DNA of 64,000 bases, from NCBI GenBank assembly GCA_029210545.1, contig JARGFV010000001.1, forward strand, positions 15,542 through 79,541, written 5' to 3'. The notes beneath the pieces are model-generated. The model made no database searches, was not told the DNA's origin, and was given only the letters and a program-made list of their open reading frames with translations. The translations under genes and the position numbers were made by a program. Within the stretch, counting starts at the first letter, position 1; the number at the start of each line of letters is the position of its first letter. Origin of the DNA: a bacterium (GTDB lineage: Bacteria > BMS3Abin14). Of the stretch, positions 1 to 64,000 are shown in pieces.

Positions 1-45
1 ATAGGGTTCTGAAAAGCGATCCAAAAATTCAACATTCAACTTTGA

Positions 46-210
46 TGACTTCGCAAAAAGTCATCAACGCCCCCCGCGCGGGGCGCCCAAATCAATGACT
101 CACTCCGTAAGTCATTGATTTGTAAGGAAAGGGAAAACGACGCTTTTCCCTTTCCCCAGGACATTAATGAGCCAGGAAAAGTCCCGGATTGGACTTTTTG
201 CGACTCTATC
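46..210. mobile_element. Family B miniature element, copy B0
   Basis: A 165-bp element built of successive hairpins: a terminal hairpin around CGCAAAAAG, a GC-only palindrome (CCCCGCGCGGGG), an arm pair around AATCAATGACT and AGTCATTGATT, an arm pair GGAAAGGG and CCCTTTCC, and a terminal CTTTTTGCG. It is flanked by AACTTTGA (38-45) and AACCTTGA (211-218), which match at 7 of 8 positions and look like an 8-bp target duplication. It lies directly against the left end of the insertion sequence that follows. No coding capacity. Confidence 0.75.
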
Positions 211-218
211 AACCTTGA

Positions 219-1881
219 TGGACCCGCAATTAGTCACGCTGCGGTTTTTTCTGGTAGTTGGTTACCAATGTACGATTGACGTATCATTTTTCTGAAATCG
301 TCCATAGTTGACGACAACAGCTCTTTGACAGCATCAATAAGTCCCAAAACAAGCTGAGAATGGGGTAAATAAGGCCCGTTGTCTTGGATTTTCCTGTTTC
401 TGAACGTAGCGGCGCGCAGGATGTTGACACCTGTGGCCTTCAGGAAAACCGAGCAGGTCTCCTTGTCGAAGGCGGCGCTGTGGCGCTCCTTCTTGTGTTT
501 GGTTCTCAACGGCGCATGGCCTTGAGGACAGGAGGTGACCTTCCCTCTCTTGGCCAGGGTGAAATCGGTGAGGCTTACACTCTTGTCCTTGCCGGGCTCC
601 GGCCCCTTGACGGGCGAGACGACCTCGACGCTCATCTCGCTCGCTGCCTTCTCGACGTTCTCGTCGCCCCCATAGAGGGTGTCGGCCAGAACCTCCTCGG
701 GACCCAGGTCCCGGTTCTTCGTATCCTCGATGAAGGGGATCAGGGCCTTGGCGTCACTCTTGTTGGCGGGTTCGACCGATATGTGGGTTATCAGGGAAGG
801 CTGGCTCTTCTCCTCGCTGTTCTCGTAGGTCTCGGCGACCTGTACCTGGTAGCCCTTGCCCTTGTGCCCACTGTAGCCGGCGTCAGGGTCGGAAGGGCTT
901 TGCAGGGAGTCGGAGGGAACGTCACGGTTGGGTTTGACCGAGGCCTTCCTCTTACCGGTCTCCCCGTCATCCTCGACAATGCACTGTTCCTTGAGAAGCC
1001 TCACCAGAAGCTGGTAGCTGGTCATGGAGGATATGCCGGGAAGTTTGCGGAACCGATCCACCAGGTAAAACAGGTCATTGGCCAGAGTCTCAAGGGTCCT
1101 GGATGACTCGGACGGCTTGACCATGGAAAAAGCCGACTCGCCCTTTTTGGACATGTAACGGTCGGTCAGTTCCTTGTCCAGAACATCAAACAGACCCTTG
1201 TGGTGACGCTTCAGGTTGCGCAGGAACTTCTTGATAGTGGCGACAAACAGGCCGACGCGGCCCAGATGACGCATGTTCGACTGTATGTGTACCGAGTCGA
1301 TGCGCTGCTTGCTGGTGTCGACATTGAACACCACGGCAAGCTTGGCGGTCACGGACTCGAACAGGGGAAGGTAGAGGTTGTGTTCGGTAAGGATCTTCCG
1401 TATGCTCCACAGTGTTTTGGGACTGACATAGGCCTCCTCATCCGACTCACCGGTGATATTCAAGGCGTAATGCCACTTTTTGTTGAAAGTAAACTGGTCA
1501 ACCGCATCGTCATCGGTCAGATCGTGCATCTGCTGGAGGATCATCAGGCCCAGCATGGCGTATAGCTCCTTGGTGGGACGACCTTGAAGCTCGCTGTAGT
1601 GTAGGAGGAGCTTTTGAACCGGCAGTTCAGGAAGGACCTCCTCCCTGAACAGATGAGCCCAGGAGCTCTCCAGAAGCTTGCGGCGCCTGGGGCCTAAATG
1701 CTCGAAAGGATCGAACATGTCGAGGGTTTTGTAGTCTTTGGTATGGAACATGGCAACTCCTCGCAACTCATTGATTTCGTTGGCATATTCCACCATAAAC
1801 CACGCCCCGTTAAAAGGAAAAACAACCTTTTATCCATGGTTTTCAAATAGTTGGAAGAATGATACTTTTTGCGATGCCGTC
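219..1881 (-). mobile_element. Insertion sequence carrying an IS5/IS1182-like transposase
   Basis: The region holds one transposase gene. Its outer sequences, TGGACCCGCAATTAGTC at 219 and, inverted, the strand complementary to ACTTTTTGCGATGCCGTC ending at 1881, resemble each other and resemble the ends of the family B elements. The flanking 8-mers (AACCTTGA and AATATTCA) do not match, so no target duplication is evident for the whole unit. The right end stops 5 bp beyond the stop codon of the PilZ gene. The boundaries are my reading of degenerate repeats and could be off by some bases. Confidence 0.55.
234..1751 (-). CDS. DDE transposase, IS5/IS1182-like, internally deleted
   Basis: About 505 residues. 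The N-terminal part (LPVQKLLLHYSELQG, then MLGLMILQQMHDL) is the DUF772-type region of IS5/IS1182 transposases. The first catalytic aspartate is likely in RIDSVHIQS (about residue 152) and the second in LADTLYGGDEN (about 357). The usual RHSAAFD segment is present (RHSAAFDKETC), but it runs straight into FLKATGVNIL. In relatives I recall about 60-70 residues between these, including the third catalytic residue (E in an RxxAGVE-like motif). It is therefore probably an in-frame deletion that leaves the enzyme inactive. I chose ATG 1751 because GAGGAG lies just upstream. A longer frame to 1796 has no such site. Confidence 0.8.
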   Translation of the reverse strand: MFHTKDYKTLDMFDPFEHLGPRRRKLLESSWAHLFREEVLPELPVQKLLLHYSELQGRPTKELYAMLGLMILQQMHDLTDDDAVDQFTFNKKWHYALNITGESDEEAYVSPKTLWSIRKILTEHNLYLPLFESVTAKLAVVFNVDTSKQRIDSVHIQSNMRHLGRVGLFVATIKKFLRNLKRHHKGLFDVLDKELTDRYMSKKGESAFSMVKPSESSRTLETLANDLFYLVDRFRKLPGISSMTSYQLLVRLLKEQCIVEDDGETGKRKASVKPNRDVPSDSLQSPSDPDAGYSGHKGKGYQVQVAETYENSEEKSQPSLITHISVEPANKSDAKALIPFIEDTKNRDLGPEEVLADTLYGGDENVEKAASEMSVEVVSPVKGPEPGKDKSVSLTDFTLAKRGKVTSCPQGHAPLRTKHKKERHSAAFDKETCSVFLKATGVNILRAATFRNRKIQDNGPYLPHSQLVLGLIDAVKELLSSTMDDFRKMIRQSYIGNQLPEKTAA

Positions 1882-1886
1882 AATAT

Positions 1887-2237
1887 TCAGCCTGTGCGGC
1901 TTTTGACGTAGTCGGCGATGAGGTCCTCAATATCCCCTGGAAGATCGACGAAGGCAATACCAGCACCCGTGAGCAGTGCCCGCTCAGCCGTGTTCGAGTT
2001 CCACCTGACCACTCCCCTGACCACCATACTGTCATCTACCGGAGGCACGGAGAAGGTGAGCTCGACATTCTTTCCTACTTCCGGGACCGGCTCAATGGCA
2101 ACATACACACCCAGGACGGAGATGTTGAGGATCCTGCAGACATGGCCCTTCGATCCGATGTTCACGATACAGCCTATGTCCGTGGGTACCCTTGGCTGTT
2201 TTCGAGCGGTTATTCCGAGCACCTTGATTTTTCTCAT
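1887..2237 (-). CDS. PilZ domain protein
   Basis: A 116-residue single-domain PilZ protein, a class that binds cyclic di-GMP. Both ligand motifs are intact: RxxxR at R12-R16 (ARKQPRVP) and NxSxxG at N38-G43 (NISVLG). Starting at ATG 2237 places GGGGGA about 7 bases upstream. A TTG five codons earlier is possible but has no clear ribosome site. It is divergent from the truncated PAS-GGDEF gene at 2357. The insertion sequence ends 5 bp after its stop codon, so the 3' end may originally have run on differently. The target of this PilZ protein cannot be read from context. Confidence 0.85.
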   Translation of the reverse strand: MRKIKVLGITARKQPRVPTDIGCIVNIGSKGHVCRILNISVLGVYVAIEPVPEVGKNVELTFSVPPVDDSMVVRGVVRWNSNTAERALLTGAGIAFVDLPGDIEDLIADYVKSRTG

Positions 2238-2356
2238 TCTGATTTCCCCCAACCCCGGGATCGCGATCGAATTCGGGGTTTATGAAAAAACCTTGTTGAC
2301 GATGCACGTTACGTTAACCGAGGGAACTTCCCGCAACAACCCAGCAAGGTGTGGGA

Positions 2357-2752
2357 ATGATAACCAATAAGGAGATCATGAACCTTCTTCCGGAAATGCT
2401 GCTGGAGATCGTCGATACCGGATCCGAGCAGCTCATCGTCTGGGCCAACGACAAGGCACTGGGCCGATATGGTTCAGGAATCATCGACAGCCGCATAACT
2501 AACCTTGTCCCTCCCATGAAGTGGGCGGAAATTTACACCACGCTTTTCAGGAGCGGGAAGGTCGAGGATGTCAGGTTCCGAAACGATGAGGGTGTATTTG
2601 AATTCTCGGGTTTCTACATCAGGATGGACAAGGCCGGGATGCAGGGACGCATCCAGCTGATCATGCGGGACATCACGGAGGAGGTGATGCTCGCCACCAC
2701 GGATTCGCTGACGGGCATCTACAACCGGAGGCACATCAACGAAAATTCGTGA
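2357..2752 (+). pseudogene. PAS domain fused to a truncated GGDEF domain
   Basis: Residues 1 to about 105 form a PAS-like sensory domain (LEIVDTGSEQLIVWAND through GRIQLIMRDITEE). It is followed by the linker and first helix typical of diguanylate cyclases (TTDSLTGIYNRRH). The frame then ends within six codons and runs into a pyrimidine-rich spacer (about 2765-2820). The GGDEF active site and everything after the first helix are missing, and I see no remnant further downstream. This looks like a diguanylate cyclase that lost its catalytic half. The remaining PAS domain might still be made. ATG 2357 was preferred (AAGG upstream), and GTG 2351 is also possible. Confidence 0.7.
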
Positions 2753-2906
2753 ACTGTGAGCCTGCCCTTTTACTTTCCACTCGACCTTCCTTTTCCCTTT
2801 TCCCCTTTTCCCCCCTTCCACGCCCATTGCAGGTGGGCCTTTTCCCGGCTCAACCCTTGCATACATCATTTTTCAGGAAAGGTGCGAAACCTGAAAGGAG
2901 GAGGCA

Positions 2907-3608
2907 ATGAAATGGGTCCTGGTGATCGAGGCGTCTGAGATGGACAGGGAATACCTGGAGAGGGTGATCGGCAGGCTGGGGTATCAGATCTACTCCGCGA
3001 TCAGCGGTGAGGAAGCCATCCACTTCATGAACCAGAGCCTGCCCCACGCCCTCGTCGTGGGAGAACGGATCCCGGATTGCGATCCCCTGGATCTGGGCCG
3101 GACGATCAGGAAGGACCGTATCCTTTCGGGCCCTCCCATGCTCCTCATGAGTTCCAGAAAGGACCACCTGTTTAATGAAAAAGCCCGGCAGGCGGGGTTC
3201 GCCGAGATCGTGCACCGGCCCATGTCCATCCGGAAGTTCTTTACCAGCCTTGAACTGTGCCTCTCCAACAACCGCAGGATCTATATCCGCGCTCCCATGG
3301 CCATTCCCGTCCTGTTGAGGAGCGCCGCCTCAAAGCTGTCCCTGACGACCCACAATTTTGGGGAAGGAGGCATGTATATCCAGACAGTGAACCCGCTGCC
3401 TTCCGGGACCGAGGTAGATCTTGATTTCAACCTTCCCGGACTTCGCAACAGTTTCAGTTTCCGGAGCCAGGTAATGCACACCCAGTCAAGGGGCACAGAC
3501 GAACTGCCCGCCGGGATGGGGCTCAGGTTCCTGGATATCAAACCGGCTATCGAGACGATCTTCAGAATCTTCATGGAGAACTTCCTGGCCAAACGGATGG
3601 CAGCGTGA
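2907..3608 (+). CDS. Degenerate receiver domain fused to PilZ domain
   Basis: A 233-residue protein with a very good ribosome site (AAAGGAGGAGG) before ATG 2907. Residues 1-115 have the fold pattern of a response-regulator receiver, but the phosphorylation apparatus is lost. The acidic pair is VIEAS instead of DD, the acceptor aspartate position is Gly52 (VVGERIP), and the conserved Lys is Arg104 (HRPM). Residues 120-230 form a PilZ domain with R124xxxR128 and an NxGxxG version of the second motif (N150-G155, with Gly replacing Ser). It probably binds cyclic di-GMP and uses the receiver for phosphorylation-independent protein contacts. The N-terminal domain could also be called a pseudo-receiver. 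Confidence 0.85.
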   Translation: MKWVLVIEASEMDREYLERVIGRLGYQIYSAISGEEAIHFMNQSLPHALVVGERIPDCDPLDLGRTIRKDRILSGPPMLLMSSRKDHLFNEKARQAGFAEIVHRPMSIRKFFTSLELCLSNNRRIYIRAPMAIPVLLRSAASKLSLTTHNFGEGGMYIQTVNPLPSGTEVDLDFNLPGLRNSFSFRSQVMHTQSRGTDELPAGMGLRFLDIKPAIETIFRIFMENFLAKRMAA

Positions 3609-4154
3609 TGTTACAGGGTCGCAAAAATGTCCAGGCGGGACTACTGTTAACCGCCAAAGTCCGTGCGGGCCTTCGGCTCAAGGGAAGGCGAAAAGCGTCG
3701 TTTCCGCCTTCCTCACCGAGACTGCTGATAATCACCGACATGTTTGCCGGTCACTGATCTATGCGCCCCGCGCGGGGCGCATAGATGGACTTTCTGCATG
3801 TCCATCAACTTTGCAGACCCGCCCGGTGTTGCGGACCGTGCCCGCACACGAAAGTGGGCAACTGTACACTTTTGTGTGCAGCGAACCAGGGGATCGGCCT
3901 GAGCAAAGTGAAAAGTGATGGAAGGACCGTTCCTGGTTCCCGGGTATAAGGCTCCAGGTCCAGGAACCAGTCACGACCTTCTCCTTTCTCCTTTCTCCTT
4001 TCTCCTTTCTGCCTTCTCTCACACCCTGGCCAACCCGACAGTCCTTTCAAACCGTAGGCTGGCTAAATAAGGTTATCGTGATTAACTGTTATCAAGTTCT
4101 TATTGCGGGGCCGCTCCATTTAGCACGGCCCCCCCCGGGCGAGAGGCTGTCATC
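3609..4154. other. Non-coding spacer with an old family B copy and a heptameric tract
   Basis: No convincing gene. Positions 3612-3804 are a diverged family B element (CAGGGTCGCAAAAA at the left, GGACTTTCTGCATGTCCATC at the right, central CGCCCCGCGCGGGGCG palindrome) without a recognisable target duplication. Positions 3978-4020 are a tandem tract of the 7-mer CTTTCTC. Positions 4108-4136 can fold into a GGGGCCG/CGGCCCC hairpin just before the binding-protein gene. Confidence 0.65.
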
Positions 4155-5321
4155 ATGAAAAAGTCCCTCCTTTTCTTCCTTGCTGTCTTCGCCCTGATCC
4201 AGATATCGGCCCGAGCTGCTGAACCTGTCCGGATCGGCCTGACCCTCGGGCTCACGGGAAAGTACACCGAGATGTCGGCCATGCAGATGAAAGGGTACCG
4301 GTTATGGAAAAAGCAGGTGAACGACCGGGGCGGGATTGCCGGCCGACCTGTAGAACTTATCATCCGGGACGACGGGAGCGACGGCCCGGCCGCGGCCGGC
4401 CTGTATGAGGAGATGATGGGGAGCCGCAAAGTAGACCTCGTCTTCGGGCCCTACGCCAGCGCCATCACCGCTGCCATCCTCCCCGCAGCCGAACGGCACG
4501 GCTACCCCGTCCTGGTAGGCGGCGCGTTCTCGGACCAGCCTTGGTCCCAGGGGCGCCGCAATGTTTTCGGGGTTTACACACCGGCGAGCCGGTACACCGT
4601 GGGGTTTCTGGAAATGCTGGTGGCCAGCGGCGTCGACCGCCTGGCTATCCTGGCCACTGATGATGTTTTCTCACAGAGCGCTGCCGATGGTGCCGCCAAA
4701 TGGGCCGGGCGCTACGGACTTGAGGTCGTTTACCGGGAAACGTTCCCCAAGGACAAGCAGGAACTCGACGACGAGATCGGCCGGGCCCGGGAATCCGGCG
4801 CCAGCCTCCTGATCATGTGCGGTCATCTCCAGGAGGCCGTCTCGGGCAGGGAAGCCCTGTCCCGCGCCGGGTGGCAACCCGCCGCCTATTACGCCACCGT
4901 AGGACCGGTGCTGCAAGAATACGCGGACCGGCTCGGTCCGCTGGCCGAGGGGACATTCTCGTCCTCGCAGTGGGAACCCGACCCGGACCTGGATTTCCCG
5001 GGATCACGCCAGTTCCTGGAGGAGTTCACGGCCACCTACTCAACGGCGCCGTCCTACCACGCCGCCACCGCTTTCGCAACAGGGACCATCCTCGAACAGG
5101 CCGTCCACAGGGCAGGGGGTATCGACCGGGAAAAACTCACCGAAGCGCTGTTCACCCTGGATACCATGAGCATCATCGGCCGGTATGGCGTCGATCGCAC
5201 GGGGATGCAGATCCGTCAGTTCCCCGTGATCACCCAGTGGCAGGAAGGACGCAAAGAGATCACCTGGCCCGAGGAGATCAAGACCGCAGACCCCGTATTC
5301 GGACGGACGGATCATGATTAA
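4155..5321 (+). CDS. Periplasmic ligand-binding protein, branched-chain amino acid type
   Basis: A 388-residue solute-binding protein of the Leu/Ile/Val class (Peripla_BP_6). A signal peptide covers about residues 1-21 (MKKSLLFFLAVFALIQ, cleavage near ARAA). The typical opening follows (VRIGLTLGLTGKYTEMS), then the lobe segments GGIAGRPVELIIRDD and DLVFGPYASAITAAILPA. No ABC permease or ATPase gene is nearby. Instead its stop codon overlaps the start of a sensor histidine kinase gene, so I infer that it senses a small molecule for that kinase rather than serving in import. GAGAGG precedes the ATG. The ligand cannot be predicted. Confidence 0.88.
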   Translation: MKKSLLFFLAVFALIQISARAAEPVRIGLTLGLTGKYTEMSAMQMKGYRLWKKQVNDRGGIAGRPVELIIRDDGSDGPAAAGLYEEMMGSRKVDLVFGPYASAITAAILPAAERHGYPVLVGGAFSDQPWSQGRRNVFGVYTPASRYTVGFLEMLVASGVDRLAILATDDVFSQSAADGAAKWAGRYGLEVVYRETFPKDKQELDDEIGRARESGASLLIMCGHLQEAVSGREALSRAGWQPAAYYATVGPVLQEYADRLGPLAEGTFSSSQWEPDPDLDFPGSRQFLEEFTATYSTAPSYHAATAFATGTILEQAVHRAGGIDREKLTEALFTLDTMSIIGRYGVDRTGMQIRQFPVITQWQEGRKEITWPEEIKTADPVFGRTDHD

Positions 5322-7434
5322 CATGCGCCGTTTCACCAGCAGCCTGAACTTCCGGATCACCCTGCCGGTGGTCCTGCTGGTGTTCTTCATGTGGCTGGGA
5401 CTCAACATGTCGGTGTTCAGAGCCGTGGATGAGTTCCAGACAAGCAGGATCGCGGAGGACATGGAGTGGGCATCCCGGTTCACCTACAACATTATCAACA
5501 AGGACTTTTACGACCTGACCCTCTCGGAGGGCCGTGGTAAAGAAAGGCACCTGAGGATCGTCCAGGGGAGGTCCTTTGGCGCCCTGGAGGAGTTCGCCAG
5601 GCAGAAGGGATTTGTCGCGGCCGTCTACTCCCATGAAAAGGAACGCCTCCTGCTTGACGGCAGCCTGCCCCTGAAGTTCATCCAGGCTATTCAGCGCAAG
5701 CACCAGGAAAATCACCTAGGGCTGGTTTCCAACGACGGTCGGGAATATTACCTTTATCATTTCGAGTTCGAACCGTGGGGCTGGCGCATCTTCCTGCTCA
5801 AGGAGGTGGCCTCCTACGCGGCCTTCGTAAGCAAGGAGCGCAGTATCCAGGTGGGCACGGGCGTGGTCGTCCTGCTGGCCGCTTTCCTTCTGTACTTTTC
5901 GCTACGGTGGAACATCCACCGGCCCATCCGGCAGATCATCGACTCCCTGGCATGGCAGACGCCCCCCCGGTACACGGGCGTGGGCGAGTTCGAGTACCTG
6001 AGTGCCCGCATCGGGTCCATGGTGTCGTCCCTGGAAGAGAGGGAGCAGTTCCTGGCAAGCGTGTTCGACAGCATCCAGGACGGGATCAGCATCCTGGATG
6101 CCGACCTGAACGTCGTGCGCGTCAACAGGACCATGGAGAAATGGTATTCACATATCCCTTCCCTGGTGGGGAAAAAGTGCTACGAGGTCTACCACGGCAG
6201 GGAGGCCGTGTGCGACAACTGCCCTTCAATAAGGACCATGGAAACGGGGAGCATGGCGGTGGAGCTGGTCCCCAGGATCGGCGCCGACGGGGAGATAACC
6301 GGGTGGCTGGAGCTGCACACCTTCCCACTCCTCGACCGGCAAACCGGGGTCCAGGAAGGAGTCATCGAGTATGTCCGGGACGTCACAAAGCAAAGAGCCA
6401 CAGCAGGAGCCCTGGAGGAGACCAGGGAGCGGTTCCAGGTCGCCTTTCATGCCGGCCCGGACCCCATGGTCATCGTCAGGCTGTCGGACCGGACCGTGGT
6501 GGACGTGAACACGGGGTTTGTGGAGAGCACCGGATACGCCGCTGACCAGGTGGTTGGCAAACGTTCCGAGGAAACCCCCTACTGGAAGGACGACGAGAGC
6601 AGGGACCGCCTTTACGACGCGATACGGGACCATGGACTGGCGGACAACATGGAGATGGAGTTCAGGCTCGTCTCAGGCGAGCTCAGGCCCGGCCTGCTTT
6701 CGGCCAGGATCATGGCCCTGGCCGGCGAACCCCACCTGCTGGTCCTGGTCAAGGACATTTCCCAGCTCAAAAACGCTGAAGCGCGGCTGAAAAATTCCCT
6801 GAGCGAAAAAGAGGTCCTGCTCAAGGAGATCCATCACCGGGTCAAGAACAACCTCCAGGTCATCTCCGGGCTCCTCAACCTCCAGGCCCACCACATCAGC
6901 GATCCGGTGGGCCGATCGATCTACAAGGAAAGCCAGAACCGGGTCATCACCATGGCGCTGATCCATGAGGATCTTTACCGGTCGGCCGACCTGTCCAGCG
7001 TGAACCTCGAAGGCTATATCAAGAATCTGGCGGAGAACCTGTTCAGATCCTACCAGGTCGGCCATGGCCGGGTGAAGCTGGAGCTCGACGTGGAGCACAC
7101 CGAGATGGTGGTGGATACGGCTATCCCGTGCGGGCTTATCATGAACGAGCTCATCTCCAACGCCCTCAAACACGCGTTCCCGGGTGACCGCGCCGGCACA
7201 TTGACCGTCCGGTTCCGTTCAACAAGTGAAAGGCAATATTACCTCGAGGTATCCGACGATGGCGTCGGTCTGCCGCCGGGAATGGACTTTGCCGACACCA
7301 CGACCCTGGGGATGCAGCTGGTGAAGGTGATCGTGGAGCAGCTCGCCGGCACAATGGAGATCGACGGGGATCATGGGACGACGTTCAGGATATCCTTTGC
7401 CGAATACCTGGAGGCGGGCACCGTCCTGTATTGA
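5314..7434 (+). CDS. Membrane sensor histidine kinase, double PAS, HisKA_2 type
   Basis: A 706-residue sensor kinase. TM1 is at about 15-33, followed by a periplasmic domain of about 145 residues, TM2 at about 181-199 (VVVLLAAFLLYFSLRW) and a short linker. PAS1 covers about 245-365 and carries the Cys pattern CYEVYHGREAVCDNCPS. PAS2 covers about 370-485. The phosphoacceptor region is of the HisKA_2 kind (LLKEIHHRVKNNLQVISGLL), followed by an HATPase domain with an N box (MNELISNALKHAF) and DDGVGLP. It overlaps the binding-protein gene by 8 bp, so the two are translationally coupled. No response regulator is adjacent. HisKA_2 kinases often signal to output domains encoded elsewhere. Confidence 0.92.
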   Translation: MINMRRFTSSLNFRITLPVVLLVFFMWLGLNMSVFRAVDEFQTSRIAEDMEWASRFTYNIINKDFYDLTLSEGRGKERHLRIVQGRSFGALEEFARQKGFVAAVYSHEKERLLLDGSLPLKFIQAIQRKHQENHLGLVSNDGREYYLYHFEFEPWGWRIFLLKEVASYAAFVSKERSIQVGTGVVVLLAAFLLYFSLRWNIHRPIRQIIDSLAWQTPPRYTGVGEFEYLSARIGSMVSSLEEREQFLASVFDSIQDGISILDADLNVVRVNRTMEKWYSHIPSLVGKKCYEVYHGREAVCDNCPSIRTMETGSMAVELVPRIGADGEITGWLELHTFPLLDRQTGVQEGVIEYVRDVTKQRATAGALEETRERFQVAFHAGPDPMVIVRLSDRTVVDVNTGFVESTGYAADQVVGKRSEETPYWKDDESRDRLYDAIRDHGLADNMEMEFRLVSGELRPGLLSARIMALAGEPHLLVLVKDISQLKNAEARLKNSLSEKEVLLKEIHHRVKNNLQVISGLLNLQAHHISDPVGRSIYKESQNRVITMALIHEDLYRSADLSSVNLEGYIKNLAENLFRSYQVGHGRVKLELDVEHTEMVVDTAIPCGLIMNELISNALKHAFPGDRAGTLTVRFRSTSERQYYLEVSDDGVGLPPGMDFADTTTLGMQLVKVIVEQLAGTMEIDGDHGTTFRISFAEYLEAGTVLY

Positions 7435-7496
7435 GGGATTTTAGTTCACGGTTCGCGGTTCACAGCCAAGGCTTTCGATCTCATCCGACCCGTCAA

Positions 7497-7925
7497 CTAG
7501 GAATCTGTCGGAGAACCTCCCTGTTTTTAACAGGGAGGGCACAGACTCCTAGCTGGAGTTTGTCGGAACATATTTTTTTGAGTCTTTTTTTATATAATAC
7601 CTTGTGTTAACAATGACTTGCAATCTTCACCCGCAACTTTGACAGGGTCGCAAAAAGTCCAATCCGGGACTTTTCGCTCCACGGAAAGGGAAAAGCGTCA
7701 TTTTCCCTTTCCTCACGGATCGCTGACATGATTTCCGGTCATCGATCCGGGCGCCCTTCCCAAGCGCGGCTAGTCATTGATTTGGGCGCCCCGCGCGGGG
7801 CGCGTTGATGACTTTTTGCGGGTCCATCAACTTTATCACCTGTTGATCTGAAGGCAAAAAGCATTAGAAAAGTCGTTCCGACAAACTTTTACGCAGCGTG
7901 TCAGGGTTTTCCGACACGCTGCTAG
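7497..7925. mobile_element. Family A element, copy A1, interrupted by family B copy B2
   Basis: The left end at 7497 has CTAG followed by a hairpin (GGAATCTGT pairing with ACAGACTCC). The right end has the arm pair GCAGCGTGTC and GACACGCTGC and ends in CTAG at 7922-7925. Between them, a complete family B element of 186 bp (7641-7826) is flanked by GCAACTTT and TCAACTTT, matching at 7 of 8 positions. The nesting shows that B transposed after A was already in place. Core sequences TTTGTCGGAA and TTCCGACAAA mark the inner inverted repeats of A. Confidence 0.75.
7641..7826. mobile_element. Family B miniature element, copy B2 (nested)
   Basis: 186 bp, starting GACAGGGTCGCAAAAAGTCC and ending CTTTTTGCGGGTCCA. 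It includes the GGAAAGGG/CCCTTTCC hairpin and the GCGCCCCGCGCGGGGCGC palindrome. Compared with other copies, its third hairpin has changed in both arms (GGATCG with CGATCC instead of AATCA with TGATT), so pairing is kept. It is inserted inside family A copy A1. Confidence 0.75.
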
Positions 7926-8198
7926 CGTGACGAAGACGGACCTGTCACGCCATAGCTCGTAGAGCGACAGCGGAAGCCATTAGCGACGCCCCAAAGCTAA
8001 GACGGAAGACGCAGGCAATCTGGAGCCTTTCGAGGATCACAAGAGTGCACCAGATACGAGGCTCGACTGAGGAGCCAACTGGAGGCGTATATGGAACATA
8101 CTTCGAGGTTGCCGACGATGGAGTACGAAGCCCATTAGGGTCCCGAGCGAAGTCGAGGGATAGATGGCGTGCTATTGGGAGCCGTTATTACCCCCCCC

Positions 8199-9281
8199 TC
8201 ACCTCCGCCTTTTATATCCGGCGATGATCCCAAACCCCAGCCACGTGACGACCAGGCTCGACCCCCCATAACTCAAAAGCGGCATCGGCAAACCCACCAC
8301 CGGCAAAAGCCCCGCGGCCATGGCCACGTTGATGGCCGCCTGCATGGCGAAAGCAAAGGTGATGCCCACCACCACCAGGAGGGAAAACCTCGTCCTGGTG
8401 AACTCCACAAAACTCAACAGGTAAAGGGAAAGGAAAAGGACCAGCCCGAGCACCAGGAGGACCCCGAGGAACCCGAACTCCTCGGCAAGGACCGAGATGA
8501 TGAAATCGGTGTGCTGTTCGGGGATGAACCGGAGCTGGGACTGGGTCCCCTGCTGGAACCCCTTTCCGAGAAGCCCGCCTGATCCGATGGCGATCTTCGA
8601 CTGGACAACGTGATAGCCGGTGCCGAGGGGGTCCCTCTCGGGACTCAGAAAGTTGAGGATCCGGTTCCTCTGGTACTCCTTCAGTGCGAAAAAGAGGGAA
8701 GGCACTGCTGCCGCTGCCACAAGGGAAAGGGTGAGAATGGTCGACCAGCGAACTCCCACGAACAGGATCATGGCGGCGGAAATAAGGACCAGGAACATGG
8801 CGGTACCCAGGTCAGGCTGGGCGGCGACAGGGACAGCGTAGCCGGCAACCATCAGCAGCGGGATGGCGATCCCCTCCAGGCCGTAGGGCGGCTGAGCCTT
8901 CTGCCTGTTGAAGTAGCGGGCCAGCGCAAGGATAAGGATGATCTTGGCCATTTCTGAGGGCTGGAACGTCAGCCCTCCGGCATGGACCCACCTCTGCACC
9001 CCTCCCGACCACTTCCCCGCCACCGCGAGTCCGACGAGGACGGCAAACATCATACCGTAGAGCACATATGCTCCGCGCTGTAGATGCCGGCGGTCGGCGA
9101 AGTAGCCGAGAAAAAAAGCAGCCAAACCGATGGCAAGCCAGTATGCCTGACGGCCGCCGTAATGTTGGAAGGGCCCGCCCCGGGTGGCCGAACGGATGAC
9201 CATGATGCCGATTCCCGACAGGGCAACGGCACACCCTACCAGGATCGCATCCACCCGCATGGGGTTCCACAAACCTCTCAC
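8199..9281 (-). CDS. rodA: Rod-shape peptidoglycan glycosyltransferase RodA
   Basis: A 360-residue SEDS-family membrane protein that polymerises lipid II during cell elongation together with PBP2. Ten or so membrane spans are evident. Family signatures include LAALLVGLGL-like helices, WVHAGGLTFQPSEMAKI (the conserved QPSE motif), QPDLGTA, and LPMPLLSYGGSSL near the C terminus. The GTG start at 9281 overlaps the PBP2 stop codon as GTGA, giving translational coupling and confirming the start. It is the last gene of the mreBCD-mrdA-rodA operon. Length and motifs are complete. Confidence 0.96.
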   Translation of the reverse strand: MRGLWNPMRVDAILVGCAVALSGIGIMVIRSATRGGPFQHYGGRQAYWLAIGLAAFFLGYFADRRHLQRGAYVLYGMMFAVLVGLAVAGKWSGGVQRWVHAGGLTFQPSEMAKIILILALARYFNRQKAQPPYGLEGIAIPLLMVAGYAVPVAAQPDLGTAMFLVLISAAMILFVGVRWSTILTLSLVAAAAVPSLFFALKEYQRNRILNFLSPERDPLGTGYHVVQSKIAIGSGGLLGKGFQQGTQSQLRFIPEQHTDFIISVLAEEFGFLGVLLVLGLVLFLSLYLLSFVEFTRTRFSLLVVVGITFAFAMQAAINVAMAAGLLPVVGLPMPLLSYGGSSLVVTWLGFGIIAGYKRRR

Positions 9282-11149
9282 CGCGCTCCCCCTGCTTCCA
9301 CCGCTCCGGAAATGTTTTCAGGATAATACTCGGCGTACCGCTTGAACATCCGCGCCACGATGGGCGCGGCAGCCGAAGAACCGTGCCCTCCATGTTCGAC
9401 CACCACTGCCGCAGCCACCCGGGGCCTGTCCACCGGGGCGAAGGCCGCGAACCACGCGTGGTCTTTCAGTTCATAGGGGATATTTCCCTCACCCCCGGCC
9501 ACCGATTCCTGGAGTCTCACGACCTGGGAGGTGCCGGTCTTCCCCGCTACCGGGATGCCTGAGATGCGGGCGATCCGTCCCGTTCCCCTGTCGTCGGAAA
9601 CCACCCCCTCGAGAGCTTTCACGATCCGATCCCACACCTCCTGTCCGATCTCCGACTCTCTCCTGACTGCAGGGTCCCTGCGGTACAGTTCCTGCCCCTT
9701 AACATCCTCACACCGGCTCACAATGAACGGGTCCATCTGGACACCCCGCCTGGCCACCGTGGCGTAAAGGGCCGCCAGCTGAAGAGGCGTCACCAGCACG
9801 TAACCCTGGCCGATGGCCGCGGACAGGGTCTCCCCTGGAAACCACACCTCGCCCCTGGAGTTCAACTTCCAGTCCGGGGAGGGAACGAGGCCCACAGCCT
9901 CGCCCGGGATGTCGATCCCCGTTTTCCGCCCCAGTCCGAGGGCCGAAGCCCAGCGTGCCATGGCATCGATCCCCATCCTCTCCCCGACCTGGTAGAAATA
10001 GACATCGCACGACTCCACCACGGCACGCTGCAGGTCCACCTTTCCATGCCCCTGCGGTTTCCAGTCCCTGTAGACCCTTTTTCCGTAGCTGTACCCGCCG
10101 GAACAGAGGAGGCGTTCATCAGGGTCTATAGCGCCTTCCATGAGAGCGGCAATGGCAGTGACGACCTTGAAGGTGGAACCGGGCGGGTACATCCCCTGCA
10201 CAGCCCTGCTCTGCAGGGGGTGGCCGGGGTCGAGGATGATCTCGTTCCACCGCTCATCAGTAAGACGAAGGGAAAATTCATTGGGGTCGAAGGCCGGCGT
10301 GCTCACCATGGCCAGGACTTCTCCCGTGGTCGCATCGAGGAAAACGCCGGCCCCTCTCATCCCGGAAAGTTCCTGCTCCAGAGCCTTCTGGAGGCGAAGG
10401 TCGATAGTCAGGGTCAGGTTCGCGCCAGGGACAGGCTCTGTGGCTCCCAGGATATTGAGTTCCCTTCCACGGGCGTCTACCTCGACCTGCCGCCCGCCAT
10501 CGCGCCCCGTGAGAAAACGGTCATAGGCAAGCTCCAGGGCGTACTTTCCTACCGTGTCCCCCTTGCGAATCCCCTCATAACGGCCCGAGTCCAGCTGAGC
10601 CCTCGAGATCTCGCCAACATAACCGAGGAGATGTGCCGCCACCTGACCGTAAGGATAATACCTTCGCGGAACCACGACCAGGCGGGATCCCGGGAACCTC
10701 TCCTGGTCGGCTTCGAAAAGGGCGACCTCAACATCCTCCAGGTGCTCGAATATCCGGACGGCCCGGTAGGGCGCTCCCGAGGAACTGCCCTTGAAAAGAG
10801 CGACCGCCTCCTTCGGGTCCCTTCCCAGCAAACGGGCAAGGGAGAGGATCTGACCTTCCCTGTCCTTGTCCATGTCCTCGGGAATGAGAGCGATCGAGTA
10901 TTCAGGGCTGCTGTCGGCGAGGATCACACCGTTGCGGTCGGTGATGATCCCCCTGGTGGCCTTCATCTCGACGAGGCGGATCCGGTTGTTGTCAGCCAGT
11001 TTCTGGTAGCGGGAGTGCTGAAGGACCTGCAGATGCCAGAAGTAGAGGAGGATCAGGAGAAAGACCAGGGTGATGACGCCCATGGTGACGGCCAACCTGC
11101 GCTCGATACCCTGCAGCGTCTCACCGGGTCGCTTTGAGAACGAACCCAT
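9278..11149 (-). CDS. mrdA: Penicillin-binding protein 2, elongation transpeptidase
   Basis: A 623-residue class B PBP that crosslinks peptidoglycan of the side wall. It has an N-terminal membrane anchor at about 22-43, a dimerisation/pedestal region (RGIITDRNGVILA), and a transpeptidase domain with SxxK at S325-K328 (PPGSTFK), SxD at S380-D382 (ESCDVYFY, the form usual in PBP2) and KTG at 537-539 (AGKTGTSQ). It starts 2 bp after the mreD stop and overlaps rodA by 4 bp. All catalytic residues are present. Confidence 0.97.
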   Translation of the reverse strand: MGSFSKRPGETLQGIERRLAVTMGVITLVFLLILLYFWHLQVLQHSRYQKLADNNRIRLVEMKATRGIITDRNGVILADSSPEYSIALIPEDMDKDREGQILSLARLLGRDPKEAVALFKGSSSGAPYRAVRIFEHLEDVEVALFEADQERFPGSRLVVVPRRYYPYGQVAAHLLGYVGEISRAQLDSGRYEGIRKGDTVGKYALELAYDRFLTGRDGGRQVEVDARGRELNILGATEPVPGANLTLTIDLRLQKALEQELSGMRGAGVFLDATTGEVLAMVSTPAFDPNEFSLRLTDERWNEIILDPGHPLQSRAVQGMYPPGSTFKVVTAIAALMEGAIDPDERLLCSGGYSYGKRVYRDWKPQGHGKVDLQRAVVESCDVYFYQVGERMGIDAMARWASALGLGRKTGIDIPGEAVGLVPSPDWKLNSRGEVWFPGETLSAAIGQGYVLVTPLQLAALYATVARRGVQMDPFIVSRCEDVKGQELYRRDPAVRRESEIGQEVWDRIVKALEGVVSDDRGTGRIARISGIPVAGKTGTSQVVRLQESVAGGEGNIPYELKDHAWFAAFAPVDRPRVAAAVVVEHGGHGSSAAAPIVARMFKRYAEYYPENISGAVEAGGAR

Positions 11150-11151
11150 GA

Positions 11152-11667
11152 CTAGTCTCCCAGCCTGATCTCCTCCTCTGGCCGGATCCCGAAGGAGGTT
11201 TCAAACCGATCGAGGAGAATATGGATGAACAAGGCTGCGGCAGTGTTGCCCGTAAGGGCCCAGAGGAACTCGGCAGACAGCAGGGGAGGGTAAGGCTGCG
11301 CGAACAGGACCAGGGTGGAGATCTTGACGAGGAGAAAGGCAAGAACCGCTCCCGCGATGGAGATCGATCTGTGTGCGGTGCTGCGAACGAAAAATTTTTC
11401 CCTCAACAACCCTCCCGTAAACCCGGCCACGACCATGGCCATTCCGTTGAACCCCAGGACCCCTCCACTCAGGGCGTCCTGGAGATAACCGAGGATCAGA
11501 CCCGACACCATCCCGGAACTCTTGCCCCGGGTCAAGGCGATGTGAACCACGATCACGAGGGGAAGGTCGACACCCTGGGTCACCCACTGCGGGAAGATCA
11601 TCGGGATCCCGGCAGACTGGAGCAGGAGGGCCAGGGCAAAGAGTAAGGGCAGGTACAGGAACCTCAT
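11152..11667 (-). CDS. mreD: Rod shape-determining protein MreD
   Basis: A 171-residue hydrophobic protein with five or six membrane spans. It sits between mreC and mrdA, where MreD is expected. It starts MRFLYLPLLFALALLLQ and contains the moderately conserved region SGMVSGLILGYLQDALSGG, in which the D-x-L-S-G segment is typical of MreD. The start overlaps the mreC stop codon by 4 bp. MreD is part of the membrane core that links MreB filaments to RodA/PBP2. Sequence conservation in this family is low, so the assignment rests largely on context. Confidence 0.93.
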   Translation of the reverse strand: MRFLYLPLLFALALLLQSAGIPMIFPQWVTQGVDLPLVIVVHIALTRGKSSGMVSGLILGYLQDALSGGVLGFNGMAMVVAGFTGGLLREKFFVRSTAHRSISIAGAVLAFLLVKISTLVLFAQPYPPLLSAEFLWALTGNTAAALFIHILLDRFETSFGIRPEEEIRLGD

Positions 11668-12518
11668 TCCCCGATCTCCACCGGTTGGGGTCGAATGATG
11701 AGGACATCCTCGAGACGTGTCAGAGGCGCTTTGGGCAGCATCTTGGCATACTGGTAGAGCCCGTAATTCTTCTTCAGGACCTGGGTGATCTTCCCGATCT
11801 CGATTCCCCTGGGGTAAACCCCCGCCAGACCGCTGGTGATGACGGTATCCTCCTCCCGCACATCCTCGGTACGGTCGAGATACTTAAGCTGGCAGGTACC
11901 CGAGTTCTCTCCTTCCAGGACAGCCCGGGCTCTTGAACGGCTCGCCAGTACGGGGACCCTGGAAGAACGGTCGATGATAAGCCTGACAATGGAGCTGTGA
12001 GGGGCGACAGCCATGACCCTTCCCACCAGTCCGTCCGGCACGACGACGGGCATGCCCCTTTCGACCCCCTCTTCGGATCCCCGGTTGACGACGATGGTCC
12101 TGGTCCATGGATCGGGAGACTCACCGATGACCCGGGCCGCCATCCCTGTCAAACCGGCCTCCGACCGGTAGATCGCAAACTCTTCCAGGCGCCCGGCACG
12201 GTAAAGTTCCTCCCTCACCTCCTGGATCTCGCTCCGGAGCCGGTTGATCTCCTCCCTGAGAAGCTCGTTCTCGGTCCTGGTGTCTACGAGGAACAGGTAA
12301 TCGTTCCAGAATCCGTTGACACCGCCCACAACCGCGCCAAGGGCCGCCTGAAAGGGGGAGATGACGGTGATAACGCTCCGCCGGAAATAGCTCATACCGG
12401 TGGGATCACGAACCTGCCTTGAGATGGCGATCAGGGAAAGGATGACCAGGACCGCCAGAAGCAGCCCTTCCCTGTGGCGCGTCAGGAAATCGCGCATGGG
12501 GCTGCCCGGGGCCGGCAT
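11664..12518 (-). CDS. mreC: Rod shape-determining protein MreC
   Basis: A 284-residue periplasmic scaffold with one N-terminal membrane segment (about 19-37, LLLAVLVILSLIAISR), a coiled coil (about 78-108, ELLREEINRLRSEIQEVREE) and the paired beta-barrel domain of MreC (MAARVIGESPDPWTRTIVVN, then GMPVVVPDGLVGRV). It contacts PBP2 and MreD. It lies 4 bp after mreB. The first ATG was kept. An internal ATG seven codons later is also possible, and neither has a strong ribosome site, which fits translational coupling. Confidence 0.96.
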   Translation of the reverse strand: MPAPGSPMRDFLTRHREGLLLAVLVILSLIAISRQVRDPTGMSYFRRSVITVISPFQAALGAVVGGVNGFWNDYLFLVDTRTENELLREEINRLRSEIQEVREELYRAGRLEEFAIYRSEAGLTGMAARVIGESPDPWTRTIVVNRGSEEGVERGMPVVVPDGLVGRVMAVAPHSSIVRLIIDRSSRVPVLASRSRARAVLEGENSGTCQLKYLDRTEDVREEDTVITSGLAGVYPRGIEIGKITQVLKKNYGLYQYAKMLPKAPLTRLEDVLIIRPQPVEIGE

Positions 12519-12522
12519 GGGA

Positions 12523-14106
<1,584 letters not shown>

Positions 14107-16011
14107 ATGCTCGAGTTCATGAGAAAAAACGCCGGATCGTGGGTCATCAAGATCCTGCTCTTCGGTATCGTGATCGTCTTTGCATTCTGGGGGGTTGGTT
14201 CATACTCGAACCGGGACGCCAACACGGTCCTGACAATCGGCGACGTCCGGGTTCCCTACAACGAGTATCGAGACATGTACAACACCCTGGTCGAAACCTA
14301 CCGGGGAATCTACGAGAACCTGGATTCGGCCACCCTGGATTTCCTTGATATCAGGGGACAGGCCGTGGAGAAGCTCAAGGAGCGATACCTGCTTCTGGAA
14401 GCGGCCCGCCGCCTTGACGTGGACGTTGCGGGTGAGGAGGTAGCGGCCCGGATAGCCAACACACCGGCTTTTCAGGAGAATGGGGGGTTCTCCCCGCGGA
14501 GGTACCAGCTTTTTCTGGACATTAACCGGATGACCCCCGAGGCCTATGAATCGTCCCTTGCCAGGGAGATCGCTATTGGCAAGGTCACAACTCTTATCCG
14601 CTCCACGGCAGTTATCACTCCCCAGGAGGTGAATGACAACCTCCATCTCCTGACGCGCAAGGCCAGAACCAGGATCCTCCGGTTCGACCCAAACGATTTT
14701 GTTCGCGACCTCCCCGAACCTGTCGAAGAGGAACTGATGGACTTTTTCGAGGTGAACATCGAATCGTACCGGATCCCGGAAATGTTCCGGCAGAACATAG
14801 CCATCATCGACCCCGCACAGGCCGAACCTGACGCTGCAGTGACCGTGGAGGAGATCGAGGACTGGTATGAGGACCAGGAAGCGGAGTACACCGAACCGGC
14901 CGCCTACAGGATCAGCCACATCCTCTTCGCCCTACCCCGCGATGCCTCAGCCGAGAGCATCAGTGCCGTCAGGGTCCGGGCTGAGGAAGTTGTCGGGAGG
15001 ATCAGGGATGGCAAGATCGATTTTGCCAGCGCGGTCCGGCAATACTCGGATGACGTGGCATCCTCCGGAAAGGGAGGCAACCTGGGGCTTTTCAAGGAAG
15101 GCGAGATGGACCGCTCCATCAGGGACGCCGTCAGCGGCCTTGAGACTGATGAAGTCACCGATCCGATCCCGACTTCCAGCGGATTCGAGGTGATCCGGCT
15201 CGACAGTTTCCGCGAGAGCAGGCTCATCCCCTTCGATGAGGTCCGCAACGCCATCGAGAAACAGATTCGGAAGGAAAAGGCTTTCGAGATCTCATACGAC
15301 CTGGCTGACGATCTCCTGGATGAGGTGCTCGGTTCGGACGAGTCCCTCGATAAACTGGCCAAAGCCAGGGGACTCATGACCATCACCACGCCCCTTTTCA
15401 GCCGGGATTCCGCTCTGGAGACAATGGAATTGCCCGCTGAGCTGCTGAAAGCTGCCTTTGACACCGAGGTGGATGAGGTCGGAGACATCTACGAGCGGGG
15501 AGGCAAACTGTACCTGTTCCAGACCATTGAGAGGAACCCATCCTACCTGCCTGAACTGGACAAGGTCAGGGATAATGTACTGGGAAGCTTTCTTGTCAGC
15601 AAAGCCATGGACCTGGCCCTTGCCAGGGCTCAGGAGTTCCGTGAGGCTCTCGAGGGCGGCCGTTCTCTTGCCTCCATGGCAAGGGATATGAAAAGGCAGC
15701 CCATCGAACCGGAACCGTTCACCATCCTGGACGCCTCCATCGCCGGGGTCGACGATGCCGAACCTGTCATCCACACCGCCTTCGCCATCGGTCAGCCCGG
15801 AGGATCAGCTGTCGCCTCCGGACGTCAGGCCCACTACCTAGTGATCCTTGACGGGTTCGTGGACGCCGATGAAGCGGAGCTTGCCGAAAAACGGGCCACT
15901 GTTGAGGAGTCCCTCAGGTCCCAGCGGGAACTGGACCTTCTCAACGGCTACATCCAGGCCCTCAAGGATGAGATGGCGGACCAGATCGTGGTAAACGAAC
16001 AACTGCTTTAA
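14107..16011 (+). CDS. ppiD: PpiD-type periplasmic folding factor (SurA-N plus parvulin domain)
   Basis: A 634-residue inner-membrane-anchored chaperone/peptidyl-prolyl isomerase. It has a short cytoplasmic start (MLEFMRKNAGSWVIK), one membrane helix (about 14-32, ILLFGIVIVFAFWGVGS), a SurA-N-like region (about 40-220) and a parvulin domain at about 265-370 (YRISHILFALP, FASAVRQYSDD, GGNLGLFKEGEM, TSSGFEVIRL). A second degenerate C-terminal region follows. This is the usual PpiD layout and length. AACGGAGGG precedes the ATG. It is monocistronic, with a terminator just downstream. It helps outer-membrane and periplasmic proteins fold as they leave the Sec translocon. Confidence 0.9.
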   Translation: MLEFMRKNAGSWVIKILLFGIVIVFAFWGVGSYSNRDANTVLTIGDVRVPYNEYRDMYNTLVETYRGIYENLDSATLDFLDIRGQAVEKLKERYLLLEAARRLDVDVAGEEVAARIANTPAFQENGGFSPRRYQLFLDINRMTPEAYESSLAREIAIGKVTTLIRSTAVITPQEVNDNLHLLTRKARTRILRFDPNDFVRDLPEPVEEELMDFFEVNIESYRIPEMFRQNIAIIDPAQAEPDAAVTVEEIEDWYEDQEAEYTEPAAYRISHILFALPRDASAESISAVRVRAEEVVGRIRDGKIDFASAVRQYSDDVASSGKGGNLGLFKEGEMDRSIRDAVSGLETDEVTDPIPTSSGFEVIRLDSFRESRLIPFDEVRNAIEKQIRKEKAFEISYDLADDLLDEVLGSDESLDKLAKARGLMTITTPLFSRDSALETMELPAELLKAAFDTEVDEVGDIYERGGKLYLFQTIERNPSYLPELDKVRDNVLGSFLVSKAMDLALARAQEFREALEGGRSLASMARDMKRQPIEPEPFTILDASIAGVDDAEPVIHTAFAIGQPGGSAVASGRQAHYLVILDGFVDADEAELAEKRATVEESLRSQRELDLLNGYIQALKDEMADQIVVNEQLL

Positions 16012-16055
16012 TAAAAGTATCCAGTAGTCAGTAAACAGAGGTCAGTAGAAAAAGC

Positions 16056-16088
16056 AAAGACCCGGTTGCCGTTGGCGACCGGGTCTTA
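16056..16088. terminator. Hairpin terminator between ppiD and the methyltransferase pseudogene
   Basis: AAGACCCGGT pairs with ACCGGGTCTT around a short loop, preceded by AAAAAG and followed by ATTACCTTT. It lies between convergent genes and could stop transcription from both sides. Heptameric tracts (CAGTAGT-like at 16022-16049 and ACTGATT-like at 16118-16140) flank it. Confidence 0.75.
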
Positions 16089-16122
16089 TTACCTTTACTG
16101 ATCAATGCCTACCGGATACTGA

Positions 16123-17118
16123 TTACTGCCTACTGATTACTTTTCTCAGCACCCACATCCCCTTCTCATCTGTGTAGCTTTGCACTCTTCCATCCACAAC
16201 CTCGACCTGGAGCTGCTTTCCGATGCCGGGTGAGGCCTCGAGAAACCTTTCCTCCAGAGCCTTCACACCTTTATCTTCCAGTCCGACCCTCCGTGCCCAC
16301 TCCTCGAAGGGATGGGTACGGCTGAACAGATCAAAAGAGACGACCTCCAGACCAGCCTGGGCGATCAACCCTGCCCACCCATTGACCGTATCCGACCTGA
16401 CGTGACTCGGATCACGCTGTCGCTCCACCTCGTTGAGGAACCTGTCACATTCCGGGTCATCTGGAACGATACTGTCGATGATCACGGCACAGCCATCCCT
16501 GGCCAGGACACGCCTGACCTCGCGCAGGAAATTTTTCAGGGAGGGGAAATGATGTGGCGCGACGCGGCAGGTCAGAAGCTGGATACAACCGTTACCTAGG
16601 AGCCTGTCGGAGAACCCCATGCAGGCTCCTAGATATAGTTTTTCGGAAGTAGCATTTAGACCGAAAAAAACAAATATATGGCACATTTGGTAATTCACCG
16701 GAGTTATTTACCGGTTTAATGCTCTTGTTTTCAAGAAAAGACCCAAAAAAGGGCTTTCCGAAAAACCTACAGCAGCGTGTCAAGAGGTTTTCCGACACGC
16801 TGCCAGGGGCAGGTTCTCGGCCGACGACTGGACCAGCATCAGGTCCGTGATCCCGATCCCGGCAAGGTGTGTCCTCGTCACCTGGAGCATCTCCATGGTC
16901 AGGTCCAGCCCAATGCAGCGGCCCGACAGGGGAGCCGCCGCTCTTAACGCATGTCCGGCTCCCGTCGCGACATCCACGGTCAATGCCGGGCAATGCTCAT
17001 ACGCCACCTTCCGGATAAGGGCAAGGTCCGGTCCCGTTCCATGATCGGAACTCGAAAGATATCTGTCGGCACTTGCCGAGAAGGTATTCCGCGGATCACT
17101 GCTCCGGGCGGAGGTCAC
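16123..17118 (-). pseudogene. SAM-dependent methyltransferase, split by a family A element
   Basis: A UbiE-like class I methyltransferase in two halves in the same frame. The 5' half runs from GTG 17118 (overlapping the upstream stop as GTGA) with the SAM-binding motif VDVATGAGHALRA and IGLDLTMEMLQ, up to SSAENLPL. The 3' half resumes at about 16595 with GNGCIQLLTCRVAPHHF and continues to 16123 (REVRRVLARDGCAVIID). The 203-bp family A element plus a 4-bp duplication (207 bp, divisible by 3) lies between them and introduces stop codons. Removing it gives ENLPLGNGCIQLLTCRVAPHHF-type continuity, matching the usual ENLPFxDGSFDLVTCR pattern, split here for brevity. The enzyme should be non-functional. 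Its substrate is unknown. Confidence 0.85.
16596..16806. mobile_element. Family A miniature element, copy A2, inside a gene
   Basis: 203 bp between CTAG (16596-16599) and CCAG (16803-16806, a one-base variant of CTAG). The left hairpin pairs GGAGCCTG with CAGGCTCC. The right hairpin pairs AGCAGCGTGTC with GACACGCTGC. The ends are inverted repeats of about 20 bp: TAGGAGCCTGTCGGAGAACC against TAGCAGCGTGTCGGAAAACC-type sequence with the outer base pairs reading TGGCAG in this copy. Nearly identical to copy A4 at 61016, so it moved recently. No coding capacity. Confidence 0.9.
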
Positions 17119-18410
17119 AGCCCCAGCTCCAGTACGGTGATCGATTCGACATGGGATGTCTGTGGGAACATATCCAGAAGTTCCATGGTCCGGATACCGT
17201 AACCCGCCGCTGTCAGGCGCGCAAGGTCGCGAGCTAGGGTCGCAGGTTCGCACGAAACATATACGATTAGCGGGGGGGAGATCCTTGCGAGCTTTTCTAC
17301 CAGCGGAGCGGGGAGCCCCGTACGGGGAGGATCCGCCACGACCACGTCCCACCGATCGAAGGAGCCTGACAGGTACTCTGCCGCATCCGCAGTTACGAAC
17401 CGGCACCCATCAGGAGCGGCATCCATGGCATCCCTGACCGCACCGGGGGAAGATTCCACACCGAGGACCCTGAACCCCGCGGCGGCCGCCGGTATGCTCA
17501 AGTTGCCGTTGCCGCAGTAAAGATCCAGGAGGAGGCGTCCATCGCCGGGTCCGAGGTGATGCTCGACCCTCTCCACCAGGATCTCGTTCACAGCCGGATT
17601 GACCTGGAGAAACGTCCCCGGAGAGGCCTTCACTGGTTTCCCGCGCACCTTGAAATGCAGACCGCCCCCCCTGTCCGCAACGACCTTTCCCCTGTTCGCG
17701 ATACTGACCCCCTGGCCTGCGAGAGGGATACCGGCAGAAAGGAGGGCGGATTCAACGTTATCGAGGACCGCAGATCCCATCGACCGGCGGCGGCCCGGTT
17801 CGAAGACCCACATGGCGGTCATGCTTTCTGCCGCCGGGTCCGCCGCTAGCTCCAGGTCCCTCAAGCGCCCATCCACACCTCTCCCGTCCAGGGCCTCGCG
17901 AAGGACCTCAACGGTCCGGTTCAGGAGATCGGGCAGCAGCAGGCACTTCTCCCACGAGACCACGGCCCTTGAACTTCTCCGGTAAAAACCGAACCGCTTC
18001 CCATCGTACTTGAGCCTGATCCGATGCCGGTAGCCGAACTCGGCGGGAGAGCTGTGGACTTTAACCGGAACCACCTCCGGCAAACCGGCGATCCTCCCCA
18101 CCGTCTCCGAATAAACGGTCCTCTTCCACTGAAGCTGGGCAGGGTAGGGCAGATGCATCCACTGGCAACCGCCGCATTTCCCGAACCACGGGCACGGCGC
18201 TTCCCGTCTTTCACCTGACCGGCTGATGACAGAGCTGTCCCGGGCGAAAAGGACCCCGCGCGCCTTTCGAACCTCCTTCGGGATGACGACATCGCCTGGA
18301 GCTGTTAAAGGAACAAAAACAGGGTAGCCATCCAGGTGGCCCAGTCCATCACCACCGGATACGAGTTTTTCTATGAGAACCTTACATTTTGAGGACACCG
18401 GCTTATTCAT
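17115..18410 (-). CDS. RNA m5U methyltransferase, RlmD/TrmA family
   Basis: A 431-residue SAM-dependent RNA uridine C5-methyltransferase. It has an N-terminal TRAM domain (about 5-65, VLIEKLVSGGDGLGHLDGY) and an iron-sulfur Cys cluster (PCPWFGKCGGCQWMHL, plus a further Cys in WEKCLLL). The catalytic domain contains LLLDLYCGNGNLSIPAA (SAM motif), VVADPPRTGL and the catalytic Cys loop YVSCEPATLARDL. Start ATG 18410 has GGAAAG upstream. A longer frame exists but overlaps the divergent gene. Its stop overlaps the start of the split methyltransferase, so both belong to one transcript. The exact target (23S U1939, U747 or tRNA) cannot be told from sequence alone. Confidence 0.93.
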   Translation of the reverse strand: MNKPVSSKCKVLIEKLVSGGDGLGHLDGYPVFVPLTAPGDVVIPKEVRKARGVLFARDSSVISRSGERREAPCPWFGKCGGCQWMHLPYPAQLQWKRTVYSETVGRIAGLPEVVPVKVHSSPAEFGYRHRIRLKYDGKRFGFYRRSSRAVVSWEKCLLLPDLLNRTVEVLREALDGRGVDGRLRDLELAADPAAESMTAMWVFEPGRRRSMGSAVLDNVESALLSAGIPLAGQGVSIANRGKVVADRGGGLHFKVRGKPVKASPGTFLQVNPAVNEILVERVEHHLGPGDGRLLLDLYCGNGNLSIPAAAAGFRVLGVESSPGAVRDAMDAAPDGCRFVTADAAEYLSGSFDRWDVVVADPPRTGLPAPLVEKLARISPPLIVYVSCEPATLARDLARLTAAGYGIRTMELLDMFPQTSHVESITVLELGL

Positions 18411-18513
18411 GACAGCTTTCCGACAGATACACAGTAAAAAGTTGTCTTTTATGGCACCTTGGCTTACGCTATCACGGTCGTTACTGGTGGCAAATGACGG
18501 AGATTTATTGATA

Positions 18514-19413
18514 ATGAGTGATCGACGAGACAAAGAGCTTCAGGCATTATGTGTCCTTGAGCCCGGCGAAGGAACCGAATCGATCCTTGCATACCTTCAA
18601 AGCCGAAACGTACAGTGCCGGCTGTCCGACAAGATCCCTGCTTCCGGGACCGGTAGTTGTGATCAGGAATGGGATCTCATCCTCATCGATGCCGACATTG
18701 AGCACGGGGACATCATGGGGTTCTTCGAATATTGCCGAACGATCCATAATGCCTCACCGCTGGTCGCCCTTCACCGCGGGGGGCGTGGAAGCAGGGACGC
18801 AGCCCTCATCCGCATGGGCGCCTACGACGCTTTTCCCAGGAACATTGACCGGTGGAACACGGAAGTCTACCTGGACCGTGCCATTTCACAGGCCCACCAG
18901 GCAAAGGCCCTCCTTTCCATGTCCCGGACCGACCACGTAACAGGCCTGTATAATCAGAGGTTCATGTACGAAAACCTGGGGCGGGAAATTCGCAGATCCT
19001 CAAGGACAGGCAAGGATCTCACGGTCGCCCTTCTGGACCTTGACAACTTCAAGGCTTACAACGACACCTATGGTCACCTCATGGGGGATAAGGCTCTTGG
19101 CGAGATCGCGAATATTCTGTTGAACTCCATACGAAAGGGAGTTGACAGCGCATACCGTTACGGAGGTGACGAGTTCACCCTCATCCTGCCGGAGACCGAC
19201 TTGCCCCAGGCGGTCAAGACCCTGGACAGGGTGCTGACAAAACTGGCCCGGCAAACCCCCGGAGAGTTGACTTTCAGTGTGGGGCTGGCCCTCATGAGTT
19301 CCTGCGAGAACGTCGAACAGGTTCTCCGCACCGCCGACGAGGCGATGTACGAGGCCAAGGAAGCCGGGGGCAACGGGGTCGTGACGAAGGTATGTGGGGA
19401 AAAGCAGAACTAA
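18514..19413 (+). CDS. Diguanylate cyclase with degenerate receiver-like N terminus
   Basis: About 299 residues. The first 120 or so resemble a receiver fold without phosphorylation residues (WDLILIDADIEHGDIMG, HRGGRGSRDAALIRMGAYDAF). A complete GGDEF domain follows: DHVTGLYNQRFMYENL, LLDLDNFKAYND, and an intact active site YRYGGDEFTLILPE. It should make cyclic di-GMP. The inhibitory RxxD site is altered (KGVD at the expected distance), so product inhibition may be weak. The start is uncertain. ATG 18514 or TTG 18508, both after GGAG, are preferred over a frame opening at 18373 that overlaps the divergent gene. Confidence 0.88.
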   Translation: MSDRRDKELQALCVLEPGEGTESILAYLQSRNVQCRLSDKIPASGTGSCDQEWDLILIDADIEHGDIMGFFEYCRTIHNASPLVALHRGGRGSRDAALIRMGAYDAFPRNIDRWNTEVYLDRAISQAHQAKALLSMSRTDHVTGLYNQRFMYENLGREIRRSSRTGKDLTVALLDLDNFKAYNDTYGHLMGDKALGEIANILLNSIRKGVDSAYRYGGDEFTLILPETDLPQAVKTLDRVLTKLARQTPGELTFSVGLALMSSCENVEQVLRTADEAMYEAKEAGGNGVVTKVCGEKQN

Positions 19414-19514
19414 GTACTATGTACTTGGTGCTGGGTGCTGGGTGCCAAGAAATATCCATGCACCAGAATTCAGGAAATCCCTTAGCTCTAAGTACTTAGT
19501 ACCTCGTACTGCCC

Positions 19515-19799
19515 TTAATTCATACTCCCCGAAAACTCTACCTCTGCCCTGGCGACCTCTATCTGACCGTAGATCTTTTCGAACCTCGCCACATTTTCGG
19601 CAAGAGCGGTGGCAAGCTGCTTTGCGTGAGCCGGAGAGGTGACGATCCTGGAGACCACCTTCCGCCGATCTCCGGGCAGGAGCATGATAAAATCGACGAT
19701 GAATTCAGTCGTCGAGTGCATGATGGTGGCGGCGTTCGCATAGCGGCCGGTTTCTTCGGCCGGGTCAATGTGGATGATGGCTTTGCGATCTTCGGGCAT
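19515..19799 (-). CDS. DUF3467 family protein
   Basis: A 94-residue protein matching the DUF3467 pattern: EETGRYANAATIMHSTTEFI in the first half and VVSRIVTSPAHAKQLATALA, then ENVARFEKIYG. The family is widespread, small, cytoplasmic and without a known function. Its distant resemblance to phage/plasmid regulators has not been resolved. TGGAGG lies 9 bases before the ATG. It stands alone between two heptameric repeat tracts (19482-19514 and 19820-19853). Confidence 0.85.
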   Translation of the reverse strand: MPEDRKAIIHIDPAEETGRYANAATIMHSTTEFIVDFIMLLPGDRRKVVSRIVTSPAHAKQLATALAENVARFEKIYGQIEVARAEVEFSGSMN

Positions 19800-19904
19800 A
19801 GGGAATACCTCCAGGGGGAAGTTTACAGTTTACAGTTTACAGTTCATGGTTCAGGAAGTCATGTACCCCCTGCAAAGCCGGGGGATTTCCCTAAGTATTA
19901 ATTA

Positions 19905-20396
19905 CTATCCGCTCCTGAAGAACGTGTTGGCGAGAATCCCGGCTAACGGCGCCATGAACCAGGTGCAGGCGATGCGGACGGCCGTGAAGCGCCAACCGAG
20001 GATCCCGACCTCCATGGGAAGGCGGGCGACAGAAAGGAGGGACCAGGCCGTGATGTAGGCCACCATGGTGCCCACTCCTGCCCCGGCCCGGAAAAAACCG
20101 GCCACCATGGGAAGGGACACGAAGGGTCCTCCCGGAGTCAGGCTTCCCGCAGCCGTGCCGATAACGATCCCCCTCCATCCGGATTCCGCTCCCACCCAGG
20201 AAGCCACAACCTCCCGGGGCAACAGAACCTGCACCATTCCGGCCACAATGAACGCGAGGATGAGAAGAGGCAGGATCTGGACAAGGATGGTAAACCCCGC
20301 CTTGAGGCCCGCGATGTGCTGGCCCTCACCGCGATAATAACCGATAGCCAGCAGGATTGCCGCCAGGACGGCGAATATAACGGTCGCTGCAAGCAT
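19905..20396 (-). CDS. UPF0718/DUF318-type permease, half-length
   Basis: About 163 residues with four or five membrane helices. The signature AAGSLTPGGPFVSLPMVAGF is characteristic of the predicted permeases of COG0701 (YraQ, ArsP-like). Full-length members have about 300 residues with two such halves. This is the known short form that may work as a dimer. Start ATG 20396 is preceded by AAAGGC. A 38-codon upstream extension runs through a heptameric repeat tract and is unlikely to be translated. The substrate is unknown. Confidence 0.82.
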   Translation of the reverse strand: MLAATVIFAVLAAILLAIGYYRGEGQHIAGLKAGFTILVQILPLLILAFIVAGMVQVLLPREVVASWVGAESGWRGIVIGTAAGSLTPGGPFVSLPMVAGFFRAGAGVGTMVAYITAWSLLSVARLPMEVGILGWRFTAVRIACTWFMAPLAGILANTFFRSG

Positions 20397-20563
20397 GCCT
20401 TTGTCCCTTTTCCTCAATCTTTCCTTCCTCCCTGGAAGGAGATTGAGGGAATATGGAATGTGGAAGGTAGAAGGTAGAAGGTGGAAGAAGAGAAAAAGAA
20501 CGACACCCATGCTTTTCTTCCCTATTCCCTATTCCTCATTCCCTGTTCCGATTTCTCCCTTCC

Positions 20564-23356
20564 CTATTCCCTATTCCCCCTTCCCCATTCTTTTTTTAAC
20601 CCCACGGTCTTGTACATGAAATTCCTGAACCTGGTCATCGCCTCCCCCTCCTCGCGGCTGTCTGCAGGCAGGGCGCCGAGATGGCGGGCGGCCCCTCTCA
20701 CCCCTCCCCCCTCGGCAAGGGCCAGCCTGTAAATTTCCAGGACAGTCCCGCGAGTCAGGTCCCGGGACATGAATGGGATGTGGACGAGCTCCCAGAAATC
20801 GCCCGCTCCCTTGCGGATCTGCCCGTAGATCGCCGCGGCGTCTCCCTGGACATTCTTGCCGTCAAGGGTGGAGAGGGAAAGAAACCTCTGGATCTCGTCC
20901 ACCCCCACGATCCCGTCATCGCTTTCGAAGAGAGCTCCCTGCAGGATGGTCACAAGCTGGCGGATATTTCCGGGGAAGTCGAGATGGGAGATAAACTCCT
21001 CGGCCTCCGGCGTGATGACGGGCGGCGCGCCCCCGGCTGAATAACTCGCATGGAGACGACCCAGGAAGTGTTTGGCCAGATCGGGGATGTCCTCCCGCCT
21101 GTCCCTGAGGGAGGGAACCCGGAGGGTCATCTCGCTGAGCCGATGGTAAAGATCCTCCCGGAAGGCACCCCTTGCGATCTCCCTTGCCAGGTCCCGGTTG
21201 GTGGCGGCGACAAAAACGACCCTGCTGAGCCGGACCTTGGTTCCTCCCAGCCGTGAAAACTCTCCCGAATCCAGGAAGCGCAGCAGCTGGACCTGGGTCT
21301 TGAGATCAGCGTCGCCGATCTCATCGAGGAAGACCACCCCTCCGTCCGCCTCCTCGAGGATTCCCGTCCGGTCGACATGGGCACCTGTATAGGCCCCCTT
21401 CTGGTGCCCGAACAGTTCAGTAAAGGTGAGATCTCCACTGAAAGCGGCGATATTGGTTTTGCGCAGGGGCAGTTCCAAAGCACCCCCGCCCAACTTTCTG
21501 AACTTTTCGTTGACCAGGCTGTACAGGTTGTTGAACACGAACTCCTTGCCGGCCCCCGTCTCCCCCGTTATGAGAAGGGTCGGCAGCCCCAGCTCCAGTT
21601 CCTTCTCTTTACCGCGGCTCCAGTTAAGGAGCCTGTTGGTCAAAGGTTCGGCCAGCCTGCTGATCCGCTTGACCAGGAGCTGCGAGTGGGCGCTCTTGCC
21701 GATGATATTCCCGAGCAGGTAGGAACTGACACCGGGGTCCTTGTAGGAGACCTCCTTGCGCAGCCTCGCCACCTTTCCCTCGAGTTCACTGATCTTCAGA
21801 TGGTCGGCGATGCGGTTGGCGATGAGGCGGGATATGAGAAGGAGGATGCGCTGGTGTTCGACAGTGAAATAGGCCCGACGGTGGCTGTCCAGGTTGACCA
21901 CTCCGAGGACCGATTCACCTAACCTGATGGGGACCGCGAGTTCCGAAGCCACGTCAGCGGCAAGGTTCCGGTAGAACCCTCCCCTGGCCGTTTCGGCATC
22001 CGTATCCGGACAAAGGTACGGTTTTCCCGTGAAAGCCACATACCCCGTCAGAGAGCGTTCCTCGGCAGGGAGTTCCTCACCACCCACCCTCAGATCGGGG
22101 ATCTTCGCCTTTCTCCAGTCACGGGATTTGCCCCCCACCAGCCGCCCTTCGGCGTCATCGACGACAAGCCACTTCTCCTGGTTCCGTTCGGTCACCAAAG
22201 CGATGGAGCCCGATTCGGCGCCTACCAACTCCACAGCGCGGGAGGCGACCTTGCCCAGGAAGACCGGCATGGGAGCGTCCTCGGCGAGAAGCTCCTCGAT
22301 CTCCGAAAGGACACGTATTTCGAGGTGTCCCACCGCGAAGTCAGTGATACCTGCCGCCAGGGAACTCGAATGGCTCATGAGGAGTTTGAGTTCCGGCTCG
22401 GTGAACCTGTGGGGGCGCTTCGTAAAATAGTTGATGACGCAAGTCACCTCGCCCCCCTCCCCGGAGACGGGGATCATGAGGAGGGTGCGCAGGGAAAGCC
22501 TCTTGAACACCTCCCACCGCTCGAACTCCTCTGCCAGGATATCCTCGAAAAAAAGGACCTGGGGGGCACCCGGGCGCCGGAGGACGCGGTCGCCATCGGG
22601 CATGACCAGGCGGGAAAGGAGGCTTTTGCCCTCGAGGAGGCTGATTCTCTCGAGGGTCTCGTAGATCTGGAGATCCGACGGGTCCCGGGAGGCGGCAGCC
22701 AGGATCTCCATGTACCCCCCTCTCTCCCGCTTGAGGACTTCGGGCACCGGAGACTGCGCCGATATCAGGACCGATGTCATATCGATGGCAAGGTCGATCT
22801 CGAAGGCACCTTTGAGAAGTATCCTGGCGGCATCCCTTTTCCTGGACCGGTCCAGCTGCCGGCTGAGCATGATCCGCCTGTTGAACCGGTGGGCCCTGGC
22901 GAGAATGGGCATGATCCTATTGAGGAGCTGCCGCAGTTCCTGCTTCATGTCCGACAAGAGGGCATGACTCTCGGCGGCGTCCACGGTCAGGGCACCGATG
23001 CAGTTGCCTGCATCCACGAGGGGGAAAACCGTCGCCACAGACAGGCCGCGCCGTTCGTACCACTCCCGGTGGAGTTCGTCACTGCCCTCCCCGAGGGGGG
23101 CATCCGTCACGATCTTCGATTCCAGGAACGACCGGACGAGGGGGTTCTCCCGTCTCTGGATAGGGATACGGGCTCCCTTCCTCTCCAGTTCTCCCTCCGG
23201 CGTGTAAAGGCACAGGAGAGCGCCCTCCCGCATATCCTCCAGGTAGACACGGATCGAGGGTACCCCGGTTCTCAGGGTCACCTCCTTGACCAGGTAGTGA
23301 AGGATGTCGAGAAGGTTCTCCTTGTCGAAGGAAAGGATCTGGTCAACGAAGGACAT
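20564..23356 (-). CDS. GAF-domain AAA+ regulator of the sigma54-activator type
   Basis: About 930 residues. Two or three GAF-like sensory regions span about 1-540 (FPLVDAGNCIGALTVDA, LMIPVSGEGGEVTCVINYFT, ELAVPIRLGESVLGVVNLDS). The AAA+ domain has Walker A GETGAGKE (about 595), a GAYTGA loop (about 654, instead of GAFTGA), Walker B GGVVFLDEIGD (about 672) and the sensor region RVVFVAATNRDL. The C-terminal tail (GGGVRGAARHLGALPADSRE) only weakly resembles a Fis-type helix-turn-helix, so DNA binding is doubtful. Start ATG 23356 follows GGGAG and overlaps the M23 gene by 14 bp. It ends inside a pyrimidine-rich repeat zone. Confidence 0.85.
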   Translation of the reverse strand: MSFVDQILSFDKENLLDILHYLVKEVTLRTGVPSIRVYLEDMREGALLCLYTPEGELERKGARIPIQRRENPLVRSFLESKIVTDAPLGEGSDELHREWYERRGLSVATVFPLVDAGNCIGALTVDAAESHALLSDMKQELRQLLNRIMPILARAHRFNRRIMLSRQLDRSRKRDAARILLKGAFEIDLAIDMTSVLISAQSPVPEVLKRERGGYMEILAAASRDPSDLQIYETLERISLLEGKSLLSRLVMPDGDRVLRRPGAPQVLFFEDILAEEFERWEVFKRLSLRTLLMIPVSGEGGEVTCVINYFTKRPHRFTEPELKLLMSHSSSLAAGITDFAVGHLEIRVLSEIEELLAEDAPMPVFLGKVASRAVELVGAESGSIALVTERNQEKWLVVDDAEGRLVGGKSRDWRKAKIPDLRVGGEELPAEERSLTGYVAFTGKPYLCPDTDAETARGGFYRNLAADVASELAVPIRLGESVLGVVNLDSHRRAYFTVEHQRILLLISRLIANRIADHLKISELEGKVARLRKEVSYKDPGVSSYLLGNIIGKSAHSQLLVKRISRLAEPLTNRLLNWSRGKEKELELGLPTLLITGETGAGKEFVFNNLYSLVNEKFRKLGGGALELPLRKTNIAAFSGDLTFTELFGHQKGAYTGAHVDRTGILEEADGGVVFLDEIGDADLKTQVQLLRFLDSGEFSRLGGTKVRLSRVVFVAATNRDLAREIARGAFREDLYHRLSEMTLRVPSLRDRREDIPDLAKHFLGRLHASYSAGGAPPVITPEAEEFISHLDFPGNIRQLVTILQGALFESDDGIVGVDEIQRFLSLSTLDGKNVQGDAAAIYGQIRKGAGDFWELVHIPFMSRDLTRGTVLEIYRLALAEGGGVRGAARHLGALPADSREEGEAMTRFRNFMYKTVGLKKEWGRGNRE

Positions 23357-24677
23357 CAGCATCTCCCCCGTTTTCAGCGACCTGCCCGGCAAGACCACCC
23401 GGAAGCTGCTGATCAAGTTCCCGGACAACGGCCTTGAACTGTTCAAGATCCGCCCCTGGCACACTTGTGGCTCTCGGTACGCTGATCCTCCGGGGGTCCA
23501 CATATTTGTTGTTCCGGTACATGGCGAAGTGAAGGTGAGGGCCGGTTGCGCGCCCGGAGCTCCCGACGTACCCGATGACCTGCCCCTGCCGCACCTGGGT
23601 GCCCACTTTCATACCTGACGCGAAGCTGTTCATATGGGCATAGGCTGAGGAGTACACCGAGTTGTGCCGGATCTTGATGATCCGGCCGTTGGCTTCATCC
23701 CGCTTTATCATGACCACCTTCCCGTCACCGATAGACATGATCGGTGTCCCGGTGGGTGCCGCGTAATCCACACCCAGGTGGGGCACTACCTTGCCGGTCA
23801 CAGGATGAAGCCGACGGGCGGAGAACCCGGAACTGATCCTTTGGAACCGGAGGGGTACCTTGAGGAACTGTTTTCTGAGGCTGCCCCCTTCCTCATCGAA
23901 ATAATCTTCCAGCCCGCTCCCCGGACTGTAAAGGAACGCCCTGTGAGTGGTTTTGTTGTTGACGAACCTGGCGGCCTCGATCCTTCCGTACCTGACGAAT
24001 TCACCGTCCCGGTAGTATTTGTCGACCACAACCGCAAAGGAATCTCCGTTCCTCAAGTCCCTGAAAAAATCCACCTGCCACGCGAATATATCTGCGAGGT
24101 CCATAGCCAGGGCCGGCTTCTCACCGATGGATTCCACCGCGGCGAACAGGGAATCCTCGATAACCCCGGAGATGGGCTCCCGGACGATTTCATACGGTAT
24201 GGGTTCGATCGAGATCACCGGGTCTCCCTCACCGAACGCCACCCTTATGAACCTCATGTCATCCGGTTCGTACTGATATTCGACAAGCTGCTCCTCTTCG
24301 TAATGGAGCCGGTAGGTTCGACCGGCCACGAGACTCGACGGCCTGATGCCATCGACCCTGGTCCCGGCGATCTGGAGGATCTCAGGATCCGGAACACCGT
24401 CGGCCTTGAGGATGTCGTAAAGAGTGTCTCCTCTGCGGACCACCTTGTTCGTCACCGATATGACGGGTTCCGGTTCGGCGGCGGAGGGAGCCTCCCCGGC
24501 TACAACGTCGGTGATAAGGGGGCCGGAAGGCTGCATGATACGGGCCTGGGGAGAAAAGGCCGGCCTGCTCACACACAGAACGCCAAGACCGAGAACAGCC
24601 AGCACGAGATAACGGGAACGGACCCGGGGCCGGTCCCTCAGGTGGGTATTGCGTTTGGGCAGCGGGTTATGGATCAC
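23343..24677 (-). CDS. M23 family metallopeptidase with LysM/OapA-like domain
   Basis: A 444-residue murein endopeptidase-like protein. It has a membrane anchor or signal (about 22-42, YLVLAVLGLGVLCVSRPA), a LysM-like segment (VVRRGDTLYDILKADGV), a middle region (DIFAWQVDFFRDLRNGDSF, typical of the family) and the M23 zinc domain with HLGVDYAAPTGTP and the GPHLHFAMY active site. Zinc ligands are complete. GTG 24677 overlaps the stop of the preceding gene by one base (TAGTG). It likely cuts peptidoglycan crosslinks in the periplasm. Confidence 0.93.
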   Translation of the reverse strand: MIHNPLPKRNTHLRDRPRVRSRYLVLAVLGLGVLCVSRPAFSPQARIMQPSGPLITDVVAGEAPSAAEPEPVISVTNKVVRRGDTLYDILKADGVPDPEILQIAGTRVDGIRPSSLVAGRTYRLHYEEEQLVEYQYEPDDMRFIRVAFGEGDPVISIEPIPYEIVREPISGVIEDSLFAAVESIGEKPALAMDLADIFAWQVDFFRDLRNGDSFAVVVDKYYRDGEFVRYGRIEAARFVNNKTTHRAFLYSPGSGLEDYFDEEGGSLRKQFLKVPLRFQRISSGFSARRLHPVTGKVVPHLGVDYAAPTGTPIMSIGDGKVVMIKRDEANGRIIKIRHNSVYSSAYAHMNSFASGMKVGTQVRQGQVIGYVGSSGRATGPHLHFAMYRNNKYVDPRRISVPRATSVPGADLEQFKAVVRELDQQLPGGLAGQVAENGGDADVLR

Positions 24678-24964
24678 TATTCCCAGACCTTTTCGGCCAC
24701 GAACAGGGCGACGATGGTTTCCCGGTCCCCGTCGTCTTTATCCTGGAGGTACCCGTAGAAAACCTCTTCCAGCTCCCTTAACGCCATATCGTGGACCTTC
24801 ACGATGGGATAAAAACCGGGCGTGGCCTCGGGGAGGGTCACGGAGAGCATGTTCCGGACTGCCAGGCCGCGGATGGCCCCGATGGCGTAGTCCCGGCCGT
24901 ACCCCGCCAGTATCTCTCGTACCGACCGCAGGAGTTCATCGCGCCCTCCCTTAATTTGCGCCAC
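24677..24964 (-). CDS. Conserved-looking small protein of unknown function
   Basis: About 95 residues, soluble and slightly acidic, with no signal peptide. It starts VAQIKGGRDELLRSVREIL and ends YLQDKDDGDRETIVALFVAE. I do not recognise the family. It lies inside a chain of overlapping genes (overlap of 14 bp with the lipoprotein gene upstream, 1 bp with the M23 gene downstream), which supports it being real. GTG 24964 with GGGGAA upstream is the likely start. An earlier start at 25006 would give a larger overlap. Confidence 0.7.
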   Translation of the reverse strand: MAQIKGGRDELLRSVREILAGYGRDYAIGAIRGLAVRNMLSVTLPEATPGFYPIVKVHDMALRELEEVFYGYLQDKDDGDRETIVALFVAEKVWE

Positions 24965-25976
24965 CGTCTTCCCCTTTGATCCTTTCCAGGCTCTCAAGGC
25001 GCGCATCCACTTCCTTCAGGTAGGTTCCCAGCTTTTTGTTTCCAGGATCAAGGTCATAGGCTGCCTCCCACACATCCCTTGCCTTGACGAGTTTGCCGGC
25101 TGAAAAAAGCTTCACGCCCAGGAGCCTTGCAAACTCCACTACTTCGGGAGTGGTACCGTCATCCGGCCTTGAAAGGACGAGAACGTAACGGACATGACCG
25201 GCGGCCACATCGATGTCGCCCTTCTGCTCGGCCTCACGGGCAACCAAGAACCTCTGGGCGACGAGATCGAGCCTTCGCCGGCCAACCTGCTCGAGCATCT
25301 CCTCCCCCCGGGTCCCGAGGCTTGTAGAGGCGCCGCTCTCGGTAAGGAGCTTTTCGGCATCATCGAACCGGCCGGCCTTCATATGCTCCTCGGCCTGGGC
25401 CAGGACCTTCCTGACGTCGAGCTCCTGGCGGGCTTCCCCCATGGCAACCTGGAGCCTGTCGGCCTCGGCTTGAAGCGCCTTGTCATCAGGCGCCAGCGCC
25501 TGTGCCTCACCGATCCGTTTCAGGGCGCCGTCAAGGTCCCCAAGCGATTCCAGGTACTGGGCTTCACCCTTCAGGCCGTTGATCCCTGCCTCAATGACAT
25601 TGTCCAGGTTTTTCATGAGGTTCTGGACCCAGTAATATCTGGGGTAGATCTGGAGGGCCTTTTCCAGGTTGGCCCGGGCCGAGAGGAGGTTCCCCTCTTT
25701 CCTTCTCTTGAAAGCTTTCCGGACAAAGTTGTCGGCACGATCCACCTTGGAGCGGGAGTAAGAGACCCTCTGGGCAATATTCTCCTGGCATGTCCGGTCA
25801 GACCGCACCAGTTCGTCGTAGGCATCGGCGGCAGGCTTGTGCTCACCAGTGCGGGAGAGGGTCAAGATGCGGCTGCACTCTGACCGGCGTCCCGCACCGG
25901 CGCCAACGAGGGCGCAACCCGTTGCCGAGAGAAGGAAGACGGCCGCCACCGCCGCGATCAGCAGCTTCTGGCTCAT
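24951..25976 (-). CDS. TPR-like lipoprotein
   Basis: A 341-residue protein with a lipoprotein signal (MSQKLLIAAVAAVFLLSATG, Cys21 as lipidation site) and a helical repeat body resembling tetratricopeptide repeats (NLLSARANLEKALQIYPRYY, GDLDGALKRIGEAQALAPDD, AGRFDDAEKLL, LVKARDVWEAAYDLDPGN). Such lipoproteins scaffold envelope complexes. Start ATG 25976 has GGGAGGTGGG upstream and overlaps the HD-GYP stop as ATGA. The neighbouring M23 peptidase suggests a role in the same envelope process. Confidence 0.85.
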   Translation of the reverse strand: MSQKLLIAAVAAVFLLSATGCALVGAGAGRRSECSRILTLSRTGEHKPAADAYDELVRSDRTCQENIAQRVSYSRSKVDRADNFVRKAFKRRKEGNLLSARANLEKALQIYPRYYWVQNLMKNLDNVIEAGINGLKGEAQYLESLGDLDGALKRIGEAQALAPDDKALQAEADRLQVAMGEARQELDVRKVLAQAEEHMKAGRFDDAEKLLTESGASTSLGTRGEEMLEQVGRRRLDLVAQRFLVAREAEQKGDIDVAAGHVRYVLVLSRPDDGTTPEVVEFARLLGVKLFSAGKLVKARDVWEAAYDLDPGNKKLGTYLKEVDARLESLERIKGEDGGAN

Positions 25977-27337
25977 CCCACCTCCCGGCATATGTCCTCA
26001 ACGATCCCCTCGCCGTCGAGCTGACTGAAAAGCTCCACAAGATGGGGGTCGAACTGTTTTCCCTTTCCCTCATCGATCCGGAACAACGCTTGGGCCTTGG
26101 TAAGAGCCTTCCGGTACGGCCTTGTCGTAGTCATGGCATCGAAGGCGTCGACCAGGAGGATGATGCGGGCAGGCAGGGGGATCTCATCTGCCTTTAAACC
26201 GTCAGGATAACCGGACCCGTCGAAATGTTCGTGGTGGTGCCGGACATACAGTCCGACCTTGTGCAGGGATGACAGGGGGTTGAGGATCCTGGCTCCGATC
26301 TCGGGATGGCCCTTCATCTGGAGGGTCTCTCCAGCGGTGAGGGGGCCGACCTTTCCCACGACACCCGCCTCGACCCCTATCTTGCCGACGTCGTGGAGGA
26401 TGGCCGCCAGCTCCAGTTCCCCGAGCTGGACCTCGTCCATATCCAGGCGCTCACCCATGGCGACAGAGATCCGCCCCACCCTGTCACAATGACCTCTTGT
26501 ATAAGCATCCTTGGCTTCCACAGCAGCGGCCAGAGCGCTTATGGTCTCCTTGAAATTGCGCTCGATCTGGCGTCTTGCGGTATGCAGCTGGCCGACCATC
26601 TCGTTAAAGTGCCTCGAAAGACGGCCGACCTCATCATGGCTGATGTCCTGCACCCGGACGGTCAGATCCCCCGATCCAAGTGCCCTCACTGCTTCCTCCA
26701 GCCTCTCCACTCTTTTGACGTGAACCCCTGTAAGGAAAAAGGTCCCCACAACACCAAACGCGGTCCCCAGGCTCAGCGGGAAAAGCAGCCCGATGGCGGT
26801 GCTCCTCATCGCTTGCCGGATGTGGCCGGCGCCCAGGGCGACCACCGCTGTTCCCACCCGCACATCTTCGACCATAATGGGCATCGATGACTGGATGATA
26901 TCCGTCCCGGGGTGGGAGACCCCTTGATCCAGCACCTCTCCCGTCCGTGCGGGGTTGGAATGGTAAAGGATCTTGCCCTGATGATCGGTGAGGTAGGCGT
27001 AGGAGACATCCCTGTCGAGGGTGACTGACTCAACGATGGGCCCGAACCTCAGATCGTCCTGCGCGAGAAGAGGATCGCGCGCGTTGACTGCCAGGTTTGC
27101 GGCAAGGGAGCGGGCTCTCTTGTCCCCTTCGCGGGCCAGGAAAACCCACTGGTAACGGAGGAGAGCCAGGAAAACGAGACCGGTTACAAGGAAAAGCAGA
27201 ACGGAAAAAGATAGTGCCACCTTCCATCTCAAGGAGAAAACGAGGCCCCTGGAAATCTGGCCGGGGGGACTGAACTGATCTGCCGAACCGGGCGGCATGA
27301 AACCTGTCCTGTCCATGAGGTTCTTTTTCTCGACCAA
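25973..27337 (-). CDS. HD-GYP cyclic di-GMP phosphodiesterase with periplasmic sensor
   Basis: A 454-residue membrane protein. TM1 is at about 38-62, followed by a dCache/sCache-like periplasmic part (about 65-170, VSYAYLTDHQGKILYHSN), TM2 at about 180-203, HAMP at about 205-255 and an HD-GYP domain at about 265-450. The metal site is intact (AILHDVGKIG) and the GYP motif is complete (HHEHFDGSGYPDGL). It should degrade cyclic di-GMP. The TTG start at 27337 with GGAGGGTGGG upstream is favoured, and ATG 27316 is an alternative. It heads an overlapping five-gene set, linking cyclic di-GMP turnover to a murein peptidase. Confidence 0.92.
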   Translation of the reverse strand: MVEKKNLMDRTGFMPPGSADQFSPPGQISRGLVFSLRWKVALSFSVLLFLVTGLVFLALLRYQWVFLAREGDKRARSLAANLAVNARDPLLAQDDLRFGPIVESVTLDRDVSYAYLTDHQGKILYHSNPARTGEVLDQGVSHPGTDIIQSSMPIMVEDVRVGTAVVALGAGHIRQAMRSTAIGLLFPLSLGTAFGVVGTFFLTGVHVKRVERLEEAVRALGSGDLTVRVQDISHDEVGRLSRHFNEMVGQLHTARRQIERNFKETISALAAAVEAKDAYTRGHCDRVGRISVAMGERLDMDEVQLGELELAAILHDVGKIGVEAGVVGKVGPLTAGETLQMKGHPEIGARILNPLSSLHKVGLYVRHHHEHFDGSGYPDGLKADEIPLPARIILLVDAFDAMTTTRPYRKALTKAQALFRIDEGKGKQFDPHLVELFSQLDGEGIVEDICREVG

Positions 27338-27588
27338 CCCACCCTCCTCGATCTGTTCTTATCCCCTCGAAAAACGTTTCTTCGAACCATTTTACGAGAC
27401 GGGGCTAATGTAGCCGTTCTTCTCCTCACTGTCCCTCTCCACGGCGTGGGAGAGGGTCGGAGTAATCACGCCATCGGCGTGACTACCTCTGGTCCTTCCC
27501 CATCAAGGGGGAGGAAAAACAGGGAAGATTGACTATTCTGACCCCCACCCAAGGATGCACGCTTTGCGCATAACCCGATTGATGAACT

Positions 27589-28167
27589 CTATTCGAGGCC
27601 ATCAATCTTCCCTCTGATCACGGTCTCCAGGGTGGTGTTGCCCACCGTGAAGCGGTCTCCGGTTCCAAGCTTTACGGTCATGACCCTTTTTCCCTGGTAA
27701 AAGGTCCCGTTGGTGCTCCCAAGGTCCTCGATAACAAAACGGTCCCCGAAAACCCGGACATGGCAATGCCGACGGGAGACTTCGGGATCGTTCAGGTTGA
27801 TGTCGTTACCGGTCCGCCCCACCGTAACCCGGGGCGCCGTGAGAAGGAACTCTTCTCCCGTCTGGACATCCCTGAAAAGCGCTTCGTCCTCCCCCCGGAT
27901 GAACGGGTCGGTTCCTGACACCTCTTCCAGAAGCGCTGACACTTCTGAGCCGCTCTGGTCGACCTCGGAGAAATCGTAAGCAATGGTCTGGCCGAAATCG
28001 GCACCAGACGACCTGGTCAGGGGAACCGAGGCACCCGGGCTGCTTCCCCTGGGAGGGATAAGGATGACCTGGCCGCAGTTGGGGCAGTTCGCCCTTGCCC
28101 CCGAGGGGGGGATTTTCTCGTCGGCGATCCTGTAGCTCGTGTTACAGGTGGGGCATGTGAGTTTCAA
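27589..28167 (-). CDS. Zinc-ribbon plus FHA domain protein
   Basis: A 192-residue cytoplasmic protein. Residues 1-38 are an MJ0042-type zinc ribbon (CPTCNTSYRIADEKIP, then CPNCGQVIL). Residues 100-190 are a forkhead-associated domain (VTVGRTGNDINLND, EVSRRHCHVRV, EDLGSTNGTFYQGK), which binds phosphothreonine peptides. TTG start with GGAGG five bases upstream. A 250-bp spacer separates it from the HD-GYP gene, so co-transcription is possible but not shown. No Ser/Thr kinase gene occurs in the window. Confidence 0.9.
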   Translation of the reverse strand: MKLTCPTCNTSYRIADEKIPPSGARANCPNCGQVILIPPRGSSPGASVPLTRSSGADFGQTIAYDFSEVDQSGSEVSALLEEVSGTDPFIRGEDEALFRDVQTGEEFLLTAPRVTVGRTGNDINLNDPEVSRRHCHVRVFGDRFVIEDLGSTNGTFYQGKRVMTVKLGTGDRFTVGNTTLETVIRGKIDGLE

Positions 28168-28275
28168 ACGCGCCTCCCGCGACAGTTAATGGTTTACAGT
28201 TTACTGTTCACCGTTGTTTTCTTTTAACAAACACGCTCTGACTGTAAACCGTATACCGTGAACTGTTAACTTGAC

Positions 28276-31062
28276 TTACCTGTAAATCTCGGTAGTCGAT
28301 TTCGTAAAAGTCCGGCCGTCGAACTTGTACACTCCTGCCTCGGTCCCGAACCACTTGTTGTCGGCAAGATCCAGGGCCACCACGTTGACCGTCACTTTGG
28401 GCATCCCCTGGGCATCCGAGAAACGGACCCACTTGCTGCCGTCGAACCGGGCCGTTCCCTGCCCAAGGGTCCCCACCCAGACGTTCCAGCGTCCATCCAC
28501 AGCCACTGACAGGACATGGTCGGAGGGCAGGCCGTCAGCGGTAGTGAAAATCCGGGTCTTTTTCCCTTCCTGTCTCAGGAGACCGGCATCCGTCCCGATC
28601 CAGAACACGCCGTTGGCGTCCATCGTCATGGAGGTCACGTTGTTGCTGGGCAGCCCCTGCTGCATTGTCCGCACGGTGAACTTGCTTCGGTCATAAAGAG
28701 CCAGTCCCTTGTCCGTACCGAACCAGATGTTGTCGAGAGGGTCGACGTACACCGAATTGATCACATTGCTTGGAAGACCGTCACTGTAATCGTATGTCAC
28801 CCAGTTGTTCTTCCCGTCGAACTGGGAAACTCCGCGGTCGGTTCCCAACCAGATGAAACCGAGGCGATCAACCGCAAGCGCCTTGACCGTGTTACTTATG
28901 AGGCCCTTGGCGGAGGTGTAGTTCTTACGGCTTTTGCTTTCGATATCCACCCTGAAAAGCCCCTCCGTTCCGCCGACCCACAGGTAGTCACCCTGGATGA
29001 CACTTGGGTGGATGAAAACGCCGTTGGAATTGTCCCGCCAGATCCCGCTGGAGAGCCGGTACGCTGCCGTTTTTACCTTCTCCCGATTTCCCGCCTTGTC
29101 CACAGCGAAATATTTCACCGTGATATCGTCGTTGAGAGAGAGGGGCTTTGTGTAGGCGGGTGCCTGGTCTGACGGCTGCGAACCGTCCAGGGTATAGCGA
29201 ATCCTTGCGCCCTCCTCGGATTTCAACTCCAGGATAATGGGTGGGTTGTATTCCCCGGGAGCAGGAAATGGCAACGTAAACGGCGCTATCGTGTCGATGA
29301 AATATTCAGCGACCTGAGCCGGCTCCTTGTTCCCGGCGCTATCCACCGAATAATAGGAGAGCTTCTCCGTGCGGTCTACCACAAAAGGTCCCGCATAGGC
29401 TGTAAAATCGTTCACCCCGGCCCGGCGGACAAATATGGTGCCCTGCTTCTCCGAAACGAGGGTGACGCTCACCGGACGGTTGAAGTAACCGGGGTCCGGC
29501 TCGATGCGTGTGGAGGGCGGCGTCGTGTCGAAGCTGTACCGCTCGACCTGGATCTCCTCACGGTTGCCTGAATCGTCGGTCCCGTAGAACTTGAGGACCG
29601 TATCCTTTGTGATACGGACGGGACCCCGGTATCTCGGGGAAGCTTCTGTGGGTGAGATCCCGTCTGTAGTGTACCGGATCACAGCACCCTCTTCACCGAC
29701 AAGACTGACTGTGACCTCGCCCGAGAAAGTGCCTCCAGGCGGCTGTGCGGCGGTATCCGGCGGTGTGCTGTCCAGAACGTATTCCTGGCTCCGGGGCTGG
29801 CTCCGGTTACCGACCCTGTCCACTGCGAGATAGGTCAGAACTGTATTTTTCTCGATGGTTATCGGACCCTGGTAAGGGGACGACCTGTCGGAAGGAGTGG
29901 TGCCGTCAAGGGTGTAGAAGATCTCCGCCGGTTCAGACGCCTCTATCTTGACCCTGATCCTGCCCGAATAGTCACCCCCCGGGGGACGGGGCTGGACGGT
30001 TGGGGGCTGCGTGTCGATGACATATTGGGCCGTCACAACGGGACTTCGGTTCCCGGCGGCATCCACGGCCATAAAAGAAACCACAGTATCCGCTGCCAGC
30101 CTGAGGGGGGACCGGTAAACAGGGGAGGACAGCGTGGCCTCCCGGCCATCCATCTCGTAATGGATCTGTCCCCTTTCGCTGGAGGTCAGTGTGACCACGG
30201 TCGGTTTTCCGAACGCTCCTGCCGGCGGCTTGGCAATCACAGTGGGAGGCTGGCTGTCAATGACGTAGTTCTCCTCGCGCACATCTTCCCGGTTGCCTGC
30301 CTCGTCGATGGCGAAGAACCGCAGGACACCGCTGCGGACGAACTGCAGCGGGCCGGAGTACCGCGGCGAACCTGTGGACGGCCTGCTGCCGTTGATGGTG
30401 AAGTGGATGGTAGTGCCCTCTTCGCCGGACAGGGACACCGTGACGGGAGAATTGAAAAGCCCACCTGACGGTTCCGCGAGGGTCACGGGCTTTGTGGAAT
30501 CGAGGGTGATGAGGTACGTTTCCTTGCGGGCCTCTTCCCGGTTGCCCGCTTCGTCCGTAGCGAAGAAACGCAGGGTCGTGTCCCTTCTCATGGCTACGGG
30601 GGAAGTGTAAGTCGATGATCCGGGGCCGGGTTCGGTGCCGTCTGTCGTGTAGGAGATGACGGCTCCCTCCTCGGACTTGAGCCGAACGGACACGGGGTGG
30701 AAGAACTTCCCTCCTGACGGCAGGGCCGTGGTCACAGGCGGTTCTGTGTCAAGGCGGACGGCGTAACTGGCAGACTGGACAGTTGACCTGTTACCGAACC
30801 TGTCCTCGGCGAAATAGCCCACCCTTGTGTCCCGCTTGATCCGAACAGGGGAAAGGTATGGCATGGGCTGCCCATCATCCAGTGCGATGAAGACCGATGC
30901 TCCCGGTTCACTGGACAAGACGACGGATATGACCTCGTGGTACTTTCCCGGAACGGGCTGGATCTGGACCTGGGGAGGAGTCCGATCGATGGGCCAGAGC
31001 CAGGCCAGAACTGCCAGGAGAGCAAACAGAATGGCCAGAGACAGGTAACTTTTGCCTTTCAT
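28276..31062 (-). CDS. Exported protein with eight chitobiase-like repeats and a beta-propeller
   Basis: About 928 residues. An N-terminal membrane segment (about 5-25, YLSLAILFALLAVLAWLWP) is followed by eight repeats of about 78 residues with the core YTTDGTEP...TLRFFATDEAGNRE, a pattern of the chitobiase/beta-hexosaminidase C-terminal-like domain (CHB_HEX_C_1). The last 250 residues hold ligand-binding-propeller repeats of the two-component-regulator type (AVDRLGFIWLGTDRGVSQFD, IWFGTDKGLALYD, FWIGTDAGLL). No kinase domain is attached. ATG 31062 follows GGGAGG. It is directly downstream of a ParM-like gene (overlap of 4 bp) and is paralogous to the protein at 38246. The role is unknown. Surface binding or assembly is an inference. 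Confidence 0.82.
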   Translation of the reverse strand: MKGKSYLSLAILFALLAVLAWLWPIDRTPPQVQIQPVPGKYHEVISVVLSSEPGASVFIALDDGQPMPYLSPVRIKRDTRVGYFAEDRFGNRSTVQSASYAVRLDTEPPVTTALPSGGKFFHPVSVRLKSEEGAVISYTTDGTEPGPGSSTYTSPVAMRRDTTLRFFATDEAGNREEARKETYLITLDSTKPVTLAEPSGGLFNSPVTVSLSGEEGTTIHFTINGSRPSTGSPRYSGPLQFVRSGVLRFFAIDEAGNREDVREENYVIDSQPPTVIAKPPAGAFGKPTVVTLTSSERGQIHYEMDGREATLSSPVYRSPLRLAADTVVSFMAVDAAGNRSPVVTAQYVIDTQPPTVQPRPPGGDYSGRIRVKIEASEPAEIFYTLDGTTPSDRSSPYQGPITIEKNTVLTYLAVDRVGNRSQPRSQEYVLDSTPPDTAAQPPGGTFSGEVTVSLVGEEGAVIRYTTDGISPTEASPRYRGPVRITKDTVLKFYGTDDSGNREEIQVERYSFDTTPPSTRIEPDPGYFNRPVSVTLVSEKQGTIFVRRAGVNDFTAYAGPFVVDRTEKLSYYSVDSAGNKEPAQVAEYFIDTIAPFTLPFPAPGEYNPPIILELKSEEGARIRYTLDGSQPSDQAPAYTKPLSLNDDITVKYFAVDKAGNREKVKTAAYRLSSGIWRDNSNGVFIHPSVIQGDYLWVGGTEGLFRVDIESKSRKNYTSAKGLISNTVKALAVDRLGFIWLGTDRGVSQFDGKNNWVTYDYSDGLPSNVINSVYVDPLDNIWFGTDKGLALYDRSKFTVRTMQQGLPSNNVTSMTMDANGVFWIGTDAGLLRQEGKKTRIFTTADGLPSDHVLSVAVDGRWNVWVGTLGQGTARFDGSKWVRFSDAQGMPKVTVNVVALDLADNKWFGTEAGVYKFDGRTFTKSTTEIYR

Positions 31063-32087
31063 CAAGCCTCCCTTTCAGGTGGTCCGTCATAATAGTAACG
31101 GCCGTACTTGACGTAACCCGACACGTTTCCCAGTCGGGGATCATCCTGTGTCTTGAGGAGCGCCAGTTCTCCGCGGATCAGGGGCTGAAGATATTCGAAG
31201 AGGGCCTCTCCCCCTCCGCCGGCGAGAAGGACCACATCCAGGTCCCAGTCATCGACCCAGATCCTCTCCATGTCGCTCACAACGGCCGTCGCCAGCCTGC
31301 CGAACACCTCGTTCTTGACCTTGGTCAGGTCGTATTCGGCCCCCCTGATCTTGATACTTCCCTCCCGGACAGCGTCGTATAGCCGGTAGATCTCAACGTT
31401 CACACCGCTCATCTCGTTGAGAGCCTCGGAGATGAACTGGAACCCCTTGGAGATGCCGGTATCGGTTGTCCGGCTGCCCCTCTCGGAGTGCCTGAGCCCC
31501 TTGCATACGGTAAAATCGGTTGTTTTGAACCCGATATCGACGACCCCTATCTTCTGCCGGGCCATGTCCGGTCTCAGGAGGGTACCGTCCTCACGGAAAA
31601 GGTAGTCGACGAGGCTGCCATAAGGCTGGGGGATCACCTTCACGCGGTTGACGGACAGTGCCATCTCCCGGCTTTCAGAGCCGTTGTGAACCTTCAGTTC
31701 ATGTTCACCGGAAAGGGCAGCCGTCAGCTTGTCCTTGTACTCCATGTAGTAGCCCACGGGAAGGCCGGTCACGACGTTAACCGGGACCCTGCTCGGGGCG
31801 ATCTTGGCCAGCCCGGCCAGAGCGAGGGTCTTGAACTGCTGGGTGACCATCTGTGCCTGATCGAGGGTGAACTGCCGGACCCGGGACTCCGACTCGGCAA
31901 GATCCCCCACGAAAAAAGAGCGGTCCCCCAGGCTCATGTGCAGGCCGGAAACACCTTCCCCCGAAAAAAAGTTCTCGTCCATGGACCTCGGCTGAGGCTC
32001 ACCTATTATCGACTTGAACAAGACGGTAGTCTCACCGTCCGTGGCCTTGGTGAAACCGAAACCGACGTCAATTCCTACCATCAGCAT
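31062..32087 (-). CDS. ParM/StbA-like actin-family ATPase
   Basis: About 341 residues. Actin-fold nucleotide motifs are clear: phosphate 1 GIDVGFGFTKATDGE at the N terminus, phosphate 2 IGVVDIGFKTTDFTV, and the adenosine loop VVLLAGGGGEALFEYL. This is the pattern of plasmid-segregation ParM/StbA and related chromosomal proteins. ATG 32087 with GGGGAGG upstream fits best. It overlaps the large unknown gene (20 bp) and the repeat/propeller gene (ATG overlap), so the three are translationally coupled. There is no parC-like repeat and no ParR, which argues against plasmid partition. I infer a filament or switch working with its two neighbours. Confidence 0.85.
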   Translation of the reverse strand: MLMVGIDVGFGFTKATDGETTVLFKSIIGEPQPRSMDENFFSGEGVSGLHMSLGDRSFFVGDLAESESRVRQFTLDQAQMVTQQFKTLALAGLAKIAPSRVPVNVVTGLPVGYYMEYKDKLTAALSGEHELKVHNGSESREMALSVNRVKVIPQPYGSLVDYLFREDGTLLRPDMARQKIGVVDIGFKTTDFTVCKGLRHSERGSRTTDTGISKGFQFISEALNEMSGVNVEIYRLYDAVREGSIKIRGAEYDLTKVKNEVFGRLATAVVSDMERIWVDDWDLDVVLLAGGGGEALFEYLQPLIRGELALLKTQDDPRLGNVSGYVKYGRYYYDGPPEREA

Positions 32088-33939
32088 AAGTGCCCTCCCC
32101 GGATCCGGCGCTGCGAACCGTGTCCATGACATCGTCACTGATCCTGTACTGCTGCTGGAATTCCCTCTCCAGTTCCTCGATCCTCATCATGTCGATGCCG
32201 CTGCTGTCGATGAACTCGTCCCTGGCTGACGCGTCCCTGGACTTGATCGCCCGGGGAAGGACCGAACCGAAATAGATCCGCTCCGTCTTCAGGTCCTCGA
32301 GGGTCTGGCGGAAGAAGATCTCCGGAACATCCGGCCTCACCAGTCCCCTCGAGACAAGCATCTTGCGGACATCCGCGATAAAGGAAGTTTCCTCCTCGAA
32401 TCCCTTGAGAGAACGTCCGAACTTCTTCAGCCACCTGTCCATTGCGGTCTTGACGATCCTGTATTCACGTTCCTCGCGAACAAGGTCCTCCATGAAGATG
32501 GTGACATCCTGGAGGGAACGGTCGCCTGTTTCAATGCTGGAGACCCCCTCGAATAGAAATTCGACCTTTTTCCGCCCGTACTGCGGGAGGTAGAGGTTCT
32601 TCATGACCGGAACGATGAAAAGATCATGAAAAAGGTTTTCCTGGACCTCGTCGAAGATTTTTTTATTCAGGAGAAGGCTGCGCAGCTTGTCTTCCGGCAG
32701 TTTCTCCTCTTCGTGGAACGCGAGCCGGTTCACGGTATGATAGACGTTGTCGAAACGGTCGAAGAAAGTGACGATGTTACCGAACTCCTCCAGGCTGTCG
32801 GTGCTGCCCGTCTCCATGCTGAGTTCGTCGCACTCCTTTCCCACCTCGATGAGGATGCGGTCAAAAGCCGACTCCCGCTGTTCAAGAGCAAGGAGCTTGG
32901 ACTTGAGGAGCTTGAGGAGATCCTCTTTTTCAATGCGCTCACCAACCTGCCTGGCCTGGATAAGGATCGCTTCCAGAACCGCGCGGACCTCCACGAGGTA
33001 AGCCGGTTCGTCAACAGCGAGGATCTCGCGGTCGCCGATGAGCTTTTCATCCAGGGAGTTGAGCAGGTTGACGGGGATCCCCTTTCGAAGCGCCACCGTC
33101 CTGATCCGCGAGATGCGGGCGCGGTCGTCAAAGAGAACCTCGTCCCTGCCCCTGATCTGGACGAGGACCGAACGGTACTCCTCAACCACCTGCCTGTTTC
33201 CCGGGGACCTGTACATGACGTCGATCTTCATCCGTTCCTGGGAATAGGGATCGATAGCCAGGCTGGCGGCCAGGTCTTCCAGGGCGGCAGTCTCCTCATC
33301 GCCTATGGTCTGTGACGCCGCGTACAGATCCTCGATCTTGCGGTAAAAAAGCAGGTGGGAACGGTTGACGAACTTCATGAGGAAGAAAACCGATGCCAGC
33401 TTTGACCAGTGTGTCCTGAGTTCGTCAACGATCCGGGAGTCATCCTCATCCTTGTTAAGGGGAAACCGCTTCAACGAACGCCCGAGAATGCGGAGGATCT
33501 CTTCCTGCTGTTTTTTCAGGGGGGCCGGGGAAAGGAACTGGACGAAGAAGTAATAATTGAAGACCGCATGACCGCGCAGGAATATATGCCGGTAATCGAC
33601 CCGGGCCGTGGTGTCGTCGGAAAAGATGATCTTTCCGGGATCATCGTGCCGCACGCCGAAAACCACCAGACGGTTGATCACATCCTGCTTGACCAGATCT
33701 TCAATGGGCTCATCCACACCGAACATGTAGGGGCAAAAGGTCCCTCCATTGCCCGTATGGACAAGGGTCTCCGGACCGAGAAGGAACTCGTTGCCGCCAA
33801 GGAAAAACCTGTGGTGGGCCACGCCTTCTCTCTCCACCAGTTCGTGGAAATAGCGGCCGTCCAACCCTTCGCCGGACAAGGTCGCGAAGAACTCCTTGTC
33901 GCCGCCCACTTCGCCGTGGATCCTGAGATCTTTTATCAT
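32068..33939 (-). CDS. Large soluble protein of unknown function, partner of the ParM-like gene
   Basis: About 623 residues, without signal peptide or membrane segment. It is rich in charged helices, especially in the second half (DLLKLLKSKLLALEQRESAF, RIEELEREFQQQYRISDDVM), with predicted helix/coiled-coil character. The N-terminal third has a beta-rich look (VGGDKEFFATLSGEGLDG, RHIFLRGHAVFNYYFFVQFL). I do not recognise the family. ATG 33939 was chosen as the first sensible start. The ribosome site is weak. It is the first gene of a three-gene coupled unit with the actin homologue, so a filament adaptor or regulator is plausible. Confidence 0.8.
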   Translation of the reverse strand: MIKDLRIHGEVGGDKEFFATLSGEGLDGRYFHELVEREGVAHHRFFLGGNEFLLGPETLVHTGNGGTFCPYMFGVDEPIEDLVKQDVINRLVVFGVRHDDPGKIIFSDDTTARVDYRHIFLRGHAVFNYYFFVQFLSPAPLKKQQEEILRILGRSLKRFPLNKDEDDSRIVDELRTHWSKLASVFFLMKFVNRSHLLFYRKIEDLYAASQTIGDEETAALEDLAASLAIDPYSQERMKIDVMYRSPGNRQVVEEYRSVLVQIRGRDEVLFDDRARISRIRTVALRKGIPVNLLNSLDEKLIGDREILAVDEPAYLVEVRAVLEAILIQARQVGERIEKEDLLKLLKSKLLALEQRESAFDRILIEVGKECDELSMETGSTDSLEEFGNIVTFFDRFDNVYHTVNRLAFHEEEKLPEDKLRSLLLNKKIFDEVQENLFHDLFIVPVMKNLYLPQYGRKKVEFLFEGVSSIETGDRSLQDVTIFMEDLVREEREYRIVKTAMDRWLKKFGRSLKGFEEETSFIADVRKMLVSRGLVRPDVPEIFFRQTLEDLKTERIYFGSVLPRAIKSRDASARDEFIDSSGIDMMRIEELEREFQQQYRISDDVMDTVRSAGSGEGTYADGRN

Positions 33940-34304
33940 GGGTTCAGATCCATGTTGTTTACGGGATTCAAGACCATTCGCACCCGAGCCAGACCTCATT
34001 TCATTGAGCACCAGTGGCCGGAACAGTCAAATTCCGACCTCCTTCGACAGGCCCGGGGGTCGTTTCCAGCCTCCACCTGATCGGCTGCATTCAAGTGGCT
34101 ATTAGAGAACCTCGTAAAAGCCTCTTCGAGCCATTTTACGAGCCCATAAAACTTTTCTGATGTTATATCATTTTCGGGTGGAAGTCTTGAGGTTAAATCC
34201 CGCCCGGATGGTTGCCGCACTTGACATGGCACCGGTTCATGATAGTAATATCTCCACCCGTTTGCCGCAGGGGAAAATGCACATAACGTGGAAAGGCTGC
34301 CCTT

Positions 34305-34691
34305 ATGCTCGACCGGCCCCAAAAAAAGATCCTCGTCATCGAGGATGACCCTGATATCAGGAGCCTGACAGGATTCATTCTCCGGGACGACTACGAGGTG
34401 ATCTCCAGCGAGGACGGGCGCAAGGGGATGGAAAAGGCCAGGGAGGAAAGGCCTGACCTTGTTCTCCTGGACATCTACATGGCCGGGTTATCCGGGTTCG
34501 AGGTTTGCCGTATGCTCAAGGAGGAACCGGAAACGGCCTCGATCCCGGTCATCATGCTGACCGCCGGGGCACAGAAAGATGAGGTGTCGGAAGGGTACGC
34601 CTCGGGAGCCGACGATTACATCATCAAACCTTTTGAACCGGGAGAGCTGATTGAAAGGATCGAAAAACTACTTTTGAGATCCAGGATCTAA
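34305..34691 (+). CDS. Single-domain response regulator
   Basis: A 128-residue CheY-like receiver with a full phosphorylation site: acidic residues D14-D15, acceptor D56 (LVLLDIYMAG), T86 (VIMLTAG) and K108 (DYIIKPFEPGEL). No output domain. The last codons and the stop lie within a 7-bp periodic tract (GATCCAG-like, about 34675-34706), so the C-terminal tail (LLLRSRI) may derive from repeat sequence. No kinase gene is adjacent. The HisKA_2 kinase at 5314 lacks a partner in this window, but a link is not shown. Confidence 0.93.
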   Translation: MLDRPQKKILVIEDDPDIRSLTGFILRDDYEVISSEDGRKGMEKAREERPDLVLLDIYMAGLSGFEVCRMLKEEPETASIPVIMLTAGAQKDEVSEGYASGADDYIIKPFEPGELIERIEKLLLRSRI

Positions 34692-34777
34692 AATCCAGGA
34701 TCCGGAAGACCACTCCCCACAAAATCAAAGACATACCTATCCAGACTGATCCCATGGGATGCCCTGGATCTTGGATC

Positions 34778-35644
34778 TTAGATCCTGGGCCTTGGATGGG
34801 AACTTTCCGCTATCAGGAAAACAAGATCACGAACCACCTTTGCCGCCACCGCCCCCGACGGACCCCCCATCCCCGCCAGCGGACAGTATTCCACCACGTC
34901 AGCGCCAACGATCCTGGCACCCCTCAGGGGCATCAGGGCATCGCGCAGCTGAGGATAGCTCAGACCGCCGGGCTCAGGTGTCCCGGTTTCGGCCATGACA
35001 GAAGGATCCAGGACGTCAAGGTCCACGCTGAGGTAAACAGGCCGCTGACCGACGATTCCGGCAAGGTCACCGGCATCGGCGAGAAGCATTCCGTGCTTCC
35101 TGGAAAAAAACCATTCTTCCCTGGTTCCGGACCGGATACCGTACTGACAAAGGCCCCCCGGTCCCACCAGGTCGAACACTCTCCTCATGACAGTGGCATG
35201 GGAGTGCTTCCGCCCTTCGTAATCGTTCCTGAGGTCCATGTGCGCATCCATCTGGATAACCACGAGGTCAGGACAGGTTGCGAGACACCCCTCCACCGCC
35301 GGAAGGGTAACGAGGTGTTCACCCCCCATAAGGAGAGGGGATTGCCCGGCGGCCACAGCCGCACCTACAGTTTTTCTGACACATTCCGAAACCGCGGTCC
35401 AGGCGGATGCGGGAGCGACAATGTCCCCGGCATCCGCCAGGCTTAACTCCTCCAGGTCGGCATCGAACACGGGGCAGTAGCTCTCCAGGACAGCAGACCA
35501 CATCCTGATGGCCCCCGGGGCAAACCTGGCTCCCGGACGGAAGGAGGCCGTCTGGTCGAAAGGCACACCCATGAGAACGATATGAGAGCTGTCCACAGCC
35601 CCGTCGGCGGACAGGTAACCGGAAAGGCCCGTACGCAATGTCAT
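34778..35644 (-). CDS. speB: Agmatinase, ureohydrolase family
   Basis: A 288-residue manganese enzyme converting agmatine to putrescine and urea. Metal-binding motifs are complete: LMGGEHLVTLPAVEG, VVIQMDAHMDLRND and YLSVDLDVLDPSVMAETGTP. It overlaps the spermidine synthase stop codon by 4 bp. It is the last gene of speD-pdaD-speE-speB, which supports agmatinase over other ureohydrolases. The stop codon region falls inside a heptameric tract (TGGATCT-like, 34763-34800), so the last residues (SSHPRPRI) may be repeat-derived. Confidence 0.94.
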   Translation of the reverse strand: MTLRTGLSGYLSADGAVDSSHIVLMGVPFDQTASFRPGARFAPGAIRMWSAVLESYCPVFDADLEELSLADAGDIVAPASAWTAVSECVRKTVGAAVAAGQSPLLMGGEHLVTLPAVEGCLATCPDLVVIQMDAHMDLRNDYEGRKHSHATVMRRVFDLVGPGGLCQYGIRSGTREEWFFSRKHGMLLADAGDLAGIVGQRPVYLSVDLDVLDPSVMAETGTPEPGGLSYPQLRDALMPLRGARIVGADVVEYCPLAGMGGPSGAVAAKVVRDLVFLIAESSHPRPRI

Positions 35645-36486
35645 TTCCCGGAAATCTCCTTCCCGAGAGCATCCAGGACGAACCTCGGGAGGGCGAAACT
35701 CGCCAGATGGATATCCCCGTTGTAGTACCTGGTCAGGATCTCTTTCCTGCCGCGGTAGACCGGGAGTGAATCCTCACCTTTCGCTCCCATGAGAAAACTC
35801 CAGGTCCCTCCAGGATAGGTGGTCACCGATGCCAGATAGAAGCCGGATACCGGATAGACCCCCCTGATCCGTTCATGAACGTCGACCATGAACGGCAGGT
35901 GATAAAAAGGCGATTCGGACTGGGAGACAAAAACGCCTCCCGGGCCGACAGCCTGCTCACAGCTTCGGAAAAACCCCTCCGTGAACAGGGCTTCGGCAGG
36001 ACCCACCGGGTCCGTGGAATCTATCAGGATAACATCGTAGCTTCCCGGCGGCGCCTCGGCCACGAAACGGACACCGTCATCGTAGACGATCCTCGTCCGG
36101 GGATCGCCAAGACCCGCGCTGATATCGGGCAGGTATTCGAGGGCCGCTTCGACCACCATCCGGTCGATCTCGACCAGGGTGACCTCTTCCACTTCCGGGT
36201 GTTTCAACACCTCGCGAACCGTTCCGCCATCGCCGCCGCCAATGATGAGGACCCGCCTGGGATCCCGGTGGGTGTTGAGGGGGATGTGAGCCAGCATCTC
36301 GTGGTAGACGAACTCGTCACGTTCGGTGAGCATGACCAGACCGTCCAGAAGCATCATCCTTCCGAACTCGTGTGTATCCAGGATGTCCAGGGTCTGGTAC
36401 TCGCTTGCCCCGTGGTAGAGAGTCTTTTTGACCTCCATGGTGATCCCGGAATGGGGGGTATGCTTTTCCGTATACCAGATACTCAC
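35641..36486 (-). CDS. speE: Spermidine synthase
   Basis: A 281-residue aminopropyltransferase moving the aminopropyl group from decarboxylated SAM to putrescine. Typical features: the N-terminal beta region ([20 protein letters not shown]), the SAM-binding loop [31 protein letters not shown], and the catalytic segment [18 protein letters not shown]. Length is usual for bacterial SpeE. It overlaps both neighbours by 4 bp, so the three are made in coupled fashion. Confidence 0.96.
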
Positions 36487-36965
36487 TTGAGCCTCTCCGA
36501 ACTCCAGAGCACGACCGCCGCAAAGACCGCACCGGTATTTTCCACGTGATGGGATGCAGCGGCACTCTCGATATGCTTGACCTCAAGCCCTCTCATTTTC
36601 AGGCCTTCTGACGCCATGTCGCGACAAATCTGTTCGATCTCTTCAGACGGACCTGTAGCGCTGTACTCCATGATAAGACCGGGCATAGCCGGATCCGACG
36701 GAAAGGCGGCAGCCACGGCGGCAGAGATCGTCTGCCCCCTGATACTGCTGCCCATGGAGGCGTAGGCGACCGGGACCAGGGCACCAAGGGGCAGGGAAAC
36801 CGGTTCGATGCGCTCGGCTCCCGGCGGCACGATACTGCTCATCTTGACCAGGTTGGTGTTGCCGATCCCGGAGGCGAGCAGGGCTCCGTCGAAAGCGTTG
36901 AGGGGCATGGTCCCTTCCGACGAGCCGCTGGCGAAGAAATAAACATCAGGGGTCCTGGTGATCAT
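36483..36965 (-). CDS. pdaD: Pyruvoyl-dependent arginine decarboxylase
   Basis: A 160-residue proenzyme converting arginine to agmatine. The self-cleavage site is [13 protein letters not shown], where the second Ser becomes the pyruvoyl group. [20 protein letters not shown] and the TGPSEEIE segment also match the family. PdaD replaces the larger PLP-dependent SpeA in many archaea and some bacteria. Its position between speD and speE makes the pathway arginine to agmatine to putrescine to spermidine. It lies 42 bp after speD. Confidence 0.94.
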
Positions 36966-37007
36966 GCGGACTCCTCCCGGGTTGTTTGTGATGAACAGGA
37001 AAGCAGG

Positions 37008-37412
37008 TTAAAGGATGGCCCCCAGGCTGCCGGGAGGTTTGTGACAGGCATTCTCACCCAGAACGCGCAGTTCGCCTCGCGGGATCTCCCTGCACTCTGA
37101 ATCTCCCGCCTTGAACACCTCCGCAAGGTGGTCGTGAGCGACCCAAGGGTCCACCTTTTCTCCGCAGGTGAAAAGGTCCACCGCCGCGTAACTGTATTCC
37201 GGCCAGGTGTGGATAGCCAGGTGGGACTCGGCTATGACCACGACACCGCTGATCCCGTGTGGGGCAAACCTTCTGAACACCGCGTCCACGATAGTGGATC
37301 CCGCCTTCACGGCAGCCTCTTTCATGGACCGCTCGACGAGATGAAGGTCATTCAGGACTTCGGCGTCGCAGTTGTAGAACTCGACGAGAAGGTGCTTTCC
37401 CAATGCTTTCAT
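37008..37412 (-). CDS. speD: S-adenosylmethionine decarboxylase proenzyme
   Basis: A 134-residue class 1B enzyme making decarboxylated SAM. The cleavage/pyruvoyl site is in [20 protein letters not shown] (Ser of ESH), followed by VDLFTCG with the conserved Cys. ATG 37412 with GGAGGA 8 bases upstream is a firm start. Longer in-frame extensions run through a hairpin and the upstream gene. It is the first gene of the polyamine unit. A hairpin (37428-37457) sits just upstream. Confidence 0.95.
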
Positions 37413-37427
37413 GATCTGTCTCCTCCA

Positions 37428-37457
37428 GCAGCGTGTCGGGGCACTTCGACACGCTGC
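37428..37457. repeat. Solitary family A right-end hairpin upstream of speD
   Basis: GCAGCGTGTCG pairs with CGACACGCTGC around a short loop. It is the right-terminal hairpin of family A without the rest of the element. It lies 15 bp before the speD start and directly after the regulator gene. There it might attenuate or insulate polyamine gene expression, but no T-tract follows, so a terminator function is uncertain. Confidence 0.7.
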
Positions 37458-37461
37458 GGAA

Positions 37462-38013
37462 TTAATGAAAAACGGGAGGCGACACAACCCAGAGGATGGT
37501 CGCCGTCCTTTTACCCAGGTTCTCGATCGTATGCGGCCTGTCAGACTTGAAATAGAAACTTTCTCCCTTGCGCACCCGATGGACGGTTTTGCTTCCTTCC
37601 ATCCTGAGCTGGACCGTTCCGGAAAGGAGCATGCCGAACTCTTCCCCCTCGTGCCCGCTGTCGATGGAGGCCTTGCCTGGTTCAATGGTCACCAGGACAG
37701 GGTCCATCAGGTTCTTCTGGGCTCCGGGGATCAGGAGTTCGATGGTCTCTTCATCGTGATCTCCCTCCAGGACGACCCTGTCCTTTTCCCCGAACACGAT
37801 CTTCTGCTCTCCCAGCTCCATCACCTTGAAAAACTCCGACAACGGTATCCCGAGAACTTCAAGGATCTGGCTGAGGGCCTCGATGGAGATCGATGTGAGA
37901 TCCCTTTCGAGCTGGGAGATAAAACCTTTCGTCAGGTCGGCCCTCTGGGCAAGTTCGTCCTGGGTCAGGTCGTTGGCGATGCGAAGCCGCTTGATCCTCT
38001 GGCCTATCTTCAA
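37462..38013 (-). CDS. XRE-cupin transcriptional regulator
   Basis: A 183-residue regulator. Residues 5-62 are an XRE helix-turn-helix ([29 protein letters not shown]). Residues 105-180 are a cupin domain ([36 protein letters not shown]). PuuR and related regulators of this type bind polyamines or their precursors, and its place just before speD suggests control of that operon. TTG 38013 with GGAG six bases upstream is the start. An AT-rich stretch (38030-38085) upstream should hold its promoter. Confidence 0.92.
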
Positions 38014-38095
38014 GGCCTCTCCTTCCGGTGTTTAATATACTGTGCTAAAAAGTTTAATAAAGTGTGTTTATAAGAAGATATATCGAGGAAGTCAA

Positions 38096-38135
38096 GCCAC
38101 AAAATAATGCCCCGGGAGGGGCATTATTTTGTGGC
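38096..38135. repeat. Perfect 18-bp inverted repeat
   Basis: GCCACAAAATAATGCCCC and its exact reverse complement are separated by four bases. The stem is much longer than a normal terminator and is followed on neither strand by a clear T-tract. It lies between the 725-residue-protein gene and the regulator gene promoter. It could be a terminator, an operator or a remnant of a mobile element. No second copy was seen in the window. Confidence 0.8.
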
Positions 38136-38201
38136 TGGAAGCCGGTAGCTGCGGCACATGAAAAGCAGGCAGAACCGACAACAAAGAGCTAAGAAAACAA
38201 T

Positions 38202-38231
38202 CAAAAAGAAAAGACTCCCCGTAAGACGGAG
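38202..38231 (-). terminator. Probable terminator of the repeat/propeller gene
   Basis: On the minus strand, CCGT-CTT-ACGG with extra flanking pairs is followed by TCTTTTCTTTTT, 15 bp after the stop codon of the gene ending at 38246. The hairpin is short, so the call is moderate. Confidence 0.5.
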
Positions 38232-38245
38232 CAGCTGTTAGCTTC

Positions 38246-40348
38246 CTATGGCGGAGTCTCCACAATCCACTTCCCGTCGGAATAGCGTGTCACTCCCGTC
38301 CTCGTAGCGATCCAGACCTCACCATCCGGATCGGGGGCGATGAGAACGATCCCGGTCCCTGGAATGCCATCCTCTTTCGTATACGTTTTCCACTTTTCCC
38401 GGTCGTAGACGGAAACACCTTTGGGAGTGCCCACCCAGGTGTTCCAGTCTGAATCCACGGCAACCGTCCTGATCTCGTCGTCGACCATACCGCTTTCCTT
38501 TGTAAAGATATGCCACTCCCTCGCGGGAGTATATTTGGCAAGCCCTTTCCGGGTCCCGAACCACCGGTTCCCGGCGTAATCCACAGCGATGCACAAGACC
38601 GTATCGCCGGGCAGACCATCCTTTGCCGTCAGCTTTTCCCTAACGGCTCCGTCCTTGATGCGGACGACCCCCTTTTCCGTGCCCGCCCAGATAGAACCGT
38701 CCCGGTCAACACCCAGGCCGAGCACTTCCCTGGCCGGCAACCCCTCGTCCCTCGTGAAAGTGACGAACCCTTCCCCTTCCCTGAAGCGGTTAAGCCCCTC
38801 GTCGGTGGCGGCCCACAGGTCACCGGCCTCATCGATGACCATATCGTTGACAACGGTCCCCAGAAGTCCCTCCGTATCACCCACGAAGCTCCTGTCCCCC
38901 GACCCGACCCGATACAGGGCCAGACCGGACTCTGTCCCCATCCAGAACGTCTTGCCGTCGGTCACGCTCGGGAGGAGGAAGACACCCCTGGCGTACTTGC
39001 GCCAGACTCCGTTGACCAGGGTATACCTGTGGGTCTGTATCCTCTCCATGTTTCCTGTACGATCAATGGAAAAGAACTTGAGGGTAGTGGGCCTGATGAA
39101 TGTAAAACCGGAAAAGTAGGTGGGGCTTTCGGTATCCGGGTCGTAGCCGTCGAGGGTATAATGGATCCGGGCGCCTTCCTCGGTCCTCAGGGTCACCCTG
39201 ATGGGCGGGGGGTACTCACCACCCAACGGATCGGCTACAGTCACCGGCGCTTCATCATCGAAAAGGTAGGTCTCCTCGTGGACATCTTCACTGTTACCGG
39301 ACTGGTCGGAGGAAAAGAACTTCAGGACCGTATCGTTCCTCAGGACGAGAGGGTCCTTGTAGACGGGAGACTGCTCGCCAGGCTCGGTACCGTTGAGGGT
39401 GTAGAAGACGATGGCCTCCTCGTCGGAAACCGTTATCCTGACCGTCAGGGGAGGCGTGTAAAAGCCTGTGCCCGGATAAGCTTCTGAAAGGGGCGGTTCC
39501 TGATCCAGCCTGTAGAACTCATCGTAAACCCTGCTCCGGTTTCCCCCACGGTCTATCGCCAGGAATTTGAGCCGTGTGCTTTCGGTAAGCCAGAACGGCC
39601 CCTCGTAAAGCTGCGACATCTCTGTAGGATCCGACCCGTCAAGCGAGTAATAGATATCGGCTTCCTCGTCTGCGAAAAGCCTGAGGAGGTCGCCCGACCT
39701 GTAATTGGCGGGCAACGGGCTGACGCTGGCTTTGGGGGGAGTCGTATCCACGAGCCGGTCCGCGAGCCTGAACATGTACGACTCTTCCCGGATCGGCTCG
39801 CGGGAACCGTCCCTGTCAACGGCAAAGAACTTCAGCCTGGTGTCCACGGCAATGCTCAGGGATGTACGGTAGATATCGCTGTCGGTGGAAGGGTCTGAAC
39901 CGTCCATGGTGAAGTAAATGGTGGCATCCTTCCGGGTAGAAAGAGACACCCTGACCTTCTGGTTATAGATCCCTCCCGGTGGGTGCGCTACGGTTCGCAA
40001 CGCATCGGCGGACGGAGATTTCATCCGGATCCTGTAGAACGCCTCCTGGACGCTGCCCCGGCTCCCGTCCCTGTACACCACGAAGTAACGGATAACGGTA
40101 TTGTCTGCGACCCTGATGGGATCTTTGAATACGGGAGAGCCCATGCTGGGTTCCGAACCATCGAGGGTAAAGTAAACCTGGCGGGAAGGGTCGGTCTCGA
40201 AACGGACCTCGATGGAATCAGGATATTCACCGGGGGCCGGCGTCAGGGGGACCTCCTGGGCCACCGCCGGGAGAGGCGCCAGCCAGAGAAATACCGCTGC
40301 AGCCACAACGGTGGTTATCTGCAAAACGGTTCGTTTTGAAAGGTTCAA
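38246..40348 (-). CDS. Secreted protein with five chitobiase-like repeats and a beta-propeller
   Basis: About 700 residues, with a signal peptide (TTVVAAAVFLWLAPLPAVAQ, cleavage after VAQ). Five repeats of about 78 residues follow (VYFTLDGSEP, IYFTMDGSDP, IYYSLDGSDP, VFYTLNGTEP, IHYTLDGYDP), each ending in a LKFFAVDRDGSRE-like strand. A propeller of sensor-type repeats completes it (DLWAATDEGLNRFREG, IWAGTEKGVVRIKDG, RWFGTRKGLAKYT). Paralogue of the protein at 28276 with three repeats fewer. TTG 40348 with GGGAGG five bases before it is the start. An upstream extension lacks a ribosome site. Function unknown. Monocistronic. Confidence 0.82.
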   Translation of the reverse strand: MNLSKRTVLQITTVVAAAVFLWLAPLPAVAQEVPLTPAPGEYPDSIEVRFETDPSRQVYFTLDGSEPSMGSPVFKDPIRVADNTVIRYFVVYRDGSRGSVQEAFYRIRMKSPSADALRTVAHPPGGIYNQKVRVSLSTRKDATIYFTMDGSDPSTDSDIYRTSLSIAVDTRLKFFAVDRDGSREPIREESYMFRLADRLVDTTPPKASVSPLPANYRSGDLLRLFADEEADIYYSLDGSDPTEMSQLYEGPFWLTESTRLKFLAIDRGGNRSRVYDEFYRLDQEPPLSEAYPGTGFYTPPLTVRITVSDEEAIVFYTLNGTEPGEQSPVYKDPLVLRNDTVLKFFSSDQSGNSEDVHEETYLFDDEAPVTVADPLGGEYPPPIRVTLRTEEGARIHYTLDGYDPDTESPTYFSGFTFIRPTTLKFFSIDRTGNMERIQTHRYTLVNGVWRKYARGVFLLPSVTDGKTFWMGTESGLALYRVGSGDRSFVGDTEGLLGTVVNDMVIDEAGDLWAATDEGLNRFREGEGFVTFTRDEGLPAREVLGLGVDRDGSIWAGTEKGVVRIKDGAVREKLTAKDGLPGDTVLCIAVDYAGNRWFGTRKGLAKYTPAREWHIFTKESGMVDDEIRTVAVDSDWNTWVGTPKGVSVYDREKWKTYTKEDGIPGTGIVLIAPDPDGEVWIATRTGVTRYSDGKWIVETPP

Positions 40349-40510
40349 ACGGGCCTCCCGGGGCGAAAAATTGATGGTCCAGATGAGGTCGACGTTGCGC
40401 CATATTAGGGAATCCACCGGCAAATGGCAACGGGAACCCGAAACCAGGGCCTGGTTTCGGGTATGACTCCTCCGGAGAAAAACCGTAATGCGAGGTTATC
40501 CTGTAAATAG

Positions 40511-40560
40511 CTCTGCGATTCGACACTTAAACCGCCGAATCGCAGAGAACCTGCTATAAT
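40511..40560 (+). promoter_or_regulatory. Inverted repeat and TATAAT before the dehydrogenase gene
   Basis: CTCTGCGATTCG (40511-40522) and its reverse complement (40536-40547) form a 12-bp inverted repeat with a 13-bp centre. A perfect TATAAT follows at 40555-40560, only 7 bases before the ATG at 40568. If used as a -10 box, the transcript would be leaderless, and the repeat would cover the -35 zone as an operator. No good -35 hexamer is visible. Confidence 0.45.
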
Positions 40561-40567
40561 CTTTGCC

Positions 40568-41683
40568 ATGACAAGCCAGACCACGAAAGCTCTCGCCTAT
40601 TTCCCGGCGGAAGGGGCTGTCCGCATCATCGATGTGCCGGTGCCTTCCCTGGAAGCGGATGAAGTCCTGGTGAGGATCACCCGGACCGCTTTTTTCCGGA
40701 GAGATCGTCTGCTCCTCGAGAGCAGGGATGCCGTGCTCCCGGATGGCGATAAATTCATTATCCCCGGTCACATCGCTTCAGGAAGGGTGGTTGAGATCGG
40801 CTCCCTGGTCCGTGAACTTGAGCCGGGAGATCTCGTAGTCCCCACCATCCGGCGGGACTGTGACAGGTGTATCGACGCCAGGAGCGACCTGTGCCCGCAC
40901 CCTGAACGGTACAGCGACTCGGGTCTCAAGGGAGCACACGGGTTTGCCCGGGAGCTTCTGGTGGTCAAGAGCCGATACCTGGTCAAGATCCCGGAATACC
41001 TGGAGGATCTTGCCCTTCTCCTCACCCCCTTGAGCATAGCGGAAAAGGCTCATCACGAGGCGGTCCAGGTGAACCGACGGTACAACTTTTACTGCTACCA
41101 CGAGTTAGAGGGCACCGCTCCCAGGGCCCTTGTCACCGGCATGGGGCCAGTGGGGATCATGGCCGCATTTCTTTTGTCCCTTTACAATTACCGGTTGACC
41201 TTTTTCTGCAGAAGGGAATCGGATGATCTGCGGTCGAAAATATTCGACCCCCTCGAACTCGAATACATCAACACCTGCCGCGTTCCTATCGAACGACTGG
41301 AAAAGGCAGGCTACACCTTCGGGCAGATCTTCGAGACCACGGGCGACCCGGCCTACATTGTCCGGGTGATGCCGTTCATGGCCCCCAACGCCGTCATGGT
41401 CCTCATGGGCACCCCCGAAAAACTTTCCCGGGAAAACCTCCTCGAAATGGAAGCGAGCTACCTGTTTTCCCGGATGGTCATGGGCAACCAGATCATGGTC
41501 GGCAGCATCAAGGCCGGCCGGGACGCCTTCGACTCGGCGGTGAAACATCTCATGGAGCTTGCCGACCTGCACCACGACTCCCTGGCCGCCCTCATGACCC
41601 ATTCCATCCCCCTGGAAGAGTACCGGCAGCTCCTGGAACTGACCTCGAGGGAGGCCATCCTTCCGGTTTTGGAGCTGACTTAA
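40568..41683 (+). CDS. Zinc-type medium-chain dehydrogenase, glucose-dehydrogenase-like
   Basis: A 371-residue MDR-superfamily oxidoreductase. The N-terminal catalytic domain has IIPGHIASGRVVEIGS, where the usual GHE metal motif reads GHI, and the lobe RRDCDRCIDARSDLC resembles the structural Cys loop of glucose dehydrogenases, followed by GLKGAHGFARE. The nucleotide-binding domain has ALVTGMGPVGIMAAFLL. The C-terminal part resembles Glu_dehyd_C. The substrate is not predictable, and the changed GHE motif leaves the catalytic zinc in doubt. Monocistronic. Confidence 0.8.
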   Translation: MTSQTTKALAYFPAEGAVRIIDVPVPSLEADEVLVRITRTAFFRRDRLLLESRDAVLPDGDKFIIPGHIASGRVVEIGSLVRELEPGDLVVPTIRRDCDRCIDARSDLCPHPERYSDSGLKGAHGFARELLVVKSRYLVKIPEYLEDLALLLTPLSIAEKAHHEAVQVNRRYNFYCYHELEGTAPRALVTGMGPVGIMAAFLLSLYNYRLTFFCRRESDDLRSKIFDPLELEYINTCRVPIERLEKAGYTFGQIFETTGDPAYIVRVMPFMAPNAVMVLMGTPEKLSRENLLEMEASYLFSRMVMGNQIMVGSIKAGRDAFDSAVKHLMELADLHHDSLAALMTHSIPLEEYRQLLELTSREAILPVLELT

Positions 41684-42549
41684 AACCTCTCCTCAAAAAA
41701 CGGAGCGGTTTTAAGTAAAATTCCAAATTTGATAGGGTCGCGAAAAGTCCAATCCGGGACTTTTCGCTCCACGGAAAGGGGAAAGCGTGGTTTTCCCTTT
41801 CCTTATAAATCAATGACTTACAGTGTGAGTCATTGATTTGGGCGCCCCGCGCGGGGCGCGTTGATGGACTTTTTGCGAGTCCATCAAATTTCGGTTCATC
41901 ACAATAATGCGTACCTGTGTGTTGTCACTCCAGGACTCTTAAAGGCGATCACCACGGAGCACACAAAGAAAGCCTGAACCTGGGGGAAGACTCAGGCGCG
42001 CACCGCAAAACCCCTGAACCCTGGCGCGAAGCGCCCTTCGATCACGCCGTTGGCGTGATAAAGCCGGGCGGAGCGGCCTTTAGCTGACCGCGCTCCCCAG
42101 AATCTCGATTGAATTGATTTTCGAGATTCTGGGGATAAAAAAACCCCATTGGCGTGGTAAGTTACGTTTCAAGCTTGAAACGACCCATGACACAATGACA
42201 GCCCATGCCGGTCTGGCCCGGGCGAGTTCGCGGAAGGGAGCAGGCTTCCCTTTCTGGTGGACCGTCACCTGCCGTTGCCCGGCAGCGGGGCCGGTTATCG
42301 TCCGTCGGAGTTCGTGATGCCATACCCGAAATTCGCCGAAAGCGCCCTTTCGGTCGGGGCTGGACGGTCAACGAGTGACGTAGGGCGGCAAGTTCAACAG
42401 CAACACGGCTCCATGCAAAAAATAGCCCCCTCAATGCCCCGACCGGAGGCCAGCCAAAACCAATCGCGGATTTCGGGTGGTTAGTTGGCTTTTTCCTGCA
42501 ATAGCGTTAATAACTGTTTTTTAGCTGTTAGCTGCCTGTTGGAGATCCA
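41684..42549. other. Repeat-rich spacer, no gene
   Basis: It contains family B copy B3 (41731-41883). It also contains a short hairpin TCACGCC-GTT-GGCGTGA (42042-42058), a perfect 14-bp inverted repeat CCCCAGAATCTCGA (42095-42108 with 42121-42134), a GTGGTAAGTTA word (42154-42164) also found at 47465 and 51180, and an 18-bp palindrome CGTTTCAAGCTTGAAACG (42165-42182). Tandem TAGCTGT-like heptamers follow (42520-42541). Open frames on either strand have no family resemblance. Confidence 0.7.
41731..41883. mobile_element. Family B miniature element, copy B3
   Basis: 153 bp with hairpins AAAGTCC/GGACTTTT, GGAAAGGG/CCCTTTCC, AATCAATGACT/AGTCATTGATT and the palindrome GCGCCCCGCGCGGGGCGC. Terminal sequences are GATAGGGTCGCGAAAAG and CTTTTTGCGAGTCCA. 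The flanks CCAAATTT and TCAAATTT match at 7 of 8 positions. Same length as B4 but in the opposite orientation. Confidence 0.8.
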
Positions 42550-43788
42550 TTGAATCCGGAAGAGCCCATCCATAAAAAACCGGGCACCAGCAAGGCTGCC
42601 TTAGCCACTACTCTGGCTACAGGAGCGGTCGCCGTGGCTGTGGCGGGAGCCATGGTCATGGGTATTTTGGAGCGGCTCACACCTACACCACCGGTTCAGG
42701 TGGAGGTGCTCCGGTCAGCCCTTCCCGACGGGGCGCGTTTTCAGGACCGGTCCGATCCCCTGCCCCACTTTCCAGGTATCGATGGAAATGGGGAGAAAAT
42801 CGGTGCGGTCATCCTCACCGATGAGCTGGCCCCCTCCGTACAGGGTTATCTCGGCCAGGTGGGAACCGCCGTGGGCCTCACCCCGGACGGACGGATCGCC
42901 GCCGTTCGGCCTTTCCGCCACAAGGAGACCCCATACTACATGGAGATGGTGATAACCTCGGGTCTCCTGGATGAGATTGCCGGGATCGACATGGCAAAAC
43001 CGTTCCCCGACCTAGACGCCGTGTCGGGAGCCACGATAACTTCCCGTGCCCTCATCGAGGATGTCAGGCTCTCCGCCGCCAGGGCCGCACAGGCTCTCTA
43101 CTCCATCCAGGTCCCCGAACCGGAGGCAAGACAGCGTGGACCGGTACCGTTCTGGAAAGAGAGTCTCCTCGCAGTGACCCTGCTCCTCTCTTTCACAGCC
43201 GGCTTTTTGGGAAACGGGTGGTTCAAAAGATACGGGATGGGGCTGCTCACCCTGGCTGTAGTGGGCCTGATCCTCAACACACCCCTCACCCTGTCGGCTA
43301 TTTCGCGCATCCTGCAGACGAACCTGCCCGGTACCGGCAACTGGGCCTTGCTGCTCCTTGTCCTCTACATCCTCATCTCGTCACCTTTTCAGGGAAGGGC
43401 CTACTGCCGCCACGTCTGTCCCTTCGGGACGCTCCAGGTGCTGCTCCATCGCCTTTCACCCATGCAGGTCAGGGTGCCTTCCGGTGTCAACGTCTGGCTG
43501 CCGGCTATTAAACGGGCCTTTGCCGCCCTGCTGATCTGTATCGGTATCTGGGGCGGGATGGGAGGGTTTACGGAAATCGAGCCCTTTTTCAGCCTTTTTT
43601 CCTTCAACCTGACACCCCTCCTGTGGATGATGGTGATATTCGTACTTGCGGTTTCGATTTTCTGGAGACGGTTCTGGTGCAACACCCTGTGTCCGACGGG
43701 CACCCTGCTGGCCCTTTATTGCAGGGCCACCCGGCACGGGAAGGGGAAAAGGGATGAAACGATCCAGGAGTCTGCTGAAGAGATATAA
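42550..43788 (+). CDS. FMN-binding and 4Fe-4S membrane protein, NosR/NapH-like
   Basis: A 412-residue membrane protein. TM1 is at about 20-40 (LATTLATGAVAVAVAGAMVM). A periplasmic FMN-binding domain at about 50-185 carries the flavinylation motif DAVSGATITSRA (covalent FMN on Thr). Five or six helices follow, with two CxxxCP motifs: CRHVCPFGTLQ and CNTLCPTGTLL, as in NapH/NosR/PceC-type proteins that carry electrons across the membrane. TTG 42550 with GGAG upstream. It heads the AmrS/MEMO-AMMECR1 gene group, so it may supply electrons or flavin chemistry to that system (inference). Confidence 0.88.
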   Translation: MNPEEPIHKKPGTSKAALATTLATGAVAVAVAGAMVMGILERLTPTPPVQVEVLRSALPDGARFQDRSDPLPHFPGIDGNGEKIGAVILTDELAPSVQGYLGQVGTAVGLTPDGRIAAVRPFRHKETPYYMEMVITSGLLDEIAGIDMAKPFPDLDAVSGATITSRALIEDVRLSAARAAQALYSIQVPEPEARQRGPVPFWKESLLAVTLLLSFTAGFLGNGWFKRYGMGLLTLAVVGLILNTPLTLSAISRILQTNLPGTGNWALLLLVLYILISSPFQGRAYCRHVCPFGTLQVLLHRLSPMQVRVPSGVNVWLPAIKRAFAALLICIGIWGGMGGFTEIEPFFSLFSFNLTPLLWMMVIFVLAVSIFWRRFWCNTLCPTGTLLALYCRATRHGKGKRDETIQESAEEI

Positions 43789-43799
43789 TAGATTCTTGA

Positions 43800-43960
43800 A
43801 TATCGTTTGTCGGAAAACCATGAACGACTGGACTCACGCCAGCATAATTTTAAATGAGTTTCAAATTGTAATAAAAAAACTCGAGAGAAACTTAAGATGA
43901 AAAAACGCATTTCCCGACAAATTTTCAAGCAGCGTGCCGAGGTTTCCAGGCACGCTGCTC
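43800..43960. mobile_element. Diverged family A element, copy A5
   Basis: TTTGTCGGAAAACC at 43805 and TTCCCGACAAATTTTCAAG before a terminal hairpin AGCAGCGTGCC/GGCACGCTGCT (43928-43959). The hairpin has GTGCC with GGCAC where other copies have GTGTC with GACAC, a compensatory change. The left hairpin and the outer CTAG are not recognisable. The element lies just upstream of the small membrane protein gene. Confidence 0.6.
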
Positions 43961-43983
43961 GGGAACTGTCCGGAGGGTGGGCG

Positions 43984-44187
43984 GTGTTACTGCTGATCAT
44001 CACAGTACTCATGGCCCTGGCCGTCGGCTGGCACCGCGAGATCGCCTCCAGATACCCGATATCGGACCTGCCCTTCGTGGATCTTCAGCGTCTTTCAAAT
44101 CAGATCGAATCGGGCAACGTCGGTAAAACAGGAGCGCTGTATTACAGGAAAAGTGATGCTGGGGCTGATACCACCGAGATCCGTTGA
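43984..44187 (+). CDS. Small membrane protein upstream of amrS
   Basis: About 67 residues: one membrane helix (MLLLIITVLMALAVGWH) and a short polar tail (ISDLPFVDLQRLSNQIESGN). GTG 43984 follows CGGAGGG. A frame starting earlier at 43897 would translate the family A hairpin and is unlikely. The gene overlaps the start of amrS by about 30 bp, which supports expression in the same unit. I do not recognise it. Its location suggests an accessory membrane piece of the AmmeMemoRadiSam locus. Confidence 0.6.
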   Translation: MLLLIITVLMALAVGWHREIASRYPISDLPFVDLQRLSNQIESGNVGKTGALYYRKSDAGADTTEIR

Positions 44188-45145
44188 GTGCACCTTGTGC
44201 CCGAAATTGTGCCGCCTGGCCGAGGGCCAGCGCGGGGATTGCCGGGTACGGTACAACGACGGGGGGAACCTTTACTCCCTTGTCTACGGGAAAGTGTGCT
44301 CGGTCCATGTCGATCCTGTGGAAAAGAAACCGATGTACCATTTCCTCCCGGGCTCCGGGGCCTTTTCCGTTGCCACCGCCGGATGCAACCTCCACTGCCT
44401 GTTCTGCCAGAATTGGGAGATATCCCAGGCCGATCCGGAGGATCTCAACAATTCCGATCTGCCTCCGGAAAAAGCCGTAACCCTGGCTGCCAAAGCCGGT
44501 TGCGCTTCCATCGCCTATACCTATTCGGAACCTGTGATCTTTTACGAATATCTGGAGGATACCGCCGCCCTGGCCCGGGAAAGGGGCATCCGCAACATCA
44601 TGGTCACCGCGGGGTTCATCAACCGGGACCCCCTCCGCCGCCTCTGCAAGATCGTGGACGGCGCCAACGTGGACCTGAAGGGGTTCACGGAAAAATATTA
44701 CAGGGAAGTCTGTTTCGGGAACCTGCGCACCGTCCTGGACACCCTGGTCACCATGCGGAAAGAGGGTGTCGTCCTTGAAGTGACCAACCTCATCGTTCCC
44801 ACCCTCAACGACGGGATGAACACCATCAGCCAGATGTGCCGGTGGATTGTGTCCGAACTGGGAGACGAGGTGCCCCTTCATTTTTCCCGCTTCTCACCCA
44901 TGTACCGGCTCAAGGACCTTCCGCCCACCCCCGTCCAGACCCTGAGAAGGGCACGGGAGACCGCCCTGGAGGCGGGGCTGAAGTACGTGTACACGGGCAA
45001 CGTGCCCGGGGACCCCGGGGAGGACACCTTCTGTCCCTCCTGCGGGAAGATGGTCATCGACCGCCACGGGTACCGCATCCTGAAGTACGACGTGGTGGAC
45101 GGGAAGTGTAAATATTGCGGCCAAAAAATCTACGGATTATTTTAG
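44156..45145 (+). CDS. amrS: AmmeMemoRadiSam system radical SAM enzyme
   Basis: A 329-residue radical SAM protein of the AmrS/PflA-like type. It has an N-terminal Cys cluster (CTLCPKLCRLAEGQRGDC), the radical SAM motif ATAGCNLHCLFCQNWEIS, the SAM-contact region SIAYTYSEPVIFYEYL, VDLKGFTEKYY, and a C-terminal zinc-ribbon-like cluster (CPSCGKMVID, CKYCGQKIYG). ATG 44156 with AGGAAAA upstream, or GTG 44153. AmrS genes co-occur with MEMO and AMMECR1 homologues in a conserved three-part system of unknown function. Here the second gene lies just downstream, separated by family B copy B4. Confidence 0.93.
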   Translation: MLGLIPPRSVECTLCPKLCRLAEGQRGDCRVRYNDGGNLYSLVYGKVCSVHVDPVEKKPMYHFLPGSGAFSVATAGCNLHCLFCQNWEISQADPEDLNNSDLPPEKAVTLAAKAGCASIAYTYSEPVIFYEYLEDTAALARERGIRNIMVTAGFINRDPLRRLCKIVDGANVDLKGFTEKYYREVCFGNLRTVLDTLVTMRKEGVVLEVTNLIVPTLNDGMNTISQMCRWIVSELGDEVPLHFSRFSPMYRLKDLPPTPVQTLRRARETALEAGLKYVYTGNVPGDPGEDTFCPSCGKMVIDRHGYRILKYDVVDGKCKYCGQKIYGLF

Positions 45146-45185
45146 GCCGCAGCACGAAGCGCAAAGTTCGAAGAACGAAGGAAGA

Positions 45186-45338
45186 TGGACTCGCAAAAAG
45201 TCCATCAACGCACCCCGCGCGGGGTGCCCAAATCAATGACCTGTACCGTAAGTCATTGATTTGTAAGGAAAGGGAAAACGACGCTTTTCCCTTTCCGTTG
45301 AGCAAAAAGTCCCGGATCGGACTTTTTGCGACCCTGTC
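45186..45338. mobile_element. Family B miniature element, copy B4
   Basis: 153 bp flanked by a perfect 8-bp direct repeat AAGGAAGA (45178-45185 and 45339-45346), the best evidence for target duplication in this family. Ends TGGACTCGCAAAAAG and CTTTTTGCGACCCTGTC. The GC palindrome here is CACCCCGCGCGGGGTG, where both arms changed relative to GCCCCGCGCGGGGC. The element separates amrS from the MEMO-AMMECR1 gene. Confidence 0.88.
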
Positions 45339-45622
45339 AAGGAAGAGCTTGCAAAAAAGTCCTTCCATTGAATCATTCCCTTTGTTCTTAAGTAACATGA
45401 GGGCAACCTAAAATGAAACATAACGCGTCAAATCCGGACAAAAAAAGCAAAGGAAATAGCAGCGACCTCCCTTCGCGCTTCGCTCTTCGCGCTTCGTGCT
45501 GTCCTGACTTTACGAAGGGTATACAGATAATATCGAGAAGGGACCTGATTCGTATGTTCGCAGGTCTTTCAATAATTGCACTCGTCCCATTCCGCTGGTC
45601 GGTTCGTAAAGTCAGGACTTCC

Positions 45623-47083
45623 GTGAGCCGGAAGGAAGCGTCCTTTTACAGGAAGCTGGTCGTCGCCGGGGTCTGCCTCCTCCCACTGGCCCTCACCCCT
45701 TCCATTGCTTCCGCAAAATCAGTGTTTGAGCCCGTTGTCGCTGGCGGGTTCTACCCGGCCGACGCGGCAAAGCTGCGAGCCCTGGTGCGCTCCTGCATCG
45801 ACAGCGCCGGCCTGCCGTCGGTCAAGGGGGAGATCCTGGGCCTCGTCGCCCCCCATGCCGGTTACGTCTATTCCGGGCCGGTGGCCGGGTACGCCTACAG
45901 GGAGCTCAAGGGCAGGAAGTACGACATCGTTGTCATCATGGCCCCGTCCCACACCGCCCCCCTGAACGGGGTGTCCATCCTGGATGTGGACGCCTACCGC
46001 ACACCGCTGGGGGAGGTTCCTGTCGACAGGAAATCGGTGCGGGCCCTCATCGACCAGATCCCATGGATCAGCCACGTCCCGGCCCTTTTCACCCGGGAGC
46101 ACTCCATGGAGGTCCAGCTGCCGTTCCTCCAGGTGGCCCTCGAGCCGGGCTTTTCCATCGTCCCTGCCGTCATGGGAACGGCGGACCCCGACCTTGCCAC
46201 CGCCTTCGCCACTGTACTGGCCCGCCAGTTCCGGGGCCGGAAAGTCCTTTTCGTGGCCAGTTCCGACATGTCCCACTATCTGGAGTACGATGCGGCCAAA
46301 ATCAAAGACACCGGAACCCTGAAGATCATCGGCAACGGGGAGATCGACACATTATATCGCCGGTGTTCCACCCGGGAATCGGAGCTGTGCGGCCTGGGCC
46401 CGGTGCAGACGGTCATGCACCTCGCCGAAAAGATGGGGATCGAGGGGGGGACACTGCTCAGGTACTCCAACTCCGGTGACACCGCGGGAAACCGGACAAG
46501 GGTGGTGGGGTACGGCTCCTTCGCTTTCGTGAACCCGGCAGGGGAGCTGGCCCTGGCCGACAAGCAGGCCCTTTTGGTCCTGGCCCGGAATACCCTGGAG
46601 CAGTACGTGCGGACCGGCAAACGTCCCGACATCGTGCCCGGCTCATCGGCACTAAAGGAACCAGGGGCTGCTTTTGTCACCCTGAAGCGCCGGGGTGAGC
46701 TGCGTGGCTGCATCGGCCAGCTGAGGCCCACCATGCCCCTCTATCAGTCCGTGGTGGAGATGGCGGTCTCCTCGTGCAGCAGGGACATGCGCTTTACGCC
46801 GGTCAAGGCTGAAGAGCTTCCCGATATCCGGGTCGAGGTCTCGGTGATGTCGCCCTTCATGAAGGTGGGCGGCGTCGAGGAGGTCGAGGTGGGGCGGGAC
46901 GGCCTTTACCTGACCTGGCATGGAAGGAGCGGCGTGCTCCTGCCACAGGTCCCGGGAGAGCAGGGGTGGGACAGGGGGGAGTATCTCAAGGCGATCTGCA
47001 GGAAGGCGGGGCTGCCGGATAAGACATGGGAGAAACCTGGCGCAGAGCTTTACAGGTTTAGCGCCCAGGTGTTCAGTGAGTAA
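45623..47083 (+). CDS. Fused AmmeMemoRadiSam protein B (MEMO) and A (AMMECR1)
   Basis: About 486 residues. A Sec signal (YRKLVVAGVCLLPLALTPSI, cleavage near ASA) precedes a MEMO/LigB-like domain at about 35-300 (VVAGGFYPADAAKL, VAPHAGYVYSGPVAG, MAPSHTAPLNG, EHSMEVQLPFLQ, FVASSDMSHYLEYD) and an AMMECR1 domain at about 310-485 (FVTLKRRGELRGCIGQL, YLTWHGRSGVLLPQVPGEQG). Fusion of both partners in one exported chain is notable because AMMECR1 and MEMO are usually cytoplasmic single proteins. GTG 45623 fits the signal peptide. A frame open from 45413 runs through a heptameric TTCGCGC tract and is probably not translated. Confidence 0.88.
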   Translation: MSRKEASFYRKLVVAGVCLLPLALTPSIASAKSVFEPVVAGGFYPADAAKLRALVRSCIDSAGLPSVKGEILGLVAPHAGYVYSGPVAGYAYRELKGRKYDIVVIMAPSHTAPLNGVSILDVDAYRTPLGEVPVDRKSVRALIDQIPWISHVPALFTREHSMEVQLPFLQVALEPGFSIVPAVMGTADPDLATAFATVLARQFRGRKVLFVASSDMSHYLEYDAAKIKDTGTLKIIGNGEIDTLYRRCSTRESELCGLGPVQTVMHLAEKMGIEGGTLLRYSNSGDTAGNRTRVVGYGSFAFVNPAGELALADKQALLVLARNTLEQYVRTGKRPDIVPGSSALKEPGAAFVTLKRRGELRGCIGQLRPTMPLYQSVVEMAVSSCSRDMRFTPVKAEELPDIRVEVSVMSPFMKVGGVEEVEVGRDGLYLTWHGRSGVLLPQVPGEQGWDRGEYLKAICRKAGLPDKTWEKPGAELYRFSAQVFSE

Positions 47084-47893
47084 AGCGCCCGAGAACCGTT
47101 TTATAACGGCCACCAATAGCACATCATCTGTCCCTCGACTTCGCTCGCGGTTCGACAAAGCTCACCGTCCTGAGTTTATCGAAGGAGGACCCTGAGCCTG
47201 TCGAACGGGCTGCGTTCTCACCCCTCGGAAACCCTCGAAGTACCCGGCAACGGACGTCTTCCGCCTTCGCTAAAGCTACGGCGTGACAAGCCGGTTTCCT
47301 CGGGGTTCTGGCCTTGCATCTGACGCACTCTTGGCGGCCTCACTTTAAATGAGGTGCGTACTTTCTGATATTCGGGAACGGCACTGTACCGGTTTGCCGC
47401 TCAGGTTTTTCCGGGATGATCCAAAATCCTGATTTCACCGGAGAGAACGCGAAAGAGGTCGTACTGTGGTAAGTTAGCCTTTGACCTCCTTTGTAAGCTT
47501 TGCCATTCACCTAGGAGTCTGTCGGAGAACCTCATACAGACTCCTAGCTGGAGTTTATCGGAAAATGGCATGTTTAAAAAAACCAAGCAATTCGGATAGT
47601 TACAACCGACTTTAATAAAAAGAATCATCTTCCGACAAACATATCTAGCAGCGTATCGGGGTTTTCCGACACGCTGCTAGGGTGTCATTCAAATCATATA
47701 GTAACGTTAAATATCCTTCCTGTGTCCGATCCAGAGAACCACTACCTCAGCCTTTCCCTGACCCCACAGTCTACCCGACGTACAGTTTTTCCCTTGCATG
47801 GATTCCCCTAAAAAGAGGTTGGACCGCGACTTGCAAACTCAGGGGTGAAATCAGTGATTTGCGACGGTTCGAATTCGAAAAAAGGAGGAAGTG
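47084..47893. other. Repeat-rich spacer, no gene
   Basis: Contains a CGACAAAGCTCACCGTCCTG / CCTGAGCCTGTCGAACGG-type repeat (47132-47206) of the sort dispersed in many unrelated bacterial genomes, low-complexity GACAAGCCGG words, the CTGTGGTAAGTTAGC repeat (47465-47487), and family A copy A3 (47511-47680). No ribosome-site-linked open frame before the OmpA-like gene. Confidence 0.65.
47511..47680. mobile_element. Family A miniature element, copy A3
   Basis: CTAG at both ends (47511-47514 and 47677-47680) and a 162-bp interior. The left hairpin GGAGTCTGT/ACAGACTCC shows GTCTG/CAGAC where A2 and A4 have GCCTG/CAGGC. The right hairpin is AGCAGCGTATC/GACACGCTGCT. Shorter than the 203-bp copies because the central part differs. 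Confidence 0.8.
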
Positions 47894-49186
47894 ATGAAAA
47901 AAGTAATAATGTTTTCGACACTCGTGATCCTTGTGCTGATCTACCGGCCAGCCGGAGCGGGATGGCTTGGCGACACACTGAACAGCGCAATAAAGGGGGC
48001 TGGAAAGGACATCGTTTACGATGCGGTGGATTCCGCTTCCGGCAGCGCTTATCGGAAGGTGAAGAATAACCTTGCGGGGGAAGCGTCCGGAAACCCGGAC
48101 ACCGCTGTCCGGCCCGACGCGGAGGCGGCTGCCGGGGTACCGGCTTTCAATTCGCCCGAAGGCACCATTCGGGGAGAGGAAAGGTACAGCCGGTTCGATT
48201 TCATCCCGGGATCCAAGGTCCTTTTCTTTGACGATTTTTCCGACACTGAGGTGGGCGGGTTCCCCATGCGATGGACCCTCGAAGGGCCAAACGGCGGGGG
48301 CAACACCCTGGATGTGATCTCCTGGGCCGGGAGCCATTATTTCCGGAGTCGACCAGCGGGAGAGGGAAACGGCCAAAGTTGCACCGGTTCCTATCTGCGG
48401 TTGAAAGGTCTGAAAGATCTTCCCCAGCGGTTCACAATCGAGTTCGACGCCATCCTTGCCGGAGAACAAACGAGTTGGGAGAAAGCCTATGGGATTCTGC
48501 TGCTCAGCGACGTATACGATCCCCATGACTCTCCAAACCCTGTTTTCCCGGGGAATTCCGGAACATTCTATTTTTCGGACATATTTGCACGATCCGCTCA
48601 CTCTGAATCCGAATTCCTCATCCAGGACCAACTGCCCCACCACATCGCGATTACTGTTGATGGCACGGCGGCCAAGGCCTACGTCGACGGCGACCTGGTG
48701 ATTAACGACCCTGAAGCGGTCAACCGTCCTATTAGCCTGGTAGGCATGTATTGGGAGATTTCGTTGGAGCACAGCGTGGATTGGTTCATGTTTACAAATT
48801 TTCGTCTGGCGGAAGGAGGAAAGGAATTCGGGCAGGTGTTGGAAACCGACGGGAGATTTATCGCTCCGGGCATCCGTTTCGACACGGGATCAGCGATCCT
48901 CCTTCCTGAATCCCTCCCCACCCTTCGTTCCATTCAGGCCCTGCTCCAGGAGCAGCCGTCACTTCCCTTCCTCATTGAGGGGCACACGGACAACCAGGGC
49001 GGAGACCAGGTCAACGAGCCTCTCTCGCAGGAGCGGGCGGAGGCGGTGCGGGATTGGCTCATGGTCCAGGGGATCGAGCCGAATCGCCTGGTTGCGAGGG
49101 GTTTCGGGTCACGCAGGCCGCGCAGCACCAACGACAACCCGGAAGGACGCAGCCTCAACCGCCGGGTGGAATTCGTCCGGCAATAG
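47894..49186 (+). CDS. OmpA-family outer-membrane-associated protein
   Basis: A 430-residue exported protein. Signal peptide at about 1-22 (VIMFSTLVILVLIYRPAGA), then a short helical segment (LGDTLNSAIKGAGKDIVYDA). The middle beta-rich domain at about 90-300 resembles a concanavalin-like jelly roll (VLFFDDFSDTEVGGFPMRW, HHIAITVDGTAAKAYVDGDL). The C-terminal OmpA domain at about 315-430 binds peptidoglycan (IEGHTDNQGGDQVNEPLSQE, GFGSRRPRSTNDNPEGR). ATG 47894 follows AAAGGAGGAAG, a strong ribosome site. The jelly roll could bind a surface glycan. No neighbour helps define its role. Confidence 0.9.
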   Translation: MKKVIMFSTLVILVLIYRPAGAGWLGDTLNSAIKGAGKDIVYDAVDSASGSAYRKVKNNLAGEASGNPDTAVRPDAEAAAGVPAFNSPEGTIRGEERYSRFDFIPGSKVLFFDDFSDTEVGGFPMRWTLEGPNGGGNTLDVISWAGSHYFRSRPAGEGNGQSCTGSYLRLKGLKDLPQRFTIEFDAILAGEQTSWEKAYGILLLSDVYDPHDSPNPVFPGNSGTFYFSDIFARSAHSESEFLIQDQLPHHIAITVDGTAAKAYVDGDLVINDPEAVNRPISLVGMYWEISLEHSVDWFMFTNFRLAEGGKEFGQVLETDGRFIAPGIRFDTGSAILLPESLPTLRSIQALLQEQPSLPFLIEGHTDNQGGDQVNEPLSQERAEAVRDWLMVQGIEPNRLVARGFGSRRPRSTNDNPEGRSLNRRVEFVRQ

Positions 49187-49215
49187 GCCAGCCGGAGCAT
49201 GGCGCCGGTCTAGTT

Positions 49216-49290
49216 TGTCATGCACCTGGCCAAAAAGATGGGGATCGGGGACGGGGCACTTCTTAAATATACATCCGGGCTTGACGCGGC
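49216..49290 (+). pseudogene. Fragment of a second MEMO-like gene
   Basis: Right after the OmpA-like gene, the plus strand encodes VMHLAKKMGIGDGALLKYTS, closely matching VMHLAEKMGIEGGTLLRYSN of the MEMO domain at 45623. A stop codon lies just before it and unrelated sequence follows. It is best explained as a remnant of a duplicated or displaced MEMO gene. About 20 residues match, so this rests on a short but specific similarity. Confidence 0.6.
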
Positions 49291-49336
49291 CGTTGGAGGG
49301 GGGTCCGGAATGACGGCTTTTCTCATCTTCCCCTCT

Positions 49337-50389
49337 TTACCGCCTCGGCATCGAATACCACGTCCCCTTGCCGGTGCCGTGCTGTTCCAGACGGCCCTGT
49401 TTCGCCAGGCGTCGGAAGTGTACCTTGAGCGTGTTACGGTTCGCCCCGGTCACGGTGACAGCCTCGGCCATCGTCAGCCTCCCCCGCTCCCTGATTACCT
49501 GAATAATCCGGGAGGACAGGGCCGGAATCCTGTCCAGTTCCTTTTCACGATTCAGCTTTCTCGCCAGGTTATCCTTTTGCGCCTTGAGCGCTTTCAGGAA
49601 GAAAAGGATCCAGTTGTCCAGGTTCTCATCCCCGGTCCTGATCCCCGACTGGGACGACCTGAGCGCCCTATAGTACTCGTCCTTGTTCTCTTCCACCACA
49701 CGCTCAAGGGAGCTGTAGGGGACATAACCGTACCCGTTCCTGAGCAGCAAGAGTGTGGTCAGGATGCGGGAAAGGCGCCCGTTGCCGTCTTGAAAAGGGT
49801 GAATAGCCAGGAAGTGGATAACGAAGGCGGCGATGACGAGCAGGGGATGAAGGTCATCCTGATCAAAAGCCTGGTTGACGCTCTCAACCAACCGGCCCAT
49901 CAACCCGGGAGTATCGAACGGCGTGGCGGTTTCAAACACAACCCCCAGGCTGTTCCCTTCCTTGTCGAAGGCTTCCACATGATTGGGATGTTTCTTGTAC
50001 TCACCCCTGTGCGGCGCGTCGCGGACGCTGTAGCGAAGCCCGATCCCGTGGAGTTGCCTGATGTGATTCTCGTCCAGTGGAATGTGCTCCCATGAGTCGA
50101 ACACGGTGTTCATGGCCTCGGCGTATCCGGCAACTTCTTCCTCGTCCCGGGACCTGAAGGAGATGGTGTCAAGACCGCTCAGGAGAGACTCGACCTGCGC
50201 ATCCGTGAGCCTGGCCCCCTCGATCCGTGTGGATGAACCGACAGACTCGATAAAGGCGACCCGGCGCAGTCCAGCCACAGCGTCTGGCGGGAGGTGCTCG
50301 AGCATGATCCACCGCCCCTTGAACTCGTCGATCCCGGCGATAAGCTTGAGGATCTCCGGGGTGATTTTGAAGACATGGTCATGGATCAT
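49337..50389 (-). CDS. Fic domain protein with C-terminal winged helix
   Basis: A 350-residue protein of the Fic/DOC family, which attaches AMP or related groups to target proteins. The core motif is intact (HPFQDGNGRLSR, about 193-204). An inhibitory motif of the S/TxxxE(G/N) type, SSTRIEG (about 50-56), lies N-terminally, so it is a class II self-inhibited Fic protein. The C-terminal 60 residues are a winged helix (LTMAEAVTVTGANRNTLKVH, GRLEQHGTGKGTWY). ATG 50389 has GGAGGTCC upstream. There is no antitoxin gene, as expected for class II. Targets are unknown. Confidence 0.93.
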   Translation of the reverse strand: MIHDHVFKITPEILKLIAGIDEFKGRWIMLEHLPPDAVAGLRRVAFIESVGSSTRIEGARLTDAQVESLLSGLDTISFRSRDEEEVAGYAEAMNTVFDSWEHIPLDENHIRQLHGIGLRYSVRDAPHRGEYKKHPNHVEAFDKEGNSLGVVFETATPFDTPGLMGRLVESVNQAFDQDDLHPLLVIAAFVIHFLAIHPFQDGNGRLSRILTTLLLLRNGYGYVPYSSLERVVEENKDEYYRALRSSQSGIRTGDENLDNWILFFLKALKAQKDNLARKLNREKELDRIPALSSRIIQVIRERGRLTMAEAVTVTGANRNTLKVHFRRLAKQGRLEQHGTGKGTWYSMPRR

Positions 50390-51255
50390 GTCAGGACCTC
50401 CTCACCCACAACAATACCCAAAAACACCCAGTTGTCAAGGGCAACGACACCCATATATACACCCGTAATCACCCTAAAAGCACATTGGCATGCACGAAGC
50501 GCCCTTCGTCAAGCCTTCCTGTCGCGGCATAGTCACGCCTTTTGCGTGACGAAGACGGATGGCGTAATCGAAGGACGTACCTTGGGTTAATCCTTTTCTC
50601 CTGGATTCCCGCTTTCGCGGGAATGACGAAAACTTCCCCCCAGCTTTCGTTTTCACTTTGCGAAACTTTGCGTACTTTGCGGTGAGTCCGCTTTTGGTCT
50701 TCCCTGCGTCTCTGCGTGAGCCCGCTTTTGCCGCTTAGAAACCGCGCCTTCCCCCAGATTAAAGTCTTCCTCTGTGTCCTCTGTGCCTGGTGGTGAAAGC
50801 CCTTCAGGTTTTAGCGGCACACGCCTGCGCCTACCCCCGGATTCAGCCTTTCTCAGCGTTCTCTGCGCACTCTCCGGTAAAATTTAGGCTCTTACGCCAA
50901 ACGGCCTGAGATTGCTTCGCTTGCTAATAGCTCGCAATGACAGTCGTTTTTCTCTGCGTTCCCTGCTTGTCCGCCATAGCCTCCGGCGACGGCGGACGGT
51001 AATCAGCTCTCACCGCTTTTTCAGGACCCGCGTTTCCCGGGATCGCTTCACCTGATTTGCAGTTCGCGATGACAGCGTTTAAACCATGCCCCCCGGCTTT
51101 TGGTTTCCCCTGTGTAACCCTGCCTGCCACGTCGTAGATTTATGCGAAGACGGGTGGTGCAGCCTGGGATTGGCTGTGCTGTGGTAAGTTAGCTTTTGAT
51201 CTTCCCCCTCACCCCGACCCTCTCCCGCGGCGGGGAGAGGGAGAGAAAGGTGCCT
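50390..51255. other. Mosaic of dispersed repeats, no gene
   Basis: This 860-bp spacer is a patchwork of low-complexity words: GTCACGC-TTTT-GCGTGAC hairpin (50532-50550), TTCCCGCTTTCGCGGGAATG (50605-50625), CTTTGCG-type tandem words (50655-50690), CCTCTGTGTCCTCTGTGCC (50770-50790), AGATTGCTTCGCTTGC / GCTCGCAATGACAG (50909-50944) and the GTGGTAAGTTAGCTTTTGA repeat (51180-51198). No open frame has a ribosome site or recognisable product. Confidence 0.7.
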
Positions 51256-53541
51256 TCAGCGGCCCTTACCTATTGATAGGCCCGCCGCGATGGCCACCGA
51301 GAGCAACAAGCAGTACCGGATCGGGGCGTACAACCCGATGGCAAGGGGCAGCACCAGTCCGCACACAACCGTCCCGAGAGCGGCTCCGAGAAGGTCCACG
51401 CCGTAGGCGGCCCCGCCCGGATATTTCACCCCGGCGGACTCCAGCAGGGCGCTGCCCGCTCCGAAGCTCATGCCCGTCAGCAAGCCGGCCCCGGTCATGA
51501 GGAGAAGGTAAAGAAGGAGGCCGGCCCATTCCTGGAGCACCCAACCAGGATCGATCCACACCGTGACCGTCACGAGCAGGAAGTATCCTGTCCACAGCCA
51601 CGCCGTTCGAGAGGGCTGAGCGTCCCGGACCATGGCCCCGAGTGCCATTCCCACCATAAAAAAGGCTAGCAGCAGAGCCATGCGGGAGTAGAGGTAGCCG
51701 AAACCCGTCTGGTACAGGTACATGAGCGCCGTTTCCGCCGCGATCCCCGAAAATCCTCCCAGGAAGAGGACCAACAATCCCCTCGTGGTCTCACTCCTCA
51801 TAGTCCCGGCGCCAAAACCACCAAAGATCACCATCACAAGAACAGCTACAAACAGGTACCACGCAACACCGTTTCCGATGGCTGACAGAAGCCCGGCGTC
51901 GGCGGTGCGGCCTCTCCACAGGGTGAGACGGTATCCCACGGCCGAGGGGACGAGATCGGCATTGGGACGGACATCTCCGGAGTCAGACAGGGCCTGGCTG
52001 ACAGCCTCCATCCTGTCCTTCGAGAGATCGGCAGACAGATACTCCGGGACCATGAAGCGAAGATCCAGATTTCGTTCAAGGGCTATGGAAGCGGCAAGGT
52101 CACCGGTCAGGGGTGACAGCGGCCCCCGGCCGCACAGGGCGGTATAACGGTCGAGGGGATACCAGGCGCGGTGCGGGAATGAGAGAGACAAGGCCCCATC
52201 CAGGGATGCCAGGTAGCGGCCCATGGCAGGGGCAATGTAGTTGCCCGGTTCGCCTGCTGCCAGACTGAGAATCCCATCCGGTGAGAGGGCCAAAGCGATG
52301 AGCCGGAAAAACTCGGCCGAGTAGTACCGGTTGTAAAGCAGGGTCCCGGGATCTGGCAGGTTGAGTATAACCACATCGTACCGTCCCCCGGGAACCATCC
52401 TCAGGTACCGCCGCGCGTCACCCGGGATCAGATCGACCCTCTCATCGGCAAGGGCTCTCGCCGTGGAGCTGATATTGAGAGCCTCCAGGCGCACCACGGC
52501 CTCGTCTAAAACCACAACATCCACCGACCTCACGGGGTGAGCCAGGACCTGTTCCAGGACACCGGTGATGTGGGAGGTCACCAGCAGGACTCTTCCGGGC
52601 ATCGGATGGACCATGAGAGCAGGCTGGACAGCCTGCTCGGCCGATCTTCGGTCCGGGTCGGTCATCATGGGCGAACCGTCGTAAAAGAGAACCGTTTGAT
52701 CCAGGAACAGGTCTGAAGTGGATCCTGATGCCCTTCCTTCCTCATTCCACCTTCCTCCTTCCTCCTGCCTGTTTTTCAAAGGTTTTCCCCATGCCAGGCT
52801 GCCCAGGGGAGACTGGACACCGAGGACCGGAAAATAAGGATAAAAACGGGCCTGGCGGGTGGAAGAATCGGAAGGGATGCCGGACAAGGTAATGGGGATA
52901 AAAAAGATGAGGACCAGTGCGGATGCCGACCAGCGCGTCGGTCGATCGCCCCAGCCCAGGACGATAACGGCGGCCGTCACCCCGACACCGACAGTCCACG
53001 CCAGACCCAATCCATCGAAAAAGCGCACGCCTGCGGCAAAGAAAAAGACCCCGCCCAGTGCCGCTCCCGCTGATTCAGCTGCAAAAGCTGATGCGCCGCG
53101 GCCCCGCCCTGATGCTGCAGCCCCGAAAGTGAAGTCCGAACCATCGGTCAGGCAGAAAGGGGCCAGGAGAAGGGCATAGGCCAGGCCGATAAAACCCAGC
53201 CCCACCACCTGCCCCACGGGAACGCCCAACAGGGGCCGAAGAAGGTCCAGGGAGACGGTGGTCAGGGGAAAAAGGACGGCGAGGAGAAGGAGGGCGAGGT
53301 ACAGGGCCCTTTCGGGCCGTTGGAGCCGGGGAAAGAGCCTGCGGGCAAGCAGCCCTCCGGCACTGACCCAGGCCAGCCACACAAAAAGGCCGACAGCAAG
53401 GCCCAGTTCGTTGCCGGAAAAGTTGGCGATGCCCCTGCGCAGGAAGGTGATCTGGGCCAGGGCGGTAATGAAGCCCAGGAGCCCAAGGGTGAGGTATATC
53501 CGTACGTGCGTGCGTACGTAGGTGCGTGAGGGCGTTTCCAT
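51256..53541 (-). CDS. Integral membrane spermidine-synthase-like protein
   Basis: A 761-residue protein: about seven N-terminal membrane helices, a spermidine-synthase-like domain (about 270-450; VLLVTSHITGVLEQVLAHP, VDVVVLDEAVVRLE, RYDVVILNLPDPGTLLYNRY) and about seven C-terminal helices. The SAM loop reads TSHITG rather than the canonical GGGDGG, so aminopropyl transfer is doubtful. Such fused proteins are common and uncharacterised. A 7-bp periodic tract (52735-52785) encodes an in-frame low-complexity insert (RQEEGGRWNEEGRASG, about residues 252-270). The N-terminal residues (YVRTHVRIY) come from a TACGCACG-type repeat, so the true start may be later. Confidence 0.85.
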   Translation of the reverse strand: METPSRTYVRTHVRIYLTLGLLGFITALAQITFLRRGIANFSGNELGLAVGLFVWLAWVSAGGLLARRLFPRLQRPERALYLALLLLAVLFPLTTVSLDLLRPLLGVPVGQVVGLGFIGLAYALLLAPFCLTDGSDFTFGAAASGRGRGASAFAAESAGAALGGVFFFAAGVRFFDGLGLAWTVGVGVTAAVIVLGWGDRPTRWSASALVLIFFIPITLSGIPSDSSTRQARFYPYFPVLGVQSPLGSLAWGKPLKNRQEEGGRWNEEGRASGSTSDLFLDQTVLFYDGSPMMTDPDRRSAEQAVQPALMVHPMPGRVLLVTSHITGVLEQVLAHPVRSVDVVVLDEAVVRLEALNISSTARALADERVDLIPGDARRYLRMVPGGRYDVVILNLPDPGTLLYNRYYSAEFFRLIALALSPDGILSLAAGEPGNYIAPAMGRYLASLDGALSLSFPHRAWYPLDRYTALCGRGPLSPLTGDLAASIALERNLDLRFMVPEYLSADLSKDRMEAVSQALSDSGDVRPNADLVPSAVGYRLTLWRGRTADAGLLSAIGNGVAWYLFVAVLVMVIFGGFGAGTMRSETTRGLLVLFLGGFSGIAAETALMYLYQTGFGYLYSRMALLLAFFMVGMALGAMVRDAQPSRTAWLWTGYFLLVTVTVWIDPGWVLQEWAGLLLYLLLMTGAGLLTGMSFGAGSALLESAGVKYPGGAAYGVDLLGAALGTVVCGLVLPLAIGLYAPIRYCLLLSVAIAAGLSIGKGR
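52735..52785. repeat. Heptameric tract inside a coding region
   Basis: On the plus strand CCTTCCT, CATTCCA, CCTTCCT, CCTTCCT, CCTGCCT run head to tail with a 7-bp period. The tract resembles those in spacers but is in frame with the membrane spermidine-synthase-like gene. It lies just before the start of the cytosolic domain. Confidence 0.8.
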
Positions 53542-53622
53542 CAGATCTGGTCCTTCGGTCTGTCCGCGTCAGGTGTGATTGAATGATCTTTCGCACATAC
53601 GCTTTACGGACCTACGCAATTA

Positions 53623-54876
53623 CTAATCCTCATCCTTCCCCGGCGATAATCCGTACCGTTTCAGCCTGTCGTACAGGGTGGATTTGGGTATCCCCAGGGA
53701 TTTCGCGGCAGCCCGGATGCTTCCGTCCGATTTGTCCAGGGCACGAACGTAGTAAAGGCGTTCGAGCTCCTCGAAGGTTTCCGGCAAAGGCTCGGTGGGG
53801 GTTTTCCCGGAAAGGGGATCCTCGTCGAGAAAGATGATCTCGTCCGGGCCAATGGGCTCGCCGCTGGCGACGATCCTGGCCCTCTCGATGACATTTTTCA
53901 GTTCACGGACGTTTCCCGGCCACGAGTGGTTCATCAGCCTTTCCATGGCCTCGGCTGTCAGGTCATCCTCGTTCCCGAGAAAGTGACGGGAAAGCTCCCC
54001 GATGTCCTCCTTCCTGGAGCGCAGCGGGGGAACGAGGAGAGGAAAAACGAAGAGACGGTACAGAAGATCCGAACGGAACCTGCCGCTTTCCACCTCGGCC
54101 TTGAGATCCCTGTGGGTAGCCGCCACGACCCTGACGTCCACCGTGATGGTCCCCTGGGCTCCCACCCTGCGCACCTCGCCAGACTCCAGAACCCTGAGAA
54201 GCTTGGGCTGAAGGTCGGTGGAAAGCTCCCCTATCTCGTCGAGGAAAAGGGTTCCCCCGTGGGCTTGTTCGAAGGCGCCTTTCCTGTCCGCCGAGGCGCC
54301 TGTGAAGGCGCCTTTGACGTGGCCAAACAGCTCGCTTTCCACGAGGTCCGGCGAGATGGCGCCGCAGTTAATGGCCACGAAGGGCATCATCTGGCGCTGG
54401 GACAGGTCGTGGACCGCCCGGGCGACCAGTTCCTTCCCGGTTCCCGTCTCTCCGAAGATCAAAGTGTTGACGTCGGTGCCGGCGGCCTTCCTGACGTGCT
54501 CCCTAAGCTTTGCCATCACCCCGGAGCTTCCCACCATGTCCATCTCGGCATGGGCGGTGAGCTTTTCAGTGGGTTGGGAGCCCAGGATCTGCTCTTCCTC
54601 CGTCAGCACCAGCCGGAAAGGACCGATGTCGATCTCGGTCCCTGGATCGAGGAGGACCTTGTCGACACGTTCGCCGTCAATGAAGGTGCCGTTGGAGCTT
54701 CGATCCATGAGGAGGTATTTCCTGCCCTGACGCAGAAGGTTGGCGTGGTGACGGCTCACCGTCGTGTGGGGGAGTATGATGTCGTTCCTGCGGTCGCGGC
54801 CCACGCGCAGGTCCGAAGAGCCGCCGATGTGGTATCCCCCCAGGTACCGGTCGTCCCTGTATACATCCACCCTCAT
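53623..54876 (-). CDS. FHA-domain sigma54-dependent activator
   Basis: A 417-residue regulator. FHA domain at about 3-90 (GGSSDLRVGRDRRNDIILPH, TVSRHHANLL, MDRSSNGTFIDGERV). AAA+ domain at about 115-345 with Walker A GETGTGKELVARA, GAFTGA (HVKGAFTGASADRKG), Walker B GGTLFLDEIGELS and the arginine finger region. Fis-type helix-turn-helix at the C terminus (GSIRAAAKSLGIPKSTLYDR). All functional motifs are complete. ATG 54876 is preceded by GGGAGGAG. An upstream extension would translate a GTTCACG tract. It would activate sigma54 promoters in response to a phosphothreonine partner. It may control the downstream or upstream genes. Confidence 0.94.
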   Translation of the reverse strand: MRVDVYRDDRYLGGYHIGGSSDLRVGRDRRNDIILPHTTVSRHHANLLRQGRKYLLMDRSSNGTFIDGERVDKVLLDPGTEIDIGPFRLVLTEEEQILGSQPTEKLTAHAEMDMVGSSGVMAKLREHVRKAAGTDVNTLIFGETGTGKELVARAVHDLSQRQMMPFVAINCGAISPDLVESELFGHVKGAFTGASADRKGAFEQAHGGTLFLDEIGELSTDLQPKLLRVLESGEVRRVGAQGTITVDVRVVAATHRDLKAEVESGRFRSDLLYRLFVFPLLVPPLRSRKEDIGELSRHFLGNEDDLTAEAMERLMNHSWPGNVRELKNVIERARIVASGEPIGPDEIIFLDEDPLSGKTPTEPLPETFEELERLYYVRALDKSDGSIRAAAKSLGIPKSTLYDRLKRYGLSPGKDED

Positions 54877-54894
54877 CGAAGTCACTCCTCCCAC

Positions 54895-54938
54895 ACGGTT
54901 CACGGTTCACGGTTCACGGTTCACGGTTCACAGTTCAC
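54895..54938. repeat. Heptameric tract GGTTCAC
   Basis: Five nearly perfect copies of the 7-mer (A/C)GGTTCAC in tandem, then CAGTTCAC. The same unit family occurs at 7441-7470, 19820-19853 (TTTACAG form), 28185-28212, 28240-28270 and 57357-57392. Non-coding spacer between the FHA activator and aldolase genes. Confidence 0.9.
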
Positions 54939-54946
54939 ACCTCGCT

Positions 54947-55570
54947 CTACCACTCCCCATGTCTCCTGTCCCCCACCAGTTCGTTCTCGTCCATGCCCAG
55001 GGCCAGGCAGCGGGAGAGGATATCGCACGACCATTCGAGGGCGTGGGTGATCTGGAGGCCCTCTTCCAGGTTCCCTCCCACGGCGAACGCTCCATGTCCC
55101 CGCACCATAACGATGGGAAAATCCTTGAGCAGGGCAGGCAGTTCCCGTTCGAGGTCGACCGAACCGATGGAGGCGGCCACGCTGAGGACCGGGACCCTCT
55201 TGAAATAGTAGCGCCCCTCGTCGTCCACCGGAACGATGTGATCCCGCGTCATGGACAGGGCCGTTGCTGCCCTCGGGTGGGTGTGGACGACGGCAAGGTG
55301 CGATGTCGCCGCGTAAATAGCGCGGTGGACACCGACCTCGGTGGAGGCGAGGGCGATCCCGGAATCGTCCACAGCCAGTCCGACCTGCACCAGGTCGTCT
55401 CCCGCCAGTTCTCCGAGCATGGCACCCCGGCGGGTTATGACCACGCGATCCCCCAGGCGAACGCTCATGTTGCCGCTGTGGGAGTTGTTAAGACCGGCCT
55501 GGAAAAGGATCCGGCCCACCCGGGAAAACTCCCCTGTCAGCCTGGTATAGGCCTCACCCTGTATATTCAT
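54947..55570 (-). CDS. Class II aldolase/adducin family protein
   Basis: About 207 residues of the L-fuculose-phosphate aldolase-like family. Zinc and substrate motifs include NNSHSGNMSVRLGDRVVITR, STEVGVHRAIYAA, the HTHPRA zinc ligands (about residue 94) and VMVRGHGAFAVGGNLEEGL. It cleaves sugar phosphates to an aldehyde and dihydroxyacetone phosphate or performs related reactions. ATG 55570 overlaps the end of the aldehyde oxidoreductase gene by 17 bp, so both are made together. This suggests that the aldehyde product is oxidised by that neighbour (inference). Confidence 0.9.
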   Translation of the reverse strand: MNIQGEAYTRLTGEFSRVGRILFQAGLNNSHSGNMSVRLGDRVVITRRGAMLGELAGDDLVQVGLAVDDSGIALASTEVGVHRAIYAATSHLAVVHTHPRAATALSMTRDHIVPVDDEGRYYFKRVPVLSVAASIGSVDLERELPALLKDFPIVMVRGHGAFAVGGNLEEGLQITHALEWSCDILSRCLALGMDENELVGDRRHGEW

Positions 55571-57338
55571 CCAGACCGAGCTCCTTTCTCTTTCCAGCCG
55601 ACGGGACCCCGCCCGGCCAGTCCCGGTGAGCGTAATACTCTCCCAGCAGTTCCCGGAGGTGAACGACTTCACCGGCACACGCCCCTTCCGTGAGAGGTTC
55701 TTGAGTGAAACGGGGAGGCAGGATATCCCGGTCCGGCCCGATCCCCATTTTCTGATTCAAGATCCGTTCCAGGGTGACGATCCTCTCACCTGACCGGATG
55801 AGTTCCTCCCCGCCGACCTGAAGACCGGTGACAGCGTTGACCATCCTCGACCAGTATTCGGGCGCCACCGCGAAGGTGGCGAACCGGCAGACAGAGAGGG
55901 AATCGGCGACGGCCCCGAAATCCTGGGCCCGGGCGACATGCCCTCCCTTGCCGAGAACCATCGACCCGCTCACCTTTTTGGGGATCCCCAGGATCTCTCT
56001 TGCAATGAGGTACCCTCCCCGCAGATGGCATCCTCCGCGGTTGGAGGTCGCGTAGGCGAGCCCCTGCCCCTGTGCGCCGCGAGGGTCGTAGCCCGGAAGC
56101 TCCATCCCCTTGACCTGCATGGCATATTGGGGAGCCCCGGCGTTTTGGGCGACGGTGCGCGAACCTTCCGCCAGTTCATCCCCTTCACCACGTCGGTAGG
56201 CGATATCCGAAAGCGCGTTGTAAACCGCGCGGTCATCGCCGAACCTGAGCTTCGACGGCCGCAGCCCATCCTCGGCCAGTTCCATGGCACAGGCGAGGGT
56301 GGCCCCCGCGGAGATCGTGTCCATCCCCAGTTCGTTGCAGAGATGGGCAGCCGGGATGATGTGCTCCAGATCCTCGATCCCAAGGTCCGGTCCCAATGCC
56401 CAGAGGCTCTCGTATTCCGGCCCTTCACCGCGGGACCCGGCCGCCTCGGTGACGCGCCCGCACTGGATGGTGCATCCCGTACAGCCAGCGCTGCCCACGG
56501 TGAACCGGGACGCCAGATCCTCACCCGAATAGGCCTGGTCCTCGCCCACCGCCACGGTCTGGAAGTTTCTGACCGGGAAGATCCCGGCCCTGGCGCAGAT
56601 ACGGACCAGCATGGGGGTACCCAGCGCAGGCAGCGCCTTGGAGGTGACGGGGTGAGCCCTCAGCCACCTGTTGGATTCTTCGAGAACCCGCTTGAGCCGG
56701 TCCCGGTCGTGGACAGGGACCTTGCCCGTCCCCTTGACCACCAGGGCCTTCATGTTCCGGGCTCCCATGACCGCTCCCGCGCCTCCCCGGCCCATGGCCC
56801 GCATCCTCTCGGACATGATGGAGGCGTACCGGACACCGTTTTCCCCCGCGGGGCCGATAACCGCGAGGCCGGCGTCCTTTCCGAACTTCTCCACGAGCCG
56901 TAAGACGGTCTCAGGGACTGTGCCGCCCCAGAGGTCCCCGGCCCCCTCGAAGGTGACGGACCCGTCCTGGACCACAACGATCCCCGGAACGTCGAACCGC
57001 CCGTTCATGATAAGGACGTCAACCCCTCCCCGCTTCAGGGCCCTGCCCAGCCGGCCGCCGGAGTTGGTGTCCATCACGGTACCCGTGAGGGGAGAGATGG
57101 TGGACAGGCTGAACCTGTCTCCGGAGGGGATCATGGCGCCCGTGAGGGGACCGGTGGCCAGGACCACGGGGACATCTCCCGAGATGGGATCGACCCGGGG
57201 ACCGGCATGATCCCTGAGAAAAAAGGCGCCCAGACCGCGGCCGCCGATGAGACTCCGGGTCAGGTCACCGGAAGCGGTGTCCCTCTCGAAGCTTTGCGTG
57301 GTCAGATCGATCCTCAGAATATTGAGATGGGATATCAT
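55554..57338 (-). CDS. Aldehyde:ferredoxin oxidoreductase, tungstopterin type
   Basis: A 594-residue AOR-family enzyme oxidising aldehydes to acids with reduction of ferredoxin. It opens ILRIDLTTQSFERDTASG, has GGRGLGAFFL, PLTGTVMDTNSGGRLG and the pterin-site segment MRAMGRGGAGAVMGARNMK. The iron-sulfur Cys ligands are CTGCTIQC (about 284-291) and the later DSLSVCRF (about 484). Complete length. It requires low-potential ferredoxin and tungsten or molybdenum, consistent with an anaerobe. It overlaps the class II aldolase gene downstream. Upstream is a GGTTCAC tract and the divergent deacetylase gene. Confidence 0.93.
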   Translation of the reverse strand: MISHLNILRIDLTTQSFERDTASGDLTRSLIGGRGLGAFFLRDHAGPRVDPISGDVPVVLATGPLTGAMIPSGDRFSLSTISPLTGTVMDTNSGGRLGRALKRGGVDVLIMNGRFDVPGIVVVQDGSVTFEGAGDLWGGTVPETVLRLVEKFGKDAGLAVIGPAGENGVRYASIMSERMRAMGRGGAGAVMGARNMKALVVKGTGKVPVHDRDRLKRVLEESNRWLRAHPVTSKALPALGTPMLVRICARAGIFPVRNFQTVAVGEDQAYSGEDLASRFTVGSAGCTGCTIQCGRVTEAAGSRGEGPEYESLWALGPDLGIEDLEHIIPAAHLCNELGMDTISAGATLACAMELAEDGLRPSKLRFGDDRAVYNALSDIAYRRGEGDELAEGSRTVAQNAGAPQYAMQVKGMELPGYDPRGAQGQGLAYATSNRGGCHLRGGYLIAREILGIPKKVSGSMVLGKGGHVARAQDFGAVADSLSVCRFATFAVAPEYWSRMVNAVTGLQVGGEELIRSGERIVTLERILNQKMGIGPDRDILPPRFTQEPLTEGACAGEVVHLRELLGEYYAHRDWPGGVPSAGKRKELGLDEYTG

Positions 57339-57356
57339 AGTGGTCCCGGTTCACTT

Positions 57357-57392
57357 TTCAAGGTTCACGGTTCACAGTTCACCGTTTATACC
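57357..57392. repeat. Heptameric tract GGTTCAC
   Basis: AAGGTTCACGGTTCACAGTT then CACCGTTTAT: three to four copies of the same 7-bp unit as at 54895, here in the divergent spacer before the deacetylase gene. Confidence 0.8.
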
Positions 57393-57530
57393 ACATCGCT
57401 TTGCCCAATGTATTCCGGATCGAACCAATGGTAATCACGACCACGGGTCTTGGTCAGACACCCGAACCTGGATTCCAGACACTGGACACTTTCTTTTCTT
57501 TCCTCTCCCATTCTGCTATTCATTTGCGTT

Positions 57531-59036
57531 ATGAAAGGTCAGATCACCTACTGTGTGAACCATACCCATACGAAGACGACGCGCAAGTGTTTTCAGTGCC
57601 TTTCGCCCATCTGCCCGTCCTGCCGGAGGCGGGCTTTCGGCCACACCTTCTGTTCCTTTAAATGCCAGGCCCGCTGCTGGACGGCGGATCGGGCAGCCTC
57701 GATGCGGCGTTATGCCCTGAGGGCCTCCCTGCGCTATCGGCGTTTCGAAAGGTCAATGGGGAAACTTACCGGAGGCGGGTTCATAAGGCTCATCACCATC
57801 GGCCTCCTTCTGGTCATCCTCTACCAGTCGGGCATCCTGGTGAAAATAGTCCGGGAGATCCCGGTGCCCAGTGGAAGCAGCCAGACCGTTCCTGCCTTCC
57901 CCACCGCCGAACTGGTTCACGAGGGGGAGTGGTTCACGGTCGCTGGACGCGCGCCGGGATTCGGGGTGGCCGTGCTCATTGCCGACGGCAGGGAGCGGGA
58001 TGTCTGCACGGTCAGGGAAGGCTATTTTTCCTTCACCTTCCAGGCCGAAGGACCGATGCGGTCGGTACAGATCCAGGTATACGGAGACCGGCTGCCCGCC
58101 ATGTACACCCGCGCCCTTCCCCTCCCCGACAATCTCCTGGCATCCGGGGATACCCTGCCTGAGGTTCTCCCGCCCGCCGCGCAGCCCGCCCGAACAAGGG
58201 AATCGAAACAAGCCCGTGAGGTTCCGGTCAAGACCGCTCTCAAACCCGAACCGCCCGTTCGACCTGCCGAAGCAGAACAGACCGCAGCCGCCGGGCCCTC
58301 GCCTCAACCCGGGAGAAAGCCGGGTGACGATATCGACCGGGGCCTTTCCGGTTCGAGAACGGTAGCCGTGACCTTCGATGGCGGCAGCTACAGCAACGCT
58401 GCCGCGCGGATCCTGGACATTCTGGCGCAACGGAATCTGAAAGCCACCTTTTTTCTCACCGGCGAGTTCATGAGAAGTTATCCCGAGATCACCAGGAGGA
58501 TCGCTGACGAGGGCCACGAGGTGGGCAACCACACCTACAGCCACCTCCACCTGACGACCTTCGAGAAGAACTTCCGCCAGGACATCCTGCCGGGGATCAC
58601 CCGCGAGATCCTGCTTGCTGAACTGAAAAAGAACGAGGCTTTTTTCGAAGAACTCACCGGCAGAAAGATGGTGAGCCTGTGGCGGGCCCCCTACGGAGAG
58701 CAGAACGAAACGATCCGCCGCTGGGCCTCATCAGCAGGCTACCAGCACGTATCGTGGACTTACGATCCCAAGACCAGGAAGAACCTTGACGGCCTCGACT
58801 GGGTCTCGGACCGGGGTTCGGCCCTGTACCTGAGTTCGGGTGATATCGTAGACAAGATCCTCTCCTTCGACAGCCAGACGGAGATGGGGCTCGGTGGAGG
58901 CATTGTCCTGCTGCACCTTGGCTCCGAACGAAAGGCCGACCCTTTCTACCCCAGGCTCGGTCAACTCATCGACAAGCTCCGGGAGAAAGGGTACGAAGTC
59001 GGGTCGGTGGGAGCACTGCTTGAAAAGGGCGGGTAA
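57531..59036 (+). CDS. Polysaccharide deacetylase with N-terminal zinc finger
   Basis: About 501 residues. Residues 8-50 form a B-box-like cluster of Cys/His (CVNHTHTKTTRKCFQC, CPSCRRRAFGHTFCSFKC), probably binding zinc in the cytoplasm. A membrane helix follows at about 83-103 (LITIGLLLVILYQSGIL), then a periplasmic beta domain and a linker rich in Pro/Ala. A NodB deacetylase domain covers about 278-480: motif 1 reads TFDGGSY (second Asp of TFDDG replaced), motif 2 is GNHTYSHLH, motif 3 WRAPYGE, plus WTYDPK and LLHLG. The altered motif 1 may change metal binding. ATG 57531 was chosen. A longer frame lacks support. Confidence 0.85.
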   Translation: MKGQITYCVNHTHTKTTRKCFQCLSPICPSCRRRAFGHTFCSFKCQARCWTADRAASMRRYALRASLRYRRFERSMGKLTGGGFIRLITIGLLLVILYQSGILVKIVREIPVPSGSSQTVPAFPTAELVHEGEWFTVAGRAPGFGVAVLIADGRERDVCTVREGYFSFTFQAEGPMRSVQIQVYGDRLPAMYTRALPLPDNLLASGDTLPEVLPPAAQPARTRESKQAREVPVKTALKPEPPVRPAEAEQTAAAGPSPQPGRKPGDDIDRGLSGSRTVAVTFDGGSYSNAAARILDILAQRNLKATFFLTGEFMRSYPEITRRIADEGHEVGNHTYSHLHLTTFEKNFRQDILPGITREILLAELKKNEAFFEELTGRKMVSLWRAPYGEQNETIRRWASSAGYQHVSWTYDPKTRKNLDGLDWVSDRGSALYLSSGDIVDKILSFDSQTEMGLGGGIVLLHLGSERKADPFYPRLGQLIDKLREKGYEVGSVGALLEKGG

Positions 59037-59114
59037 AAAGGCCGTCCATGGTCCAACGTCCAAAGTAAAGGCAGCCTCGATCCTCAAATTTCCGATCCGG
59101 AATCGGAGTTAATA

Positions 59115-60365
59115 TTGAACAACCTCAACATCATAATTATTGGCTCAGGAGCCTTCATTCTTGGCTTTATCATCGCCTGGCTTTTCAACAGGTCCAGGAT
59201 CTCCTCCCTTCAGACCGAGCTGAAGATGACGAAGGTTAACGCTGAAGAGAACCTCAAGGTGGTGCAATCGGCCAGAGAGGCCATGAGCGATACTTTCAAA
59301 GCCCTGTCATCTGACGTCCTGAGAAACAGCAGTACTGAGTTTATGAAGCAGGCGCAGCTCGTGCTTGGCAAGTTCCAGACCGAAGCGATAGGTGACATGG
59401 AAAAACGCCAGACGGCCGTGGCCAACCTGGTGTCTCCCATCAGGGAATCCCTGGAAAAATTCGGAGATCGGGTCCACGAACTGGAGCAGGTGAGGCAAGA
59501 GGCATACGTAACGCTCCGGGAACAGGTCCGGCAACTCAACACCGGCCAGGAAATGCTCAGGACTGAAACAGGGAACCTGGTAAAAGCACTGCGATCCCCG
59601 GTTGTCAGGGGTCGATGGGGTGAGATCCAGCTCAAGCGGGTCGTTGAGATCGCCGGGATGCTGCCTTACTGCGACTTTTCGGAACAGGAATCGGTATCAA
59701 CGGAAACCGGACGGCTCCGCCCTGACCTCATCGTCAAACTGCCCGGGGGGAAAAATGTCGTGGTTGACGCCAAGGCACCGCTTCAGGGCTACCTGGACGC
59801 CCTGGAAACCGACGACGAGGACCTGAAGAAAATTCACCTTCAAAGCCATGCACGGCATATCAGGGAACATATGAACAGCCTCGGTTCCAAGGGCTACTGG
59901 GAACAGATCCCGAAGAGCACGGAGTTCGTCGTCATGTTCCTGCCCGGAGAAAACTTCTTTTCCGCCGCTTTGGAACAGGAACCCGGCCTTATCGAACAGG
60001 GAGTTGAAAAAAGGGTCATCCTTGCCACCCCTACCACCCTTATTGCCCTCCTCAGAGCGGTAGCCTACGGCTGGCGACAGGAGACCATCACGGAAAGCGC
60101 CCACTTTATCAGCGAACTGGGCAAGGAGTTATACGAACGGATCAGGATCCTGGCCGAGCATTTCTCGGGTGTGGGTAAAGGGCTCGACAAAGCGGTTGAA
60201 TCCTACAACCGCGCAGTGGCATCGCTTGAAACGAGGGTCCTTGTCAGCGCAAGGCGGTTCGCGGAATATGGAGCGGATTCATCAAGGGAGATCCCGCCGG
60301 CCGAGCCCGTGGAGAGGGACGCGAGGTCCCTGCAGGCTCCGGAACTAACTGATGAGTCGGAATAA
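59115..60365 (+). CDS. rmuC: DNA recombination protein RmuC
   Basis: A 416-residue RmuC-family protein. N-terminal membrane helix (about 5-24, [18 protein letters not shown]), a long coiled coil (about 30-150), then the PD-(D/E)XK-like nuclease region ([74 protein letters not shown]). RmuC affects inversion frequency at inverted repeats in E. coli, which is notable in a genome full of hairpin repeats (coincidence possible). TTG 59115 with CGGAG upstream. Confidence 0.95.
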
Positions 60366-60468
60366 TCAAGATGCAACGGATTCTTCCGACTCAGTGTCTG
60401 GTGTCTGGGGTCTGGGGTCCAGGTTCCGGGGTTGACGTCTAAGAGCCAGGTGCTAGGTTCCAGGGGCT

Positions 60469-60660
60469 CTATTCCCCGTGTCTCCGTGTCCCCCCGTCCC
60501 CGCGTCTGGTTTTTTCGGCCATCTCCGCCATCTCCGCGAATGCCCTGGCCCTGTTCGCGTCAATCGCTTCCCTGTACTTTCGAACCCTGCTCAAAGTAAG
60601 CCCGCATCCGAAAAGGACCAGGAAAAAAGCCGTCAATCCCAGAACGGCAACCCAGATCAT
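60469..60660 (-). CDS. Small single-span membrane protein
   Basis: About 63 residues: one helix (MIWVAVLGLTAFFLVLFGCG) and a charged tail (RVRKYREAIDANRARAFAEM) that continues into repeat-coded residues (EMAEMAEKTRRGDGGTRRHG). The tail is encoded by GCCATCTCC and CCGTGTC tandem words, so the original C terminus may have been replaced by repeat sequence. ATG 60660 is preceded by GGGA. Function unknown. It might be spurious. Confidence 0.45.
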   Translation of the reverse strand: MIWVAVLGLTAFFLVLFGCGLTLSRVRKYREAIDANRARAFAEMAEMAEKTRRGDGGTRRHGE

Positions 60661-60800
60661 GGTCCCAGCCTGGCAGTGTGTCTGAACAGTTCCAACAGCC
60701 TGGACTTCGTTCTTTTTTTCATCCCGGGAGTGTAGCACCTTCCGGCAGACTATTGCTATACTGTCCCCCGGACAAACACCCTTGACACGTGAGGAACACC

Positions 60801-61019
60801 ATGTTCAAACGCAGGGTTTCAGAAGCCGAGAGGCGAAGACGCGCGTTGAAGATCGACATCCTGAGAGAGCGCCGGCACACCCGCCCGGACCGGCGCACCG
60901 GGCTGTACGACCGGAGGCTCCGGTTCATGGACAGGCGGCAGCGGCACGACGAATCGTGGATGGGCGCCTTCGATCGGCGCATCAGGAGTATGGATCGGAG
61001 GAGGAAAAGCAGGACCTAG
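60801..61019 (+). CDS. Small arginine-rich protein with DRR repeats
   Basis: A 72-residue, very basic protein with repeated DRR words (RPDRRTGLYDRRLRFMDRR, FDRRIRSMDRRRKSRT). GAGG lies six bases before the ATG. Such spaced DRR sequences occur in small proteins of unknown role. Its stop codon TAG lies in the CTAG that is the target site of family A copy A4, so the element inserted exactly at the end of the gene without changing the protein. Binding to nucleic acid or acidic lipids would fit its charge but is an inference. Confidence 0.7.
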   Translation: MFKRRVSEAERRRRALKIDILRERRHTRPDRRTGLYDRRLRFMDRRQRHDESWMGAFDRRIRSMDRRRKSRT

Positions 61020-61226
61020 GAGCCTGTCGGAGAACCCCATGCAGGCTCCTGGATATAGTTTTTCGGAAGTAGCATTTAGACCGAAAAGAACAAATATATG
61101 GCACATTTGGTAATTCACTGGAGTTATTCACCGGTTTAATGCTCTTGTTTTCAAGAAAAGACCCAAAAAAGGGCTTTCCGAAAAACTTACAGCAGCGTGT
61201 CAAGAGGTTTTCCGACACGCTGCTAG
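61016..61226. mobile_element. Family A miniature element, copy A4
   Basis: 203 bp between two CTAG copies (61016-61019, 61223-61226). Same length as A2 and differing from it at only a handful of positions (for instance AAGAACA against AAAAACA in the core). Terminal inverted repeats and both hairpins are complete. It inserted in the CTAG overlapping the stop codon of the DRR-protein gene. The near identity with A2 shows recent mobility. Confidence 0.9.
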
Positions 61227-61234
61227 GACTCAGT

Positions 61235-62023
61235 CTAGATCTTTCCCTTAAGCAGCTTTTCAAGCTGTTCCAAACTGTAGTATGTCGTCTCCAGGCACTC
61301 GTCCATCCACCGGGTGCAGCGGTTGGCGTCGAGGGGTACCCCCACGGCCGGGATGCCCATCCCATCACACAACCTCATTCCCATCACAAGTTCCGGAATG
61401 CAGGCGATACCGAGGACACCCATCTCCGGGTGTTCACCCTTCAAACGGGTGAACAGCTTCGGGTGATCCATGCTCACCGAGATAAACGTTTCCACACGGT
61501 ATTTCTCGAGTATCCTTGCACCCGAACCCACGTAGCATCCCTTCTCGCACCGGGCGCAAACCTCTTCGACCTCTCCGGGTTCCGCCTTGCAGCGGGGCCT
61601 GAAATCCCTGAGGCAATGGGCAACCAGGGCCATCCGCCAGGGTGCGTCGGCAAAGGCCATGGCGTTGACCCGGTTCACCAGCTGGATCTCCACCATATAG
61701 GAGAGATACGCAAAACGCGGTGTCCGCAGGATCGGATCAAGCCGGCCGGCCAGGGACAGGGACCCGAGATGTTCTTCGATGGGACCTGTAAAGGGAGACA
61801 GCGAAAGTTCCATCTTCTCCAGGAAACGGCGGTGGAGTTTTGCCCCGGTCGTGAACCGTTGGAAAAACCGCCACGGACCGCTTCCCTTGCGGACTGTTTT
61901 CAGAAGGTTCCGGGGTTCGGGTACCTCCGTCAGCATCTCATCAACGAGGCTGCCGACCACCTCGAAGTAGGCACGGGAAGATCCGTTGTCGTCTGAAAGG
62001 GTGTAAGTGCGGCCGGGGAACAA
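61235..62023 (-). CDS. DUF116 family protein
   Basis: A 262-residue protein of the DUF116 type. The first half is helical with two weak hydrophobic segments (MVEIQLVNRVNAMAFADAP). The conserved second half begins VAHCLRDFRPRCK and continues CARCEKGCYVGSG, a Cys pattern that likely holds a metal or iron-sulfur cluster, then GVLGIACIPELVMGMRLCDG. The function of this family is unknown. Related proteins sit near lipoate or radical SAM enzymes. The start is uncertain because the only in-frame candidate, TTG 62023, lies in a CAGTAGT repeat without a ribosome site. Confidence 0.82.
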   Translation of the reverse strand: MFPGRTYTLSDDNGSSRAYFEVVGSLVDEMLTEVPEPRNLLKTVRKGSGPWRFFQRFTTGAKLHRRFLEKMELSLSPFTGPIEEHLGSLSLAGRLDPILRTPRFAYLSYMVEIQLVNRVNAMAFADAPWRMALVAHCLRDFRPRCKAEPGEVEEVCARCEKGCYVGSGARILEKYRVETFISVSMDHPKLFTRLKGEHPEMGVLGIACIPELVMGMRLCDGMGIPAVGVPLDANRCTRWMDECLETTYYSLEQLEKLLKGKI

Positions 62024-62029
62024 AGCAGT

Positions 62030-62062
62030 AGTCAGTAGTCAGTAGTCAGTAGTCCGGGAAAA
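62030..62062. repeat. Heptameric tract CAGTAGT
   Basis: Four tandem copies of the 7-mer CAGTAGT directly upstream of the DUF116 gene. The tract at 62070-62130 continues with other 7-bp units (TTCGCGC, TTCGATC, TTTGCTC, TTCGCGC). The related CAGTAGT/CAGTAAA form occurs at 16022-16049. Confidence 0.85.
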
Positions 62063-62148
62063 CTGGAACGAAACACAAGGAGTGAAGAACGTAGGGATAT
62101 TGTTCTTCGCGCTTCGATCTTTGCTCTTCGCGCCGGCCTTTACCCCCA

Positions 62149-62844
62149 TCACGATCTGGCCCCCATTTCGCTGATCATGTTCTCGTAGGCTCTTCGGATA
62201 AGCCGTTCGATCGGTTCCGGGGCGACCGGATCGAACTCGGCGAAACCGATGCTGAACCTGATCTCGTGCTGGTCTTCCATCTGTCTGTGCTGGGCCGCCA
62301 CGTTCATCATGACCCTTTCGTAGATCGTCTCCGCGAAGACGAGAGACGCCTTGGGCAGGAAAGCCACGAGTTCGTCCTTGTCGTACCTTGCCAGGATGTC
62401 CGACCCCCTGAGGGAGTCCAGAAAGGCCTGGGCCACAAGGACGACGATCTGCTCGGCCGCCTCGTCACCCCTGGAGTCGATGAGCTTGTCCAGGTCGTTG
62501 ACGTTGAGCATGACCACCAGGCTTTTTTCGGAGAACCTTTCCGCCGCGCTCAGCAGGGGCTCAACCAGTCCCTGGAAGGCCCGACGGTTGGAAAGGCCGG
62601 TGCTCTCGTCAACGGTTTTCAGGGTCCTCCCGGAGGCGGAGGAAGGCTCCCCCCAGAAACTTCCAGCCGGGGTTACCGCCACACCGATGAGAACAACACC
62701 CAGGGCCCATGAAAGCCCGAGCAGGAGAGAGAGCCTCAGGTCAGCCACGCCCGCTTTGTGGGGGATCATATAAACGAGAACGAGCCCTGCCGTCCAGAAC
62801 AGGGTGCTTCCGAAACCGATGGATATTCTGGCCGCCCTTTTCAA
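62149..62844 (-). CDS. Membrane protein with degenerate GGDEF domain
   Basis: A 231-residue protein with two N-terminal membrane helices (about 10-28 and 38-58) and a GGDEF-fold domain (DESTGLSNRRAFQGLVEPLL through IRFSIGFAEFDPVAPEP). The active-site loop reads ARYDKDELVAFLP, so the GGDEF signature is lost and catalysis is unlikely. It may act as a nucleotide-binding or interaction module. TTG 62844 with GGAGG five bases upstream. Monocistronic. Confidence 0.85.
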   Translation of the reverse strand: MKRAARISIGFGSTLFWTAGLVLVYMIPHKAGVADLRLSLLLGLSWALGVVLIGVAVTPAGSFWGEPSSASGRTLKTVDESTGLSNRRAFQGLVEPLLSAAERFSEKSLVVMLNVNDLDKLIDSRGDEAAEQIVVLVAQAFLDSLRGSDILARYDKDELVAFLPKASLVFAETIYERVMMNVAAQHRQMEDQHEIRFSIGFAEFDPVAPEPIERLIRRAYENMISEMGARS

Positions 62845-63018
62845 GTCACCCTCCGAATTACATCTGTGCCTGAGCTATCAGCTTTAAGCTGCTGACTGTC
62901 AGCTTTTACCATAAAGCTCCATCACCGATAAATAGATTTTAACAGATAGGGTGCTCATCTGAAACCAGGCAACTCGAGGTTGTCCCCCCTTCCCACTTCC
63001 CCCGCGCCCTGCCGGGCA

Positions 63019-63060
63019 CAAAAAAGATCCGGGGCCGCCTTGTGGCGGCCCCCGGATCCG
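63019..63060 (-). terminator. Strong terminator of the DUF6429 gene
   Basis: On the minus strand, GATCCGGGGGCCGCC pairs with GGCGGCCCCGGATC around ACAA and is followed by TTTTTT, 30 bp after the stop codon at 63089. A textbook rho-independent terminator. Confidence 0.9.
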
Positions 63061-63088
63061 GGAGCCTGGTGACAGTTCACATGTCGTT

Positions 63089-63319
63089 TCAGGAAAAGTA
63101 TTTCCTGAAAAGCTCCTCCGAACTTTTCTGACCCTCGTCAGTGAGATCCACCGACCTCGATTTGCTTTTCGGGTTGGCGATGAACCCCTTCTGGTGAAGG
63201 CGGTCCAGGACTTCCCAGTCGTGTCCTTTCCATGTCCGGTATCCGGACGCATCCCGGAAAGTTGTCAGGTGCATGAGAGCCAGCACCGCCTCGTCAACCC
63301 TTTTTTCGTCGTATTTCAC
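63089..63319 (-). CDS. DUF6429 family protein
   Basis: A 76-residue protein with the pattern I associate with DUF6429: YDEKRVDEAVLALMHLT, WKGHDWEVLDRLHQKGFI and SRSVDLTDEGQKSSEELF. It reads like a small winged-helix module. Function unknown. GTG 63319 is preceded by AAGGAGGTGATC, a perfect complement of the 16S rRNA tail, which suggests high expression. A GTG three codons earlier lies inside this site. A strong terminator follows the gene. Confidence 0.85.
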   Translation of the reverse strand: MKYDEKRVDEAVLALMHLTTFRDASGYRTWKGHDWEVLDRLHQKGFIANPKSKSRSVDLTDEGQKSSEELFRKYFS

Positions 63320-63394
63320 CCTGATCACCTCCTTTCCTGCCGCCGAAACGCGGCGTTTGGAAAGGGGGGGTGCAATCAGAAGGCCAGGTGCTCG

Positions 63395-63450
63395 TGTGTG
63401 CGTAAGTCCGTAGATGCGTAAGTCCGTAAGTGCATGGGTGCGTGGGTGCG
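63395..63450. repeat. Octameric tract AAGTCCGT / GGGTGCGT
   Basis: AAGTCCGT, AGATGCGT, AAGTCCGT, AAGTGCAT, GGGTGCGT, GGGTGCGC follow head to tail with an 8-bp period. Similar units occur at 53490-53530 and, in TTTACGC form, at 53583-53620 and 63483-63520. Confidence 0.8.
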
Positions 63451-63526
63451 CAGGTACTTATTTGCGTAAATTCGCTACTTGAATGCCTTTTCGCATTTAC
63501 GCTTTACGCACGTACGCTCCACGTGA

Positions 63527-63856
63527 TCACTTTCCCGGTAGCGACAAGGCGAAGTCACGGCCAAGTGCGAGCCATCTTTCCAGTTCGTCCGGGTCCTCCC
63601 ACCGGGAGCCGTCCACCATGACCCATCCCTTCATGGCTTTCCCCGTTACGTCGAAGGGGGTGATGCCATCCTCCTGGAGAAACCGCTCAGCAGTCTCGGG
63701 GCCGGTGCGGACGATGAGATAATCTTGCCAGATCCCGAAACCCATGTTCCCCCGGATGAGATAACACACCCCGCCGAACATCTTCCTGCTCACCATTTCC
63801 GGCCAGCCGGCGGTCAGTTCGGATATCCGGTCTTCGAGTTCAAGGTTGTAGGCCAT
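63527..63856 (-). CDS. TfoX N-terminal domain protein
   Basis: A 109-residue protein matching the TfoX-N domain: LEDRISELTAGWPEMVSRKM, FGGVCYLIRGNMGFGIW, DYLIVRTGPETAERFL and PFDVTGKAMKGWVMVD. In Haemophilus TfoX the domain belongs to a competence regulator, but stand-alone copies are common and uncharacterised. ATG 63856 with AAAGGA upstream. Isolated between spacers rich in heptameric and octameric tracts. Confidence 0.9.
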   Translation of the reverse strand: MAYNLELEDRISELTAGWPEMVSRKMFGGVCYLIRGNMGFGIWQDYLIVRTGPETAERFLQEDGITPFDVTGKAMKGWVMVDGSRWEDPDELERWLALGRDFALSLPGK

Positions 63857-63985
63857 GGCCATTCCTTTCGGAATGATGTTCACGGTTCCAAGCACCAGGT
63901 TTAGAATCCCTAGCTCTTAGCACCTAGCCCGCATTATTCATGATGCAAATGAGATGTCAGCTAACTGTGTGGCAATTAAAGATGA

Positions 63986-64000
63986 TGACTTCGCAAAAAG
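63986..64000. mobile_element. Start of another family B element at the window edge
   Basis: TGACTTCGCAAAAAG is identical to the first 15 bases of copy B0 (46-60). The rest lies outside the window. Confidence 0.7.

Follow-up and report, generated by a model that had tools for sequence, protein, structure and literature searches.

A bacterial genome in which many spacers carry degenerate tandem 7-mers raises the question of what is shared between these tracts, and of what process could give them one period and many units. Heptad repeats in bacteria have been noted for decades without a satisfying cause, and one small phylum in which unit, copy number, pairing and position are separately trackable across species at many loci offers a way to address them. 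The window, a stretch of 64,000 bp (G000, contig C1, positions 15542-79541), belongs to a 2.72-Mb metagenome-assembled genome (MAG) in 241 contigs. The nearest MreB sequences come from assorted deltaproteobacterial lineages at no more than 74% identity, which indicates a deep, mostly uncultured group. The comparison set for the phylum comprises 12 genomes from one family only; sampling covered G000 (458 kb), G001 (400 kb, a single contig), G003 (400 kb), G008 (620 kb, a single contig), G007 (95 kb) and G004 (130 kb). Gene calling relied on a small, self-trained, home-made finder, so spacer edges are approximate; a few were verified by eye. The analysis draws on this fractional genome sampling, on one near-species pair and on four dyads inspected for co-change.

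A period of seven in intergenic DNA

The 7-bp periodicity of the spacers is real and specific. In G000 (458 kb), spacer identity is 0.292 at lag 7 vs 0.266-0.269 at lags 6 and 8, and in G001 it is 0.329 vs 0.284-0.290, with lags 14 and 21 also elevated as echoes of lag 7. Coding DNA has nothing at lag 7, only the lag-3 series. Segments scored in G000 (T10) number 97 at lag 7, compared with 2 at lag 4, 2 at lag 5, 5 at lag 6, 31 at lag 8, 9 at lag 9 and 1-3 at lags 10-13, while exact runs of at least two copies in the same spacers number 91 at period 7, 7 at period 6, 20 at period 8 and 6 at period 9. As in the long simple sequence repeats (LSSR) of other bacteria, tandem 7-nt units therefore exceed both chance and other unit lengths. 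The initial annotation of the window had proposed that the period is the common property of the tracts, and this is borne out: the excess is intergenic and genome-wide, and peaks at lag 7. The comparison of spacers with coding DNA across lags, which it had suggested, places the lag-7 excess in spacers only; other lags are lower, lag 8 has a lesser excess, and because the signal at lag 7 is equalled at no other lag the proposal stands.

Lag-7 tracts recur in every sampled member of the family, at similar density across all spacer classes, and at least one tract is present in approximately 34% of the spacers of at least 60 bp in G000, 29% in G001 and 46-51% in G003, G007 and G008. Since tracts are found in single-contig genomes too, they are not assembly artefacts. 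G004, which appeared tract-free from 50 kb, has 0.97 tracts per kb of spacer over 130 kb. Lag 7 is also the highest in 80 unrelated outgroup loci (27 vs 2-12 at other lags).

Within the window (Table 1), 21 of the 24 coordinates listed by the initial annotation hold up in comparison with a first-order Markov null built from the local 150 bp (P <=0.013, most <=0.003), and the other three (42520, 62870 and 63899) are weak, with two copies only (P 0.02-0.04). The coordinate 60440 overlaps the tract at 60395, and the best-scoring segment in the test interval of 34675 is its partner tract at 34765. Overlooked at that stage were the inverted pair of GTTTAC type at 28182-28266, the stretches 2789-2812 and 52735-52770, and the inverted pairing itself, which is clear in the window at 16016/16119, 19406/19483, 28182/28241 and 34681/34766. 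Rfam returns zero matches in the window.

Table 1. Heptad tracts and other repeats in the window (positions count from its first base).
Feature	Position	Strand	Remarks
CTTTCTC tract	3979..4018		~5.7 copies, polypyrimidine
GGTTCAC-type tract	7444..7463		~3 copies, right behind gene end 7434
CCTCCCT tract	13939..13967		~4 copies, in divergent spacer
Left arm, CAGTAGT type	16016..16038	+	begins 5 bp past gene end 16011
GC-rich hairpin GACCCGG...CCGGGTC	inside core between 16016..16038 and 16119..16141
Right inverted arm, ACTGATT type	16119..16141	-
Left arm, GTACTTN/GTGCTGG	19406..19445	+	in convergent spacer
Right inverted arm, TAGTACC	19481..19510	-
AGTTTAC tract	19820..19853		3.6-5 copies
GGAAGGT purine-rich tract	20448..20487	+	inverted vs next tract by eye (20448/20518): GGAAGGT.. 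vs GGAATAGG..
CCTATTC tract	20518..20590	-	~10 copies, extends into gene end 20564
Left arm, GGTTTAC/AGTTTAC	28182..28207	+
Right inverted arm, GTAAACC/GTATACC/GTGAACT	28241..28266	-
Left arm CCAGGATCTAAAATCCAGGATCC	34681..34703	+	overlaps gene end 34691
Right inverted arm GGATCTTGGATCTTAGATCCTGG	34766..34788	-	at convergent gene end 34778
TAGCTGT	42521..42534		just 2 copies, weak, P=0.04
GCACGAA tract	45148..45189	+	right behind gene end 45145; inverted vs 45471-45500 by eye
TTCGCGC tract	45471..45500	-	inverted vs 45148 tract; with it flanks the palindromic dispersed element 45189-45333
CACGGTT tract	54894..54939		6.4 copies
GGTTCAC-type tract	57350..57386		~5 copies
GTCCATG-type tract	59044..59066		3 copies
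GTCTGGG tract	60394..60430		3-5 copies
CAGTAGT tract	62026..62054		4.1 copies, perfect
TTCGCGC-type tract	62105..62131		~4 copies
Dispersed palindromic element	49-205; ~3700-3830; 7646-7823; 41736-41880; 45189-45333		~145-190 bp
Intergenic repeat	16594-16807; 61014-61227		214 bp, two copies

Inverted pairs at spacer edges

Many tracts belong to a dyad, which we take to be their characteristic and probably ancestral form: an arm of about four heptads (28-31 bp; about 27 bp as aligned) is followed by an unrelated core of 20-200 bp and then by an inverted arm. Across all sampled genomes, a reverse-complement 8-mer partner lies within 250 bp of 201 among 638 tracts, compared with 116, 68 and 68 in the direct, reverse and complement controls, and for approximately two thirds of the tracts no partner is detected. 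For the 97 tracts of G000, inverted 8-mer matches no more than 250 bp away number 33 vs 10.4 with swapped flanks, and direct matches 16 vs 10.6; G003 and G008 show a similar inverted excess, which in G001 is accompanied by a rise in direct matches. When two tracts are adjacent in one spacer, inverted pairs with the same unit (35) far outnumber direct ones (6), where random pairs lead one to expect about 5 and 4, respectively. The arrays are thus not direct tandem repeats alone, as inverted partners occur at about threefold the level of composition controls, and, like the heptads of Xanthomonas, they form inverted, consistently oriented intergenic pairs.

For pair analyses, 122 non-redundant pairs were kept. 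Their cores are mostly unrelated and span 12-346 bp; the median is 65-97 bp, according to the cut-off chosen. The length distribution of near-perfect arrays has a second maximum at 4-4.5 heptads, which is strongest among paired arms. Arms lie 0-20 bp from gene edges in 66 cases vs 36 expected from block-slid controls, and those checked by hand either follow a stop codon directly or closely precede a ribosome-binding site. The arms are also oriented, being A-rich outside-in in a ratio of 91 to 30 (P=2.5e-8), a bias strongest in co-directional spacers (61 to 16); among unpaired tracts the orientation recurs at 3' ends (112 to 58), whereas 5' ends lack it (32 to 36).

Whether the dyad acts as DNA or as RNA can be approached through its mismatched pairs, since a stem maintained in the transcript would be expected to show more G.U than A.C on the sense strand. 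On the sense strand of co-directional spacers, G.U pairs number 62 and A.C pairs 96, with 28 vs 32 in convergent and 19 vs 19 in divergent spacers. Divergent spacers hold pairs at 13 of 105, compared with 68 of 490 for co-directional ones, a share that hinges on the home-made gene calls, and one divergent example was verified base by base. The lack of a G.U preference, together with pairs between divergent genes, places the dyad at the DNA level and speaks against an RNA hairpin or intrinsic terminator: selection for an RNA stem is not supported, and the pairing is not maintained for the transcript's sake.

Several related observations lie outside the typical dyad. Three long GGTTCAC dyads (G003 L152:2107-2261, L153:13360-13607 and L154:15094-15309) resemble one another in their core, GACAACATGCATTTTAATTATTT...CTGCATGGGTTGTTTG, which sets them apart from most dyads; this subset may therefore be a true dispersed element. 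A separate and weaker period-8 excess is found family-wide in the sampled spacers (about 20-37 tracts per 400 kb), and an excess of inverted partners is absent from these period-8 tracts (27 vs 19-24 in controls). In the 80 outgroup loci the pooled inverted excess is likewise absent (6 vs 6), though L076 and L084 contain individual pairs that are clear. Similar inverted heptad hairpins are seen in unrelated deltaproteobacterial genomes, at 3664-3722 and 6545-6719 of L086 (a Syntrophorhabdus MAG), 11051-11228 of L084 and 4523-4698 of L076.

Unit families and their turnover

The initial annotation had also described a different unit at each tract. Exact units are indeed diverse, with 58 distinct ones among 91 exact runs, but they are not unrelated from locus to locus. 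When a family is defined as at least three tracts within one mismatch, allowing for rotation and strand, 402 of the 438 tracts considered in the sampled genomes fall into 26 recurring degenerate families (AGNCCAA and ATCTCAN among them), some of them cross-genus. The largest are AGTCCAA (61), AATCTCA (48), CGATTCA (37) and ATGCAGA (33), present in several genera, and 5.6% of unit pairs lie within one mismatch vs 2.3% for shuffled units (about 2.5 times). Families can be unevenly distributed: whole-genome searches for three copies of ATCTCAN give 168 matches in G003, 153 in G008, 55 in G000, 41 in G011 and 19 in G002, and zero in G001, G004-G007, G009 and G010, while the reversed pattern has few matches. 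Palindromic cores within the units are not enriched, and are depleted if anything; mismatches cluster slightly by heptad column (mean z about 0.5).

The near-species pair G003 and G011, whose shared genes are about 83-95% identical, allows the fate of individual tracts to be followed. Their orthologous spacers of 40 bp or more number 22, of which 12 hold tracts in both species, 9 in neither and 1 in G011 only (P=2e-5). Within the shared spacers, 11 tracts differ at two or more of the seven unit positions and 3 are identical, so the rapid change of units between related genomes that the initial annotation had suggested looking for by spacer alignment is found. What persists seems to be location and geometry rather than sequence. 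Four dyads, a small number, were inspected for co-change of the two arms, and in three of them both arms changed together. At L145:19307, both arms are ATCTCA in G003 and ATTCCA in G011, with aligned lengths of 347 vs 349 bp; at L145:15047 both arms change from ATCTCA to the ATTTCA type; and at L151:1393 AGAAYGY arms correspond to AGAACCC and AGAACGC (AGAACSC). At L144:8434 the whole unit is replaced, a GATCTCA hairpin in one species standing opposite a GGTTCTG/CTAGACA hairpin in the other (165 vs 166 bp aligned), and the new arms are complementary only in part. In addition, an array of eight AGCACGC at L150:11691 corresponds to seven AGGGCGT, while the tracts at L151:3405 and L144:18500 are fully conserved. 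Between genera, too, orthologous spacers can carry dyads with different units. A separate observation concerns parS-like TGTTTCACGTGAAACA palindromes beside a ParA-like gene, at about 16330 and 19420 of L145 in G003 and at their G011 orthologues, one of which lies within a heptad-dyad core and is conserved though the arms have changed.

Single-unit inverted heptad pairs are already known from Xanthomonas and Geobacter metallireducens, and the many-unit, unit-replacing form described here is a variant of them. The GGGAATC heptads of Xanthomonas occur as inverted pairs of a single convergent orientation, about 70 to a genome, and two species largely agree in pair position and type (Rehm et al., 2015; PMC4692102). 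Both systems consist of intergenic degenerate heptads in inverted pairs, but Xanthomonas has one G-rich, G-quadruplex-capable unit, whereas the present dyads belong to about 26 families, mostly not G-rich, and retain position with a changed unit between related species. In a comparison of consensus units only, GGGNATC matches none of the 26 families. In G. metallireducens, the class 1-3 "predicted global regulator binding sites" are tandem 7- or 8-mers in opposite-strand pairs at variable distance, forming three separate families of 16-48 sites each with fixed units, for which binding by IHF/HU was guessed; class 3 consists of five MTYCTGA heptads (PMC2700814). The TCAGNAT family of G001 (L051) is the reverse complement of MTYCTGA. 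Paired tandem heptads are thus common to both, although the description of G. metallireducens shows no turnover. Cyanobacterial STRR have a few fixed heptamer units, as opposed to about 26 families over the genomes sampled here, and in Nostoc paired repeats are few (PMC4692102). On both stem sides of the Nostoc trnL intron P6b, degenerate 7-nt motifs occur, and one class replaces the other repeatedly across lineages (PMC4476775), but this is a single RNA locus with two repeat classes, unlike the many loci seen here. In the open-access text searched we found no account of a genome that combines tens of heptad families, all in one dyad architecture, with in-place unit replacement, which is not proof of absence.

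Slippage, template switching and the alternatives

The period, inverted pairing, arm length, orientation bias, retained position with a changed unit and, in a few loci, co-change of the arms are observed. The reading we lean towards, tentatively and at somewhat less than even odds, is that the tracts are dyadic heptad microsatellites undergoing concerted turnover by 7-bp slippage and arm-to-arm template switching. Two inverted arms of about four heptads each would sit at the spacer edges around a locus-specific core. Heptads inside one arm would be homogenised by slippage in 7-bp steps, which would also account for the period, and when a strand folds into a hairpin, template switching would allow the two arms to homogenise each other. 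Slippage within arms and template switching between them would together rewrite the unit in concert at a fixed place, while location and geometry persist. Unpaired tracts would either be arms without their former partner or have arisen by slippage alone. In bacteria and yeast, homogenisation of inverted-repeat arms through template switching is an established phenomenon (PMC8604942; PMC7202029). Both the mechanism and the idea that the dyads do without a sequence-specific reader are inferences from the observed patterns.

Some observations sit less easily with concerted turnover. The new arms of L144:8434, complementary only in part, count against it, and inversion of the spacer, a known by-product of template switching, was not seen between species in two testable cores. 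Nor does pure turnover predict a preference in arm length, an A-rich outside-in orientation, the cross-genus families or the likeness of arms across loci: arms of one family taken from separate loci resemble each other no less than the two arms within a locus do (0.69 vs 0.63; 9 loci), and within-locus identity above that of same-family arms elsewhere was not found (n=9). Loss of a hairpin nuclease was considered as well; SbcD falls below the curated cut-off in 12 of 12 relatives, but in a domain-wide sample only 11 of 61 genomes pass, so its apparent absence is no evidence.

Because arm length, orientation and shared families are unexplained by turnover, the structure itself may be selected. 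The main rival, which we hold to be possible at about one chance in four, is accordingly a functional hairpin or cruciform of about four heptads at spacer edges, read by shape and not by sequence, with a role as a boundary between transcription units, in supercoil release or at the mRNA end. Retention of position under unit replacement, the length peak at 4-4.5 heptads, the orientation bias with its co-directional maximum and the closeness of arms to stop codons and ribosome-binding sites all speak for selected geometry. Against it stand the sense strand without G.U preference, the similar rate of pairs in divergent spacers and the large share of tracts without a detected partner, and no machinery has been identified. 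A bolder form of this idea, which we regard as a little less likely, is a sequence-free genomic element whose geometry is inherited and selected, a putative factor recognising it in the form of a DNA hairpin or cruciform, with the sequence of both arms freely rewritten in concert. If geometry is indeed kept while sequence is replaced, alignment-based searches would miss a class of conserved noncoding elements. The many loci available make slippage, template switching, mobility and structure selection separable through strain-level sequencing.

Plain polymerase slippage, with a preferred 7-8-nt step acting on unconstrained spacer DNA and inverted partners being incidental, has been proposed for heptanucleotide repeats in many bacteria (PMC4679880; PMC4692102), where heptanucleotides dominate and units vary (Mrazek et al., 2007, as relayed in those two papers); as far as these accounts convey, the LSSR are direct repeats only, and the dyad, arm length, orientation and orthologous unit replacement are not reported. 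The raised lag 8, the similar density of tracts in all spacer classes and the lead of lag 7 in unrelated loci fit such a process. It is already weakened, and we consider it unlikely, as inverted partners are in excess with little excess of direct ones, and as orientation bias, bimodal length and concerted change in both arms would not follow from it. The initial annotation had left the choice between a process generating 7-bp repeats and selection for a spacing, and either may apply; slippage alone leaves the inverted partner, the arm-length peak and the orientation unexplained.

Non-autonomous mobile elements of MITE or REPIN type, with heptad terminal inverted repeats and decayed cores, are more doubtful still. 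Inverted arms around a variable core, dispersed families and a fixed orientation would suit them, as would one 110-bp heptad-rich block present in G011 only. Tract-bearing spacers are longer than tract-free orthologues (median +118 bp, 21 of 27), a difference confounded by the fact that long spacers hold more tracts. In opposition to mobility, the cores are mostly unrelated and of widely varying length, and units are swapped without length change at L144:8434 and L145:19307. REPINs themselves have conserved 16-mer arms linked to RAYT transposases (Bertels and Rainey, 2011; PMC3116915), and resemble the dyads in their two inverted arms, variable spacer, extragenic location, hairpin formation and dispersed families. 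A RAYT/REPIN origin is nevertheless rejected, as the arms here are many-unit heptad arrays rather than the REP 16-mer and the Y1 transposase, which 8 of the phylum's 12 genomes carry, is absent from the tract-rich G007 (98% complete).

Least probable, and in our estimate improbable, are operator arrays for proteins that stack on 7-8-bp boxes, such as the ribbon-helix-helix proteins omega of pSM19035 and MetJ, with the inverted pair permitting looping. WATCACW is the heptad associated with omega. Some units resemble WATCACW (cf. PMC9499535), the boxes are tandem and contiguous with one or two degenerate positions and form a dyad, and the G. metallireducens pairs were interpreted as regulator sites (PMC2700814), but unit replacement between species proceeds one locus at a time, with the old unit persisting elsewhere, and families and loci are too numerous for one regulator.

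Two other kinds of repeat are found in the window beside the heptad tracts (Table 1). A dispersed palindromic element has ends like AGTCGCAAAAAGTCC and a GGGCGCCCCGCGCGGGGCGC stem, and dozens more similar stretches match in G011. One copy in G003 (L145:11561-11724) is missing at the orthologous place in G011, where 30 bp are found instead, and the element therefore looks mobile. The two copies of the intergenic repeat are 97% identical.

Follow-up and report, generated by a model that had tools for sequence, protein, structure and literature searches.

A chromosomal ParM-type actin encoded with a TIGR04442 protein, and its possible role in a cytoskeleton of the cell envelope

Among the closest described systems is FcmB-FcmC of filamentous cyanobacteria, in which FcmB, a chromosomal actin derived from ParM, is needed for rod shape, is encoded with a dedicated ParR-like partner, FcmC, and occurs beside MreB (PMC12645912). 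In a second precedent, the bactofilin BacA is encoded in a cluster with the bitopic M23 peptidase LmdC, which it recruits via the short cytoplasmic tail of LmdC (PMC10945521). The locus described here, within a window of 64,000 nucleotides (the whole stretch of DNA that was analysed), resembles the former in having a chromosomal actin of apparent ParM derivation with a putatively dedicated, co-encoded partner in a genome that also has MreB, but the partner is a 623-residue protein of the family TIGR04442, and the cluster includes genes for exported repeat proteins and for an M23 peptidase. The resemblance to BacA-LmdC lies in the clustering of a cytoskeletal gene with a bitopic M23 peptidase, whereas the polymer here is predicted to be an actin and the cytoplasmic tail is weakly conserved. 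Plasmid ParM-ParR systems (pCBH ParM, PDB 6ixw; other ParMs; PRTRC system protein D) share the actin fold family and the ATP-site motifs. CorM (PDB 9rmi) was recovered as a sequence relative of the actin in a PDB search, and a literature search on CorM and CorMR returned nothing useful.

An ORF check of the window recovered the genes for TIGR04442, the actin and the exported repeat protein PROP1, all on the minus strand, and their order recurs in seven genomes, confirming an earlier sequence-only reading in which the three were described as overlapping (Table 1). The actin gene runs from a conserved ATG at 32087 (MLMVGIDVGFGFTK) to a stop at 31062 and shares 20 nt with the TIGR04442 gene, its 358-aa ORF opening further up, at 32138. 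The first of the two claimed overlaps, of 20 bp, was thus recovered; the second, of 4 bp between actin and PROP1, is obtained only from a TTG start at 31065, and the start conserved among relatives, an ATG at 31062 (TGATG), gives 1 nt. The unit had also been limited to 28276-33939, but on comparison with relatives the conserved cluster reaches well past those coordinates, in the order PROP2, TIGR04442, actin, PROP1, FHA protein, HD-GYP sensor, TPR lipoprotein, 109-aa protein, M23 peptidase and sigma-54-type regulator.

Table 1. Coordinates in the window of the genes of the conserved cluster
Feature	Coordinates	Strand	Remarks
PROP2, shorter exported paralogue of PROP1	38246..40423	-	PF13290, PF13287, PF07494
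TIGR04442 family protein	32068..33939	-	623 aa; ATG at 33939, stop at 32068
ParM/ALP-type actin-like ATPase	31062..32087	-	341 aa from conserved ATG; PF17989, PF21522
PROP1	28276..31062	-	928 aa; membrane anchor, Ig-like repeats, beta-propeller; PF13290, PF13287, PF07494
Zinc-ribbon and FHA (phospho-threonine-binding) protein	27589..28167	-	PF13717, PF00498
Membrane sensor, sCache-HAMP-HD-GYP-type domain	25973..27337	-	PF17203, PF00672, PF13487; two hydrophobic segments
TPR protein, lipoprotein-type signal (GCA)	24951..25991	-	TPR families; N-terminal alignment
Conserved 109-aa protein	24677..25006	-	present in relatives; no Pfam match
Membrane-anchored M23 peptidase	23343..24677	-	PF01551 5e-31; PF19425 Csd3_N2
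GAF-sigma-54-type regulator	20564..23359	-	start set from relatives; related to NCBIfam 'GPMC system' regulator

The actin matched both expected domains, PF17989 ALP_N at 123.8 bits (8.5e-36) against a gathering score of 26.3 and PF21522 at 59.4 bits (6.7e-16) against 27.8, and its nucleotide site is intact, with the segments DVGFGFTK, PQPYGS, D(I/V)GFKTTD and AGGGG conserved in seven relatives and invariant residues present in D24-K31, D201-D208 and A306-G310 across seven sequences; the earlier label of a ParM-like actin, of ParM/ALP type, is borne out. The best match in the PDB was pCBH ParM (2.3e-34), followed by other ParMs and then CorM, but the protein scored below the cut-offs for the ParM equivalog PRK13917 (98.9 bits versus 417), PRTRC_D TIGR03739 (94.0 versus 214.8) and FcmB NF052678 (64.9 versus 300). 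Assignment as MreB was rejected, as a PF06723 search of the genome matched the true MreB, at 12523-13560 (contig C1:28085-29068; 498 bits), and not this gene. The magnetosome actin Mad28 carries an Asp to Ser change in its phosphate-2 motif (PMC10653835); D201 is invariant in the present family, and a Mad28-type assignment was likewise rejected. A tree with plasmid ParMs, PRTRC-D and MreB consisted mostly of open forks and long branches, so that a clade without plasmid ParMs is neither supported nor contradicted. The MreB gene itself is followed by same-strand ORFs of MreC-, MreD-, PBP2- and RodA-like size, a likely rod-shape operon at 8199-13560 in which MreB was checked by profile and the other names come from ORF size.

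The 623-residue protein, previously called unknown, belongs to the named but uncharacterised family TIGR04442 (546.8 bits against a curated cut-off of 150, model positions 1-607 of 608), for which a literature search found no paper and a sequence-profile search against the PDB gave no match. Its description as an unrecognised helical protein was accurate for the all-helical remainder, but the family is recognised and the first ~195 residues are beta-rich, as seen in a full-length AlphaFold2 model (32 relatives, pLDDT 85) with a beta-rich head and a long helical body. When the head was predicted alone (41 relatives, pTM 0.86), the first 21 Foldseek matches were all PP2C-fold proteins (best E 3.5e-3, probability 0.90), as were the best 50 rows of a VIA-align search, all PP2C-fold or PP2C-like, led by SpoIIE (Z 9.2, 144 residues aligned, rmsd 5.1). 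The predicted fold resembles that of PP2C, SpoIIE and RsbX phosphatases, from which TIGR04442 differs in that the canonical metal-site motifs (DGxG, (S/T)DG and the D(D/G/N)xx(S/T) type) each occur in at most one of 41 sequences; D81 is the sole invariant acidic residue of the head, D167, E51 and D4 are nearly invariant, and none of 32 members has a Pfam PP2C match. Since these motifs are not conserved, residues 1-195 are taken, on the strength of the models, for a predicted PP2C-like domain that lacks the chemistry of canonical phosphatases; the assignment is structural and is no proof of homology.

PROP1 has at least seven Ig-like CHB_HEX_C/Fn3-associated repeats followed by C-terminal beta-propeller repeats, and lies next to the actin gene with an N-terminal membrane anchor, in agreement with the earlier proposal of a link between the actin and a large exported protein with repeats. 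The anchor is a single conserved hydrophobic segment following M(K/R)(G/S)K, which leaves ~4 cytoplasmic residues, so that a direct grip of a filament on PROP1 is unlikely. In three relatives (G001, G002 and G008) the gene immediately upstream of TIGR04442 is PROP2; in the window and in G006 and G007 the two are separated by a polyamine-type block, comprising at 34778-38013 of the window speB-, speE-, pyruvoyl-dependent arginine decarboxylase- and speD-like genes and an XRE-cupin-like regulator, gene names given by reading and not by domain scan. Further downstream, the FHA protein retains in all relatives a QT(M/I)xxD(F/Y)x(E/D)(V/I)DQS segment, a candidate phospho-threonine switch. In the membrane-anchored M23 peptidase both catalytic motifs, HxxxD and HxH, are complete. 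Its basic cytoplasmic tail of ~20 residues is only weakly conserved, with a KRN core, so that direct binding via a tail motif is retained as a suggestion.

Twelve genomes of the small phylum to which the window belongs, all of one family and mostly draft metagenome assemblies, were examined. TIGR04442, actin and PROP1 are contiguous and in the same order in seven genomes, at 53-80% protein identity, which together with the TIGR04442 score is far more than would be expected by chance, and on the single-contig 2.78-Mb genome G003 the triplet is chromosomal. Conservation of the neighbourhood of the 623-residue family, raised in the sequence-only reading, was therefore found across seven genomes of one phylum. 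In G005 and G009 actin and PROP1 are present, the actin of G009 being partial and adjoining a stretch of N. All that is left of the actin in G002 is a 29-codon ORF between TIGR04442 and PROP1 (L039:8520-8740) that keeps the actin start and the stop/start overlap with PROP1; this could be a natural deletion or a draft assembly error, and accordingly either the actin can be dispensed with or the assembly is wrong. The genes from FHA to M23 continue downstream in every relative with long enough sequence, with a disturbed FHA frame in G005, and in G003 the block is kept as far as read, the FHA/HD-GYP pair being tandemly duplicated within it. The upstream flank of TIGR04442 is rearranged, with polyamine genes present or absent, while the order inside the unit is constant.

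Of 386 genomes surveyed, 16 encode TIGR04442, 10 a close actin and 9 both, a co-occurrence with a Fisher p of 2e-13 that draws on only two lineages and has a lineage-level p of 0.024; outside the family of the window (f1) it rests on one lineage. When every ALP_N actin is counted, the total is 14 of the 386 genomes, including the 10 with a close actin. The other lineage is a second tiny phylum, all three genomes of which encode both proteins, unlinked, with the actin orthologue (46-47% identity) preceded by a TPR-lipoprotein gene, a LysM gene and one whose membrane-anchored product is SPOR-like (SPOR matches under the curated cut-off), and TIGR04442 beside a tilS-like gene. PROP1 was sought in this phylum and not found. 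The sequence-only reading had named a lack of co-occurrence of the three families in other genomes as its refutation; the triplet does co-occur across one phylum, but only actin and TIGR04442 do so in the second, and since both are kept there without PROP1, the core pair is actin and TIGR04442, not actin and the propeller protein, the exported repeat protein being a lineage-specific addition. TIGR04442 is common without actin in Nitrospirota-type, Geobacter-type and other lineages: in the first it and a TPR-lytic transglycosylase gene usually diverge, with zapA/zapB often close by, and in the second it often adjoins genes for a GPMC-type regulator and an MBL hydrolase. Among 11 genomes with TIGR04442 and no close actin, an ALP_N match was found only in the Nitrospirota genome G392, and was rejected as an actin, being partial and chance-like. 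The NCBIfam 'GPMC system' (MBL hydrolase and regulator, in Geobacter-type genomes) shares the TIGR04442 family with the present locus (547 bits), near which a regulator related to that of the GPMC system scores 915 bits against NF038230, under the 1200-bit cut-off; the GPMC loci examined have the MBL hydrolase and, in the Geobacter-type genome G315, also an M6 protease, and G315 lacks an ALP_N actin. In that genome (L060 3094-11734) TIGR04442 lies between the GPMC MBL hydrolase and the M6-domain metalloprotease, beyond which come a FlgM-like gene and that of the GPMC regulator, with flagellar export genes adjoining. In G558 a second, short TIGR04442-like protein consists of the helical C-terminal half only (L122:7475-8425; model positions 318-607).

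A possible explanation for this arrangement, with about an even chance of being correct and drawn from gene neighbourhood and folds, is that the unit encodes a chromosomal ParM-derived cytoskeleton that organises the cell envelope besides MreB. The actin, with its intact ATP site, would polymerise in the cytoplasm, and TIGR04442, soluble and with a PP2C-like-fold head and helical body, would be its dedicated partner, as adaptor or regulator, because the two co-occur and are coupled in an operon. TIGR04442, acting other than as a canonical phosphatase, and the FHA protein would probably read the Ser/Thr phosphorylation state, the genome encoding five Ser/Thr kinase domains, and the HD-GYP-type sensor may contribute a c-di-GMP signal. 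The membrane proteins, i.e. the M23 peptidase with its cytoplasmic tail and the sensor, might relay the position of the filament to the periplasm, where the peptidase would open peptidoglycan and PROP1 and PROP2 could form a periplasmic or surface scaffold. Such a mode of working would be comparable to that of bactofilin-LmdC or FcmB-FcmC. Envelope organisation is indicated by the M23 peptidase here and by the LysM and SPOR-like genes beside the actin of the second phylum, and the lytic transglycosylase and zapA/zapB genes near TIGR04442 in Nitrospirota-type loci count in its favour.

The ALP_N/ParM family of the actin could instead indicate a ParM system segregating plasmid or chromosomal DNA, but this is very improbable and the earlier judgement that the locus does not match plasmid segregation holds, as the gene is chromosomal, no small ParR-type ORF is present in the unit, the neighbours in all relatives with the unit are TIGR04442 and PROP1, and 27300-34700 contains no iterated, parC-like short repeats, only two-copy families. 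The plasmid homologues retrieved share 22-30% identity with the actin; a small ORF lies directly downstream in five of six plasmid ParM records, as it does for three actin-like genes from other genomes, and the sixth record, that of PRTRC protein D, has a gap of 0.5 kb before the following annotated gene. The sequence-only reading had suggested a filament that positions or assembles a surface structure. An adhesin or motility apparatus with PROP1 and PROP2 as the exported structure would account for these large Ig-repeat/propeller proteins being encoded on either side of TIGR04442-actin, and for TIGR04442 of G315 lying beside flagellar export genes; it is, however, unlikely given the short cytoplasmic stub of PROP1, the retention of actin and TIGR04442 without PROP1 in the second phylum, and a conserved unit without secretion or motility genes, and a role in assembling such a structure finds no specific support, given the stub and neighbours that point rather to peptidoglycan and envelope organisation.

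A monomeric ATPase switch that forms no filament, within an envelope signalling cluster of FHA, HD-GYP, TIGR04442 and the sigma-54 regulator, would fit the predominance of signalling domains, the retention of the neighbours without actin in G002 and the regulators that adjoin TIGR04442 elsewhere. This reading is nevertheless considered quite doubtful: the closest solved relatives of the actin are ParMs, which are known filament formers, and CorM, and the actin is the best conserved of the three proteins among relatives (71-80% identity), as expected of a polymer, although this is no proof. That the genes are merely co-transcribed and functionally unrelated is improbable: bacterial operons can be mixed and the flanking polyamine-type genes are clearly unrelated, but the order of the unit is constant while its flanks rearrange, the FHA/HD-GYP pair is duplicated inside the cluster in G003, and actin and TIGR04442 co-occur unlinked in the second phylum. 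As precedents exist for its main parts (PMC12645912, PMC10945521), the envelope-morphogenesis cytoskeleton is favoured over the surface structure and the non-filament ATPase.

The envelope cytoskeleton would suggest a second, MreB-independent system organising the cell envelope in a little-known bacterial group, with ParM-type actins recruited for this purpose in lineages besides cyanobacteria, possibly from a single origin common with these. A more tentative proposal, conceivable but on balance doubtful, is that of a further cytoskeletal actin family, separate from MreB, FtsA, MamK, ParM and FcmB, which in two small phyla, and defined by its PP2C-fold/helical partner, would couple local remodelling of peptidoglycan to Ser/Thr phospho-signalling. 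If the envelope cytoskeleton is real, TIGR04442, an orphan family also present in Geobacter-type bacteria and Nitrospirota, would gain its first structural and functional hypothesis, one that is directly testable.

A sigma-54 promoter search of the window gave 6 matches where chance alone would give 7.1, and at the unit there was no convincing one; sigma-70 matches were close to expectation, and an Rfam search of 20000-41000 found no element. At 53623-54903 the window carries a sigma-54 activator with an N-terminal FHA domain of its own.
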